NCBI GenBank assembly: GCA_022496185.1
Contig: WTXG01000010.1
Span: forward strand, 310,001 to 374,000
Source: Multifurca ochricompacta
Lineage: Eukaryota > Basidiomycota > Agaricomycetes > Russulales > Russulaceae
Reading direction: 5' to 3'
DNA: 64,000 nucleotides
The first letter of the stretch is position 1. The number at the start of each line of letters is the position of its first letter. A program made the translations under genes and the position numbers. Below the pieces are notes generated by a model. The model was not told where the DNA came from. It ran no database searches and saw nothing but the letters and a program-made list of their open reading frames with translations. Below, in pieces: positions 1-64,000 of this stretch.

Positions 1-118
1 TGGAAACTTGTGTGCATTGTGTAGCATCAGGGGAAGGTGTCCTTGGCAGACGGACCTCCCCTAGTCCCTGTGTAGAGACTGTCATAGGAAATGAAACTGC
101 CAGGGGCCCCTCAAGGGC
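1..118 (-). pseudogene. Ty1/copia Co2 pol fragment (integrase-RT linker)
   Basis: On the minus strand this stretch is open and continues, after removal of Gy1, the Co2 polyprotein frame seen at 17872-18034. The joined translation runs from the conserved post-integrase segment into a Pro/Ser/Thr-rich low-complexity stretch, which is the usual spacer between copia integrase and reverse transcriptase. The RT, RNase H and 3' LTR of Co2 would lie before position 1. Assignment rests on frame continuity across the Gy1 insertion, not on a motif inside this piece. Confidence 0.65.
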
Positions 119-443
119 CGTGGTGTTACGACCAGGGCCCAGCAGCCCTATTTTCTTTACCCTCCCCAACAGAGATCCCACTTGCCCACCAACGCTACAC
201 TTCCTTATTACGTCTCCCTCCTGGGACCCCTCACATGCGCTGCTCCCATCCCTGTGACCGCTGTTTGGACTTGTGTACATACTATTTGCCCATGCTTGTC
301 CTTCTTATCTTGTTATCTCCTTATCTTATGATTGGACACTTACTTAGTTCCCTATCAGAAGCCAGGCTCTATGCCCTCTGCTTTCGGATATTCAGACCCA
401 CTTGACTCCATACTTTTATCTCATAGACACCCGCTGAGTTACG

Positions 444-450
444 TATATAA
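444..450 (+). promoter_or_regulatory. LTR TATA box (Gy1)
   Basis: TATATAA about 34 nt before the AGACTCGACTT segment. The same spacing recurs in the other gypsy LTRs, so transcription probably begins at or next to that segment. Confidence 0.6.
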
Positions 451-477
451 GTCCGCTGTAGCTACCTTGTAGACCTC

Positions 478-488
478 AGACTCGACTT
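478..488 (+). promoter_or_regulatory. Putative transcript 5' end and self-primer, AGACTCGACTT
   Basis: These 11 nt are the exact reverse complement of 714-724, just inside the 5' LTR. In Tf1-type chromoviruses the first 11 nt of the transcript fold back and prime minus-strand synthesis. The distance from the TATA box fits a transcript start here. Complementarity is seen; priming is inferred. Confidence 0.65.
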
Positions 489-713
489 ATTGAATACATC
501 GGTGTTTGTCTTCTGGACTTCCCTTTGAATCCTCTGACTCGTCTGTCTCAGTACTTTGGGTACTTTTCCACTTAACATTGTCATAGGGAACAGCCCCTTT
601 GACTTTGACTCGTCCATTTGAACTCCAAGAAGTCTTGTTGGCTTCTTATCTGAAACCCCCGACCAACGCTGTCACACACGTCGTGCAGAACGTCCCACAC
701 CAGATGTAACATC

Positions 714-724
714 AAGTCGAGTCT
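714..724 (+). promoter_or_regulatory. Primer-binding site (self-priming type), AAGTCGAGTCT
   Basis: Starts two bases after the LTR terminus at 711 and is perfectly complementary to 478-488. The equivalent site follows the 5' LTR in Gy2, Gy3 and Gy6 unchanged, and in Gy4 and Gy5 with a CpG-to-TpG change that leaves a G:U pair. Confidence 0.7.
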
Positions 725-730
725 CTCACA

Positions 731-2244
731 GTGGCTTCCAGCCGCAGTCAGACCCTCTTCCGAGAAGAACTCATCGAACACAGAGACAAGAATAATCTTT
801 CACAGCAAGTACTTGGCTCTGCCGCCTGGAAGGACTTTGAAACTGAGTTTGGATACTACGTCTATCACGATGGAAGATACCAACCGGTAGAATACAACAA
901 TGAGAAAAGAGTTTGGTACTGCATCCGATATTCAGATAGCCGACACTCTTGGGTCACTACAGGACCTGCCCCACCTGAATTTGGACTAGGCCCGTGGAGA
1001 GAAAACCCTCTGGCCATTGTCACAGACTCCAAACCAGAGGAGTACGTAGAAGAACCCAGCAAAGAAGAAGCACCAGCATTAGCAGTGTCTACGTCTCTGG
1101 TTGCACCGGCAGTTGTCACGATCAGAGCCCCTGCTTTGACAACTCCACAGATATCAGTACAATCCACACGAACGATCACCCCATCCCATCAACCCATGTC
1201 TACCATTGCCGCTCAACTCCCAGATCCTGCCCCACCAGCCCCTGCAGTGGCACCACCCAACATTCCCCCTCTGTTGGGACGACTGTCAGGAGTGCTACCC
1301 CAAACATTTACAGGGGACCACTCACAGAGCAAGAAGTTTATGTTGGAGTTCACAACCTTTAAAAACTTCAATCACGATGTTCCACAGATTGTCAACCCAT
1401 TCCAACATGCCAATCTGTTCCTCTCCTTAATTTGAGGAGATGCAGTAGATGACTGGACCATGGAGCAGTTGGAATGGTTGAATGAGCAGGTGGAAAGTGG
1501 GCGTCACACCACCAGTGAAGGTCTTTGGGAGACCATTGCTGAGAGGTTCAAAGACGCCTTTACAGACAGGCAGGCCAAGCAGAAGGCAGCCCGAGAATTG
1601 AAATCCCTCAAAATGGAGAAAGGCGAACTAGATGCATATGTTGCCAAGTTCAGAAGCCTAGCCAATAGAGCTGGCTATGACACAGACAAAGAGGCTACAT
1701 TAGACCTCTTCTCACAAGGACTACCTAACCCACTAGTCAAAAATATCATACAATTCCATCATCCTCATGACTGGGATGGCTGGGTCGATGCTGCCCAGCA
1801 GCAGCAACAGGATTATCTGGACTTCCAGACGCAGTTTGGAGTCAACACCAAAAAAGGAAAAACCCGAGACCAGTGGAAGGCCACCTTCGGAGTAAAACCT
1901 GCCCAGCATACCCAGAGGGATCCAAACGCTATGGATACCTCTGCAGACTGGGCCCAAGCTCGAGCAGCACTTACGGAGGATGAATGGCAGACATTAATGA
2001 AGGAGGGGCAATGCTTTCGCTGTAGAGCATTAGGACATATGTCTCGGGATTGTCCCAAGAAGGGGGTGTGTGCTGCCACAGCAACCATCATGACAGAAGG
2101 TCCTGCTCAGAATAACCCACCCACTGTGGACAAGAGGACAAAGAGGAGAAAGCTCAGGATATATGGGCTAACATGATGAAAGAGAGTGAGGAAGTGCGCA
2201 CCATCTTGGTAGAGAAGGCATTTGCGAAAAAGGATTTTTGTTAG
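731..2244 (+). pseudogene. gag: Gy1 gag (broken)
   Basis: Gag-like protein of about 500 codons: conserved N-terminus, Pro-rich middle, retrotransposon Gag core (QSKKFMLEFTTFKNFN, then the NPFQ..NLFLSLI and LNPLVKNIIQFHHP-type segments) and one CCHC knuckle (CFRCRALGHMSRDC) near the C-terminus. The frame begins at a GTG; the nearest upstream in-frame codon that matters is a TAA at 707-709 and there is no ATG between. A TGA at 1433-1435 replaces an Arg codon, and a one-base deletion near 2140 breaks the frame before the terminal UUUUUG...TAG. It would form the particle and bind the RNA. Confidence 0.88.
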
Positions 2245-5200
2245 GCTCAAACCCATCGGCCTGGGCGCGAGCACTCCATGTCACCTCTGTGTATGCTAGT
2301 CGATTCAAATCATTAAAAATACTAGTCCATTTGAAACTACACAGAGGACAGCCGATCGAGACAGTTTAGTGGACTCTGGAGCCACTGATAACTTCATTCA
2401 CCCATGACTAATTAAAACAATGGGTTTGGGAAGACTGGCACTTCCCCAGGAAAAGAACATCTGGAACATTGATGGAAAGCCAATCGTGCTGGAAAGATCA
2501 CCCACTACTGGATCTAAACATCCAAGTTGGAGAGATAACAAAGGTCATTTGCTTCTTAGTCATGGATCTAGGGGATGAAGATCTTATTTTGGGATATCCA
2601 TGGCTCACCGCTTTCGAACCAAAAGTTAACTGGGCCAACGCAACCATGGACAAGGAATCCTACCCAACCATTATCACATCACTGGGTTATGATTATGCGA
2701 TCAGGCATCCAGTAGTAAGGGCCACCTATACTGAGGAAGAAAACGACCCTGGTCATTGTTATGTCACTAAAGCGTCAGAATTGGCCCAGAAGGCAGTGCA
2801 GGGGCAGGCTGAGAAGACTTACCAGGACGTAGTGCCAAGCGTTTATCAGCGACATTGGAGGGTATTCTCTGAGGAGGAGTCACATCGCTTTCCCCCAAAG
2901 CAACCATGGGATCATGCCATCGACCTTCTCCCCGATACACCAGCAGCCATAGATTGCAAAATCTATCCATTGTCCCAATCCGAGCAAGTGGCACTCACTG
3001 AATTCCTGGAAGAGCACCTGGCCAAGGGATATATTCGCCCATCCAAGTCACAATATGCCTCACCCTTCTTCTTCATCAAGAAGAAGGATGGCAAGCTATG
3101 ACCAGTCCAGGACTACCGAAAGATCAATATGTACACTGTAAAAAATGTCTATCCACTGCCTCTCATTTCTGAACTTATTGACACCATGAGGGATAAGTCC
3201 CTCTTTTCAAAAATGGATGTACGTTGGGGTTACAACAACATCAGGATCAAAGAAGGCGACCAGTGTAAAGCGGCATTTAAGACAAATCAAGGATTGTTCA
3301 AACCAAACGTCATGTTCTTTGGACTTACGAACTCACCAGCGATGTTCCAATCCATGATGAATCACATCTTTCGAGACCTCATCCTTACTGGCGAAGTGGT
3401 AATCTACATGGATGACATCCTGGTTGCCACTACCAACGATTTAAATCACCATCAAGAGCAAGTACATCAGGTGCTTGATATACTACACAAACATGATTTG
3501 TACCTCAAACCTGCAAAGTGTTCCTTTGAACAGTGAAGTGTCAAATACCTAGGAGTTATCCTGGAAGGAGGACGAGTGTGTATGGACCCTGTGAAGGTAC
3601 AAGGAATCCAGGAATGGCCGACGCCAACTTGTGTCAAAGATGTCTGATCCTTTATTGGATTCTGTAACTTCTACCGACATTTCGTCAAAGGGTTTTTGGG
3701 TATTGCACGACCCTTAAACGACCTTTTGAAAAAGGATGTGCCATGGCACTGGAATGCCGAACAACAACAAGCATTCGAGCAGATCAGAGACCTAGTTGGC
3801 TTGGAGCCAGTACTCACCCAACCTGACCTAGGTCACCCCTTTGAGTTAGAAGTGGACGCCTCCCACTTCGCAAATGGAGCAGTACTGTACCAAAGAGACA
3901 GTTTACAAGTACTTCACCCAGTGGCATATTACTCGGAAACCTTTTCATCTGCTGAGCGAAATTATGACATTCGGGATCAGGAACTCTTAGCCATAGTCAA
4001 GGCGTTGCGACATTGGCAACCATATCTTGCGGGAATCCTCACAAAACCATCATCTATACCAATCATTCCAATTTATTGTACTGGAAAGAACCCCACAAAA
4101 TCAGTCGACGCGTAGCACGAGAAATCCTAGAGCTTGAGGAATATGACTTCACCCTAAAGCACATTGCAGGAAGTCAAAATGCGCGAGCAGATGCACTGTC
4201 ACGGAGACCAGACATGTATACAGGGGAAGACGACAATGACAACGTAACCATCCTCCCAGAAGAGGTATTTGCAAAGACAGCTGTAGTCAGCCTCCATGAT
4301 ATGGACCTGTGGGCACAAGTCTCACAGAACATGAACCCAGAACTATGTCACTTGTGGGCTGATGCACATAACCTGAAAGAAGTTAATGGCCTTTGGTGGA
4401 AAGATGGAGACCGACTTGTTGTCACCAGTGGTGACAACATTAAGAGGGGGGTGATCCATTTTCACCATGACCTCCCCTCTGCTGGCCACCCAGGCATCAC
4501 CAACACTTATGCTCTTGCCAAACATGATTACTGGTGGCCAAACATGAAAAAGGACATCAAAGATTATGTGAAAGGATGCGCAGACTGCCAGGCCAACAAA
4601 GTGAATACGCACCCGCACCCACTGGCACTGTTCCCCATTACTCCCACTGCTTCTCTGCCATTCCAGACAATCGCCATGGACTTTATAGTCAAACTACCCA
4701 ACTCCAGAGGCTTTGACTCTATTCTGACCATCACGGACCATGACTACTCCAAGGCAGTGCTCTTCATACCATGCAAAGAATCTATCACAGCTGAAGGGGT
4801 AGCCAAACTCTATCTCGACCACGTCTACCGGCATTATGGCCTCCCAAACAAGGTCATCTCTGACTGAGATCTGCACTTCACCTCAACATTTGCCAGAGCA
4901 CTGTGCAAAACCCTGGACATAAAGCAAAACATCTCGACAGCCTACCACCCTCAAACAGATGGACAGTCGGAGCACACTAATCAGTGGCTGGAGCGATACC
5001 TCTGATTCTGGTGTAACGGGCGACAGGACGATTGGGCGGATTGGCTGGCAACAGCGGAATTCACACACAACTCCTGGCCTAACGGCACAACAAAGACCCC
5101 TCCATTTTCCCTTATCATGGGCTGGGTGCCACATACCACGTGGACTGATAAGCCTACGAATGTTCCCACGACCTCACAGCAACTTGACCAATGGGACGAA

Positions 5201-5719
5201 ATCCGGAAATCCACCAATGAAAACTTACTGAAGGCGCAACAGACCCTATTGGACAAACCCTCAAAATTCACACCTTATCAAGTCAACGAACAGGTTTGGT
5301 TAGAAGGGAAGCACATCCACACATCACACCCCACAGCTAAATTGGCACCCCGACATCATGGACCCTTCAGAATCATGAGGAAGTTATCAGACGTGTCATA
5401 CGAACTCGATCTCCCTCCCACATGGAAAATTCACCCGGTCTTCCACGCCAAGCTTCTCACACCATATAAAGAAATGTCCATTCATGGGGAAAACTTCCCA
5501 AGACCCCCACCAGAGTTAATCGACGGAGAAGCAGAATGGGAAGTGGAGCAGATTGTAAACTCCGCCTATCGAGGCCGAGGGCACAAGCTGCATTACCTGA
5601 TCAAGTGGAAGGGTTTCCCAGACTCTGACAATTCGTGGGAACCAGCCAGGAATATCTTTGCCCCAGACCTGATCATGAAGTTCCACTTACGACACCCCCA
5701 AGTGCCCAGAAACAGTTAA
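2235..5719 (+). pseudogene. pol: Gy1 pol: protease, RT, RNase H, integrase, chromodomain (broken)
   Basis: Domains in order: aspartic protease (DSGATDN near 2370-2390), reverse transcriptase with YMDD near 3404-3415, RNase H (EVDASHFANGA near 3850), integrase with HHCC zinc finger (H..H..CADCQANK, about 4460-4610), a D,D,E core, a GPF module near 5360 and a C-terminal chromodomain (LHYLIKWKGFPDSDNSWEP, about 5590-5645). Damage includes TGA for Arg in the KLRPVQDY motif (3099-3101), further stops near 3535, 3645, 4865 and 5004, and a frameshift near 4030. It lies in the -1 frame relative to gag. The chromodomain places it among chromoviruses, which often target heterochromatin. Confidence 0.93.
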
Positions 5720-5789
5720 AAGGAGGACAGACTCCTGACTTCTTTCCCCAGAACAATGCTTCACCAGCAACGTCCTAACCACAACTGAT

Positions 5790-6983
5790 ATGTCTTCCTC
5801 TTTCATCGCTGCCTCTGCTGCCATCGACGCCTTCGCCGCCACCACTGTGGTTGTCGAGGCTTTTCCTTCCGCTCACCCCTCCACTCACCCTTCCTCCCCT
5901 ATTGATTACGATGCTGCTGAAGAACGAGTCAAGAACCAATCACCTAATCCCAATGACGATTTCACTCATTCCAAAGAACCCCACCCCAATGACCTCCTCG
6001 ACATGGAACAAGATGACGACATACCCGAGTTCCCTTTCTTTGTCAATAATCTGAATTCCTCCATGTACTTCCCCCTCAAGATCACCATGGCCGACAGAGA
6101 AAAGGTCATAGCTAAGTACATATTTTACACCAACGGAGGGATGGATGTCGCAGGGTGTATGAAAAAGGATGGGCCTGTCTATGGAGCCCCGGTTTACCTA
6201 GAGGAACAGTATACTGGCCGTCTTCACCACACGATGAGTGATGAACAGTTGGGACACCTTGCGGCTGACGATCCCCAAGCATTTGCAATCGACGAGGTGT
6301 TAAATGACATGTGACTTCCACGTCTCAAGGCCGAAGTGATGAGACTGTGGAAAACCCTTACGCTTTGCACCACGCTCAACACCCAGTACAAAGAATACAC
6401 AAAGCAAATGATGAGGCTCACGAGGGGAATGTTCCAAGTGGAGCAGGAGTTGACGGAGATTCGGAAAAGGCTGGAGAAAGGGGATGCATATCAGACAATT
6501 GCCGAGAGGTACGCAGACACCTACGCACGACCCCTTCCCCCATGATCATTAGGGGCGGCACCACAACTGCTGCTGAACTGGTTTGAGATGCCGCGTCTGC
6601 ACGAAAACCCCCGCAGAGAGACTTGCTGGTGATGCGACAGCAAGTATCACATCAGCTGGAATTGTCCTCTCAACTGCAAATGGTGTCATCACTGCCGCAG
6701 TAACCTGCATTGGAGCCGGTTCTGTATTTTCCGACGTCTGGGTGTCGCTCCCACCATTGTCAATCCCTTGGGCTGGTGTGGAAAATGCCTATGACACAAC
6801 GCGGGACATTGCGAACTCGATTGTCCTGTCTACAACCTGTGTTGCCAGTGCGGGTGACATGGCCCATACGGTTTCCTGCACACACACCAATGCGCAGCAG
6901 ATGAAACTTACACCGTAGAAGATCGGAACCTGGCAGATGATTATGTGGACTTGGTCCAGGATGACAATGGTGTGCGTTTCTAG
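5790..6983 (+). pseudogene. Gy1 ORF3, coiled-coil/zinc-knuckle protein (broken)
   Basis: Third ORF, starting at an ATG 70 nt after the pol stop and ending TAG at 6981-6983, just before the 3' LTR. The N-terminal 174 codons are open: Ser/Ala/Thr/Pro-rich start, acidic segment (about 60-80), then a conserved block with YIFYTNGGMDVAGCMKKDG. A TGA at 6312-6314 replaces an Arg codon, and more stops follow in the coiled-coil and zinc-knuckle half, which remains recognisable in shifted frames. Same protein as Gy2 7701-8900, Gy3 22313-23677 and Gy4 47557-48750. Function unknown; nucleic-acid binding is likely from the knuckles. Confidence 0.85.
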
Positions 6984-7014
6984 CTGGGTCAGCTCGAGCC
7001 AGAAAGGAGGGTGA

Positions 7015-7073
7015 TGTTACAACCAGGGCCCAGCAGCCCTATTTTCTTTACCCTCCCCAACAGAGATCCCACT
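7015..7073 (+). repeat. Gy1 3' LTR, left part
   Basis: Matches the first 59 bp of the 5' LTR (TGTTAC.ACCAGGGCCCAGC). It is cut at CCACT by insertion of Gy2; the rest resumes at 17338. Confidence 0.93.
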
Positions 7074-7669
7074 TGTTACGTCTGGTGCAGGATGTTCCAC
7101 ATGACTTGTGTGACAGCTCGATCGGTGGTTTCTAGTGGAGGACCAATAAGGCCCTTCTGGAGTTCGGGTGAGGTGAGTCAAAGTCAAAGGGGCTGTCCCT
7201 TATGACAATGTTGAGCGGAAAGTGCCAGAAGCACTGAGACGAACAGTTTTAAAGGATCAAAGGGGGATGTCCAGAAGACAGGCACCAATGTATTCAATAA
7301 GTCGAGTCTGAGGTCTACAGGGTAGCTACAGCAGACTTATATACATAAAGCAGTGGGCGTCTACAAGATAAGGATACAGAGTCAAGTGGGCCCAAATATA
7401 CGAAAGCAGAGGGCATAAAGCCTGGCTTCTGATAGGGTATTAAGTAAGTGTCTGGTCTTAGAGATAAGGAGATAAGGAATAACGAGATAAGGGTCCAAGC
7501 ATAAGCAAACAGTGAGTCAACAAGTACAAAGGGGATCACGGGGACGGAAGCAGGGCACAGGATGGGTCCCAGGATGGAGACGTGATCAGGAAGTGTAGGG
7601 TAGGAGGTAAGGAGGGGTCATCATTGGGGAGAGTGAAGAAAATAGGAGCAGATGGTAGGGTTTGTAACA
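7074..7669 (-). repeat. Gy2 3' LTR
   Basis: TGTTACG...TTTGTAACA on the plus strand, nearly the same length as the 5' LTR at 16738-17332. It contains the TATA box and the ACTCGACTT segment (seen as AAGTCGAGTCT on the plus strand near 7300). Confidence 0.93.
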
Positions 7670-7700
7670 TCACCCCCTCTTCTGGTTCTAGCAGACCCGG

Positions 7701-8900
7701 CTAGAAACGACTCATACCGTCATCATCTTGTACCAACTCCAGATAATCATCAGCTACATTACAGTCGTCCAGTGTATAGTTCTCCTTGTCTGAATCCTGA
7801 GGGCATCTGTGGGTACGGAGGAACCCATAGGGCCCGCGTCGACTGCATTCGTGACACAGGTCGTGGACGGGACAGTCCAACTTGCAGTGTCCCGAGTTGT
7901 GGCGCAAACACTTGCTGCACCATCCCGACGGATTGGTGATTGTTGGGGCGACTCCTACACAGCGGAAGATACAAAACCTGCTCCAGTGCTGATTGCTTCG
8001 ACAGTGCCGGCACCACTTGCGGTTGAGAGGACAGTTCCAGCTGATATGGTACTTACTGTCACAATGCCAGCATGTTTCTCTGCACAGGTTTTCATGCATC
8101 TGCGGCATCTCGAATCGGTTTGGCAATAGCACAGGAGCAGCCCCCAATGATCGTGGGGGTAGGGGTTGAGTGTATGTGTCGGTGTACCTCTCAGCAATCA
8201 TCTGGTAAGCATCTCCTTTCTCCAACCTTTTTCGAATCTCCACCAGCTCTTGCTCAATCTGGAACATCCCATTCATCAGCCGGGCCATCATTTTCGCGTG
8301 TTCTTTGTACTGCTGGTTGAGTGTATTGCGTAAGGTCAGGTTCTTCCGCAGTCTCATTACCTCAGCTTTGAGACACAGAAGTCGCATGTCACTCATCACT
8401 TTGTTGATGGCAAAGGCCCGTGAGTCTTCAGCAGCCAGGTGCCCCAGCTGTTCGTCGGTCAGGGTATGATGTAAATGACCGGTGTACCTTTCCTCCAGAT
8501 AGACTGGGGCTCCATAGACGGGACCATCCTTTTTCATGCATCCCGCCACATCCATCCCTCCATTGGTATAGAAAATGTACTTGGCGATGGCTATAGTCCT
8601 GTCACCCATGGTGATCTTGAGTGGATAGTATGTGGAGGAGTTCAGGTTGTTGAGGAAGAAGGGAAACTCCGGTACTTCGTCGTCTGACTCCATACCTATC
8701 AGGTCATTTGGGTGCGGCTCTTCGCAATGTTCGAAGTCATTGTTGGGGTTGGGGGACTGGTTCTTGACTCGAGCCTCAGCGGCTTCATAATCAATGGGCG
8801 AGGAGGGACATGTGGAGGGGTGAGCGGAGGGGAAATTCTTGACAACTACGGTGGTGGCAGTGAAGGTGTCAATGGCGGCGTTGGTGGCAATGAAAGACAT
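7701..8900 (-). CDS. Gy2 ORF3, intact coiled-coil/zinc-knuckle protein (399 aa)
   Basis: Complete 399-codon ORF from the ATG at 8900 to TAG at 7701-7703, 74 nt after the pol stop. Residues 1-60 are Ser/Ala/Pro/Asn-rich and probably disordered; 60-80 are acidic. 90-170 form a conserved block (KYIFYTNGGMDVAGCMKKDG). 176-235 look coiled-coil. Then come zinc-knuckle motifs: C277-x2-C280-x4-H285-x4-C290, C297-x2-C300-x4-H305-x4-C310, C328-x2-C331-x6-H338-x4-C343, and a degenerate C349/C352/H364/C366. There is no signal peptide or membrane segment, so it is not env-like. The start was chosen because all four copies align from this Met; the frame is open further upstream only in some copies. It could be a second nucleocapsid-like or chaperone protein. 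I do not recognise the family. Confidence 0.82.
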   Translation of the reverse strand: MSFIATNAAIDTFTATTVVVKNFPSAHPSTCPSSPIDYEAAEARVKNQSPNPNNDFEHCEEPHPNDLIGMESDDEVPEFPFFLNNLNSSTYYPLKITMGDRTIAIAKYIFYTNGGMDVAGCMKKDGPVYGAPVYLEERYTGHLHHTLTDEQLGHLAAEDSRAFAINKVMSDMRLLCLKAEVMRLRKNLTLRNTLNQQYKEHAKMMARLMNGMFQIEQELVEIRKRLEKGDAYQMIAERYTDTYTQPLPPRSLGAAPVLLPNRFEMPQMHENLCRETCWHCDSKYHISWNCPLNRKWCRHCRSNQHWSRFCIFRCVGVAPTITNPSGWCSKCLRHNSGHCKLDCPVHDLCHECSRRGPYGFLRTHRCPQDSDKENYTLDDCNVADDYLELVQDDDGMSRF

Positions 8901-8974
8901 GATAGATTCTGTGGTGGTAGGACGTTGCTGAGAGAGCATGTACTGGGGGTTTCTACCCTTGGGGTGGTCTCCTT

Positions 8975-11900
8975 TTAACTGTTCTGTGGCACTTCTGGGT
9001 GACGGGTGTGGAACTCCGAGATAAGGACCGGAGCAAAGATAGTCCTGGCTGGCTCCCACGAGTTGTCAGAGTCTGGGAATCCTTTCCACTTAATGAGGTA
9101 ATGTAACTTGCGCCCTCAGCCTTTACGTCGCGAGTCTAGAATCCGTTCCACTTCCCATTCCGCTTCTCCATCAATGAGGTCAGGGGGGGGTCTTGGGAAA
9201 TTCTCCCCATGGAGAGTGGTTTCTTTGTAAGGCATCAGAAGTCTGGCATGGAAGACCAGATGGATCTTCCATGAGGGCGGGAGTTTGAGTTTGTATGACA
9301 CATCTGACAGCTTCCTCGTTATCTCGAATGGTCCATGACGTCAGGGCACTAGCTTGGCAGTTGGATGTGACGTGTGGATGTTCTTTCCTTCCAACCAGAC
9401 AAGGTCATTGGTCTGATAAGGTGTGAATTTCGAAGATCTTTCTGACAGGACCTTCTGCGCCTTCAACAGGTTCTCATTGGCTGATTCTCGGATCTCTTCC
9501 CATTGGCTGATACACTGTATGGCCAATGGGACGTTTACAGGTTTCTCAGTCCAGGTGGTTCAAGGTGTCCATCCCATGATAAGTGAAAATGGGGTGGCTT
9601 TGGTGGTACCATTGGGCCAAGAGTTATGTGCAAACTCGGCTGTCACTAGTGATTGGCAGGGGTAACCCTGGGGTATCCTCATTGGTACCCGTACCTGTAC
9701 CTGTACCCGTCACTACGGGTACAGGTAACCCGCAGGTTACCCGTGGGTCACCCGTGAAAATGCATGCAAGTTCTTTACTTGCATCACACATTTCGGATAC
9801 CCAGCCCGGGACTTCCCGGACCAAGAAGATACACAACGCATTCATTTGTGGCTGCTTAAGATCCCTCAATGACTCTTATTTTATGTTCAGAAGATTGAGA
9901 TAATTCATTATTCCATTTTTATTTTATTATTCTGCTTTCAATTTTATACAAGCACAACTAAAATACAGTATACAGAGATGATTAGATAGGATGTTATAGA
10001 ACATTGGTGAAAAGCCTGTCAGATAACCACACAGAATGCAAAATAATTTAATGAACACATAGCAATTTGCAGGGGTAACCCCTGGATAATTGTTTTGATA
10101 CCTGGGTTACCCATAAAATGAAACGCGTGCAAGTTCTTTACTTGCATCGCGCATTTCGGACATCCGGCCCGGGACATCCCAGTCAAGGAGATATGCACTT
10201 GGACACAACGCATTCATTTATGGCTACTCAAGATCCCTCAAAGATTCCTATTTTATGTTCATAAGATTAAGATAATTTATTATTCCATTTTTATTTTATT
10301 ATTCTGGTTTCAATTTTATATGAGCATGACCAATCTTTGCATTTCTGCGCATTTCGGATAAATGGCCTGGGCCATCCCGGTCAAGGAGATAAGCACTTGG
10401 ACACAACGCGTTCATTTATGGCTACTCAAGATCCCTCAAATATTGTTGGTTTATGTTCAGAAGATTAAAAGGATCCTTTATTTACATTATTATTTTATTA
10501 TTCTGCTTTCATTTCATACAAGCGTGACTGTCCTGGTGCGTTTAAGTCAACCTTCCTTAATAGGAAGGAGGTCAGACCACCATGCGATGCAATGTAGTCG
10601 CTGCCCCATGCAGCTTGTAGACACACGCGGGCCTTGTTTCAATAAAGTAATTTGATAATTAGATTATAGAATAGTCTATATTAGTCTAGAGTGTATTTTA
10701 GATAGTGCCAGACTGGCAGAATTGGTTGTGCGTTAATAAAACAGATGTATCATGGTTTTCAAGAAAGTGGATCACTGATAAGGATTTTATTTTACATCGC
10801 ACCGTTAATTTGCTTTGATATTTTGTAGGATAATACTAGAACATATTTAACGCTACCCTGTAGCATACATCAGACGAGATCTTGTATTTTTGTGGCTGCA
10901 GATGTGTTTTATCTTGGAAATTCTACTGATCTTGTCAATGCATAATTGGCGCCTATACCCGCCAAACCTGCCATGCGGGTACAGGTTTCCACGGGTTGGG
11001 AGCCATATACCCGTACCCGTACCCAGCAAAACCCGCGGCACTTACCTGCACGGGTATGAAACCCCTTGACAATCACTAGCTGTCGCTAGTCAGTCAGCCC
11101 AATCATCTTGTCATCCATTACACCAGAATCAAAGATACTGTTCGAGCCACTGGTTTGTCCTTTCTGATTGTCCATCCGTCTGTGGGTGATAGGCCATTGA
11201 GACGTTCTGAGTGATGTCCAAGACCTTGCAGAGTGCCTTGGCGAATGTGGAGGTGAAACATGGATCTCGGTCTGAAATGATCTTTTCGGGGAGGCTGTAG
11301 TGTCTGTAGACATGATCTAGGTAGAGTTTGGCCACTCCTTCTGCGGTGACAGATTCGTTGCATGGTATGAATAATGCCGCTTTTGAACAGTCGTGATCAG
11401 TGATCGTCAAGATGGAGTCAAAGCCTCTGGAGATGGGAAGTTTAACAATGAAGTCCATGGCAATGGTTTGGAATGGTTGTGATGCTACGGGTGTGATTGG
11501 GAATAGTGCTGGTGGGCGTGGGTGCATGTTCACTTTATTGGCTTGGCAGTCCGCACATCCTTTAACATAGTCTTCCACATCCTTCTTCATATTCAGCCAC
11601 CAGTAGTCCCGTTTGGCCAGGGCGTATGTATTGGCAATGCCAGGGTGGCCCACAGAGGGGAGGTCGTGGTGAAAATGGATCACCCCCCTCTTAATGTTGT
11701 CGCCACCGGTGACAACGAGACGATCCCCGTCCTTCCACCATAAGCCGTCAACTTGTTTCAGGTTATGGTCCGCTGCCCAGGATTGGCATAGCTGCTGATT
11801 CATATTCTGTGATACCTGAGCCCATAGGTCCATGTCATGAAGGCTGACCACTGCTTGCTTTGCAAAAACCTCTTCTGGGAGTACTGTGATGTTGCTATTG

Positions 11901-13910
11901 TCTTCTTTGCCACTGCTGAAATCAGGTCGTCGTGACAGGGCGTCTGCACGGGCATTGCGGCTTCCTGCAATGTGTTTCAATATGAAGTTGTACTCTTCCA
12001 ACTCCAAGACTTCGCAAGCGACCCATTGACTGATCTTATGGGGTTCCTTCCAGTAAAGCAGGTTGGAATGATCGGTATGGATAATGGTTTTGTGAGGCGT
12101 TCCTGCCAGATATGGGTGCCAGTGTCGTAGCACTTTAACAATGGCGAGCAATTCTCTATCCCAGATATCATAGTTTCATTCCGCTGATGAAAATGTCTCC
12201 GAGTAAAAGGCAACTGGGTGAAGTAGCCCCACTTTGTCCCTTTGGTTCAATACAGCGCCATTGGCAAAGTGGGATGTGTCGACTTCAAGCTCAAAGGGCT
12301 TCTCCAGATCCAGCTGCAAGAGGACTGGTTCAGAGCTGACGATATCTCGGATTTGCTCAAAGGCTCGCTGCTGTTCATCTGTCCAGTGCCAAGGTACATC
12401 CTTTTTCAACAGTCCATTCAGTGGTTGGGCAATTCCTGAGAATCCCTGTACAAATCGTCAGTAGAAGTTGCAAAATCCAATGAAGGATCACACATCCTTG
12501 ATACACATGGGTGTAGGCCACTCCCGGATTCCTTGTACTTTCACCAGGTCCATTCGTACGTGTCCTCCCTCTAGAATAACTCCCAGGTACTCGACACTTT
12601 GTTGTTTGAATGAGCACTTGGCTGGTTTGAGGTATAAGTTGTGTTCACATAGGATGTCTAGCACCTGGTGTACCCGTTCGCGATGATGAGTCAAATCATT
12701 CGTGGTAGCCACTAGTATGTTGTCCATGTACACCACTACTTCGCCTGTAAGGATGAGATCGCGGAAAATATGATTCATCATTGACTGAAAGGTGGCGGGC
12801 AAATTGGTAAGACCGAAGAACATAACATTTGGCTCAAAGAGCCCCTGGTTGGTCTTAAACATGGCTTTACATTGGTCTCCTTCCTTAATCCAAATATTGT
12901 TGTATCCCCAGTGGACATCCATTTTAGAGAATAAGGACTTGTCTCGCATGGTATTGATGAGCTCTGATATAAGTGGCAATGGGTAGGTGTTCTTCACTGT
13001 ATGGGTGTTTATCTGTTGGTAATCCTGAACCAGTCGAAGTTTGCCGTCTTTCTTTTTGATGAAGAAGAATGGTGATGCATATGGTGACTTTGACGGACAA
13101 ATGTACCCTTTTGCAAGATGTTCCTCAAGGAATGTCGTGAGTGCTGTTTGCTCTGCCTGCGACAATGGGTAGATTTTACAGTCGATTGCTGATGGGGTAT
13201 CGGGTGTGAAATCGATGGCGTGGTCCCATGGTCGCGCAGGGGGAAAGTGCTGCGATTCCTCCTCTGAGAATACCTTCCAGTGCCAGTGATATTCCTTCGG
13301 CACTACCTCTTCAAAGGTTTTTTCCATGTGCCCCTCCACTGCCTTCTGTGCAAGTTCTGATGCTTTGGTAGCGAAACAATAGCCTGGGTCTTCATCCTTT
13401 TCCTCCATCCCTCGTGTGGCTGAGTGTCGAGCTGCATAGTCGTACCCCATTGATGTGATGAGAACAGGGTAGAAATCTTTATCCATGGTCGCATCGCTCC
13501 AGTTGATCTTTGGTTTGAATGCAGCAAGCCAGGGATATCCCAGAACTAAATCTTCCTCTCCTAGGTTGGTGACCAGGAAGTGTATAACTTTTGTTCTTTC
13601 CCCTACTTGGACATTGAGGTCGGTGTAGTGCATAATCTTTCCTGCTCGGTTGGCAGTTCCATCAATATTCCAGATATTCTTCTCTTGGGGGAGTGCCAGC
13701 ATTCCTAATCCCATAGTTCTAGCCATTCGTGGGCTGATGAAATTATCAGTGGCTCCTGAGTCAATCAGGATATCACGGTCGGCCATCCTCTGTGTAGTCT
13801 CAAAATGTACTGGTATTTTCAGGGATTTGAAGCGACTAGTATACACAGAGGTTACATGTAATGCTTGTGCCCAGGCCGATGGGTTTGAGCCAATCAAAAA
13901 TCCTTCTTTG
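8975..13910 (-). pseudogene. pol: Gy2 pol (broken, interrupted by H1)
   Basis: Protease (DSGATDNFISP), RT, RNase H, integrase and chromodomain all recognisable on the minus strand. The 12488-13972 stretch is one open frame covering protease through most of RT. The RT catalytic motif is YMDN, with the second Asp replaced. TGA/TAG codons break the frame near 12480, 12450, 12175 and at the integrase C-terminus near 11128. H1 separates the integrase core (ends near 11087) from the GPF module and chromodomain (9646 down to about 9000). The pol stop is TAA at 8975-8977. Non-functional. Confidence 0.9.
9647..11078. mobile_element. H1, non-autonomous hAT-like element
   Basis: 1432 bp with imperfect terminal inverted repeats (left TAGTGATTGGCAGGGG, right end reading TAGTGATTGTCAAGGGG on the other strand) and an 8-bp duplication GCTGTCAC (9639-9646) / GCTGTCGC (11079-11086), one mismatch at a CpG. 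The 8-bp duplication points to hAT. No transposase frame. Inside are clustered short GGTAC/GGGTAC repeats near both ends, three diverged copies of a roughly 120-bp block (near 9770, 10130 and 10340) containing GCATTTCGGA and CACAACGC.TTCATTT, and a CCTTCCTTAATAGGAAGG hairpin near 10550. It interrupts the Gy2 integrase. Confidence 0.75.
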
Positions 13911-14990
13911 CGAATGCCTTCTCTACCAAGATGGCCCGCACCTCTTCGCTTTCCTTCATCATGTTTGCCCATATCTCTTGCGCCTTTTCTCTTTTGTCGG
14001 TGTCTTTTTGTCGACGGTTGGTGGATTGTTACGGATCGGTGTAACCGTTGCTTCCGCCGCTTGTGCCCCCTTTTTCAGGCATTCCCTTGACATGTGCCCT
14101 TGTGCTTTGCAGCGAAAGCACCTTCCTTCCTTCATCAACGTCTGTCTTTCATCTTCAGTAAGTGCAACCTGTGCTCTGGTTCTGTCAGCAGAAGTATCCA
14201 TGGCATTCGGATCCCTCTGGCCGGTGTGCATTGGTTTGACCCTGAAGGTGGCCTTCCATTGGTCGCGGGTCTTTCCCTTTCTTGTATCGACTCCAAAGCA
14301 TGTCTGGAAGTCAAGATAATCTTGCTGCTGTCATTGAGCAGCGTCAACCCATGTATCCCAATCATTGGGGTGGTGGAACTGGATGATGTTTTTCACCAGT
14401 GGGTTGGGTAACCCCTGGGAAAAGAGGTCTAGTGTCGCCTCTTCGTCTGTATCGTAACTGGCCCTGTTGGCCAGACTTCTGAACTTGGCTACATAGGCGT
14501 CCAGTTCTCCTTTTTCCATCTTCAGAGCTTTTAACTCTCGAGCAGCCTTCTGCTTGGCCTGCCCATTGGTGAATGCATCTTTAAACCTCTGGGCGATGGT
14601 TTCCCAAAGGCCTTCGCTAGTGGTACGACGTCCACTTTCAATTTGCTCGTTCAGCCATTCCAGCTGTTCCATTGTCCAGTCATCTACAGCCTCTCCTCGA
14701 ATTAACAATAGGAAGAGATTGGCTCACTGGAAGGGGTTGATGATCTGGGGGACATCGTGGTTGAAGTTTTTGAAAGTTGTAAACTCCAACATAAACTTCT
14801 TGCTTTGTGATCGGTCTCCCGTAAATGTCTGTGGCAATACACCTGACAGATGTCCCAATGGTGGGGGAATGTTCAGTGGCAGCATAGCTGGGGGTGGTGG
14901 AGGAGGGGGAGCCAGGTCTGGGAGCTGGGCAGCGATAGTAGACATTCCTTGATAAAATGGGGTGATGGTGTTGGTGGACTGTATGGAGAT

Positions 14991-16296
14991 TGTTACGCTC
15001 AGTGGAGCGTTCTGTGCAGCATGCACGGGTCGGTGTGGGTCCATTACCTCAGCCACGAGCCTAGCACGATAAGGCTAGACTCTGGGCACTGTTTAGCTTC
15101 GGGATCGGTTAAGGTTTGGTGCTATAATCAAGCACAGAGGGAGACAGGATGAGCCAGCCAAAGGGAGCTAATCCCCTAAGGCTGTTAAGTGGAGACAGGG
15201 CCCAGTTGCTGTGCCGGAAATGCACTGAGCACACTGGAGCCCTAGGAGATGGCAAAGGGGTTCACAGGGAAGGGTACACACCCATTGCCAGAGGCAATGG
15301 GGGTCCCTGCAGGGATCTCAAGGACGCAAAAGAGGGGGAAAAGGCTTCTGATGTATTGGGGTCTAAGATCTCTAGGCTGAAGGCACAAGAGGTCAAATCT
15401 AGGGTTGTACAAACTGTCTACAGGGTCTTATATACTGTATGGGGATCTGGTTTGTAGCTAATCAGGAACAGGGTCAGAGTCCTTATCATCCAATAGCAGA
15501 TAAGATGTCAAATATAGTCCATGATAAGGATAAGCCTTATCAGAAGCATAATCATGTGGGACAGCCCCACAGGAGTCATATCAGTGTGGGAGGATTCCCA
15601 CCAGGGTCAGGGGTAAATGGGGAGATAACAGGTCCCACAGGAGTCAGGGTGGATGTGGGAATACTCCCACAGGAATCAGAGAAGCGAATGATGAGCCAGA
15701 TGGGCCATGTGATCAGAAAGGGGTAAATGATCAGATGAAGATGCTGTGATCAGGGTCAGGGATCACATGGTCCAAAGTCACATGGTCAGGGATCACACGG
15801 TCAAGGATCACATGGCCAAGGGTCACATGGCCAAGGGTCACATGGCCAAGGGTCACATGGCCAAGGGTCACATGGCCAGGAGTCACATGACTGGCAGAGG
15901 GTCAAGTACAAGCCAAAGTCGTCTAGTTGTCTGGACTGGTCAGATTGGCAGGGACAATGTCAGGGGTTCCTATGGGTGTCAAGCACAGGGACAGGGTCAG
16001 GAGCAGTGGCCAAGGCATAAGCCAAAGCAGCAAGGAAGGGTGGTGTACATCCAACAGTGTAGCAGCAGAACTACCATCAGGTTAGGTGTAAATGGTGGCA
16101 AGGGAGGTTGGTCCTGTGAGCCACAGGTCACAGGCATCAGGGTAAGGTCCTGGGCACACAGGCCACAGGCATCAAGAAGGTCCCAAGGCAGCATACCAAG
16201 GGCATCAGGGAGTGGTCCAGAGAAGGGGAAGGTCAAGGATGGTGCAAAGAATAAGGCATGGTGTGCAGGGTCAGGAAAAAGAGTAGGGTCGTAACA
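14991..16296 (-). repeat. S1 solo LTR (copy 1)
   Basis: 1306 bp bounded by TGTTACG and CGTAACA with a perfect GAGAT duplication at 14986-14990 and 16297-16301. TATATAAGACCC on the minus strand near 15430 sets the orientation. No coding sequence. Homologous to 20411-21656. It contains a 15-bp tandem repeat. A solo LTR implies loss of an internal domain by LTR-LTR recombination. Confidence 0.9.
15806..15875. repeat. 15-bp tandem repeat TCACATGGCCAAGGG inside S1
   Basis: Four to five near-identical head-to-tail units, flanked on both sides by degenerate TCACATGG/TCACACGG copies from about 15765 to 15890. The second S1 copy has the same motif dispersed (21100-21240) but not amplified. Confidence 0.85.
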
Positions 16297-16737
16297 GAGA
16301 TCTGGGGAGTTGTCAAAGCAGGGGCTCTGGATGTGGCAACTCTGGGTGCAACTGGGGTGATAGTCGACGCTAATACCAGTGCTTCTTCACTAGGTTCTTC
16401 TATGTACTCTTCTGGTTTGGAGTCTGTGACAATGGCCAGGGGATTTTCTCTCCACAGTCCTAATCCAAATTCAGGTGGGGCGGGTCCTGTAGTAACCCAA
16501 GAGTGTCGGCTATCCAAGTATCGGATATGATACCAAACTCTTTTCTCGTCATCGTATTCTACCAGTTGGTATCTTCCATCGTGATAGACGTAGTATCCAA
16601 ACTTGGACTCAAAATCTTTCCAGGTGGCAGAGCCAAGTACTTGCTGTGAAAGATTATTTTTGTCTCTTCATTTGATAAGTTCTTCTTGGAATAGGGTCTG
16701 ACTGCAGCTGGAAGCCATGATGGGAGACTCGACTTGA

Positions 16738-17332
16738 TGTTACGTCCAGTGCGGGACGTTCCACACGACTTGTGTGACAGCTCGATCGGTGGTTTCTAGT
16801 GGAGGACCAATAAGGCCCTTCCGGAGTTCGGGTGAGGTGAGTCAAAGTCAAAGGGGCTGTCCCTTATGACAATGTTGAGCGGAGAGTGCCAGAAGCACTG
16901 AGACAAATGGTTTTAAAGGATCAAAGGGGATGTCCAGAAGACAGGCACTGATGTATTCAATAAGTCGAGTCTGAGGTCTACAGGGTAGCTACAGCGGACT
17001 TATATACGTAAAGCAGTGGGCGTCTACAAGATAAGGATATGGAGTCAAGTGGGCCCAAATATACGAAAGCGGAGGGCATAAAGCCTGGCTTCTGATAGGG
17101 TATTAAGTAAGTGTCCGGTCTTAGAGATAAGGAGATAAGGAATAACAAGATAAGGGTCCAAGCATAAGCAAACAGTGAGTCAACAAGTACAAAGGGGATC
17201 ACGGGGACGGAAGCAGGGCACGGGATGGGTCCCAGGATGGAGACGTGATCAGGAAGTGTAGGGTAGGAGGTAAGGAGGGGTCATCATTGGGGAGAGTGAA
17301 GAAAATAGGAGCAGACGGTAGGGTTTGTAACA
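16738..17332 (-). repeat. Gy2 5' LTR
   Basis: 595 bp, TGTTACG to TTTGTAACA on the plus strand, followed by the CCACT duplication. The adjoining primer site (GAGACTCGACTT at about 16725-16736 on the plus strand) is unmutated. Confidence 0.93.
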
Positions 17333-17337
17333 CCACT

Positions 17338-17866
17338 CGCCCACCAACGCTACACTTCCTTATTATGTCTCCCTCCTGGGACCCCTCACATGTGCTGCTC
17401 CCATCCCTGTGACCGCTGTTTGGACTTGTGTACATACTATTTGCCCATGCTTGTCCTTCTTATCTTGTTATCTCCTTATCTTATGATCAGACACTTACTT
17501 AGTTCCCTATCAGAAGCCAGGCTCTACACCCTCTTCTTTCGGATATTCAGACCCACTTGACTCCGTACTTTTATCTCATAGATGCCCACTGAGTTACATA
17601 TATAAGTCCGCTGTAGCTACCTTGTAGACCTCAGACTCGACTTATTGAATACATCAGTGTTTGTCTTCTGGACTTCCCTTTGAATCCTCTGACTCGTCTG
17701 TCTCAGTACTTTGGGTACTTTTCCACTTAACATTGTCATAGGGAACAGCCCCTTTGACTTTGACTCGTCCATTTGAACTCCAAGAAGTCTTGTTGGCTTC
17801 TTATCTGAAACCCCCGACCAACGCTGTCGCACATGTCATGCAGAACGTCCCACACCAGACATAACA
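17338..17866 (+). repeat. Gy1 3' LTR, right part
   Basis: 529 bp matching the last part of the Gy1 5' LTR, ending CATAACA (CpG decay of CGTAACA). It is followed by TGTGG, the right copy of the Gy1 target duplication. Confidence 0.93.
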
Positions 17867-17871
17867 TGTGG

Positions 17872-18034
17872 GGTTCTCAGAACTAGTGGACGGCTCACCA
17901 CTATCCTGAAATGGAAAGGAACGCTCATCAAAGATCACATCACGAGACATGATGACCGCTCGGGTACTCTTATTCCATAACCGGTAACCCTTTGAACCTG
18001 GTTCATACCCGACAAATGTAGCCTCGATCGATCT
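17872..18034 (-). pseudogene. Co2 pol fragment, end of integrase region
   Basis: The minus-strand frame reads IEATFVGYEPGSKGYRLWN then SRDVIFDERSFPF, the conserved segment that follows the integrase core in copia Pol. It continues the frame of 18951-20410 after removal of the S2 solo LTR, and is cut on its downstream side by Gy1. Confidence 0.87.
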
Positions 18035-18945
18035 TGTAACGGGTGAAGCTCCGTGTACACTTAGAAACAGGAAGGGCAAAGGGAAATGACCTAAGTCGTT
18101 GGGCGTACCGCGGAGGCAAACGTCACACGTCAAGCAATGATGGGGAACCTTGCTGCCCACAGTGGTTTGTGCAACCACGACAGCGGTGTTCTGAAACCCA
18201 AAGAAGCTGCAGCCCCAAGAGGACAAGATCAAAGGATCGAGTCACACAGGGAGGCAGTATGCCATTAGCACTATGTATCGAACTCGTGTAGACAGTTACT
18301 CACCTGCAGCCCCAAGAGGACAAGATGGGGGCTACAGGCTGTTACAGAGGGTCTTATATACATTTCTCAGTGTAACGAAGTAAGCAGTACGTGTAAGCAA
18401 GAATCAGCAAGTATCAGTCAGCTGTATTGCTGACTGAGCCTTATCTTTGTGATTTGTAAGCTGCTTTACTCTGCTGACTGATCATGCTCCACAGTGTGAT
18501 GTCATAATGACGTCACTGTGGAGTAGATAACTGATATGTAGTCTAGCCCGTAGGTCTGGAACACGTCTATCTACTGATACATATGATTCTGTGCTAAAAT
18601 TGGCCATGGCCCAACCTGGGCCCTTATCTAGAGCTCCACTTACCTAGAACCTTCTAGGCTGGACTCCTCTTATCTTGATAACAGCTCCACTTGGTCTAGA
18701 ACCGTCCAGACTGTGGGGCCTTGCCTATTGTGGTAAACACAATAGAGAATCGACTTGTTATTGTTGAGTGGCTCTTGTGCTGACTAAGCAGCATGTGACT
18801 ATTACATGTGACTCGGTCACATGATCCATGTCACGACTACATTCCCATGATCACGTGTTGAGACTGCTGGGTAATCTTCCCACAGTCATGTGATCCAAAA
18901 AGGGGAAAAATAAAAGGAAAAATAAAATAAAGTAGAGCCGTGACA
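18035..18945 (-). repeat. S2 solo LTR (copy 1)
   Basis: 911 bp, TGTAACG to CATGACA/GTGACA on the plus strand, with perfect GATCT duplications at 18030-18034 and 18946-18950. TATATAAGACC on the minus strand near 18355 sets the orientation. A CTGCAGCCCCAAGAGGACAAGAT direct repeat lies downstream of the TATA box (see intron candidate). No coding content. Confidence 0.9.
18207..18303 (-). other. Candidate spliceosomal intron in S2 LTR leader
   Basis: 97 nt on the minus strand: donor CAG|GTGAGTAAC, branch-like TGCTAATGG, pyrimidine-rich CTTGTCCTCTT, acceptor CTGCAG. It lies about 50-150 nt downstream of the TATA box. Both junctions fall in a repeated GGGGCTGCAG segment, so donor and acceptor exon edges are copies of each other. 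All signals are kept in the second S2 copy (40183-40280). Splicing is inferred. Confidence 0.45.
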
Positions 18946-18950
18946 GATCT

Positions 18951-20410
18951 CGGATCAAGCTTCCTGCGTTTGTCCTCAGGCACATGTACATATGCCTTGC
19001 ATCTGAAGACCCAGAAGTACGAAATGTCTGGAGTGTGACCAGCACTCCAGAGCTCATGCGGTGTGTGCCAACCTATCATGCGGGTGGGAGTCCTGTTGTA
19101 AGTATGCATGGCAGTATCCACTGCCAACTCCCAGAAGCCGAGTGACAATCCAGCGCCATGTAACATCGAGTGCGCCTTGTCAAGGATCGTCCTGTTCCAT
19201 CGCTCGGCAATCCTGTTTTGTTGTGGTGAACCCGGCATCGTTAACTTGTGCTCGATTCCCTTCTCATCCAATACTGATCGAAGAGCGCCTGACAAATACT
19301 CCCCTCCCTGGTCAGAGTGTAGCACACACAGTTTTTCCGAAGTCTGGGTCTCTGCCCAGGCCAGGAACTTCTTGAAAGCGGCTGCACACTGATCCTTACT
19401 CTTTAGGAAGTACACCACTCCATGCCTGGAGTAGTCATCAATAAATGTTGCGATGTAAAGTGCGCCTTGAATGGATTGGACTTGCATCGGCCCGGCCAGA
19501 TCGCTGTGTATGATTTGAAGTAGCTGGTCTGATCGCTTGTGAGAAGACTTGAAGGGAAGTCGCAACTGTTTCCTGAGTTCGCACCTGGAACACGGTGACT
19601 GATCGTGATTGATCGGAGCATCGAGAGTTATACCTTTTACAGATTCATGGTATCGCTTCAGGGCATCATATGACATGTGCCCCATGCGATGATGCCAGAT
19701 GTCGATAGGAAGTGAAGTGCGTGGATGCGCATTGAGGCCTGCCATGGAGGTGTCCAACCAGTAAAGGTTCACCTCCAAGTAGCCTCTTGCTACTGTCTGG
19801 TCTTGGACTGAGATCTGAAAATGATTATCTTGGAACGAGATCCAAGCCCCCTTTTGGGCAAGAGCGCGCATTGAGATGAAGCACGTCTTCATGTCTGGAA
19901 TGTGTAGAACGTTGTTCAGCATGATTTCGGACTCTTTGTTCCCTACAGTGGTAGTGAATACCACAGTCCCAACCCTGATCTGCTTCACATTAGAATTGTC
20001 ACCTAAGCGCACTATTCCATGTGCGAGCTTGTATGTTGTGAAGTCTGATCGATGTGGGGTAATGTGATGAGTCGCACCAGAATCCATCATCCATCTGGAT
20101 CTCTCAGCCGAGTACAGGGCAACACGGAGCTTGTCATTGTCATCGGCTACCTCTACAATCAATGCCGAAGTGGTAGCTAAGTGAGCGTTCACTGCCTTAT
20201 TGGCTGACGCTGCCTCCATTGCCTTCTTGTCCTCTGCATCCTTCTTCTTCTTCTGACACTCTGTAGCCTTGTGCCTGCTTTTCTGACAATAAAAGCATTT
20301 AATATTTGGTTTATTTGATTTGTTTTTGATGGGTGCGGCTTTGTTGAGTGACGTGGAAGCTCTGGATCGCCGACCTTCCTCATTGAGAATGCAATCTTGT
20401 ATGACCTGAG
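18951..20410 (-). pseudogene. Co2 gag C-terminus, protease, integrase
   Basis: One long minus-strand frame (about 485 Co2 codons). Order: gag end (ILNEEGRRS), CCHC knuckle CFYCQKSRHKATEC, protease WMMDSGATHHITP, GAG-pre-integrase HHCC finger (HHRMGHMS... CSRCELRK), integrase core with Asp in IHSDLAGP, Asp in LHSDQGGEY and Glu in QQNRIAERWN. This gag-PR-IN order before RT defines Ty1/copia. The frame is intact over this piece, but the element is broken by an S1 LTR upstream and S2 and Gy1 downstream. Mobility is lost. Confidence 0.93.
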
Positions 20411-21656
20411 TGTAACGCTCGGCAGGGCGTTTCCTGTGTGATGCGCACGGGTCCGCGGGATCCATTCAGGGCCTCGGCTGTGGGAGTGGGCTCTGTACTC
20501 CCAGGACAGTGCCTCTGGGCTTGTGACAAGCCCAGCACAGCCCAGCAAGCTGCACCAGGCCTTCTTAGCATCAAAAGGGAGAGGATCTGCACCATAACCA
20601 GGTGCTGAGGGAGACGGGAAGAGTCAGTCAAAGGGAGCTAATCCCCTCTGACTGTTAAGCTGGAATCAGGCTTAGCTGCAGTGCTAGAAGCACACCAAGC
20701 AGACTAAAGCCAAAGAGAATGAAGGGGAAGGGGACAGGTTCAAAGGGAAAGGTGCACACCCATTGCCAGAGGCAATGGGGTCCCTTCAGGGAGGTCAAAA
20801 GTGTAAAGGGGCAAAGGGTGCAGTGGATTTCCGAATCAGAGATATCTAGGCTGAAGATACAAGATGTCAAGTCTGGGGTTCTACTGACTATCTACAGGGT
20901 CTTAAGTACTGTATCAGAGATCTGGTACTGTAGATAATCAAGTCCTTATCATCCAATAGTAGCTAAGAGGTCCAGATATAGTCCATGATAAGGATAAGCC
21001 TTATCAGAAGCATAATCATGTGGGGCAGCCCCACAGGAGTCATATCAGTGTGGGAATACTCCCACAGGAGTCAGAGAAGGGGGTCAAGTGATTGATGGGT
21101 CAGATGATCTAAGGGGTCATGATCAAAGCCCAAGGTCAGATGGTCAAAGGGGTCACATGGTCTGGGGTCATGTGGTCAAGGGTCACATGACAGGTCATGG
21201 CTTTGAGTCCATGTCATGTGCCTACAGGTCATGTGGTCTGGAGGGGCAAATGCAAGCCAAAGTCATCTTGTGTGCAGAGTCAGGTTTGGCAGGGACAGTG
21301 TCAGAGATCCTATGGGTGTCAGCCACAGGGATAGGGTACAGATGCTGGCCAAGACAGAGGCCAAGCATCAGGGGAAAGGGAAATGCAGCCATCAGCACAG
21401 TAGCTAAACTATCAGTGAGTCAGGTGCAGGTATCAAGGGTAAGGGGTCCTGTGAGCATCATGTCACAGGCATCAGGATAGGGTCCTGGGCATGCAGGCCA
21501 CAGGCATCAGGAAAGGTCCCAAGGCAGCAAGCCAAGGGCATCAGGGATCAGGGGCCAAAGAGGGCAGGAGGCAGTGGTTCAGTGAAGGGGAAAGGTCAAG
21601 GGTGGTGTAAGGGAGCTGGCTCAGTGTGAGGAAGGGAAAAGAGTGGGGTTGTAACA
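20411..21656 (-). repeat. S1 solo LTR (copy 2)
   Basis: 1246 bp, TGTAACG to GTTGTAACA on the plus strand, with perfect CTGAG duplications at 20406-20410 and 21657-21661. Homologous to 14991-16296 in the same orientation. It interrupts Co2 gag between SGLLPQ and VIQDCILNEE. Confidence 0.9.
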
Positions 21657-21661
21657 CTGAG

Positions 21662-21843
21662 GTAAGAGGCCCGACGGTGCACCGGAAGTGAGTATCATGG
21701 ACATGACGGCTGAGTAAGACTCGGGTAGAGCCTTGATGAGGATAAATGAAAATTGGAGATTGGAGATCTCCATCTCATTGTTCTTGAGACTGATGTGAGC
21801 TTCATTCAGCTTTTGTAATTGCAGGAGCATTGGCGAGGAGTCG
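21662..21843 (-). pseudogene. gag: Co2 gag fragment
   Basis: Minus-strand frame LLQLQKLNEAHISLKNNEME... LPESYSAVMSMILTSGAPSG, typical of copia Gag (UBN2-like). It joins in order to 20410 after removal of S1. Its upstream continuation is cut at the Gy3 boundary and does not appear on the far side of Gy3. Confidence 0.85.
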
Positions 21844-22446
21844 TGTTACGTCTGGTGCAGGACGTTCCACACAACTTGTGTGACAGCGCAATCCTATGGG
21901 TTCAGATAAGAAACCAATAAGGCTTCTTGGAGTTGAGGTGGGATGAGTCAGAGTTGAGGGGGCTGTACCTGATGACAATGGTGAGTGGGGAAGTACCGAA
22001 AGTACTGAGATGAATGAGTCAAAGGGTTCAAAGGAGAAGTCCAGAAGACAAGCACCGATGTATTCAATAAGTCGAGTCTGAGGTCTACAATGTAGCTACA
22101 GCGGACTTATATACGTAATCGAATGGGCATCTATAAGATAAGAAACCGGAGTCAGGTGGGCCCAAATATATGAAAGCGGAGGGCGTAAAGCCTGGCTTCT
22201 GATAGGGTATTAAGTAAGTGTCCGGTCATAAAGATAAGGATAGAGAGATAACAAGATAAGACGATAACGGGGTAAACATAAGCAAATAGCAGGTCAACAA
22301 GTCCAAAGCGTGTCACGGGGATGGGAGTAAGGCACGTGATGGGTCCCAGGACGGAGACGTAATCATGAAGTGCAACGTGGGTGGTAAAGATGGGTTGTCG
22401 TTAGGGAGGGTAAAGAAGATGGGGTTACTTGGTAAAGGTTGTAACA
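21844..22446 (-). repeat. Gy3 3' LTR
   Basis: 603 bp, TGTTACG to GTTGTAACA on the plus strand, the same length as the 5' LTR. Confidence 0.94.
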
Positions 22447-23677
22447 TCACCCCCTCTTCTGGTTCTAGCAGACCCAGATAGAAATGACTCGTACCGTCAT
22501 CATCCTGCACCAAATCCAGATAATCGTCAGCTACATTACGATCATCCAGCATGTAATTCTCTTTGTCTGAGTCCTGCGGGCATTGGTGAGTGTGGAGGAA
22601 CCCATATGGGCCGTGTTGACCACACAGTTGGCACATATCGTGGATTGGGCAATCCAGTTCACGATGCCCGGAGTTGTGGCGGAGACACTTGCCGCACCAC
22701 CCCGATGGATTGATGATTGTCAGGGCAACTCCTACACAGTGGAAAATACAAAACCGGCTCCAGTGGAGGTTGCTGCAACAGTGCTGGCACCACTTGCGGT
22801 TGAGGGGACAGTTCCAGCTAATGTGGTACTTACTGTCGCATCGCCAGCATGTCTCTCCATGGGGGTTTTTGTGCATACGTGGCATTTCGAACCGGTTTGG
22901 TATCAGCCTTGGGGCAGCCCCCAGTGATCGTGGGGGAAGGGGTTGTGCATACATATCAGTGTACTGTTCAGTGATGGTCTGGTATGCGTCTCCTTGCTCC
23001 AGCCTCTTTCTGATTTCCACCAACTCCTGCTCCACTTGGAACATCCCATTTGTCAGCCTCGCCATCATCTTCACATGCTCCTTATACTGTCTGTTGAGTG
23101 TCATGCGCAATGTAAGATTCTTCCGCAGTCTCATCACTTCTGCCTTGAGACGTGGAAGGCACATATCATTCAATACTTCGTTGATTGCAAAGGCGCAAGA
23201 ATCCTCAGCAGCCAGGTGTCCGAGCTGCTCATCAGTCATCGTGTGATGAAGGTGTCCTGTGTACCTTTCCTCCAAGTAGACTGGGGCCCCGTAGACAGGG
23301 CCATCCTTCTTCATGCACCCAGCGACATCCATTCCTCCATTAGTGTAGAATATATATTTGGCAATGGTGACGGTCCCATCAGCCATGGTGATTTCGAGGG
23401 GGAAGTAAGTTGAGGAGTTGGGGTTGTTGGTAAAGAATGGGAACTCCAGCACTTCATCATCCAATTCCATACCTAATAGGTCATTCAGGTGTGGCTCTTC
23501 ACTATGTTCAAAGTCATCGTTCGGGTTTGGGGATTGGTTCTTGACCTGAGCTTCAGCAGCCTCGTAGTCGATGGGCGAGGAGGGGTGTGTGGAAGGGTGA
23601 GCAGAAGGGAAGTTTTCGACAGTTATGGTGGTGGCCGTGAAGGCATCGACGGCAGTGTTGGCAGCGACAAAAGACAT
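22313..23677 (-). CDS. Gy3 ORF3, open, stop lost and read into LTR
   Basis: ATG at 23677 (MSFVAANTAVDAF), 76 nt after the pol stop at 23754. Same layout as Gy2 ORF3: acidic N-terminus, YTNGGMDVAGCMKKDG block, coiled coil, knuckles CWRCDSKYHISWNC and CQHCCSNLHWSRFC, a third C-x2-C-x6-H-x4-C and a degenerate fourth. The TAG that ends the other copies is TAT here, so the frame runs about 55 codons into the 3' LTR. Open over about 454 codons although gag and pol of this copy carry stops. Confidence 0.8.
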   Translation of the reverse strand: MSFVAANTAVDAFTATTITVENFPSAHPSTHPSSPIDYEAAEAQVKNQSPNPNDDFEHSEEPHLNDLLGMELDDEVLEFPFFTNNPNSSTYFPLEITMADGTVTIAKYIFYTNGGMDVAGCMKKDGPVYGAPVYLEERYTGHLHHTMTDEQLGHLAAEDSCAFAINEVLNDMCLPRLKAEVMRLRKNLTLRMTLNRQYKEHVKMMARLTNGMFQVEQELVEIRKRLEQGDAYQTITEQYTDMYAQPLPPRSLGAAPRLIPNRFEMPRMHKNPHGETCWRCDSKYHISWNCPLNRKWCQHCCSNLHWSRFCIFHCVGVALTIINPSGWCGKCLRHNSGHRELDCPIHDMCQLCGQHGPYGFLHTHQCPQDSDKENYMLDDRNVADDYLDLVQDDDGTSHFYLGLLEPEEGVMLQPLPSNPIFFTLPNDNPSLPPTLHFMITSPSWDPSRALLPSP

Positions 23678-23753
23678 GATAGAATGGATGGTGTTAGAAC
23701 ATTGCTGAGAGAGCATGTACTGGGGAATTCGATGGGGTCTGGGGGTACTCCTT

Positions 23754-26700
23754 TTAAGTATTCTTGGGCACTTCTGGGTGTTGGGCATGGAACTCCGAGA
23801 TAAGGGCCGGAGCAAAGATATCCCCGGCTGGTTCCCATGAGTTGTCAGAGTCTGGGAATCCCTTCCACTTGATTAGGTAGTACAGCTTGTGCCCTCAGCC
23901 CTGTCGCTTGGAGTTTAGAACATGCTCCACTTCCCATTCTTCTTCTTCGTCGATAAGGTCAGGTGGGGGTCTCGAGAAGTTCTCCCCATGAATGGAGGTT
24001 TCCTTGTATGGGGTCAGGAGTTTGGCATGGAAGACAGGATGGATCTTCCATCTCAGCGGCAACTGCAGTTCATAGGACACATCTGACAGCTTCCTTGTGA
24101 TCTGGAAGGGTCCGTGGCATCGGGGTGCCAACTTGGCCGAGGGGTGTGACGTGTGAATGTTCCTGCCCTCGAGCCACACCCAGTCATTGGTCTGATAAGG
24201 TGTGAATGTGCTTGGCTGTGCTGCCAGAAGTTGTTGTGCCTTCATCAGGTTTTCATTGGCCAATTGCCGCAGTTCTTCCCATTGGTTTATTCGCTGGGTC
24301 ACCGATGGGACATTAGTGGGCTTATCTGTCCATGTGGTGCGTGGGGTCCAGCCCATGATAAGGGAAAATGGGGTGGCCTTTGTTGTTCCGTTGGGCCATG
24401 AGTTATGAGCAAACTCTGCGGTTGACAGCCACTCTGCCCAGTCATCCTGCCTGCCATTACACCAAAATCAAAGGTACTGTTCTAGCCATTGGTTTGTCTG
24501 CTCAGACTGTCCATCTGTTTGTGGGTGGTATGCTGTAGAGATGTTCTGTGTGATGTCTAATGTTTTACACAGAGCTCTCATGAACATTGATGTAAAACAG
24601 GTATCCCAGTCAGAGATAATCTTCTTGGGAAGCCCATAGTGGCGGTATACATGGTTTAGGTATAGTCTTGCTACCTCTTCGGCTGTGATTGTTTCGTTAC
24701 AGGGAATGAAGAGAGCTGCTTTGGAGCAGTCATGATCTGTGATTGTAAGGATAGTGTTGAAGCCTTGTGATTTGGGCAGCTTGACAATGAAGTCCATGGC
24801 AATGGTTTGAAAAGGGGTTGATGCGGTGGGAGTGATGGGGTAGATTGGTGGGACTTTTGGGTGTGTGTTCACCTTGTTTGCTTGACATGCTGCACATCCT
24901 TGTATGTAGCTTTCAATGTCCTTTTTCATGTTGGGCCACCAGTAGTCTCGTTTGGCAAGGGCGTAGGTATTGGCGATGCCCAGGTGGCCAGCAGAAGGGA
25001 GGTCATGGTGAAAATGGATCACCCCCCTCTTAATGTTGTCACCACCGGTGACAACAAGTCAATCTCCGTCTTTCCACCACAAGCCATTGACTTCTTTCAG
25101 ATTATGAGCGTCGGCCCATGAATGGCACAGTTCTTGGTTCATATTTTGAGAAACTTGTGCCCAAAGGTCCATGTCATGGAGACTGACCACAGCGGCCTTT
25201 GCAAATACTTCTTCTGGGAGGACGGTGATGTCATTGTTGTCATCCTCACCTGTATGCATGTCTGGCCTGCATGACAGTGCATCCGCTCTAGCATTCTGGC
25301 TTCCAGCAATGTGTTTCAGGGTGAAGTTATATTCTTCTAACTCCAAGACCTTGCGTGCCATGCGCCAACTAATTTTGTGGGGCTCCTTCCAATACAATAG
25401 GTTGGAATGGTCAGTATGGATAATGGTCTTGTGAGGAGTCCCTGCCAGGTAGGGTTGCCAGTGTCGTAATGCTTTGACTATGGCTAAGAGCTCCCTGTCC
25501 CAAATGTCATAGTTCCTTTCGGCTGGGGAAAAGGTTTTGGAGTAGTATGCCACCAGGTGAAGTATTTGTGTGGCATCTCTCTGGTACAATACTGCCCCAT
25601 TCATGAAGTGAGAGGCATCCACTTCTAATTCAAATGGGCAACTCAGGTCTGGTTGGATAAGTACTGGTTCCGAGCCGACAAGGTCCCGAATTTGCTCAAA
25701 TGCTTGCTGCTGCACTACACCCCAATGCCATGGTACATCCTTCTTCAGTAGGTTGTTTAACAGTTGCGCAATGCCTGAAACCCTCTGACAAATCATCGGT
25801 AGAAGTTGCAGAATCCAATGAAGGATCAGACATCCTTGACACAGGTTGGTGTAGGCCATTCCCGAATTCCTTGTACTTTAACAGGATCCATGCGCACTTG
25901 TCCTCCCTCTAAGATAACCCCTAAGTACTCAACACTCCGTTGTTCAAAAGAGCATTTGGCGGGTTTGAGATATAGGTCGTGTTCGTGCAATATGTCCAAT
26001 ACCTGATGTACACGATCTCGGTGGTGGTCCAGGTTATCTGGGGTAGCTACTAAGATGTCGTCCATGTAGACCACCACTTCTCCCGTAAGAATAAGATCAC
26101 GGAAGATGTGATTCATCATGGATTGAAATGTTGCTGGCGAGTTCATGAGACCAAAGAACATGATGTTTGGTTCAAACAATCCTTGATTCGTTTTAAATGC
26201 TGCTTTACACTGATCACCTTCCTTGATCCTAACATTGTTGTAACCCCATCGCACATCCATCTTGGAGAAGAGGGATTTGTCTCTCATAGTGTCGATAAGC
26301 TCAGAGATGAGTGGTAGGGGATAGGCATTTTTCACAGTGTGGGTGTTGATTCGCCGATAATCTTGGACGGGTCACAGCTTACCGTCCTTCTTCTTGATGA
26401 AAAAGAAGGGTGAGGCGTACTGTGACTTGGATGGGCAAATGTATCCCTTTGCCAAATGTTCTTCAAGGAACTCCGTCAGCGCCACCTGCTCGGACTGGGA
26501 CAGTGGATAAATTTTGCAATCGATTGCTGCTGGCATATCAGGAAGTAGGTCTATGGCATGATCCCATGGTCTGGAGGGTGGAAAACGCTGGGACTCTTCT
26601 TCGGAAAACACCTTCCAATGCTGGTGGTAGGTGCTCGGTACTACATCACTGTATGTTCTTTCTGCCTGCCCTTGTATTGCCTTTTGAGCTAATTCTGATG

Positions 26701-27246
26701 CTTTGGTAACATAACAGCGACCTGGGTCCTCTTCATTTGTACTGATGGTCTTTATTGTCAGATGTCTGACTGCATAATCATAGCCTATTGATGTAATGAT
26801 GGTGGGATATGACTCTTTATCCATTGTCGCCTCAGCCCAGTTGATCTTGGGTTCGAACGTGGCAAGCCACAGGTATCCCAGGATGAGATCTTCATCCCCT
26901 AAGTTGGTAATCAAGAAGCAGATGACTTTCATTGCTTCCCCGACTTGGACATTTAGGTCAGTATAATGCGTGATTTTTCTGGCATGATTAGCCATTCCAT
27001 CAATATTCCAGATATTCTTTTCTTGGGGAAGGGCCAGTATCCCCAGGCCTAAGGTCTTAATCAATCACGGACTGATAAAGTTGTCAGTGGCTCCTGAGTC
27101 CACTAAAATATCTCGGTCGGCTGTCTTCTGTGTAGTCTCAAAATGAACTGGTATTTTCAATGATTTGAATCGACTAGTATACACAGAGGTAACATGGAGT
27201 GCTCGTGCCCAGGCCAATGGGGTAGAGCTTAACAAAAATCCTTCTT
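23754..27246 (-). pseudogene. pol: Gy3 pol (few stops)
   Basis: Minus-strand protease, RT (YMDDILVAT near 26060), RNase H (EVDASHFMNGAVL), integrase with HHCC finger and D,D,E core, GPF module and chromodomain, ending TAA 23754-23756. Breaks: TGA at the Arg of KLRPVQDY (near 26370), stops near 27065, 25825, 25057, 24467 and 23896. Most are TGA or TAG at single positions, with long open stretches between. Probably a recent copy that decayed by point mutation. Confidence 0.9.
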
Positions 27247-28749
27247 TGCGAATGCCTTCTCGACCAGGATGGCGTGCACTTCCTCACTCTCCTTCATCAT
27301 ATTCGCCCATATATCCTGGGCCTTTTCCTCCTTGGTTCATTTGTCTACAGCTGGTGGGTTATTATGGATGGGGGCCACAGGTGCAGTTGTTGCTTCTGCT
27401 ACCCATACTCCCTTCTTTGGGCAGTCCTGGGACATGTGTCCTTGTCCTTTGCAATGGAAACATTGTCCTTCTTTCATCAGCGTCTGTCGTTCATCCTCTG
27501 TGAGCATGGCTCTTGCCTTGACTCTATCTGCTGAGGTATCCATCGCATTGGGATCCCTCTGGGTAGTATGCGTTGGTTTGACTCCGAATGCTGTCTTCCA
27601 CTGCTCCCTGGTTTTTCCCTTTTTCGTATCAACTCCAAATTGATTTTGGAAGTCGAGATAATCCTGCTGCTGATGTCGAGCAGCATCTACCCATTTGTCC
27701 CAGTCATGGGGATGATGAAACTGAATGATGTTTTTGATGAGTGGGTTCGGCAGCCCTTAGGAGAAGAGGTCCAGGGTTGCTTCTTCATTGGTATCATAGC
27801 CTGCGCGGTTTGCCAGGCTTTGGAACTTTGCCACATAGGCATCAAGATCTCCCTTTTCCATCCGCAGGGACTTCAACTCTCTGGCCGCTTTCTGCTTTGC
27901 CTGCCTGTCAGTGAATGCATCTTTGAACCTCTGGGCAATGGTTTCCCAAAGGTTTTCACTGGTGGTACGTCGTCCATTCTCTACCTGCTCATTCAGCCAT
28001 TCGAGTTGTTCCATCGTCCAATCGTCAACTGCATCTCCCCTTATAAGTGACAGAAAAAGGTTGGCACGTTGAAAGGGGTTGACAATTTGGGCGACATCAT
28101 GGTTGAAGTTCTTGAACATAGTGAACTCCAGCATAAACTTTTTACTTTGGGAGCGATCTCCCATGAAGGTCTGGGGTAAGATTCCTGACAGACGTCCAGA
28201 TGGCGGTGGAATGTTTGGGATAGCAGGAGGAGGAGGAGGCAGAGGCGGAGCAGGATCAGGGAGTTGGGCAGCAATGGTCGACATGGTCTGATGGAATGGA
28301 GTGATGGTGTCAGTGGATTGTATCAATATCTGGGGAGTTGTCAAAGCAGGGGCTCTGATCATGACAACTGCTGGTGCAACCAGGGGTGTAGACAATGCTA
28401 ATACTGGTGCGTCTTCACTGTTTTCTTCAACGTATTCTTCTGGTTCTGAGTCTGTGATGATTGCAGGTGGGTTCTCTCTCCAAGGTCCAAGGCCGAATTC
28501 TAGTGGAGCGGGAGCGGTAGTAACCCAAGAGTGTCTGCTATCCAAGTATCAGATACGATACCAAACTCTCTTTTCGTCGTCATATTCTACCGGTTGGTAT
28601 CTTCCATCATGATAGATGTAGTATCCAAACTCGGTTTCAAAATCCTTCCAGACGGCAGAGCCAAGTGTCTGTTGTGAAAGATTATTCTCGTCTCTTCGTT
28701 TGATGAGCTCTTCTTTGAACAGGGTCTGACTGCGGCTGGATGAAGCCAC
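27229..28749 (-). pseudogene. gag: Gy3 gag (three stops)
   Basis: Frame begins GTG GCT TCA at 28749 and ends TGT TAA at 27229-27231 after a T5 run. It carries the Gag core and a CCHC knuckle (CFHCKGQGHMSQDC). TGA near 28548 replaces Arg in the conserved RIRYSDS segment; TAA near 27758 replaces Gln before GLPNPL; another stop lies near 27339. Confidence 0.87.
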
Positions 28750-28771
28750 GATGGGAGGAGACTCGACTTGA

Positions 28772-29374
28772 TGTTACGTCTGGTGCGGGACGTTCCACAC
28801 AACTTGTGTGACAGCGCAATCCTATGGGTTCAGATAAGAAACCAATAAGGCTTCTTGGAGTTGAGGTGGGATGAGTCAGAGTCGAGGGGGCTGTACCCAA
28901 CGACAATGGTGAGCAGGGAAGTACCAAAAGTACTGAGACGAACAAGTCAAAGGGTTCAAAGGAGAAGTCCAGAAGACAAGCACTGATGTATTCAATAAGT
29001 CGAGTCTGAGGTCTACAATGTAGCTACAGTGGACTTATATATGTAATCGAATGGGCGTCTATAAGATAACAAACCGGAGTCAGGTGGGCCCAAATATATG
29101 AAAGCGGAGGGCGTAAAGCCTGGCTTCTGATAGGGTATTAAGTAAGTGTCCGGTCATAAAGATAAGGATAAAGAGATAACAAGATAAGATGATAACGAGG
29201 TAAACATAAGCAAACAGTGGGTCAACAAGTCCAAAGTGTGTCATGGGGATGGGAGTAAGGCACGTGATGGGTCCCAGGACAGAGACGTAATCATGAAGTG
29301 CAACGTGGGTGGCAAAGATGGGTTGTCATTAGGGAGGGTAAAGAAGATGGGGTTACTCGGTAAAGGTTGTAACA
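28772..29374 (-). repeat. Gy3 5' LTR
   Basis: 603 bp, TGTTACG to GTTGTAACA on the plus strand. The adjoining primer site GAGACTCGACTTGA (about 28758-28771) is exactly complementary to the LTR start segment. Confidence 0.94.
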
Positions 29375-31226
29375 CTCTAGCATAGCTAGTGCTAGTAATA
29401 ATCTTAAAGATTCAAATCTTGCAACTGGAGAGAAAGTTTCATCAAAGTCCACTCCTTCTACTTGAGTGAATCCCTTTGCCACAAGCCTAGCACAAAACTG
29501 TCCATCTGGTTTCAGCTTAAAAACCCATTTTGACTTTACTGCCTTTCTTCCTTCAGGAAGATCCTCAAGGCGCCACACATCAAGTTTATCTAAGGCATCA
29601 ATTTCATATTTACATGCCTCAAGCCATTCACTGGCATTGTCAGACTGCATTGCCTCCTGAAAAGTCAGGGGGTCTCTGTAAGAGACACCTGTGGCATTTA
29701 GCAATTCCATATGCCCAAGTCTGGAAGAACCCTGCACAAACTCAGCATTATCCTCATTGTAAAATCGAGGATTCATGCGACGTGAACGTTTACAACAAGC
29801 AGTATCAAGATCTAGATCTTCCTGCATGGCTCTGTCATGTTGCTGAGATCGTGGACTTTCCCTAGTAAATACTGGTTGGGGAAGTCTGCCAACATTCTTC
29901 TTGGACTGTCTTTTGGCACAGGTTCTCTGGGGGAGTTCAGAGGGTTCCATGATTTGGGATGGCGGTGTCTGATAGATAGTTTGATTGTGTGTATCAAGCT
30001 CATTTTCGGGTGTGGTAGGCTCAGGATTTACTTGAGGAGGTTCCACTACCTCCTGTCCCTCAACCTCAGCTTCCTTATCTTCAGGATCCTGAGGGACTGT
30101 GGCTATTGCTGGTTGAGGCTGGACAGGCCTCTCAGCTTCTAAGACAAAAGGCGTGACTTTTTCCTTTTGTTTCCCCTTGCTGTCCTTGGCAAGGTTGGAT
30201 GGAAAGGATCCTTCATCAAATGTCACATCTCTTGACAATATGAAGGATCGAGTATGCATATCCCAAAGAAGATATCCTTTAGAGTGGGGTGCATACCCGA
30301 CAAAGACTGTTTCTCTGGCTTTGTGATCCAGTTTACGTCTTTTATCCTCTGGGACAGTGTAATAGGCTAAGCAGCCAAATATTTTAAAGTAGGAGACATC
30401 TGGAATGTCCCCATCCAGAAGCTCAAGCGGTGTCCTCCACTTATTAGAGCGGATAGGCATTCTATTGTATATGTGACAGGCTGTTCGCACTGCACATTCC
30501 CAGAAACCAAGGGAAAGACCAGCATGATGCAGCATACTGGTAGCCTTTTCCATGATGGTTCTGTTGAACCTTTCAGCCCTTCCATTCTGTTGTGGGGAAT
30601 ATGGCATTGTCAATTTATGCTCTATGCCAGCCTGCTCAAGTATAGACTTCAGCTCCCTATTGACAAATTTGCCACCTCAGTCTGTATGTAAGGTCTTTAT
30701 TTTCCTGTCTGTTTTATTTTCCAGGAATGCCTTAATGTTACAGAAGACCAATGTAAAGTCACTTTTAGCTTTCATAGCAACAACTAGAGCTGTCCTGCTA
30801 AAGTCATCTATGAAAGTGGTGAAGTATAGGTTCCCTTGAATTGAAGTACATTGTAGAGGACCAACTAGGTCACTATGAATGACTTCCAAGGGTGCTGAAG
30901 CTCTCTTTTGAGAGGGAGGGAATGGAAGACGGTGTGATTTTCCCATTTCACAGCCATAACATGGCTTGTCTTCCACTTGGCTATTATCTATGCTAAGGCC
31001 TTTTACAGCCTTAGGAGCATGTCTTTTGAGGGCCTCTTTTGACATATGACCCATATGCAAATGCCAGGTATCAAGGCTACTTGATGCAGATTTATGGGAC
31101 ACAGTATTTAAGTTCTGCATAGTTTTCCCAAAGACCCAATAGAGTCCCATAGCCTTGATACCTTCTGCTATAATTGTATTATTGTACTTTATTTTGACTT
31201 CAGATGGAGAGAATTCCACTGAGCTG
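29375..31226 (-). pseudogene. Co1 integrase and start of RT
   Basis: Minus-strand copia Pol: GAG-pre-integrase finger (HLHMGHMSKEALKRH... CYGCEMGKSH), integrase core (IHSDLVGP, TLHTD, SPQQNGRAERFNR), the long acidic/Pro spacer, then RT beginning DALDKLDVW... KWVFKLKPDGQ... DETFSPVARFESLR. TGA replaces the codon after HTD in the second catalytic block (near 30676). RT is truncated after about 60 residues by the Gy3 boundary, so motifs A-C are missing. Confidence 0.92.
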
Positions 31227-31231
31227 CCCTT

Positions 31232-31781
31232 TGATAAACAGGCATGTGCGCGCAGTGATACTGACTGTTGTTAGTGTGTGAGGCTAAGAGACAAGTTAGC
31301 TTCAGAGGTGAAGTAAAACTCTATTACTACTCTACTGACCTAAGAGACAAGTTAGCTTCAGAGGTGAAGTAAAACTCTATTACTACTCTACTGACCTAAG
31401 AGACAAGTTACTATATATGAATAGTTAGTCAAAGGTATGATAGATAGTGTAGAGAATGGAACTTACGCTTCAGAGGTGAAGTAAAACTCTGAAGTGTAAG
31501 GGAAGAAAAAGACCTCCTTATATATCATCAAGGAATGGTCTGTGCACAATGGAATGTGCTAGAATCTACTACTGAGGGACAAAGGCCATTGGCCAGTGAG
31601 ATATCACATGCTACATAGGATTACTAAGGTACATCAGTCAGCTGCTGTGCATCGCGAGAAAGAAAGTAATAATGATATGGTAAAAAGTCCAAAACTCCGA
31701 ATCTTTATCTAATCTAATCTAGCACAGCTTAGACCCTAACCCAGATGCCTGAAGCACCTCAAGACACATGCCATGTCAACA
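31232..31781 (-). repeat. S3 solo LTR (copy 1)
   Basis: 550 bp with perfect CCCTT duplications (31227-31231 and 31782-31786). TATATAAG on the minus strand near 31520, followed downstream by an ACTTCAGAG...CTCTGAAGT hairpin. A segment of about 56 bp (CTAAGAGACAAGTTAGCTTC...) is tandemly duplicated near 31280-31400, explaining the extra length over the other S3 copies. Confidence 0.88.
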
Positions 31782-31786
31782 CCCTT

Positions 31787-32929
31787 GTCTGTGATGCAGC
31801 TTGTCGACAGTATTCTTTCACTGCCAGGCATATAAAAGACATTATTTAACTCTAACTCATAATTGTTTCAAGTTTTGAGTATGACTTTGCCTGTTCCTTC
31901 GACTTGGACTATGGATCCATCACCAATTGTCACCTGATGTCCCTTATGCAGGAAGTACTCAGAGAAATCATCTAAGTATGGTGTAAAGTGAGTGGTGGCT
32001 CCGCTGTCCATCATCCAAGGGTTGCTGCTGTTGAGACGGACCCAAAGCCACCGGATCAACCCGAGTGGCATTACCGCCATGCACGCTTGTGGCGTGCTTT
32101 GACTGATTGATAAAGGACAATCCACAAACGCTCCTTATTCTCTTTTGTGACTGTAGGACAATGGACTTAGATAGTATTGTTCTACAAACTAGGATTACAC
32201 ACTCTTTTAGTATTTAAGGACATCCCTTCGTGTAGTTGTCACTTCAGTTTTAACCAACTAAACTGAAGTGAGTATTACTTATCTTATCTCTTACCTTACT
32301 TAGTTAACGCGTTACATCACACAGTTATCACTACTAAACTAGGTAAACATAATATTATCAGTTTTAACCAACTAAACTGAATTATCACTACTAAACTAGG
32401 TAGTGCTTATCTAACTCACTGCTGCTCAAATCAACAGCTGCCATCATCAACTTCTTGCTCAGTCAAAGTATAAAGTGAAATACGAGGTGTCTCATGCACC
32501 TCCTGTATTCTGCCACTACCATTAATTATGGTAGCTACTTGTGTGGAGTTTGTTTGTACACTGGGGCCTTGCCCCTTCCTCTTGTTGCCCTTTTTGCCTG
32601 CATCAGCATTGGCTCTGTCCTGTTTCCTTTGCCGACATTCATTTGCCTTGTGGCCTGGCTTCTGGCAATAGAAGCAGGTGACATCATTGGACGATGATGC
32701 ACCTGCAGGTTGTGGTGTGAAATTTGATTGTTTTTTATTTTGTTTTTGTTGACATGGGCTGCCTTGTTAAGGGCAGCCCCAACACCACTTCCTGTGGGGC
32801 CGGCAAGTCGACTTTCCTCATTTAGGAACCTTTGTACAAGGTCCTGAGGGGAAAGGCAGTCAGGTGGACCTGATGCCAGGATGGAGCCAGCAATGGCATT
32901 GTAGGATGGAGGTAGGGATTGGAGCAATA
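31787..32929 (-). pseudogene. Co1 protease and gag C-terminus
   Basis: Minus strand: gag end (LPPSYNAIAGSILASGPPD, FLNEESRLAG) with a zinc-knuckle region shifted out of frame (CFYCQKPGHKANEC-type), then protease NPWMMDSGATTHFTP at about 31990-32020. The two are separated by the S6 sequence. It connects to 31226 after removal of S3 and to 34556 after removal of FB1. Confidence 0.87.
32146..32436 (+). repeat. S6, possible LTR fragment in Co1
   Basis: About 290 bp of AT-rich sequence between Co1 gag and protease. Plus strand begins TGTGACTG and ends ATCAACA, with GTATTTAAGGAC (TATA-like, near 32208) followed by a hairpin CTTCAGTTTTAACCAACTAAACTGAAG (near 32245). A 40-50 bp segment is repeated. 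The TATA-plus-hairpin layout resembles S3-S5, but no target duplication was found, so the limits are uncertain. Confidence 0.4.
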
Positions 32930-32931
32930 TA

Positions 32932-34553
32932 CAGTGCCTCACAAAACTGAGTCAATGTTTTGCACTTTTGCACTGTTTGTTGAATATCACATCAGCCAAA
33001 ACAAATATAAACAAAGTCTTGGTGTACCATAAAAGGTACACGATAAGGGCTATGTAATGCAACAATAATTATGTAATTCTGATCAAAACCTGTGGAGCTA
33101 CACCCATTTCAAATTGGGGACTCATTGACTCAGTTTTGTGAGTGGGTATCAGAAATATCAGAATCTGATGCTCCACCAAATGTACAGCAACCAATCCTTA
33201 ATATATGGTTACCATAGTTATCTTAATATTGATGGGACCTGGAATAGAGCCATTTAAGCATGGTTTACATTCCCAGAATATTATAATTTCCCAATGCACC
33301 CCACCTCCTCTGCTCAGAAAGAAAATATCCTCTCTCTGGCCTCTGAAGGTCATTCCACTCACACTATTGCCTCCAGACTCAGCCTCAGCCAGTCCAGAGT
33401 CTCTAGGACACTCAGGACCCTCCTTACCAACCATCAGTCACCTCATTTTAGTCATCCTTCCAAGCTCTCTGCTACCTCTGAACATGCTATCATGATACAA
33501 ATCAGCACAGGAAAGGTTGCCAATGCTGTCCAGGCCACAAAGCACATCAATTCCATCATCCCCAACCATGTCTCTTCACAAACTGTGCACTGGGTTCTTA
33601 AACAACATTCATTCAAGGCTGTAACAAAGAAGAAAAGGCTACTACTCTCTGCAGTACATTGCAAGAAGCACTTAGCCCTTGCTTTGAAGTACCAAAACTG
33701 GACTATGGAGGACTGGAAGAGGGTGATTTGGTCAGATGAGACCAAAATCAACAGGTTTGGGTCAGATGCCAGTCCTGCACAGTCCACTCTTTGTACTTCA
33801 AAGCAAAGGCTAAGTGCTTCTTGCAATGTACTGCAGAGAGTAGTGGCCTTTTCTTCTTTGTTACAGCCTTGAATGAATGTTGTTTAAGAACCCAGTGCAC
33901 AGTTTGTGAAGAGACATGATTGGGGATGATGGAATTGATGTGCTTTGTGGCCTGGACAACATTGGCAACCTTTCCTGTGGTGATTTGTATCATGATAGCA
34001 TGTTCAGAGGTAGCAGAGAGCTTGGAAGGATGACCAAAATGAGGTGACTGATGGTTGGTAAGGAGGGTCCTGAGTGTCCTAGAGACTCTGGACTGGCTGA
34101 GGCTGAGTCTGGAGGCAATAGTGTGAGTGGAATGACCTTCAGAGGCCAGAGAGAGGATATTTTCTTTCTGAGCAGAGGAGGTGGGGTGCATTGGGAAATT
34201 ATAATATTCTGGGAATGTAAACCATGGTTAAATAGCTCTATTCCAGGTCCCATCAATATTAAGATAACTATGGTAACCATATATTAAGGATTGGTTGCTG
34301 TACATTTGGTGGAGCATCAGATTCTGATATTTCTGATACCCACTCACAAAACTGAGTCAATGAGTCCCCAATTTGAAATGGGCATAGCTCCACAGGTTTT
34401 GATCAGAATTACATAATTATTGTTGCATTACATAACCCTTATCTTGTACCTTTTATGGTCTACCAAGACTTTGTTTATATTTGTTTTGGCTGATGTGATA
34501 CTCAACAAATAGTGCAAAAGTGCAAAACATTGACTCAGTTTTGTGAGGCACTG
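32932..34553 (+). mobile_element. FB1, Tc1-derived palindromic (foldback) element
   Basis: 1622 bp flanked by TA (32930-32931 and 34554-34555), typical of Tc1/mariner. Left arm 32932-33714 (783 bp), loop 33715-33770 (56 bp), right arm 33771-34553 (783 bp). The arms are inverted copies, about 97% identical over the outer 220 bp by eye. Each arm carries the transposase 5' part: helix-turn-helix region (STHTIASRLSLSQSRVSRTL) and linker. Only the left arm plus loop reaches the first catalytic block (VIWSDETKINRFGSD). The rest of the DDE domain is absent. Copy-specific residues (SRVSR, LLTNHQ) occur in both arms. Inserted in Co1 gag. Confidence 0.93.
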
Positions 34554-34555
34554 TA

Positions 34556-34829
34556 AAGCTCAGCTGGAGATCAGAGATCTCCATCCCATTTTCCTTGAGA
34601 GTACTCCTCACATCCAATACACGCTGCAACTGGGGTCTGAATTGTTTGCCTTCCTCCAAGCAGAAGGAAGACACAGAACACCACAAGTTGTAGGTGGCCA
34701 TGCTACCTACTGAGCCATAGAGCAATTCCAAATGCTCATACTTGGCATTGACAGAAGGGTAAGTTCTGTCAGAGGCAATTTGGGAGTATGTTTCTGGTGA
34801 TGTTACCATCACCAGAACTCCCATGAGGA
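34556..34829 (-). pseudogene. gag: Co1 gag middle fragment
   Basis: Minus-strand SPETYSQIASD... LELLYGSVGSMATYNLW... STLKENGMEISDLQLSF, copia Gag between the N-terminal KLDGSNW block and the LPPSYN block. It is cut on one side by FB1 and on the other by S3. Confidence 0.82.
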
Positions 34830-34834
34830 CTTCC

Positions 34835-35347
34835 TGTTGACACAGGACATGTCTGGAGGTGCTTCAGGCATCTAAGGTTCGCTTCAGCTGTAGATTAGAT
34901 TAGATTAGATTTCGGAGTATCGGACTTTTTATGTTATCTTTATTACATTTCTTTCTCTCCTTACTCAGCTGATTAGTGATGGACTTAGTAATGTGCAGTA
35001 AGCATGTGATATCTCCTTGGCCAATGGCCATTATCCCTCTCTGTTTATTGTCCAGCACTTGTGGACTTATTCCCAGTGTGCACAGACCATTTCCCCTGGC
35101 CCCCATGGGTATATAAGGGTGTCTGTTTTGTCCTTTACACTTCAGAGTTCTTCTTCCTCTGAAGTGTAAGTTGTCTTTACTTTACTCTCTACTTTTCCTT
35201 TGACTAACATTCTCTGTGTAGTTAACTTGTCTTTTAGGTCAGTAGAATAGTATTATAGAGTTCTTCTTCCTCTGAAGTTTAACTTGTCTTTTAGCCTAAC
35301 ATGCTACTAACCACAGTCAGTATAACCAGCAGCATGATTGTTTGACA
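34835..35347 (+). repeat. S3 solo LTR (copy 2)
   Basis: 513 bp, TGTTGACACAGG to TGTTTGACA, with perfect CTTCC duplications (34830-34834 and 35348-35352). GTATATAAGGG near 35108 is followed about 35 nt later by the hairpin ACACTTCAGAGTTCTTCTTC..TCTGAAGTGT. GATTAGATTAGATT microsatellite near 34892. Confidence 0.9.
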
Positions 35348-35352
35348 CTTCC

Positions 35353-35594
35353 TCCACTCTATTCCACTCCAGGTACATAGGCTCTGACCAGAGTGCAAAG
35401 CGCTTGGCGTACTTGTCATCCTTTTCTCCATCTTCTGGCTTGGGTGGATTCAGGAATTCAGGGGCATCATGAGTAATGTGCCTCTTCATCCCATTTATCC
35501 TCAGCAAGGCAGTGAAGGACACTGACCACTGCTGCCAATTGGAGCCGTCAAGTTTGTCGAACTTGAAAGTGGGAGGGAAGACGATGGATGACAT
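35353..35594 (-). pseudogene. gag: Co1 gag N-terminus
   Basis: ATG at 35594 on the minus strand. FKFDKLDGSNWQQWSVSF and ALLRINGMKRHIT are the diagnostic start of copia Gag. The downstream part is cut by S3 at 35353. Confidence 0.86.
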
Positions 35595-35804
35595 TGAGAT
35601 GATTTTAAAAAAAGGTTGATCCTGGTTCCAAGGAGCAGTTAGAACCAGTTGTCCAGGTCTCATTTAAGAGGGCCTGTCCAATCTGTGGTGCTATGCTTCA
35701 GAACTTAAAAAGTCCTGCCTCTGATGTGCGACTTCTAAGTAGTATAGTAGGCTGTCTAGCACCATCTACAACAAGTCCTAAGCCCACATCAGGGGGACAT
35801 TGTG
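35595..35804 (-). other. Co1 5' leader and probable LTR start
   Basis: Non-coding sequence directly upstream of the Co1 gag start, interrupted by FB2 at 35805. It should hold the primer site and part of the 5' LTR, but I could not find convincing LTR termini or a tRNA match. No gene seen. Confidence 0.4.
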
Positions 35805-35806
35805 TA

Positions 35807-37428
35807 CAGTGCCTCACAAAACTGAGTCAATGTTTTGCACTTTTGCACTATTTGTTGAATATTGCATCAGTCAAAACAAATATAAACAGAGTCTTGGTAT
35901 ACCATAAAAGGTACATGATAAGGGTTATGTAATGCAACAATGATTATGTAATTCTGATCAAAACCTGTGGAGCTATGCCCATTTCAAATTGGGGACTCAT
36001 TGACTCAGTTTTGTGAGGGGGTATCAGAAATATCAGAATCTGATGCTCCACCAAATGTACAGCAACCAATCCTTAATATATGGTTACCATAGTTACTTTA
36101 CTATTGATGGGACCTGGAATAGAGCTATTTAACCATGGTTTACATTCCCAGAATATTATAATTTCCCAATGCACCCCACCTCCTCTGCTCAGAAAGAAAA
36201 CATGCTCTCTCTGACCTCTGAAGGTCATTCCACTCACACTATTGCCTCCAGACTCAGCCTCAGCAAGTCCACAGTCTCTAGGACACTCAGAACCCTCCTT
36301 CCCAACCATCAGTCACCTCATTTTGGTCATCTTTCCAAGCTCTCTGCTACCTCTGAACATGCTATCATGATACAAATCACCACAGGAAAGGTTGGCAATG
36401 CTGTCCAGGCCACAAAGCACATCAATTCCATCATCCCCAACCATGTCTCCTCACAAACTGTGCACTGGGTTCTTAAACAACATTCATTCAAGGCTGCAAC
36501 AAAGAAGAAAAGGCCACTACTCTCTGCAGTACATTGCAAGAAGCACTTAGCCTTTGCTTTGAAGTACCAGAAATGGATTATGGAGGACTGGGAGAGGGTG
36601 ATTTGGTCAGATGAGACCAAAATCAACAGGGTTGGGTCAGATGCCAGTCCTCCATAGTCCATTTCTGGTACTTCAAAGCAAAGGCTAAGTGCTTCTTGCA
36701 ATGTACTGCAGAGAGTAGTGGCCTTTTCTTCTTTGTTGCAGCCTTGAATGAATGTTGTTTAAGAACCCAGTGCACAGTTTGTGAGGAGACATGGTTGGGG
36801 ATGATGGAATTGATGTGCTTTGTGGCCTGGACAGCATTGCCAACCTTTCCTGTGGTGATTTGTATCATGATAGCATGTTCAGAGGTAGCAGAGAGCTTGG
36901 AAAGATGACCAAAATGAGGTGACTGATGGTTGGGAAGGAGGGTTCTGAGTGTCCTAGAGACTGTGGACTTGCTGAGGCTGAGTCTGGAGGCAATAGTGTG
37001 AGTGGAATGACCTTCAGAGGTCAGAGAGAGCATGTTTTCTTTCTGAGCAGAGGAGGTGGGGTGCATTGGGAAATTATAATATTCTGGGAATGTAAACCAT
37101 GGTTAAATAGCTCTATTCCAGGTCCCATCAATAGTAAAGTAACTATGGTAACCATATATTAAGGATTGGTTGCTGTACATTTGGTGGAGCATCAGATTCT
37201 GATATTTCTGATACCCCCTCACAAAACTGAGTCAATGAGTCCCCAATTTGAAATGGGCATAGCTCCACAGGTTTTGATCAGAATTACATAATCATTGTTG
37301 CATTACATAACCCTTATCATGTACCTTTTATGGTATACCAAGACTCTGTTTATATTTGTTTTGACTGATGCAATATTCAACAAATAGTGCAAAAGTGCAA
37401 AACATTGACTCAGTTTTGTGAGGCACTG
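35807..37428 (+). mobile_element. FB2, Tc1-derived palindromic element
   Basis: 1622 bp flanked by TA (35805-35806 and 37429-37430). Left arm 35807-36589, loop 36590-36645, right arm 36646-37428 (783+56+783). Both arms share private variants: GAATATTGCATCAGTC near the ends and the translated changes LTSEGH, LSKSTVSR and FGHLSKL. The loop reads VIWSDETKINRVGSD. The breakpoints are the same as in FB1, FB3 and FB4. Confidence 0.93.
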
Positions 37429-37430
37429 TA

Positions 37431-37607
37431 AATAGATGGGGAGTCATGTCATGGAGGAGCCAACCGCAAGTTCCACTAGAGACAAAGGGTATAGAGCCCT
37501 TCCTCTAGTGCTGGTGGTGGAGTCCATGATTAAGCCCTAGATGATTGGGGCCATGACTATAGTAGACTATTAGGTTTCCTCTGGTTGGGGCGAACCCCCA
37601 ACAAAGG
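37431..37607. other. Non-coding sequence, possibly Co1 LTR continuation
   Basis: Between FB2 and the solo gypsy LTR. No ORF, RNA or repeat recognised. It probably continues the sequence left of FB2 at 35595-35804. Confidence 0.3.
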
Positions 37608-37612
37608 CAGCG

Positions 37613-38206
37613 TGTTACAAACCCTACCATCCACTCCTATTTTCTTCACTCTCCCCAATGATGACCCCTCCTTACCTCCTACCCTACACTTCCTGATCAC
37701 GTCTCCATCCTGGGACCCATCCTGTGCCCTGCTTCCGTCCCATGATCCCCTTTGTACTTGTTGACTCACTGTTTGCTTATGCTTGGACCCTTATCTCATT
37801 ATTCCTTATCTCCTTATCTCTAAGACTGGACACTTACTTAATACCCTATCAGAAGCCAGGCTTTATGCCCTCTGCTTTCGTATATTTGGGCCCACTTGAC
37901 TCCGTATCCTTATCTTGTAGATGCCCACTGCTTTACATATATAAGTCCACTGTAGCTACCCTGTAGACCTCAGACTCGACTTATTGAATACATCAGTGCC
38001 TGTCTTCTGGACATCCCCTTTGATCCTTTAAAACCATTTGTCTCAGTGCTTCTGGCACTCTCCGCTCAACATTGTCATAAGGGACAGCCCCTTTGACTTT
38101 GACTCACCTCACCCGAACTCTGGAAGGGCCTTATTGGTCCTCCACTAGAAACCACCGATTGAGCTGTCACACAAGTCGTGTGGAACATCCCGCACTGGAC
38201 ATAACA
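37613..38206 (+). repeat. Solo gypsy LTR (Gy family)
   Basis: 594 bp, TGTTACAAACC to ACATAACA, with perfect CAGCG duplications (37608-37612 and 38207-38211). It carries TATATAAG and ACTCGACTTATTG like the Gy LTRs and is closest to the Gy2 LTR type. Formed by LTR-LTR recombination. Confidence 0.92.
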
Positions 38207-38211
38207 CAGCG

Positions 38212-38743
38212 GGTACTTCTGCCCAGAGACAAAACCTTCTAGCTACTGTGTAAATACTATAGTAGTTCAAGCCTACTTGTATCAAGCCCAAGCGTCATGG
38301 GAGTGACTACCCATGCCTTGTTCTAGACCCTAAACTCTACCAGCAGGTCGCTAAACCTGGCTTATGGATTGAGCCAAGCATTGACTGAACCTATAGCCTC
38401 AAGCCTTTTGGGCAAGTGGCCTACTAAGACTATGGATGGGACGAAAACCCAGCTATAACTAAGAATACTATTTACTTAGAGCGCACATGAGGAACTTAAG
38501 GTGTTTCACCCACTTAGGGTCCCTCATCACCTCTTGCAAGAATCCCCTGAGGGACTAGCCAGACAGATCAAGATGGGCACATAAAGCACACCATCTTGTG
38601 GACAGTTAAGGGCAAGAGAATAAATCAAAGCTCACTGTGACTGTGATTGGGAAAGTGAAAGTCTTTAAGCAGTGAGCTTGAAGAAAGGTTGGACTGATCA
38701 AAAGAAAGAACAGATCAGTAAAGCATGCCCAGGGCCCATAACC
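38212..38743. other. Unassigned non-coding stretch
   Basis: About 530 bp with no ORF over 60 codons, no repeat pair and no homology to other parts of the window that I can see. It could belong to a copia leader or LTR, or to host spacer. Confidence 0.3.
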
Positions 38744-39240
38744 TGTTGAACAGGCATGAGGCGCAGCATACTGACTGTAAGGTTAGCAGGTTAAGCTAGA
38801 ACAAGTTATACTTCAGAGGTGAAGAAAACTCTATATTACTATACTACACACCTAGAACAAGTTATCTACAAAGACGGTTAGTTATAGGTAAGGTAGTAAG
38901 TAGAGAGACTGGGACTTACACTTCAGAGGTGAAGAAAACTCTGAAGTGTAGGAGACGAAACAGACACCCTTATATACTCTTCAAGGGATGGTCTGTGCAC
39001 TGGGAATAAGTCCACAAGTGCCGGACAAAGTCCAAACAGTAAACATGAGGGAGAAAGGCCATTGGCCATTACAGAAATCACATGTTACATGGTGCATCAG
39101 TCAGCTACTGCAGAATGTGAGAAAGAAAGTAATAATGATAATGTAAAAAGTCCGAAACTCCGGTATCTAATCTAATCTACAAGTAGCTAATCTAATCACC
39201 TGATGCCTGAAGCATCACCGAACATCTTCTGTGTTCAACA
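38744..39240 (-). repeat. S3 solo LTR (copy 3), flanks not matching
   Basis: 497 bp, plus strand TGTTGAACAGG to CTGTGTTCAACA (9-bp inverted termini). TATATAAGGGTG on the minus strand near 38975 and the ACTTCAGAG hairpin mark it as S3. The flanks TAACC and GTCAT differ, so no target duplication is visible; one side may have been lost. Confidence 0.82.
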
Positions 39241-39428
39241 GTCATGACCATTGTGACTTGTTATGATATCATTTGTACAAGACTCTAGACTATGACTTCA
39301 TAGTAGCTACAGTGTATTTAAGGACTGCAATAAATCTAAGGACAGACTAAGTCTGTTCTCCTTGTACCAATCAAAGGTCCTTAGGAAGTCCCTTCAGCCC
39401 TCTTCCAAGATGTGACTTGAGAGGGTTT
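39241..39428 (+). repeat. S5 LTR-like sequence, left part
   Basis: Plus strand GTATTTAAGGACTGC near 39313 is followed about 25 nt later by the hairpin GGACAGACTAAGTCTGTTC, the same layout as S4. It is split from 40918-41132 by S2. The left end is not defined. Confidence 0.5.
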
Positions 39429-39491
39429 TGTAACGGGTGAAGCTCTGTGTACACTCAGGAGAAAGAAGGGCAAAAGGAAAGTGACCTAAGT

Positions 39492-40069
39492 TGTTACGAA
39501 CCCCGTCTCTCCCTGTTTTCTTTTTCCTACCCAACGACGACCCTTCCTTGCCACCCACCCTCCACTATCAGATCACATCTCCATCATGGGACCTGTCACA
39601 TGCTCTCTGTCCATCCCCGTGACTCCTCCATTTGCTTATGTTTGTTCACTGTTATCTTTGCTTATCGTTTATCTTCTTATTGTATGACCGGACATTTACT
39701 TAATTCCCTATCAGTAGAAGCTAGGCTTTATGCCCTCCGCTTCCAGATATTTGGACCCACTTGACTCCGTGATCTTTATCTATAGACACTCACCTCTTTA
39801 CATATATAAGCCCTCTGTAGACTACAATGTAGACCTCAGACTCGACTTATTGAATACATTGGTGCTTGTCTTCTGGACTTCCCTTTGCTCCCTAAGGCCC
39901 AGTTGTCTCAGTGCTTCTGGCACTTCCTGCTCACCATCATCTTAGAGTGCAGCCTCTTTGACTTTGACTCGTCATACTTCACTCCAAGGGATCTGATTGG
40001 TCCCTTATCTGAACCCACGTACCGCGCTGTCACACAAGTCATGTGGAACATCCCGCACCGGATGTAACA
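39492..40069 (+). repeat. Solo gypsy LTR nested in S2
   Basis: 578 bp, TGTTACGAACCCC to GATGTAACA, with perfect TAAGT duplications (39487-39491 and 40070-40074). Closest in sequence to the Gy6 LTR (TGTTACGAACCCCGTCTC, pre-TATA and ACTCGACTT segments). Confidence 0.92.
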
Positions 40070-40182
40070 TAAGTCGTTGGGCGTACTGCGGAGGCAAACG
40101 TCATGCGTTAAGTAATGACAGGGACCTGTGTCACCCACTGTGGTTTTGCAACCACGATGACGGCGTCTGAAACCCAAAGAAA

Positions 40183-40280
40183 CTGCAGCCCCAAGAGGAC
40201 AAGATCCAAAGGATCGAGTCACACAGGGAGGCAGGATATCATTAGCACTATGTATTGAACTCATGTAGACAGTTACTCAC
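40183..40280 (-). other. Candidate intron in S2 copy 2
   Basis: 98 nt with the same donor CAG|GTGAGTAAC, branch-like TGCTAATG and acceptor CTGCAG as 18207-18303, despite other substitutions between the copies. Confidence 0.45.
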
Positions 40281-40922
40281 CTGCAGCCCCAAGAGGACAA
40301 GATGGGGGCTACAGGCTGTTACAGGGGGTCTTATATACATTTCTCAGTGTATGTGGTAAGCAGTTGGTATGTAAGCAAGAATCAGCAAGTATCAGTCAGC
40401 TGTATTGCTGACTGAGCCTTATCTTTGTGATTTGTAAGCTGCTTTACTCTGCTGACTGATCATGCTCCACAGTGTGATGTCATAATGACATCACTGTGGA
40501 GTAGATAACTGATATGTAGTCTAGCCCTTTGGTCTGGAACACATCTATCTACTGATACATATGAAACTGTGCTAAAATTGGCTGTGGCCCAACCTGGGCC
40601 CTTATCTAGAGCTCCACTTACCTAGAACCTTCTAGGCTGGACTCCTCTTATCTTGATAACAGCTCCACTTGGTCTAGAACTGTCTAGACTGTGGGGCCTT
40701 GCCTATTGTGGTAAACACAATAGAGAATCGACTTGTTATTGTTGAGTGGCTCTTGTGCTGACTAAGCAGCATGTGACTATTACATGTGACTCGGTCACAT
40801 GATCCATGTCACGACTACATTCCCATGATCACGTGTTGAGACTGCTGGGTAATCTTCCCACGGTCATGTGATCTAAAAGGGAGAAAAGAAAAGGAAAAAT
40901 AAAATAGAGCCATGACAGGTTT

Positions 40923-41132
40923 GGCTCACCAGTGGCTCCAGCAAAGGCTCTTGCCTTGCTATCTGAATACCCTGACTTCACACGCAATGTTCAGACTCGT
41001 TGCCTTGATCCATACCGGCTGCACGCTGTGATGTCTTGACCTGACTTGACACTTCTATCTCTTGACTGCCTTGATTGACTCTGACCCGAACCCAAACCGA
41101 CGCACGCCAAAGGACCTGTGTGTGACAGAAAG
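40923..41132 (+). repeat. S5 LTR-like sequence, right part
   Basis: Non-coding, rich in CTTGAC/TTGACC words like the S4 3' part, ending GTGTGTGACA at the junction with Gy5 gag. Probably the U5 end of S5. Confidence 0.45.
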
Positions 41133-41263
41133 CATCATCCCTCCTTCATGAGGGTTTTCTTTTCATCATCAGTGAGTGCTGCACGTGCTTTAGTGTGGTC
41201 TGCCGAGGTGTCCATGGCATTGGGGTCTCATGAAGCTGTAGGTTTTACTCCAAATTCCACCTT
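41133..41263 (-). pseudogene. gag: Gy5 gag fragment before the knuckle
   Basis: Minus-strand FGVKPTAS.DPNAMDTSADHTKARAALTDDE then MKEG.CF, the Gag segment just before the CCHC knuckle. It continues 49363-50510 after removal of Gy4 and is cut by S5. A TGA replaces a codon in MKEG.CF. Confidence 0.82.
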
Positions 41264-41844
41264 TGTTACGACTAGGGCCCAGCAGCCCTATTTTCTTTAC
41301 CCTTCCCAACAGGGACCCCACTTGCCCACCAACGCTACACTTCCTCATTACCTCTCCCTCCTGGGACCCCTCACATGCGTTGCTCCCATCCCCATGACTG
41401 TTGTTTGGACTTGTGTACTTACTATTTGCTTATGCTTGCTCCCCTTATCTTCTTATCACTACAATTGGACACTTACTTAATTCCCTATCAGAAGCCCAGC
41501 TTTACGCCTTACACTTTCATATATTTGGGCCCACATGACTCCGTCTCCTTATCTCATAGATGCCCATTCGATTACATATATAAGTCCGCTGTAACTATGA
41601 TGTAGACCTCAGACTTGACTTATTGAATACATCAGTGTTAGTCTTTCGGACTCCCCTTTGAAACCTCTGACTTGGTTGTCTCAGTGCTTTCAGCACTTCC
41701 TGCTCAACATCGTCATTAGGGAACAGCCCCTTTGACTTTGACTCATCCATCTTAAACTCCAAGAGGTCCTATTGGCCTCTTATCTGAACGAATGAACAAC
41801 ACTGTCACACAAGTCATGCAGAACGTCTCACACCGGACGTAACA
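41264..41844 (+). repeat. Gy4 5' LTR
   Basis: 581 bp. The self-primer segment reads AGACTTGACTT here (CpG decay) but AGACTCGACTT in the 3' LTR. The primer site after the LTR reads AAGTTGAGTCT. Confidence 0.93.
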
Positions 41845-41863
41845 TCAAGTTGAGTCTCTCACA

Positions 41864-44019
41864 GTGGCTTCCAGCCGCAGTCAGACCCTCTTCTGGGAAG
41901 AACTCATCGAGCACAGAGACGAGAATAATCTTTCACAGCAAGTACTTGGCTCTGCCACCTGGAAAGACTTTGAATCCAAGTTTGGATACTACATCTATCA
42001 TGACAGAAGATACCAACCGGTAGAATACGACGACGAAAAGAGAGTTTGGTATCGTATCCAATACTCGGACTGTCACAGCCAGGTCTCTGCTGTGTCAGTC
42101 ATCGTTTCAAGCTGCAGGCCCACAAGATACAAGAGGGGCACATGTCGATTCAAGGTGTCAAGGCAAACCACAAGGGCCACGTTCAAGGTTCAAGGCCCAC
42201 ACAAAGCAAGAGGGGCACACGTGCAAGAAGCGAGTTGAAGCAGAGGCAATAGGCCCTGCTAGAGGTTCTGGGGTGAAGGCTTCCTAAGTTGCAGCTTAGG
42301 AAGTTCAAGGGGATTCTGGTGAAGAACAGTAGACCTGTATTAGATACAAGAGAACAGACTTAAAGTCTGTCTCTCCAGTGTGTCCTACTTAAATACAAGT
42401 ATTCTAGTGTCTTTGTAAGTAAAGTAGAATGTAGTATAGTAAATATACATGTGAATCTCTAGTGGGAACTGAAGCAGGAATTGTAAGTGGTGTTGCACCC
42501 ACTCCAAAAGCAGATCAGTGTCAATCAAGTCAGTCCGAGGAATTTAGCGATTAGATAAGAAAGATCCATCAGCTCCAGTCACATGACTCAGAGTGAGAAG
42601 TGTTGAAAATGTTGAAACAAAAGTTGAACACGCGTGGGTCAAAAAACTGTCACAAGCACGTCACAAACATGTCACAAACCGTTACATCGACAAAAAGTGT
42701 CACACAGACAGCCGACACTCTTGGGTCACTACAGGACCCACCCCACCTGAATTTGGACTTGGCCCGTGGAGAGAAAACCCTCTGGCCATCGTCACGGACT
42801 CTGAGCCAGAGGAGTACATAGAAGAACCCAGCGAAGGAGAAGCACCAGCATTAGCAGCAACTACGTTTCCGGTTGCACCCGCAGTTGTCATGTTCAGAGC
42901 CCCTGCTTTGACAACTCCCCAGATATCAATACAATCCACGAACACCATCACCCCATCCCGTCTACCCATGTCTACCATTGCCACCCAACTCCCAGACCCT
43001 GCCCCACCAGCCCCTGTGGTGGCACCACCACCAAACATCCCCCCCCCCTCCAGACGGTTGTCAGGAGTGTTGCCCCAAATGTTCACTGGGGATCGTTCAC
43101 AAAGCAAGAAATTCATGTTGGAGTTCACGACATTCAAGAACTTCAATCATGATGTTCCACAGATTGTTAACCCATTTCAATGTGCCAATCTGTTTCTTTC
43201 CCTAATCTGAGGAGATGCAGTGGATGACTGGACAATGGAACAACTAGAATGGTTGAACGAGCAGATTGAAAGTGGGCATTGAACCACAAGTGAAGGTCTT
43301 TGGGAGACCATAGCCGAGAGATTCAAGGATGCCTTTACAGATGGGCAGGCCAAACAGAAAGCAGCCCGGGAATTGAAGTCCCTCAGAATGGAGAAGGGAG
43401 AACTTGATGCATATGTAGCCAAGTTCAGAAGTTTGGCCAACAGGGCCAGCTATGACACAGATGAAGAGGCGACATTAGACCTCTTCTCGCAAGGACTACC
43501 CAACCCACTAGTCAAAAACATCATTCAGTTTCACCACCCTCATGATTGGGACAGTTGGGTCAATGCTGCTCGGTGAAAGCAACAAGACTATCTTGACTTC
43601 CAGACGCAATTTGGAGTCGATACCAAGAAGGGAAAGACCTGAGACCAGTGGAAGACGGCCTTTGGGTAAAACCCACCCAGCATACCCCACAGGATCCAAA
43701 TGCCATGGATACCTCTGCAGATCGGGCCCGGGCTCGAGCAATGCTTACGGAGGATGAGCAGCAGACTCTAATGAAGGAAGGGTGCTGCTTCCGTTGTAGA
43801 GCGCTCGGGCATATGTCCCGAGACTGCCCCAAAAAGGGAGTACGAGTCGCCACTGCCACCATAGCACCAGAACACCCTGTTCAGAATAACCCACCCACTG
43901 TGGATAAGCGGTCAAAAGAAGAGAAGGCTCAAGATATATGGGCCAACATGATGAAAGAAAGTGAGGAAGTGCGCACCATATTGGTGGAAAAGGTGTTTGC
44001 AAAGAAGGATTTTTGTTAG
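41864..44019 (+). pseudogene. gag: Gy4 gag (broken, interrupted by S4)
   Basis: Starts GTG GCT TCC at 41864. It is split after 69 codons by S4 (42071-42704) and resumes at 42710 with SRHSWVTTGP. Gag core, then the CCHC knuckle CFRCRALGHMSRDC. Stops: TGA 43208-43210 (same Arg codon as in Gy1), TGA near 43281, 43574-43576 and 43640; one-base loss near 43668. Ends GAT TTT TGT TAG at 44017-44019. Confidence 0.88.
42071..42704 (-). repeat. S4 solo LTR (copy 1)
   Basis: 634 bp, plus strand TGTCACAGCC to AAAAAGTGTCACA, with flanks CGGAC (42066-42070) and CAGAC (42705-42709), a duplication with one CpG-type change. TATTTAAG-type box and the hairpin AGACTTAAAGTCTGT near 42355 on the minus strand. Homologous to 58447-59186 in opposite orientation. 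Confidence 0.85.
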
Positions 44020-47000
44020 GCTCAAACCCATCGGCCTGGGCACAAGCACTCCATGTAACCTCTGTGTATGCTAGTCGATTCAAATCGTTAAAAATACCAG
44101 TCCATTTCGAAACTACACAGAGGACGGCTGACCGAGATATCTTAGTGGACTCTGGAGCCACAGACAATTTCATTCACCCACAACTAATCAAAACAATGGG
44201 TTTGGGGCAGCTGGCACTTCCCCAAGCAAAGAACATTTGGAACATTGATGGAACGGCCAATCGCACTGGAAAGATCACCCACTATACGGACCTAAAAGTC
44301 CAAGTCGGAGAGATGACAAAGAATATTTGCTTCCTAATTACAGATCTAGGAGACGAAGACCTCATTTTGGGATATCCATGGCTTGCTGCCTTCAAACCAA
44401 AGATTAACTGGGTGGATGCAATGATGGACAAAGACTCTTACCCAACCATCATCACATCGCTTGGTTATGACTATGCAATCAGACATCTAGTAGCAGAAAC
44501 TGCGCAGGTGGAGGAAGAGAACGACCCTGGCTATTGTTATGCCACCAAAGCATCGGAGTTGGCTCAAAAGCAGTACAGGGACAGGCTGAGAAGACATACC
44601 ATGACGTAGTACCAAGTGCTTATCAGCGGCATTGGAAGGTATTCTCCGAGGAAGAATCCCATCGCTTTCCCCCAGAATGACCATGGGATCATGCCATTGA
44701 CCTCCTCCCGGATACGCCGGCAGCTATAGATTGCAAAATCTATCCATTGTCCCAGTCTGAACAGACTGCGCTCACTGAATTTCTGGAGGAACATTTGGCT
44801 AAAGGATACATCCACCCATCCAAGTTGCAGTATGCCTCACCCTTCTTCTTTATTAAAAAGAAGGATGGCAAACTGCGGCCGGTTCAGGACTATCAAAGGA
44901 TCAATGTGTACACTGTAAAGAATGCCTATCCCCTACCACTCATCTCTGAACTCATTGACACCATGCGAGACAAGTCTCTCTTTTCAAAAATGGACGTACA
45001 CTGGGGCTATAACAATATTAGGATCAGAGAAGGTGATCAGTGCAAAGCGGCATTTAAGACAAATCAAGGGTTGTTCGAACCGAACGTCATGTTTTTCGGA
45101 CTCACAAACTCGCCGGCAACATTCCAAGCCATGATGAACCATATCTTCTGAGATCTCATTCTTACTGGGAAGTGGTAGTCTATATGGACGACATCCTGGT
45201 CGCCACCACCAATGATCTAGACCATCATCGAGAGCAAGTACATCAGGTACTAGACATACTGCACGAACACGACCTATACCTTAAACCAGCAAAGTGTTCA
45301 TTCGAACAACAAAGCGTCGAGTACCTGGGTGTTATCCTAGAAGGAGGGCACGTGCGAATGGACCCAGTAAAAATACAGGGGATCTGGGAGTGGCCAGTAC
45401 CCACATGTGTCAAGGATGTGCGATCCTTCATTGGATTCTGCAATTTCTATCGACGATTTGTACAAGGATTCTCGGGATCGCCCAACCACTGAATGGACTA
45501 TTGAAGAAGGACACACCCTGGCATTGGGGAAAGGAGCAGCAACAAGCCTTTGAACAGATCCGAGACATTATGGGTGCAGAACCAGTACTCCTACAGCCAG
45601 ACTTGGAGAGCCCCTTTGAACTTGAAGTAGACGCATCTCACTTCGCCAATGGGGCTGTATTAAACCAGCGAGATGCATCAGGACTTCTTCACCCAGTCGC
45701 CTTCTATTCGGAAACATTTCATCGGTGGAACAAAACTACGACATTTGGGATAGAGAACTATTGGCCATTGTAAAAGCATTGCGACACTGGCGACCGTACC
45801 TAGTGGGAACCCCTCACAAGACCATTATTCACACTGATCACTCCAATCTACTTTACTGGAAAGAACCTCATAAAATCAGTCAACGGGTTGCCTGCGAAGT
45901 TCTAGAGCTGGAAGAGTACAACTTTGTATTGAAACATATTGCAGGAAGTCGCAATGCACATGCCAATGCCCTATCACAGTGACCCGATCTGAACAATGGA
46001 GGGGAGGACAACAATGACATCACCGTACTCCCCGAAGAGACCTTCGTAAAGACAGCCATTGTCAGTCTTCACGACATGGACTTGTGGGCCCAGGTATCAC
46101 AAAATATGAACCAACAGTTATGCGAATCATGGGCTGATGCACACAATCTGAAGAAAATTGACAGCCTTTGGTGGAAGGATGGGGATCGACTCGTTGTCAC
46201 CAGTGGCAACAACATTAAGCGGGGGGTGATCCATTTTCACCATGACCTTCCCTCTGCAGGACACCCCAGCATCGCCAACACTTATGCACTTGCCAAACAT
46301 GACTACTGGTGGCCTAACATGAAAAAGATGTTGAAGACTATGTGAAAGGATGCATGGACTGCCAGGCCAACAAAGTGAATACGCACCCGCACCCTCCGGC
46401 AACATTTCCCATCACTCCCACTACTTCTCTGCCATTCCAGACAATAGCCATGGACTTCATAGTCAAGCTACCCAACTCCAGAGGCTTTGACTCCATTTTG
46501 ACCATCACAGACCACAATTGCTCCAAGGCAGCACTCTTCATACCATGGAATGAATCTATCACAGCCGAAGGAGTAGCCAAACTCTATCTTGACCAGTCTA
46601 CCGACATTACAGCTCCCAGAAAAGATTATCTCCGACCGAGACCCACGCTTTACCTCAACATTCGCCAGAGCGTTATGCAAAGTCCTAGACATAAAACAAA
46701 ACATCTTGACAGCCTACCACCCCCAAACAGATGGACAGTTGGAGCGCACCAATCAGTGGCTGGAGCAATACCTCCGATTCTGGTGCAACGGACAACAGGA
46801 TGATTGGGTGGACTGGCTGGCAACAGCGGAATTTGCGCATAATTCCTGGCCTAATGGCACAACAAAGACCCCCCCGTTCTCCCTTATCATGGGCTGGGTA
46901 CCACACACCACATGGACCAATAAGCCTACAAATGTTCCCACGACCTCACAACGACTTGACCAATGGGATGAGATCCGGAAATCAGCCAATGAAAACCTGC

Positions 47001-47486
47001 TGAAGGCAACAGATCTTATTGAATAACCTTTGAAATTCACACCTTATCGACTAATGAGCAGGTTTGGCTGGAAGGGAAGCATATCCACACATCACATCCC
47101 ACAGCTAAACTGGCACCCCACGTCACAGACCCTTCAGAATCACGAGGAAGTTATTGGATGTGTCGTATGAACTCAAACTCCCTCCCACATGGAAGATTCA
47201 CCTGGTGTTCCATGCTAGACTTCTGACACCATACAAGGAAACATCCATTCATGGGGAAAACTTCCCAAGACCCCCACTGGAGTTAGTTGACGGAGAAGCA
47301 GAATGGGAGGTGGAGCAGATTGTAAACTCCACCTATCGAGGCCAAGGGTGCAAACTACATTACCTGATCAAGTGGAAGGGTTTCCCAGACTCTGACAATT
47401 CGTGGGAACCAGCCGGGAATATCTTTGCCCCAGATCTGATCATGGAGTTCCACTTACGACACCCCCAAGCACCCAGGAATGATTAA
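44007..47486 (+). pseudogene. pol: Gy4 pol (heavily broken)
   Basis: Protease (ILVDSGATDNFIHP near 44150), RT with YMDDILVAT near 45180, RNase H (EVDASHFANGAVL), integrase HHCC finger and D,D,E core, GPF module and chromodomain (LHYLIKWKGFPDSDNSWEP near 47360), ending 47484-47486. Frameshifts near 44570, 45165, 45480, 45725, 46330, 46600 and 47020, and TGA at 45151 and 45980. KLRPVQDY keeps its Arg codon (CGG). Confidence 0.9.
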
Positions 47487-47556
47487 AAGGGGAGCAGACT
47501 TCCAATTTCTTTCCCCAGAACAACGCTCCCCAGCAACGTCCTACTCTTACAATAAC

Positions 47557-48750
47557 ATGTCTTCTTCCTTCATCGCTGCCTCTGCCACCGTCGACGCTTT
47601 TGCCACCACTCATGTGGTAGTGGAAGCTTTCCCCTCTGCTCACCCCTCTACTTGTCCCTCTTCCCCTATTGACTATGAAGCCGCTGAAGAACGAGTCAAG
47701 GCCCAGTCGCCTAACCCCAACGACGACTTTACCCACTCTGAAGAACCCCACCCAAACGACCTCCTTGACATGGACCAAGACGACGATGTACCCGAATTCC
47801 CCTTTTTTGCCAATAACCCAAATTCCTCCATGTACTTCCCCCTCGAGATCACCATGGCCGATGGAGAAAAGGTCATAGCTAAGTACATCTTTTACACCAA
47901 CAGAGGAATGGATGTTGCAGGATGTATGAAGAAGGATGGGCCCGTCTATGGAGCCCCGGTTTACTTGGAGGAACAGTACACAGGCCGTCTTCACCACACG
48001 ATGAGTGATGAGCAATTGGGACACCTTGCGGCTGACGACCCTTGAGCATTTGCAATCAACGAGGTATTGAACAACATGCAACTTCCGTGTCTCAAGGCCA
48101 AAGTGATGAGACTGCAGAAGACCCTTACACTTCGCACCACACTCAATACCCAGTACAAAGAATATGCAAAGCAAATGACAAGACTCACGAGAGGGATGTT
48201 CCAAGTGGAGCAGGAGTTGACGGAGATCCGGAAAAGGTTGGAGATAGGGGATGCATATCAGACAATTGCCGAGAGGTATGCAGACACATATGCGCAACCC
48301 CTCCCCCCACGATCACTAGGTGTGGCACCACAACTGCTGCCAAACCGATTCGAGATGCCACGAATGCACGAAAACCCCCAAGGGGAGACTTGCTGGCGAT
48401 GTGACAGCAAGTATCACATTAGCTGGAATTGCCCACTCAATCGCAAGTGGTGCCATCATTGCCAAAGCAACCAACATTGGAGTCGGTTCTGTATCTTCCA
48501 ACGACTGGGCGTTGCTCCCACCATTGTCAACCCTTCAGGATGGTGTGGAAAGTGCCTGCAACATAACGTGGGACATCGTGAACTTGACTGTCCAGTCTAC
48601 AACTTGTGTCGCCAGTGTGGATGACATGGCCCATACGGCTTCCTGCACACACACCAATGCGCAGCCGATGAAACGTACACCATAGGGGATCGAAACCTGG
48701 CAGACGATTATGTGGACCTGGTGCAGGATGATGATGGTGCGCATTTCTAG
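47557..48750 (+). pseudogene. Gy4 ORF3 (two or more stops)
   Basis: ATG 70 nt after the pol stop, TAG at 48748-48750. All ORF3 landmarks are present: acidic N-terminus, YTNRGMDVAGCMKKDG block, coiled coil (LKAKVMRLQKTL... MFQVEQELTEIRKRLE), knuckles CWRCDSKYHISWNC, CHHCQSNQHWSRFC and CGKCLQHNVGHRELDC. TGA at 48043-48045 and in CRQCG.HGPYG (near 48622). Only 2-3 disabling changes over about 398 codons. Confidence 0.86.
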
Positions 48751-48781
48751 CTGGGTCAGCTCGAACCAGAAGGGAGGGTGA

Positions 48782-49362
48782 TGTTATGACTAGGGCCCAG
48801 CAGCCCTATTTTCTTTACCCTTCCCAACAGGGACCCCACTTGCCCACCGACGCTACACTTCCTCATTACCTCTCCCTCCTGGGACCCCTCACATGCATTG
48901 CTCCCATCCCCATGACTGTTGTTTGGACTTGTGTACTTACTATTTGCTTATGCTTGCTCCCCTTATCTTCTTATCACTACAATTGGACACTTACTTAATT
49001 CCCTATCAGAAGCCTGGCTTTACGCCTTACACTTTCATATATTTGGGCCCACATGACTCCGTCTCCTTATCTCATAGACGCCCATTTGATTACATATATA
49101 AGTCCGCTGTAACTACGATGTAGACCTCAGACTCGACTTATTGAATACATCAGTGTTAGTCTTTCGGACTCCCCTTTGAAACCTCTGACTCGGTTGTCTC
49201 AGTGCTTTCGGCACTTCCTGCTCAACATCATCATTAGGGAACAGCCCCTTTGACTTTGACTCATCCATCTTAAACTCCAAGAGGTCCTATTGGCCTCTTA
49301 TCTGAACAAATGAACAACGCTGTCACACAAGTCGTGCAGAACGTCTCACACCAGACGTAACA
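48782..49362 (+). repeat. Gy4 3' LTR
   Basis: 581 bp, TGTTATGACTAGG to GACGTAACA; the self-primer segment AGACTCGACTT is intact. Confidence 0.93.
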
Positions 49363-49367
49363 ACCTT

Positions 49368-50510
49368 CCACTGATCTCAGGTTTTCCCCTTCTTGGTATC
49401 CATGCCAAAGCATGTCTGGAAATCCAAGTAGTCCTGCTGCTGTCTCCTGGCAGCATTGGTCCACTGGCCCCACAATTCAGGGTGATGAAATTGGATGATG
49501 TTCTTTACCAGGGGGTTGGGCAATCCCTGGGAGAAGAGGTTGAGCATTGCCTCTTTGTTCACATCATACCCTGCTTGTTTGGCCAGGTTGCAGAATTTGG
49601 CTACATATCCATCCAAATCCCCTCTTTCCATTTTCAGGCTTTTCAGCTCTCTGGCAGCCTTCTGTTTGGCCTGCCTGTCCATGAAGGCATCTTTAAATTG
49701 TTGCACCACTATATCCCATAGATCCTCATCTGTGGTCCTGGTTCCAGCTGTGATCCTATCATTCAGCCATTCTATCTGCTCCATGGTCCAGTCATCCATG
49801 GCATCCCCTCTGATGAGTGAGAGGAAAAGGTTGGTGTGCTGGAAGGGGTTGACAATCTGCAGGACATCATGGTTGAAGTTTTTAAACATCTCAAACTTGA
49901 GCATGAACTTTTTGCTCTGCGAATGGTCACCAGTGAAAGTGGTTGGCAGGACTCCCATAAGGTGTCCCAATGGGGGAGGGAGGTTCGGTGCTGGAACAGC
50001 TGGAGTGGGGTTGGGTAACTGTGCGGCGATGGTGGACATGACTGGGTAAGTGATGGTCAGGGTGTCTGAAGTTTGTTGTATAATCTGAGGAGAGACCAAA
50101 GCAGATCTACTGAATGTGGTACTCTCAGGTGCAACTGTTGGAGCTGTAAGACTAGTGGCTATGATTTGTGTGTCTTCGCTGCTTTCTTCAATGTATTCTT
50201 CAGTTTCTGAATCTGTGATGATGGCTGGAGGATTCTCTCTCCAAGGTCCTAAGCTGTATTCTGGTGGGGCAGGTCCTGTGGTGACCCAGGAACAGTGACT
50301 TCTAGAGTAACAGATACAGTACCAGACCTGTTTCTGTTTGTCATATTCAACTGGCTGGTACTGGTCATCGTGATAGACATAGTATCCAAACTCAGTTTCA
50401 AAATATTTCCAGATGGCAGAGCCAAGGATCTGTTGTGAAAGATTATCCTCATCTCAGTGGTCGATAAGTTCTTCATTGTGCAAAGTCTGGCTTCAACTAG
50501 ATGAAGCCAT
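49368..50510 (-). pseudogene. gag: Gy5 gag (diverged gypsy)
   Basis: Minus strand from ATG at 50510. Related to but clearly diverged from Gy1-4 Gag (QSKKFMLKFEMFKNFN, NPFQHTNLFLSLIRGDAMDDW, GLPNPLVKNIIQFHHPELWG). TGA replaces Arg in the N-terminal ERRDE segment. It stops at the Gy4 insertion and continues at 41263. Confidence 0.85.
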
Positions 50511-50531
50511 GGTGGGGGAGACTCAACTTAA

Positions 50532-52750
50532 TGTAATGCCTGGTGCAGGCATTCAGCACAACATGTGATGGAGTCACATAGTGTAACTACAAGTTCAAGT
50601 GTACACTGTCTTCCAAGCATATGGAGTTCAAATGAGAAGTCAACACCAAGGAGCTAATCCCTTAGTGCCAGTGAGTGGAAGAGTGCCAGAAGCACTGAGA
50701 TGATTCAAGAGTTGGGTCTTTAGAGATCACCCAGAAGGTAATGCACCAAGTTGATTAAGAAGTCGAGTCTAAGGCATACAGGGCTATCTAAGCAGGCCTT
50801 ACAGTGCCTCACAAAACTGAGTCAATGTTTTGCACTTTTGCACTGTCTGTTGAATATCACATCAGCCAAACAAATATAAACAAAGTCTTGGTAGACCATA
50901 AAAGGTACAAGATAAGGGTTATGTAATGCAACAATAATTATGTAATTCTGATCAAAACTTGTGGAGCTATGCCCATTTCAAATTGGGGACTCATTGACTC
51001 AGTTTTGTGAGGGGGTATCAGAAATATCAGAATCTGATGCTCCACCAAATGTACAGCAACTGATCCTTAATATATGGTTACCATAGTTATCTTAATATTG
51101 ATGGGACCTGGAATAGAGCTATTTAACCATGGTTTACATTCCCAGAATATTATAATTTCCCAATGCACCCCACATCCTCTGCTCAGAAAGAAAACATGCT
51201 CTCTCTGGCCTCTGAAGGTCATTCCACCCACACTATTGCCTCCAGACTCAGCCTCAGCCAGTCCACAGTCTCTAGGACACTCAGAACCCTCCTTCCCAAC
51301 CATCAGTCACCTCATTTTGGTCATCCTTCCAAGCTCTCTGCTACCTCTGAACATGCTATCATGATACAAATTACCACAGGAAAGGTTGGCAATGCTGTCC
51401 AGGCCACAAAGCACATCAATTCCATGATCCCCAACCATGTCTCTTCACAAACTGTGCATTGGGTTCTTAAACAACATTCATTCAAGGCTGTAACAAAGAA
51501 GAAAAGGCCACTACTCTCTGCAGTACATTGCAAGAAGCACTTAGCCTTTGCTTTGAAGTACCAAAACTGGACTGTGGAAGACTGGTATCTGACCCAAACC
51601 TGTTGATTTTGGTCTCATCTGACCAAATCACCCTCTTCCAGTCCTCCATAGTCCAGTTTTGGTACTTCAAAGCAAAGGCTAAGTGCTTCTTGCAATGTAC
51701 TGCAGAGAGTAGTGGCCTTTTCTTCTTTGTTACAGCCTTGAATGAATGTTGTTTAAGAACCCAATGCACAGTTTGTGAAGAGACATGGTTGGGGATCATG
51801 GAATTGATGTGCTTTGTGGCCTGGACAGCATTGCCAACCTTTCCTGTGGTAATTTGTATCATGATAGCATGTTCAGAGGTAGCAGAGAGCTTGGAAGGAT
51901 GACCAAAATGAGGTGACTGATGGTTGGGAAGGAGGGTTCTGAGTGTCCTAGAGACTGTGGACTGGCTGAGGCTGAGTCTGGAGGCAATAGTGTGGGTGGA
52001 ATGACCTTCAGAGGCCAGAGAGAGCATGTTTTCTTTCTGAGCAGAGGATGTGGGGTGCATTGGGAAATTATAATATTCTGGGAATGTAAACCATGGTTAA
52101 ATAGCTCTATTCCAGGTCCCATCAATATTAAGATAACTATGGTAACCATATATTAAGGATCAGTTGCTGTACATTTGGTGGAGCATCAGATTCTGATATT
52201 TCTGATACCCCCTCACAAAACTGAGTCAATGAGTCCCCAATTTGAAATGGGCATAGCTCCACAAGTTTTGATCAGAATTACATAATTATTGTTGCATTAC
52301 ATAACCCTTATCTTGTACCTTTTATGGTCTACCAAGACTTTGTTTATATTTGTTTGGCTGATGTGATATTCAACAGACAGTGCAAAAGTGCAAAACATTG
52401 ACTCAGTTTTGTGAGGCACTGTATATACATAATAGAGGTTGGAGTCTAAATCGGAGTGAAGTACTCAGCGTATCAACAAAGTCATAATATAACTAAAAGG
52501 GGAAACAGGGCCAAAGTGGGTCAGATGAGAATATACCAAGATGTATTCGGTATAGTCATGATTCTGGTGGGAAAATACGTAAGAGTCCTTGTGTAATATA
52601 TGAGTCATAGATAAGCACAGCCTGGGTCAAAGATAAGGAACAAACAGGTACAAAGGAAGCATAAACATGATCAACAGAAGTCAAGCTGGGCCAAACAATG
52701 AAGCACATGATGCAAGGAAAAAGAAAGACAATGTAGCAGGGTTCATAACA
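50532..52750 (-). repeat. Gy5 5' LTR, split by FB3
   Basis: Plus strand TGTAATGCCTGG to GTTCATAACA; about 597 bp without FB3 and its TA. It keeps the AAGTCGAGTCT segment near 50760. The primer site next to it (GAGACTCAACTTAA) shows one CpG-type change. Confidence 0.8.
50802..52421 (-). mobile_element. FB3, Tc1-derived palindromic element
   Basis: 1620 bp flanked by TA (50800-50801 and 52422-52423). Arms 50802-51583 and 51640-52421 (782 bp each), loop 51584-51639 (56 bp) in the opposite orientation to FB1, FB2 and FB4, so the element is inserted the other way round. Private variants GTCTGTTGAATA, CCAAACAAAT (one-base deletion), AAAACTTGTGG and the translated INSMIPNH occur in both arms. Confidence 0.93.
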
Positions 52751-53464
52751 TCCATCCTTATGCGACAGGGCTGATCCAATAACCAGTGCATGGGTGCTGC
52801 TGCTGCCACCATCATGGATTTCCAGGGTGAATGGACAATGGAATGGTGCCATGGTACCAATGTGTCCTGTCACAAGGTCACCCTCTTTGGTCTGGTGCAC
52901 ACCATGTCTTGGCTGTGCGGCTTCCTTCATGGGTCCCCTCTGCCTGACCGTGTTGTGCTAATGGCCTCCTCCTCTGCCTCTCTCCTCTCTCTCCACTCCC
53001 ACGACCCCCATTGCTTTATGGGTGACTTCATTCTTTTCCAACACTCCCTTACTGACTTTCTTTCCTCCTTCCCAGCCACCTCCCTGGAGTTCATGTGGGT
53101 CCCTGGAGGTAAGTACTATCATGCCATCATGGCCTCCACAAAGGCTGCTGAGCATGCCTCCACCCACACTCCACTGGGTTTCCTGGACAAGAAACCGTTG
53201 CCCCTGCAGTGGCACACTCTCTCTCGCCTGCATGCCTACAACAACTGGCATGAGGAATGGCTCTGTGATCAGGCAGCTGCTGTGCCCACTGAGGACTCTC
53301 CTTCTGGCATGGATTTCCACACCTACTCCATCTCCATCTCCAAGCCTCCTAATGGCTCTAACCACCCACTCTGGATGGCTGCCACCTGCCGTTGTGAGGA
53401 CCCCTTCAGTCAACACACAACCTCCACTGCCATGCGCCTTGCCATGGGCCATGCTTTCATCTTG
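52751..53464 (+). pseudogene. L2, LINE ORF2 C-terminal fragment
   Basis: Homologous to the last third of L1 ORF2: RNase H-like start (GAAAATIMDFQGEW, GDFILFQHSLTDFL, LEFMWVP) then PLQWHTLSRLHAYNNWHEEWL, SGMDFHTYSISISKPPNGSNHPLW and TAMRLAMGHAFI. Clearly diverged from L1, so an older copy or a related family. TGA lies upstream of GAAAA. It is cut on the left by Gy5 and on the right by H2 before the C-x-C...H-x4-C motif. Confidence 0.82.
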
Positions 53465-53960
53465 GTAGTGATTGGCAGGGGTAACCCTGGGTAGGGCCTA
53501 GCACAAGTGCACTCGTGAGTTACCCGGATCCGAACTCGTGGGTATTTAGATTAGATAATCCCATACTCGGATCCGCATGAGTATGTTCCCACAGATCACC
53601 CAGAGCTGTGAGTCCTATACTCGCACGGATCCGAGTACTCGTGGGTATACTCATAGGTTTACTTGTAAGGTTTGAGGCAGCCAGAGATCTTCATCTTGCA
53701 TACACAGAAAGAATATATATATTACTACAATCCCATGAAGTTTCAAGTCAGATCATGCATCCGATCCAAAATAAAACAAGAATCAGTTACAATATCTATA
53801 GAAATGTGAAAAAATGCGAAAAAACACGAAAAAACATGAAAAAACACAAAGTGTGGGGCATGCCGATCGGACCGTGCATTGCCTTCCTATCTAGGAAGGT
53901 AGGCTTAAGAATGCACGCATCGGCACATGTCAGTACAGAGATGCCGGGATCACGCCTAAT
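53465..53960. mobile_element. H2, hAT-like element, left end
   Basis: Begins TAGTGATTGGCAGGGGTAACCC, the same terminus as H1, followed by clustered GGATCCG/ACTCGTGGGTA words in both orientations and a CCTTCCTATCTAGGAAGG hairpin near 53882, paralleling the H1 hairpin. No transposase frame. The right end is not found; similar GGATCCGCATGAGTAT words at 60060-60195 suggest the element extends past the nested insertions into Gy6. Confidence 0.55.
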
Positions 53961-54413
53961 TGATAAGATCAAAAACGTGTTCACAATTAATTAGATACTT
54001 AGGATATACATCTAAGTGATAAGATCAAAAATGTGTTCACAGTTAATTAGATACTTGGGATATACATCTAATACAAGTGATAAGATCAAAATGCGTTCAC
54101 AATTAATTAGATACTTGGGATGTACATCTAAGTGATAAGATCAAAAATGCATTCACATTTAATTAGATACTTAGGATATACATCTAATACAAGTGATAAG
54201 ATCAAAAATGCGTTCACAATTAATTAGATACTTAGGATGTACATCTAAGTGATAAGATCAAAAATGCGTTCACAATTAATTAGATACTTAGGATGTACAT
54301 CTAAGTGATAAGATCAAAAACGCGTTCACAATTAATTAGATACTTAGGATGTACATCTAAGTGATAAGATCAAAAACGCGTTCACAATTAATTAGATACT
54401 TAGGATGTACATC
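53961..54413. repeat. 56-bp minisatellite, left block
   Basis: About eight head-to-tail copies of GATAAGATCAAAAACGCGTT + CACAATTAATTAGATACTTA + GGATGTACATCTAAGT (56 bp; some units 61 bp with an extra ATACA). Variation is mostly CGCG/TGCG/CGTG in the unit. Split from 56036-56271 by FB4. Confidence 0.93.
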
Positions 54414-54415
54414 TA

Positions 54416-56035
54416 CAGTGCCTCACAAAACTGAGTCAATGTTTTGCACTTTTGCACTGTTTGTTGAATATCACATCAGCCAAAACAAATATAAACAAAG
54501 TCTTGGTAGACCATAAAAGGTACAAGATAAGGGTTATGTAATGCAACAATAATTATGTAAGTCTGATCAAAACCTGTGGAGCTATGCCCATTTCAAAGTG
54601 GGGACTCATTGACTCAGTTTTGTGAGGGGTATCAGAAATATCAGAATCTGATGCTCCACCAAATGTACAGCAACCAATCCTTAATATATGGTTACCATAG
54701 TTATCTTAATATTGATGGGACCTGGAATAGAGCTATTTAACCATGGTTTACATTCCCAGAATATTATAATTTCCAAATGCACCCCACCTCCTCTGCTCAG
54801 AAAGAAAACATCCTCTCTCTGGCCTCTGAAGGTCATTCCACTTACACTATTGCCTCCAGACTCAGCCTCAGCCAGTCCACAGTATCTAGGACCCTCAGAA
54901 CTCTCCTTCCCAACCATCAGTCACCTCATTTTGGTCATCCTTCCAAGCTCTCTGCTACCTCTGAACATGCTATCATGATACAAATCACCACAGGAAAGGT
55001 TGCCAATGCTGTCCAGGCCACAAAGCACATCAATTCCATGATCCCCAACCATGTCTCTTCACAAACTGTGCATTGGGTTCTTAAACAACATTCATTCAAG
55101 GCTGTAACAAAGAAGAAAAGGCTGCTACTCTCTACAGTACATTGCAAGAAGCACTTAGCCTTTGCTTTGAAGTACCAAAAATGGACTATGGAGGACTGGG
55201 AGAGGGTGATTTGGTCAGCTGAGACCAACATTAACAGGTTTGGGTCAGATGCCAGTCCTCCACAGTCCACTCTCTGTACTTCAAAGCAAAGGCTAAGTGC
55301 TTCTTGCAATGTACTGTAGAGAGTAGCAGCCTTTTCTTCTTTGTTACAGCCTTGAATGAATGTTGTTTAAGAACCCAATGCACAGTTTGTGAAGAGACAT
55401 GGTTGGGGATCATGGAATTGATGTGCTTTGTGGCCTGGACAGCATTGGCAACCTTTCCTGTGGTGATTTGTATCATGATAGCATGTTCAGAGGTAGCAGA
55501 GAGCTTGGAAGGATGACCAAAATGAGGTGACTGATGGTTGGGAAGGAGAGTTCTGAGGGTCCTAGATACTGTGGACTGGCTGAGGCTGAGTCTGGAGGCA
55601 ATAGTGTAAGTGGAATGACCTTCAGAGGCCAGAGAGAGGATGTTTCTTTCTGAGCAGAGGAGGTGGGGTGCATTTGGAAATTATAATATTCTGGGAATGT
55701 AAACCATGGTTAAATAGCTCTATTCCAGGTCCCATCAATATTAAGATAACTATGGTAACCATATATTAAGGATTGGTTGCTGTACATTTGGTGGAGCATC
55801 AGATTCTGATATTTCTGATACCCCCTCACAAAACTGAGTCAATGAGTCCCCACTTTGAAATGGGCATAGCTCCACAGGTTTTGATCAGACTTACATAATT
55901 ATTGTTGCATTACATAACCCTTATCTTGTACCTTTTATGGTCTACCAAGACTTTGTTTATATTTGTTTTGGCTGATGTGATATTCAACAAACAGTGCAAA
56001 AGTGCAAAACATTGACTCAGTTTTGTGAGGCACTG
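54416..56035 (+). mobile_element. FB4, Tc1-derived palindromic element in minisatellite
   Basis: 1620 bp flanked by TA (54414-54415 and 56036-56037). Arms 54416-55197 and 55254-56035 (782 bp), loop 55198-55253 (56 bp). Removing the element and one TA restores the repeat ACATCTAAGTGATAAG exactly. Private variants GTAAGTCTGATC, TTTCAAAGTGGGG and STYTIASRL are in both arms; each arm also has its own one-base deletion. The loop reads VIWSAETNINRFGSD, so the first catalytic Asp is replaced by Ala. Confidence 0.94.
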
Positions 56036-56271
56036 TAAGTGATAAGATCAAAAACGTGTTCACAATTAATTAGATACTTAGGATGTACATCTAAGTGATA
56101 AGATCAAAAACGCGTTCACAATTAATTAGATACTTGGGATGTACATCTAAGTGATAAGATCAAAAATGCATTCACAATTAATTAGATACTAAAGATATAC
56201 ATCTAAGATAATACAAGTGATAAGATCAAAACACATTCACAATTAAATAGATACAAGTGATAAAATCAATT
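56036..56271. repeat. 56-bp minisatellite, right block
   Basis: About four to five further units, the last ones degenerate (AAACACATTC, AAATAGATACAAGTGATAAAATC). Confidence 0.9.
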
Positions 56272-56315
56272 CTGCATAACCCTATATATAATATATTGTG
56301 TGTCTTTACCAGTGA

Positions 56316-56392
56316 GGCTGGGTGGCTTAGTGGTTAGAGCACCGGACCAAGCTTGTTCCCGGAGGTCTTAGGTTCAATCCATGTTTCAGCCA
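56316..56392 (+). repeat. tRNA-like SINE head, cut by L1
   Basis: 77 nt with an A-box-like GGCTTAGTGGTTAGAGC, a B-box GGTTCAATCC, and ends GGCTGGG / TTCAGCC that pair over 7 bp (two G:U) as an acceptor stem. The D-stem pairs (GCTT/GAGC), but the T-stem is poor and the anticodon arm irregular, so a tRNA-derived SINE is more likely than a working tRNA gene. The last 12 nt form the L1 target duplication; the body resumes at 59961. Confidence 0.55.
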
Positions 56393-59300
56393 AACTTAAC
56401 TGGCGAATCCTCAAGTGGGCCTGGCCGTTGATCAACGATCACGTCACAGCCCTCTTCAACGCCTCCGTCCAAGTCAGACATGTGCCTGCCTTGTGGAAAC
56501 AAGCCCTCACAGTTGTTCTCCTGAAGCTGGCTCGACTGGACTACAGCCTTGCTAAGGCTCACCGTCCGATCTCCCTCTTGGAGACTATGGGAAAACTTCT
56601 CGACAAGTCTCTGGCTAAGCATCTTATGTCTGACATTGACAGATACGCCATGCTCCCCTCCACACAGTTTGGCGCACGCTCCAACTTGTGCTGCCTGGAC
56701 TCGGCTCTGTCTCTTGTCCATGACATCACCCGTGTCCAGGCCTCTGGCATGGTCTGCGGCATGGTGCTGTTTGACGTTTCAGGGTTCTTCAACCACGTAC
56801 ACCCTCAGCGCTGCGCAGCCGTCCTCTCACAGCTCGGCTATCCCCCACAGGTCTCAGCTTGGGTTCTCAGCTTCCTTACTGACCGCACTGCCTCCCTCTC
56901 CTTCAACGGCGAAGTGGGCCCTCCGCACGCCACAACCATTGGGACCCCTCAGGGCTCTCCCATATTGCCGGTCCTGGCTACATTGTATGCCGCCCCGCTC
57001 CTCCACCTGGCTGCCTCTTGGACGGGCTGCCGCTTGTCCATGTATGTGGACGATGGCCTGCTCTTTGCCTGGGCACCGACTTGGGATGAAGTGGTCTCCT
57101 CTCTGAGGAACCACTACACGATCACTATGGACTGGCTGGCCTGCACTGGGATGTCTGCAGACCCTGCGAAGACCGAAGCCCTTTTCTTCTCCTGCACGTG
57201 CACGTGGAACCTTCCCCTGTGCAAAATCTCTCTCCCCTGCCACGATGCGCCTGACTTTGTTGTCAAGGCAGGGGCCCAGGTGCGATACTTGGGTTTTTTC
57301 TTTACTCCTTCCCTCTCCTGGCGTCCTCATGTAGATATTATGTGTCGACGGGCTCGCGCGTCCATTTGCGCCTTACAACTGCTGGGCAATTCCAAACGAG
57401 GCCTTTCCACAAAGAACTGGCAACTCATCCTCAATGCGGTCTGTCTCCCAGTCCTGACCTACAGCTCCCAGCTGTGGGTGCACACCAGACAGGCCCCTGC
57501 TCTCATCAAGCATCTCCAACTCATGTCGAACGCCGTGGTCCACAAGATCACCAGCTCCTTCCACACCGCGCCCCGCGGACCTCTTCACGAGCTCACGTGG
57601 GTCCTTCCGATGAAGTTCTTTGTGGAGAAACTGGCGGACACCACTGCTTTACGGTATGCCTCCCTCTCAGCTCATTCCCAGCCCATCCAGTGCCTTCGAG
57701 GCTCCCTGGACGATGCTCTCCTACACCCTCGATGCCGACATCGCACCCGGGCCCCCGTGCCCACCATGCCTCGCCGGCTCACCCCTCTGCAAGCTCTTGC
57801 CGACTGTGTTCCCCCTCTTAACGGGTTACCGGACGTCCTCATGTTCGCTCCGTGGGACCTCCCTGCCTGGGGCATGCGCATCCACTTTGTGGGTACATGC
57901 CCCCCAACCGTATGTCTCGATGAAGTCTGTGCTCTCCTAGCTTTGCCTCGCGCTGATTTGGCCCTCATTCATGTGGCTACTGTGCACTCCCAAGCCAAAC
58001 GAGTTGACAAGAAACTCATTGGCGCTGCCAGCGCCGTCCTCATGGACGCCTCAGGTGAAACCACCAACCACTGGGTCCAGGGCACCGGAGGCGTTAAGGC
58101 TGAGGTTGACCTCTACGCCCTCTGCTGCATCCTGCAGTGGCTCGCATCATACTACGAGGGCTGGTCCATGGCCCCGCGTTTGGTGCTCACAGCTTTGTTG
58201 AGTTCTGCCCTGGCAGGCCTCCATTCATGTGATCCTTGTCGCTTCACCGGTGACTTCGTTTTGTTCCACAACGCACTGGCTAAGCTTCTTGCAGATCATC
58301 CTCTCCTGGACATCACCTTTATGTGGTGCCCCCCTCTCCCCGCTACCGCGCTTCATCCCTAGCCCCCAAAGCTGCGGACCATGTGCGTCGCCTGCACAAC
58401 CTGGGCAACCTCGACAAGCCCCCCTCTCCGCTCCAGTGGCGTGCTCTGTGACACTTTTTGTCGATGTAACGGTTCGTGACGCATTTGTGACGCATTTGTG
58501 ACGGAGTTGTGACGTTTTTCGAACTCGCGCGCGTTTGACTTCTGCTTCATTGTCCTCTTACTCCGAGTCATGTGACTGGAGTTGATGATCTCTCCTTATC
58601 TGATTTCCGGACTTCTTAGACTGACTTGGACTGACACTCATTCGCTTTTGGAGTGGGTGCAACTCCCACTTACATTTCCTGCCTCAATCTCCAGTGGAGA
58701 TTTACATGGACATTTACTTTACTATACTGAATATTCTCCTTTACTTACAAAGACACTAGAATACTTGTATTTAAGGAGGACATACTAGAAGAGACAGACT
58801 TTAAGTCTGTTCTCTTGTATCTAATACAGGTTTACTGTGCTTCACCCAGAAATCCCCTTGAACTCCCTAAGCTGCAACTTAGGGAGCCTTCACCCCAGAC
58901 CTCCAGCAGGGCTTATTGCCACTGCTTCAACTCGCCTCTTGCACGCGTGCCCCCCTTATCTTGTGTGGGCCTTGAACCCTGACCGCGGCCCTCTGTGGTT
59001 CGCTTTGACACCTTGAATTGACTTGCTCTTGATAGCCTTGACCTTGATCCTTGATCCCGGCTCTTGTGGTTCACCCTGACCCCTTGAACCAACTTGTCCT
59101 TGACAGTCTTGACCTTGCAGGCACTCCATATCTTGAAGGGGCTTGACTTGAACGATCCTAGACACAGCAGAGACCTGGCTGTGACATGCTCTGTCACGCC
59201 TCCGCGCCTATGACAACTGGCACGCAGAGTGGCTTCGCTCCCACTCCCTCAACACTGAGGCTCAGGCCACTCACAAGGCCTACAGCATCTCTATCCAGGG

Positions 59301-59706
59301 TCCTCCTTCTGGCGGCAACCATCCCCTCTGGATGGTGGCTACCATCAAACACAAAGACAACCCGTTCACACAACATACAGTCTCCACGGCGTTCCAACTT
59401 GCCACCGGACACGCCTTCATCGCGGAGTACCATGAACGGTTCTTCAAGTCCCATCCAGAGGCCGACTGCCTCTGCCATTGCGACGGCATCACCCCTGCGA
59501 CATTCGCACACGTCGCCCTAGACTGTCCATTACACGCCCAAACACGGACAGAATGCAACATGGACCCTGGCTCACTGTTCGACAAGCTTACCTGGCCGCA
59601 GATCTTTAACAATTGCACCAGAGTCACCCAGCTTCTGGAATTTATCCAGAATTCGAGGGCTTTCTTCAAGCCCATCCACGCCCGCAGGCCCCGCGAACCC
59701 CCTTGA
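56393..59706 (+). pseudogene. L1 ORF2: RT, RNase H-like, C-terminal zinc motif (truncated, split)
   Basis: In frame from 56391. RT block 0-2 (FNASVQVRHVPALWKQ, AHRPISLLETMGKLLD), motif A FDVSGFFNHV, motif B IGTPQGSPILPVLA, motif C MYVDDGLL near 57042. Then an RNase H-like region (GAASAVLMDASGE, GGVKAEVDLYALCC, ITFMWCP) and C-terminal CLCHCDG...HVALDC. Open from 56393 to 58362 (about 656 codons). A frameshift near 58340 moves it to the frame holding PLQWRA, S4 is inserted at 58447, and the frame finishes at TGA 59704-59706. Apart from that shift there is little decay, so it is fairly young. Confidence 0.9.
58447..59186 (+). repeat. S4 solo LTR (copy 2)
   Basis: 740 bp, TGTGACACTTTTTG to GGCTGTGACA, with perfect TGCTC duplications (58442-58446 and 59187-59191). 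TATTTAAGGAGG near 58768 is followed about 25 nt later by the hairpin AGACAGACTTTAAGTCTGTTCT. Removing it rejoins L1 ORF2 in frame. Confidence 0.9.
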
Positions 59707-59960
59707 TGGGGGGTTTCCCTGGACTTGGACTTAGTAAGGACTTTCTTTTACTTTGAACAGTCTCTTTCTTGGACGGCCACTCCACGTACTACCTCCCTTA
59801 GATTTTTCTCTTAGAGTTTTTCACCTAGCATGTCCCAGTAGACACGGCATCTCCTGTTCATTACCACAGTAGTTACATTGTACCCTGATGTAGCTGCGCG
59901 ATTGGGCTGAGTCCCGCAAGTGCGTCAATAAAGTTGAGTTCAAAAAAAAAAAAAAAAAAA

Positions 59961-60010
59961 TGTTTCAGCCATTTCTGTTCTAGGTTGACAAGCCTAGTAA
60001 AAAAATAATT
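59961..60010 (+). repeat. SINE body and A-rich tail
   Basis: TGTTTCAGCC repeats the L1 target site and finishes the acceptor-stem-like end. It is followed by ATTTCTGTTCTAGGTTGACAAGCCTAGTA (a short CTAGGTT..AAGCCTAG hairpin) and an A-run. This reads as the continuation of the element begun at 56316. Confidence 0.5.
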
Positions 60011-60195
60011 TTATATAATAATATTCCCACAAGTATTCCGCGAGTACCCGTGCAGGTACCCGGGGTGCCAAAATCAATACCCAGATCCGCATGAGTATTT
60101 TCCCACAGATCACCCGGATCCGCGAGTATCAATACCCACAAGTTTTCCCACGACTCTACTCAAAAAACTCATGAGTTACCCGGACTCGTGCTATG
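60011..60195. other. H2-like remnant left of Gy6
   Basis: Rich in GGATCCGCATGAGTAT, TTCCCACAGATCACCC and GAGTACCCG words that also fill 53500-53660. Probably the inner part of H2. No gene. Confidence 0.45.
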
Positions 60196-60776
60196 TGTTA
60201 CGAACCCCGTCTCTTCCCATTTTCTTCTTCCTGCCCAGTGACAAACCCTCCCAGCCACCTACACTTCACTATATGATCACGTCTCCATCGTGGAACCCGT
60301 CACATGCCCTCCGTCCATCCCTGTGACTCACTTGTTTGCTTATATTTACATACCCTTATCGCTGCTTATCGCTTATCACCTTATCATATGACCGGACACT
60401 TACTTAGTTCCCTATCAGTAGAAGCCAGGCTTTACGCCCTCTGCTTTCAGATATTTGGGCCCACTTGACTCCGTGATTCCTTATCAACAGACGCCCACTT
60501 CCTTACGTATATAAGCCCACTGTAGCTTACACTGTAAAGCTCAGACTCGACTTATTGAATACATCGGTGCCTGTCTTCTGGACATCCCCCTTTGATCATT
60601 TAACTCCTTCGTCTCAGTGCTTTTGGCACTTTCCGTTCAACATTGTCTTAAGGAACAGCCCTTTTGACTTTGACTCATCTCACCCGAACTCCAAGAGGCC
60701 TTATTGGTTTCTTACCTGACTTCGTAAATCGAGCTGTCGCACAAGTCATGTGGAACGTCCTGCACCGGACGTAACA
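60196..60776 (+). repeat. Gy6 5' LTR
   Basis: 581 bp, TGTTACGAACC to GACGTAACA. TATATAAG near 60510, AGACTCGACTT near 60543, primer site AAGTCGAGTCT at about 60779-60789. Confidence 0.93.
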
Positions 60777-60795
60777 TCAAGTCGAGTCTCTCATC

Positions 60796-62310
60796 GTGGC
60801 TTCCAGCCGCAGTCAGACCCTCTTTAAAGAAGAACCCATCGAACGCAGGGACGAGCCTGACCTTTCACAACAAGTACTTGGCTCTGCCACCTGGAAGGAC
60901 TTTGAGTCCGAGTTTGGATACTACGTCTATCACGATGGAAGATACCAACCGGTAGAATACGATAATGAGAAAAGAGTTTGGTATTGTATCCGATACTCGG
61001 ATAGCCAACACTCTTGGGTCACTACAGGACCCGCCCCACCTGAATTTGGATTAGGACCGTGGAGGGAGAACCCCCCGGCCATTGTCACGGACTCTGAGCC
61101 AGAAGAGTATGTAGAAGAACACAGTGAAGAAGCACTGGTATTAGCGTCGACTACATCCCCAGTTGCACCCGCAGTTGTCACGTTCAGAGCCCCTGCTTTG
61201 ACAACTCCCCAGATATCTGTACAATCCTCCGACACCGTCACCCCGTTTTATCAGAACATGTCCACCATCGCTGCCCAGCTTCCCGACCCGGCTCCTCCTC
61301 CTCCCCCACCGCCTGCCATGCTACCACCCAACATTCCCCCACCCTCAGGACAACTGTCAGGGGTACTGCCACAGACATTCACAGGAGACTGGTCGCAAAG
61401 CAAGAAATTCATGCTGGAGTTCACAACATTCAAGAACTTCAATCATGATGTTCCCCAAATCATCAACCCCTTCCAGCGTGCCAACCTTTTCCTATCACTG
61501 ATCAGGGGGGAAGCCATGGACGACTGGACAATGGAACAGCTGGAATGGCTAAACGAACAGATTGAGAGTGGTCGTCGCACCACCAGTGAAGGCCTCTGGG
61601 AAACCATCGCCCAGAGATTCAAAGATGCATTCACGGATGGGCAGGCCAAGCAGAAGGCTGCTCGAGAGTTGAAAGCTCTAAAAATGGAGAAGGGGGAATT
61701 GGATGCCTATGTGGCAAAATTCCGGAGCTTGGCCAACAGGGCCGGTTACGACACGGACAAAGAGGCAACATTGGACCTCTTCTCCCAGGGGTTACCCAAC
61801 CCGCTGGTAAAGAATATCATCCAGTTCCACCACCCCAATGACTGGGATACCTGGGTCGATGCTGCTCGACGACAGCAGCAGGACTATCTTGACTTCCAAA
61901 TGCGCTTTGGGGTCGACACGAAGAAGGGAAGGACTCGTGACCAGTGGAAAGCCGCCTTCGGGGTCAAACCCACACATACCTCTCAACGCGACCCAAACGC
62001 TATGGATACCTTGGCCGATAGGACCCGAGCTAGAGCTATGCTCACTGAAGATGAGCGACAGATGTTGATGAAAGAGGGCAGATGCTTTCGATGCAAGGCA
62101 CAAGGACATATGTCGAGGGAATGTCCAAAGAAGGGGTTGCGAGCGGCCAAAGCTACAACCACCCCCATACGCAACAACCCACTGACCGTTGAAAAGAAAA
62201 CACCGACAAAAGAAGACAAGGCACAGGAAATATGGGCCAATATGATGAAGGAGAGCGAGGAAGTGCAAGCCATTTTAGTAGAAAAGGCATTCACCAAAAA
62301 GGATTTTTGA
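60796..62310 (+). CDS. gag: Gy6 gag (intact, GTG at the first conserved codon)
   Basis: 504 codons with no internal stop. The conserved N-terminus (ASSRSQTLFKEE) begins after a GTG; an in-frame TAA lies in the LTR end (GTAACA) and no ATG intervenes. The next Met in frame is about residue 155. Middle: Pro-rich (PAPPPPPPPAMLPPNIPPP), Gag core 190-360, CCHC knuckle CFRCKAQGHMSREC near 430. Ends GAT TTT TGA. Structural protein of the particle. Start usage is unresolved: non-AUG initiation or a lost ATG. Confidence 0.9.
   Translation: MASSRSQTLFKEEPIERRDEPDLSQQVLGSATWKDFESEFGYYVYHDGRYQPVEYDNEKRVWYCIRYSDSQHSWVTTGPAPPEFGLGPWRENPPAIVTDSEPEEYVEEHSEEALVLASTTSPVAPAVVTFRAPALTTPQISVQSSDTVTPFYQNMSTIAAQLPDPAPPPPPPPAMLPPNIPPPSGQLSGVLPQTFTGDWSQSKKFMLEFTTFKNFNHDVPQIINPFQRANLFLSLIRGEAMDDWTMEQLEWLNEQIESGRRTTSEGLWETIAQRFKDAFTDGQAKQKAARELKALKMEKGELDAYVAKFRSLANRAGYDTDKEATLDLFSQGLPNPLVKNIIQFHHPNDWDTWVDAARRQQQDYLDFQMRFGVDTKKGRTRDQWKAAFGVKPTHTSQRDPNAMDTLADRTRARAMLTEDERQMLMKEGRCFRCKAQGHMSRECPKKGLRAAKATTTPIRNNPLTVEKKTPTKEDKAQEIWANMMKESEEVQAILVEKAFTKKDF
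62302..62310 (+). other. Putative -1 frameshift site GATTTTTGA at the gag stop
   Basis: Gag frame GAT TTT TGA; pol continues in the -1 frame (GGA TTT TTG ATT GGC). The pol frame is open from about 62232, overlapping gag by about 80 nt. The U5 run directly before the gag stop is kept in Gy1, Gy2, Gy3 and Gy4. Confidence 0.5.
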
Positions 62311-64000
62311 TTGGCTCAACCCCATCGGCCTGGGCACGAGCACTACATGTAACCTCTGTGTATACTAGTCGCTTCAAGTCTTTGAAAATACCAGTACATT
62401 TCGAGACTACACAGAGGACGGCCGATCGTGACATCCTGGTTGACTCAGGAGCCACAGATAACTTTATTAGCCCACGGATGGCAAGGACCATGGGACTAGG
62501 GATGCTGGCACTCCCCAGGAAAAGAATATCTGGAATATTGACGGGACTGCTAATCAAGCAGGAAAGATCACACATTACACCGATCTTAATGTCCAAGTAG
62601 GGGAAAGAACAAAAGTCATCCGCTTCCTAGTCACCAATCTAGGCAAGGAAGATTTGGTTTTGGGATATCCCTGGCTTGCTGCCTTTGAACCAAGGATCAA
62701 TTGGAGTGATGCAACTATGGATAAAGACTTCTATCCTGTTCTCATCACATTGATAGGATATGACTACGCCGTTTGACATTCAGCAGCATGCAGGGTAGAG
62801 GAAAAGAATGAAGACCCAGGCTATTGTTTCGCTACCAAGGCATCAGAGCTCGCACAGAAGGCAGTGGAGGGGCATACAGAAAAGACTTTTGAAGAGGTAG
62901 TGCCACAAGAATATCACAGACATTGGAAGGTCTTCTCTGAGGAGGAATCTCAACATTTCCTGCCTGTACGACCATGGGATCACGCCATTGACTTCATACC
63001 TGACACCCCACTGGCAATTGACTGTAAAATCTATCCATTGTCACCGGCGGAACAAACGGCGCTCACAGCGTTCCTTGAGGAACATCTTGCAAAGGGGTAT
63101 ATTCGTCCGTCAAAATCACCATACGCATCGCCATTCTTCTTCATCAAGAAGAAAGATGGCAAACTTTGACCAGTTCAGGACTACCGACGGATAAACACCT
63201 ATACTGTAAAGAACGCCTACCCCTTGCCGCTCATCTCGGAACTTATCAACACTATGAGGGATAAATCCCTGTTCTCTAAAATGGATGTCCGCTGGGGTTA
63301 TAACAATATTCAAATTAAGGAAGGAGACCAGTGTAAAGCGGCTTTCAAAACCAATCAAGGTCTCTTTGAACCGAATGTTATGTTCTTTGGCCTCACCAAC
63401 TCGCCCGCTACTTTCCAATCGATGATGAATCACATTTTTCGTGACCTCATCCTTACGGGCGAAGTAGTGGTTTATATGGATGACATATTGGTTGCCACCG
63501 CGAACGACCTGACCCATCATCGAGAACGAGTACATCAGGTGCTGGATATCCTGCATGAGCATGATTTGTACCTTAAACCCACCAAATGCTCATTCAAACA
63601 GTCAAGTGTAGAATATCTAGGAGTCATCTTGGAGGGAGGACAGGTCCGGATGGACCCGGTAAAGGTACAAGGAATCAGGGAATGGCCAGTGCCCACATGT
63701 GTTAAAGACGTGCGGTCCTTCATTGGGTTCTGCAACTTTTATCAACATTTCGTCCGGGGATTCTCTGGGATCGCTCAACCGCTCAATGGCCTACTAAAGA
63801 AAGAAGTCCCCTGGCATTGGACCAAAGAACAACAGAAGGCTTTTGAACAGATCCGCGACATCATCGCCGCAGAACCGGTCCTTCTACAACCAGATCTGCA
63901 GAAAGCTTTTGAACTCGAAGTTGATGCATCCCACTTCGCGAATGGTGCCGTGTTGAATCAGCGGGACGCGGCAGGACTCCTTCACCCAGTTGCCTTTTAT
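62303..64000 (+). pseudogene. pol: Gy6 pol, protease to RNase H (partial, few defects)
   Basis: Protease ILVDSGATDNFISP near 62435; one-base loss near 62517; TGA near 62775 and at the Arg of KLRPVQDY (63167-63169). From 63170 the frame is open to the window end: [21 protein letters not shown] near 63475, FIGFCNFYQHF, then RNase H EVDASHFANGAVL near 63920. Integrase, chromodomain and ORF3 would follow outside the window. Confidence 0.9.

Follow-up and report, generated by a model that had tools for sequence, protein, structure and literature searches.

Among palindromic relatives of Tc1, the closest described system is Tc6 of Caenorhabditis elegans, reportedly characterised by Dreyfus and Emmons in 1991 as a palindromic, Tc1-related, non-autonomous element of about 1.6 kb with a short loop. 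Dispersed copies of Tc1 itself are said to exchange sequence, an observation credited to Fischer, Wienholds and Plasterk in 2003 and thought to follow excision repair. In the palindromes of the human Y chromosome, conversion keeps the arms nearly identical, and the usual evidence for conversion between arms comes from a handful of unique palindromes on sex chromosomes. The palindromes of a willow sex chromosome are likewise reported to have arms held nearly identical by conversion.

The family analysed here agrees with Tc6 in being palindromic, Tc1-related and non-autonomous, with a size of about 1.6 kb and a short loop, and differs from it in host and sequence. It is further set apart from Tc6 by a single intact Tc1 relative, by arms of two types, by copies that are converted in part and by islands on the loop side of the arms. 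The exchange reported for dispersed Tc1 occurs between copies, whereas here it is mainly inside one copy, between inverted arms; and the human Y and willow palindromes each sit at one chromosomal locus, whereas the present family is mobile and dispersed and supplies many palindromes as replicates. In Anopheles gambiae, palindromic repeats form transposon-like families without coding capacity (PMC3212995), with neither arm homogenisation nor Tc1 arms described in the part of that paper drawn on here. In open-licence literature on palindromic Tc1 elements and arm-to-arm conversion, no matching description was recognised from titles and the opening lines of abstracts. With two long, inverted, Tc1-derived arms and a short loop, the element is a Tc6-like palindrome in kind; what is new is the set of copies caught midway.

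Four such palindromes, FB1-FB4, lie within the window (the whole 64-kb stretch of DNA analysed), each about 1,626 bp long with arms of 787 or 786 nt, a loop of 52 nt, and ends that include TA. All four, with their TA, had been found in the earlier sequence-only reading, which gave arms of 783 or 782 bp and a loop of 56 bp; the elements stand, with a small shift of the boundaries. FB3 is oriented opposite to the other three. In the palindrome listing, FB4 is broken over several rows. The features are as follows:

32930-34555, FB1, whole element
32930..33716, + strand, FB1 left arm with TA, containing the N-terminal half of a Tc1 transposase reading frame
33717..33768, + strand, FB1 loop, of the same sequence type as that of the intact donor (WSDETKINRFGSD)
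33769..34555, - strand, FB1 right arm, inverted, 97% complementary to the FB1 left arm
33780..33796 (approximate), - strand, unconverted donor-type (A) island adjoining the loop in the FB1 right arm, donor-type at 3/4 island markers
35805-37430, FB2, whole element
35805..36591, + strand, FB2 left arm
36592..36643, + strand, FB2 loop
36644..37430, - strand, FB2 right arm, with 1 difference from the left arm and no donor-type island
50800-52423, FB3, whole element
50800..51585, + strand, FB3 lower-coordinate arm, the right arm once oriented by the loop
51586..51637, - strand, FB3 loop, inverted relative to the loops of FB1, FB2 and FB4
51638..52423, - strand, FB3 higher-coordinate arm, the left arm once oriented by the loop
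54414-56037, FB4, whole element
54414..55199, + strand, FB4 left arm
55200..55251, + strand, FB4 loop, with 3 changes from the family pattern
55252..56037, - strand, FB4 right arm, with a donor-type island kept at columns 764-776 (about 55262-55275)

A search of the Multifurca ochricompacta genome, as the earlier reading had recommended, returned both further copies and a full-length Tc1 relative. The loop gave 173 matches and the element ends 370, and the family has more than 150 copies in this genome. Only one intact relative was found in the family search, a 1,624-bp Tc1 encoding a DD34E transposase of 338 aa (D148, D240 and E275, with 34 residues separating the last two). These catalytic residues are confined to this donor, the palindromes carrying just the N-terminal half of the transposase. 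The donor differs from the palindrome consensus at 3 of the first 229 columns, and consensus columns 1-480 are about 98% like it. Judged by their sequence, FB1-FB4 are non-autonomous palindromic derivatives of Tc1, in which the left half of the element occurs twice, inverted, around the 52-nt loop. They have the same ends as the intact Tc1, and a transposase like the one it encodes presumably mobilised them.

TA was present at both ends of all 48 elements scored, a count that is partly by construction because the end pattern starts with TA. Flanks were also joined across 49 elements (47 palindromes from the loci, FB1 and the donor), and 28 of these matched an unoccupied repeat copy with no gap closer than 20 bases to the join. 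For 27 of the 28, at least one such copy has a single TA at the join; the joined flanks of L002 match L058 at 97.4% over 302 positions. The element is derived from Tc1/mariner (DD34E), with a TA target duplication. It resembles a MITE in being non-autonomous, high in copy number and sharing ends with an autonomous relative, but at about 1,626 bp it exceeds the size of MITEs, which are short, usually under 600-800 bp. The arms of Drosophila FB foldback elements consist of tandem sub-repeats, and an element of that type is ruled out because the present arms lack tandem units; the only tandem repeat found in them is a 22-bp array of an 8-bp unit in each FB1 arm.

Comparisons between arms were made on 45 complete copies, drawn from part of the 173 loop loci. 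Over the outer 759 columns the two arms of one copy differ by a median of 0 and a mean of 1.7, against a mean of 19.9 for arms from separate copies, and there is no signal of side (same-side distance 19.93, opposite-side 19.94). The arms are sisters in 42/45 copies and strictly each other's closest in 41/45, whereas 1000 permutations gave 0.9 such copies on average and 5 at most. A tree of the eight arms of FB1-FB4 (columns 1-759) also pairs them by copy, with values of 100/99 for the FB4 pair and 95/94 for the FB1 pair and a weak deeper fork; the two arms of FB2 are identical to each other over these columns, as are those of FB3. The expectation that arms would group by copy rather than by side thus held on both the tree and the distances. 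Variants relative to the consensus were present in both arms in 480 cases and in a single arm in 100, and private variants in 128 and 37 cases, respectively. That copy-specific variants are common to both arms, as was proposed from the window, is true overall and weaker for FB1, which is poorly homogenised, with 16 single-arm differences in the outer 759 columns.

The inner part of the arm occurs as two types that are about one-third different, A (donor-like) and B, and the copies combine them as B/B, A/A, A/B or step-like mosaics. In the right arm, a donor-type island adjoining the loop (columns 764-769) is complete in 21/45 copies and partial in 2 more, and farther out both arms of these copies are B-type. 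A/A copies retain a B-type island. The left-arm island residues, KYQNW, match B-lineage transposases from outside the genome, the donor having KYREW. Three copies are part-converted: the arms of L080 differ at 2/706 columns (the nearest other arm at 12) before diverging at 26 of the final 80; those of L065 show 1 difference in columns 1-592 and then 52/168; and those of L040 differ at 0/182 compared columns in 411-592 and then at 51/156. The A/A copy L077 has no arm differences in columns 1-760 and a B-type island in both arms. In another A/A copy, L078, the arms differ at 12/229, 18/250, 9/113 and 14/168 columns, and this copy is therefore not homogenised. Because of the mosaics, the donor-type islands of B/B copies and the B-type islands of A/A copies, arm-over-arm copying is shown by the sequence to have gone in both directions across hundreds of bases, often ending before the loop. 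Within-copy closeness and tract boundaries together identify concerted evolution by arm-to-arm gene conversion.

The ancestor of the sampled copies probably had a left arm with a B-type tract of about 290 bp facing an A-type right arm. B would have overwritten A in the lineage that multiplied, and A would have overwritten B in a few others. As the sequences show, copying ended about 20-40 bases before the loop in about half of the B/B copies and about 75-195 bases before it in the three caught copies, and it also took in the loop-side zone in 20/45 copies. The loop and islands appear to have flipped relative to the arms in L074/L075 and in L076, the outcome expected of crossover or template switching between arms. 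The source of B was not found, since a genome search with the PF13358 profile yielded no linear B-type element and nothing beyond the A-type donor and a pair of broken fragments (C574 and C14) that are 46-68% like both lineages.

The reading of these elements as palindromic Tc1 copies homogenised by arm-over-arm copying, with the ancestry outlined above, is very probably correct. Descent from one palindromic ancestor followed by copying of arm onto arm had been put forward from the window, and is borne out by the sister arms, the part-converted copies and the loop-side islands. Synthesis on a folded hairpin, making the arms alike at every transposition, is an unlikely source of their identity: the leftover differences of L080, L065 and L040 do adjoin the loop, as a snap-back strand would leave them, but L074 and L075 have whole A/B arms at different sites, with nearly the same arm pair (2 differences left to left, 5 right to right) and unlike flanks (40 bases per side), and L034 and L057, again with unlike flanks, both carry one variant, at column 749, in the left arm only. 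Copies therefore move without their arms being made alike, and these unhomogenised arms common to different sites contradict the suggestion that homogenisation accompanies every transposition. Fresh formation of each palindrome from a separate linear Tc1, which would also give matching arms inside each copy, is scarcely credible, given that the loop position is common to the sampled complete copies and the island asymmetry to many, that the sole intact full-length element is A-type inside when most sampled palindromes are B-type, and that a step mosaic like L080 could form this way only if two sources contributed to a single event.

It is very unlikely that an assembler or read correction collapsed the arms of each copy into one consensus. 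Arm identity peaks mid-arm and is lower near both ends, a profile that flank- or loop-anchored reads could likewise yield, but this assembly keeps apart 16 single-arm differences in FB1 and 20 in L037, whole A/B arms at different sites in L074 and L075, and, in L080 and L065, steps that lie about 75-195 nt from the loop, with no N in the window or the examined loci. Selection for like arms, through repressor activity of the half transposase or silencing of the donor by a hairpin RNA, has an even slighter chance of being correct. The half frame is without a stop in 33/45 left arms and the first 480 consensus columns have stayed close to the donor, but changes in the half-ORF (81 N, 35 S and 7 stops, against 84, 35.2 and 3.8 expected) match neutrality, and selection would not place private neutral variants in both arms. 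The half transposase gene evolves neutrally; selection is therefore not the reason for arm identity, and the half transposase as a selected product is ruled out as its cause.

As to how arm-over-arm copying takes place, the most likely pathway, proposed tentatively, is break repair after excision or replication, with the growing strand switching to the wrong arm; conversion in a cruciform, which the earlier reading had suggested, may be at work instead of such repair- or replication-coupled template switching. Coupling of the copying to excision of the element and repair of the break is conceivable, though somewhat doubtful; if it is real, the palindromic transposon behaves like a genetic element with a single arm, from which it rebuilds the mirror half. 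The pattern of the caught copies, converted in their outer part but not beside the loop, would then reflect two repair strands that started at the two ends and were joined near the loop. With some 170 replicate loops of the family in a single genome, two clearly marked arm types, overwriting in either direction, tracts ending at intermediate points and what appear to be flipped loops, it becomes possible to measure how long the tracts are, what polarity they have and how conversion compares with mutation. For arms at steady state, a mean of 1.7 differences within copies over 759 columns would put conversion per site at an estimated 900 or so times the mutation rate.

Arm copying alone leaves some copies unexplained. 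FB1, with L002/L004/L005-group variants in its left arm, and L037 each have arms of different lineages, and exchange between copies, or an assembly join, therefore also occurs. Differences confined to one arm are more frequent in the outer 100 columns than in the middle of the arm, and tracts therefore sometimes miss the outer end. L016 and L069 may be one duplicated locus, a setting in which copying in place might have been seen, but most of one arm is missing.

An inverted-repeat search of the window recovered the four Tc1-derived palindromes (FB1-FB4) of the sequence-only reading, with arms of 787 or 786 nt (including the TA) around a loop of 52 nt:

FB1, 32930-34555, palindrome
FB2, 35805-37430, palindrome
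FB3, 50800-52423, palindrome, orientation opposite to FB1, FB2 and FB4
FB4, 54414-56037, palindrome

That reading proposed that the arms of each copy evolve together, one being copied onto the other, and a tree of the eight arms (aligned arm positions, or columns, 1-759) indeed pairs them by copy. Over these columns the arms of FB2 are identical, as are those of FB3, and the FB4 and FB1 pairs have support values of 100/99 and 95/94; the deeper fork is weakly supported. A 20-bp motif, CTCACAAAACTGAGTCAATG, close to the element end at 32938-32957 recurs inverted about 185 bp inwards (33123-33142), and this inverted recurrence is found in each palindrome arm and in the donor (see below), whereas Sleeping Beauty-type ends carry direct repeats. 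FB4 sits within a tandem array (53956-54420 and 56036-56254, spacing about 56-61 bp) that also matches three loci elsewhere in the genome (L005, L037 and L039).

The genome (53.8 Mb, 605 contigs, with the window on C2) was searched for further copies. The 28-base end gave 186 + 184 matches (up to two mismatches) and the 30-base loop 75 + 98 (up to three), that is, 370 and 173, the latter including the donor and broken copies; backward controls for both searches gave 0 matches. Of the 173, 100 loop matches were listed, all without mismatch, and the first 62 by contig order were fetched; FB4 (three loop mismatches) was included alongside, and L002, L004, L005 and L006 were added from a search with the FB1 arm. 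Fifty-two elements had both ends, one being the donor and six being excluded for length (1,549 to 2,232 bp), while 14 further elements lacked one or both ends. With FB1 the sample came to 46 copies, and L065, whose arms are largely of another type, was set apart, leaving 45 for the variant, distance and neutrality counts. Copies with donor-type arms were targeted (40 of 214 candidates scored, some fetched), and are not a random sample. Insertions of 400-600 bp in one arm were seen in L039, L040, L045 and L052.

Joint evolution of the arms held across the family, with no left/right signal. In the assembled sequence, on which all arm comparisons rest, the arms of a copy (45 copies, 759 columns) differ by a median of 0 (mean 1.7) and those of different copies by a mean of 19.9, the between-copy distance being 19.93 for same-side and 19.94 for opposite-side arms. 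Arms are sisters in 42/45 copies (exceptions L034, L037 and L057) and strictly closest to each other in 41/45 (permuted mean 0.9, maximum 5); on all 788 columns with L065 included this falls to 34/46, because the loop-side columns retain left/right differences. Variants relative to the consensus occur 480 times in both arms and 100 times in one, and those confined to a single copy 128 and 37 times. Single-arm differences are commoner in the outer columns 1-100 than mid-arm and, without FB1, L037, L055 and L059, amount to 9/66 in columns 1-100 vs 0/199 in 365-700. The two arms of FB1 and of L037 come from different lineages. In both hybrids (FB1, 32930-34555) the left arm has variants in common with one copy group that the right arm lacks, a pattern that suggests either sequence exchange between copies or an assembly join.

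A Pfam DDE_3 search of the genome found one intact frame, on C156, and two broken fragments. The frame lies in a full-length Tc1 relative of the kind sought as the donor:

Donor Tc1, G000:C156:10514-12137 (L012:1215-2838), 1,624 bp

It has terminal repeats of 229 bp (97.4% alike) and a transposase of 338 aa, with 34 residues between the last two catalytic residues. Against the palindrome consensus it shows 3 differences in columns 1-229 and 9 in columns 1-450, rising to about one third of columns from about 480 to 750; donor and palindromes thus have the ends and gene start in common, and an unlike interior. The donor's first 480 bp and terminal repeats are about 98% like the palindromes and its core unlike by about one third, and the ends and gene start seem to have been exchanged together, as one module.

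The inner arms are either donor-like (type A) or of the common palindrome type (B), told apart by 101 marker columns, 92 of them at column 480 or beyond. At the position of the donor's KYREW, outside B-lineage transposases (P0038, P0041, P0064 and P0050) read KYQNW; they also read RIGSD, against RFGSD in the donor and FB1. The left-arm B stretch thus reaches about column 769, and the loop belongs to type A. The left arm of B/B copies remains B up to its end, but many of these copies have a right arm in which B stops at about column 745-764, with donor-like sequence beyond. All four markers of this short loop-side tract, or island, are A in the right arm of 21/45 copies and three of four in 2 more; 20/45 have the same non-donor island in both arms, and 2 are odd. 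The island is the remnant that overwriting left behind.

Several copies are mosaic. The left arm of L080 is B save for scattered columns and the right is B to about column 708 and A after; over columns 1-706 the arms show 2 differences from each other, compared with 12 from the nearest other arm, and over the last 80 columns they show 26. In L065 the left arm is A, and the right changes from A (up to column 592) to B (610-757) and then to an A island (1 difference in columns 1-592, 52/168 thereafter). L040 has an A right arm and a left arm, bearing its insertion, that is A to 614 and B from 623 (0/182 compared columns in 411-592, then 51/156). L077 is A in both arms, with 0 differences over columns 1-760 and a B island in both; L081 is likewise A on both sides with B islands and a left-arm insertion. 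Both L078 and L052 have A/A arms, the island being B on the left and A on the right; the arms of L078 are unlike throughout (12/229, 18/250, 9/113 and 14/168), and the insertion of L052 lies in the right arm. In L076 the interior is A/A and the islands are swapped, the right arm being poorly alignable outside column 480. L074 and L075 are A/B: the left arm is A and its island B, the right arm is B and its island A, the arrangement expected from a flip of the loop together with the islands. In L064 the left arm is B, and the right is A over the 64 columns adjoining the loop and lost beyond them; it is either the ancestral arrangement or an L080-like copy. L079 (C73) has no loop and was left out.

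The simplest history is a single ancestor whose left arm would have been of type B and whose right arm of type A, with later overwriting in either direction. A B island is present in at least one arm of every A/A copy with readable islands (L052, L076, L077, L078 and L081). Direct joining of two elements, with a B tract acquired later in one arm, fits equally well.

L074 and L075 have the same unlike arms and different flanks, and L034 and L057, also with different flanks, share a column-749 variant in the left arm only; transposition and homogenising are therefore separable. The joined flanks of 49 elements (47 palindromes from the loci, FB1 and the donor) were compared with the fetched sequence, and 31 had a spanning match elsewhere in it. 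These matches are empty sites: 28 show no gap up to 20 bases from the join, and for 27 of those at least one copy reads TA there. Among the matches listed for FB1 the join has TG.

The half gene (codons 1-131) carries 123 distinct changes, made up of 81 nonsynonymous, 35 synonymous and 7 stops (expected 84.0, 35.2 and 3.8), close enough to expectation that selection is not needed; 11/45 left arms are interrupted there. Among the 120 matches listed to the half transposase, just three carry a species name, all Astraeus odoratus, which belongs to the Boletales.
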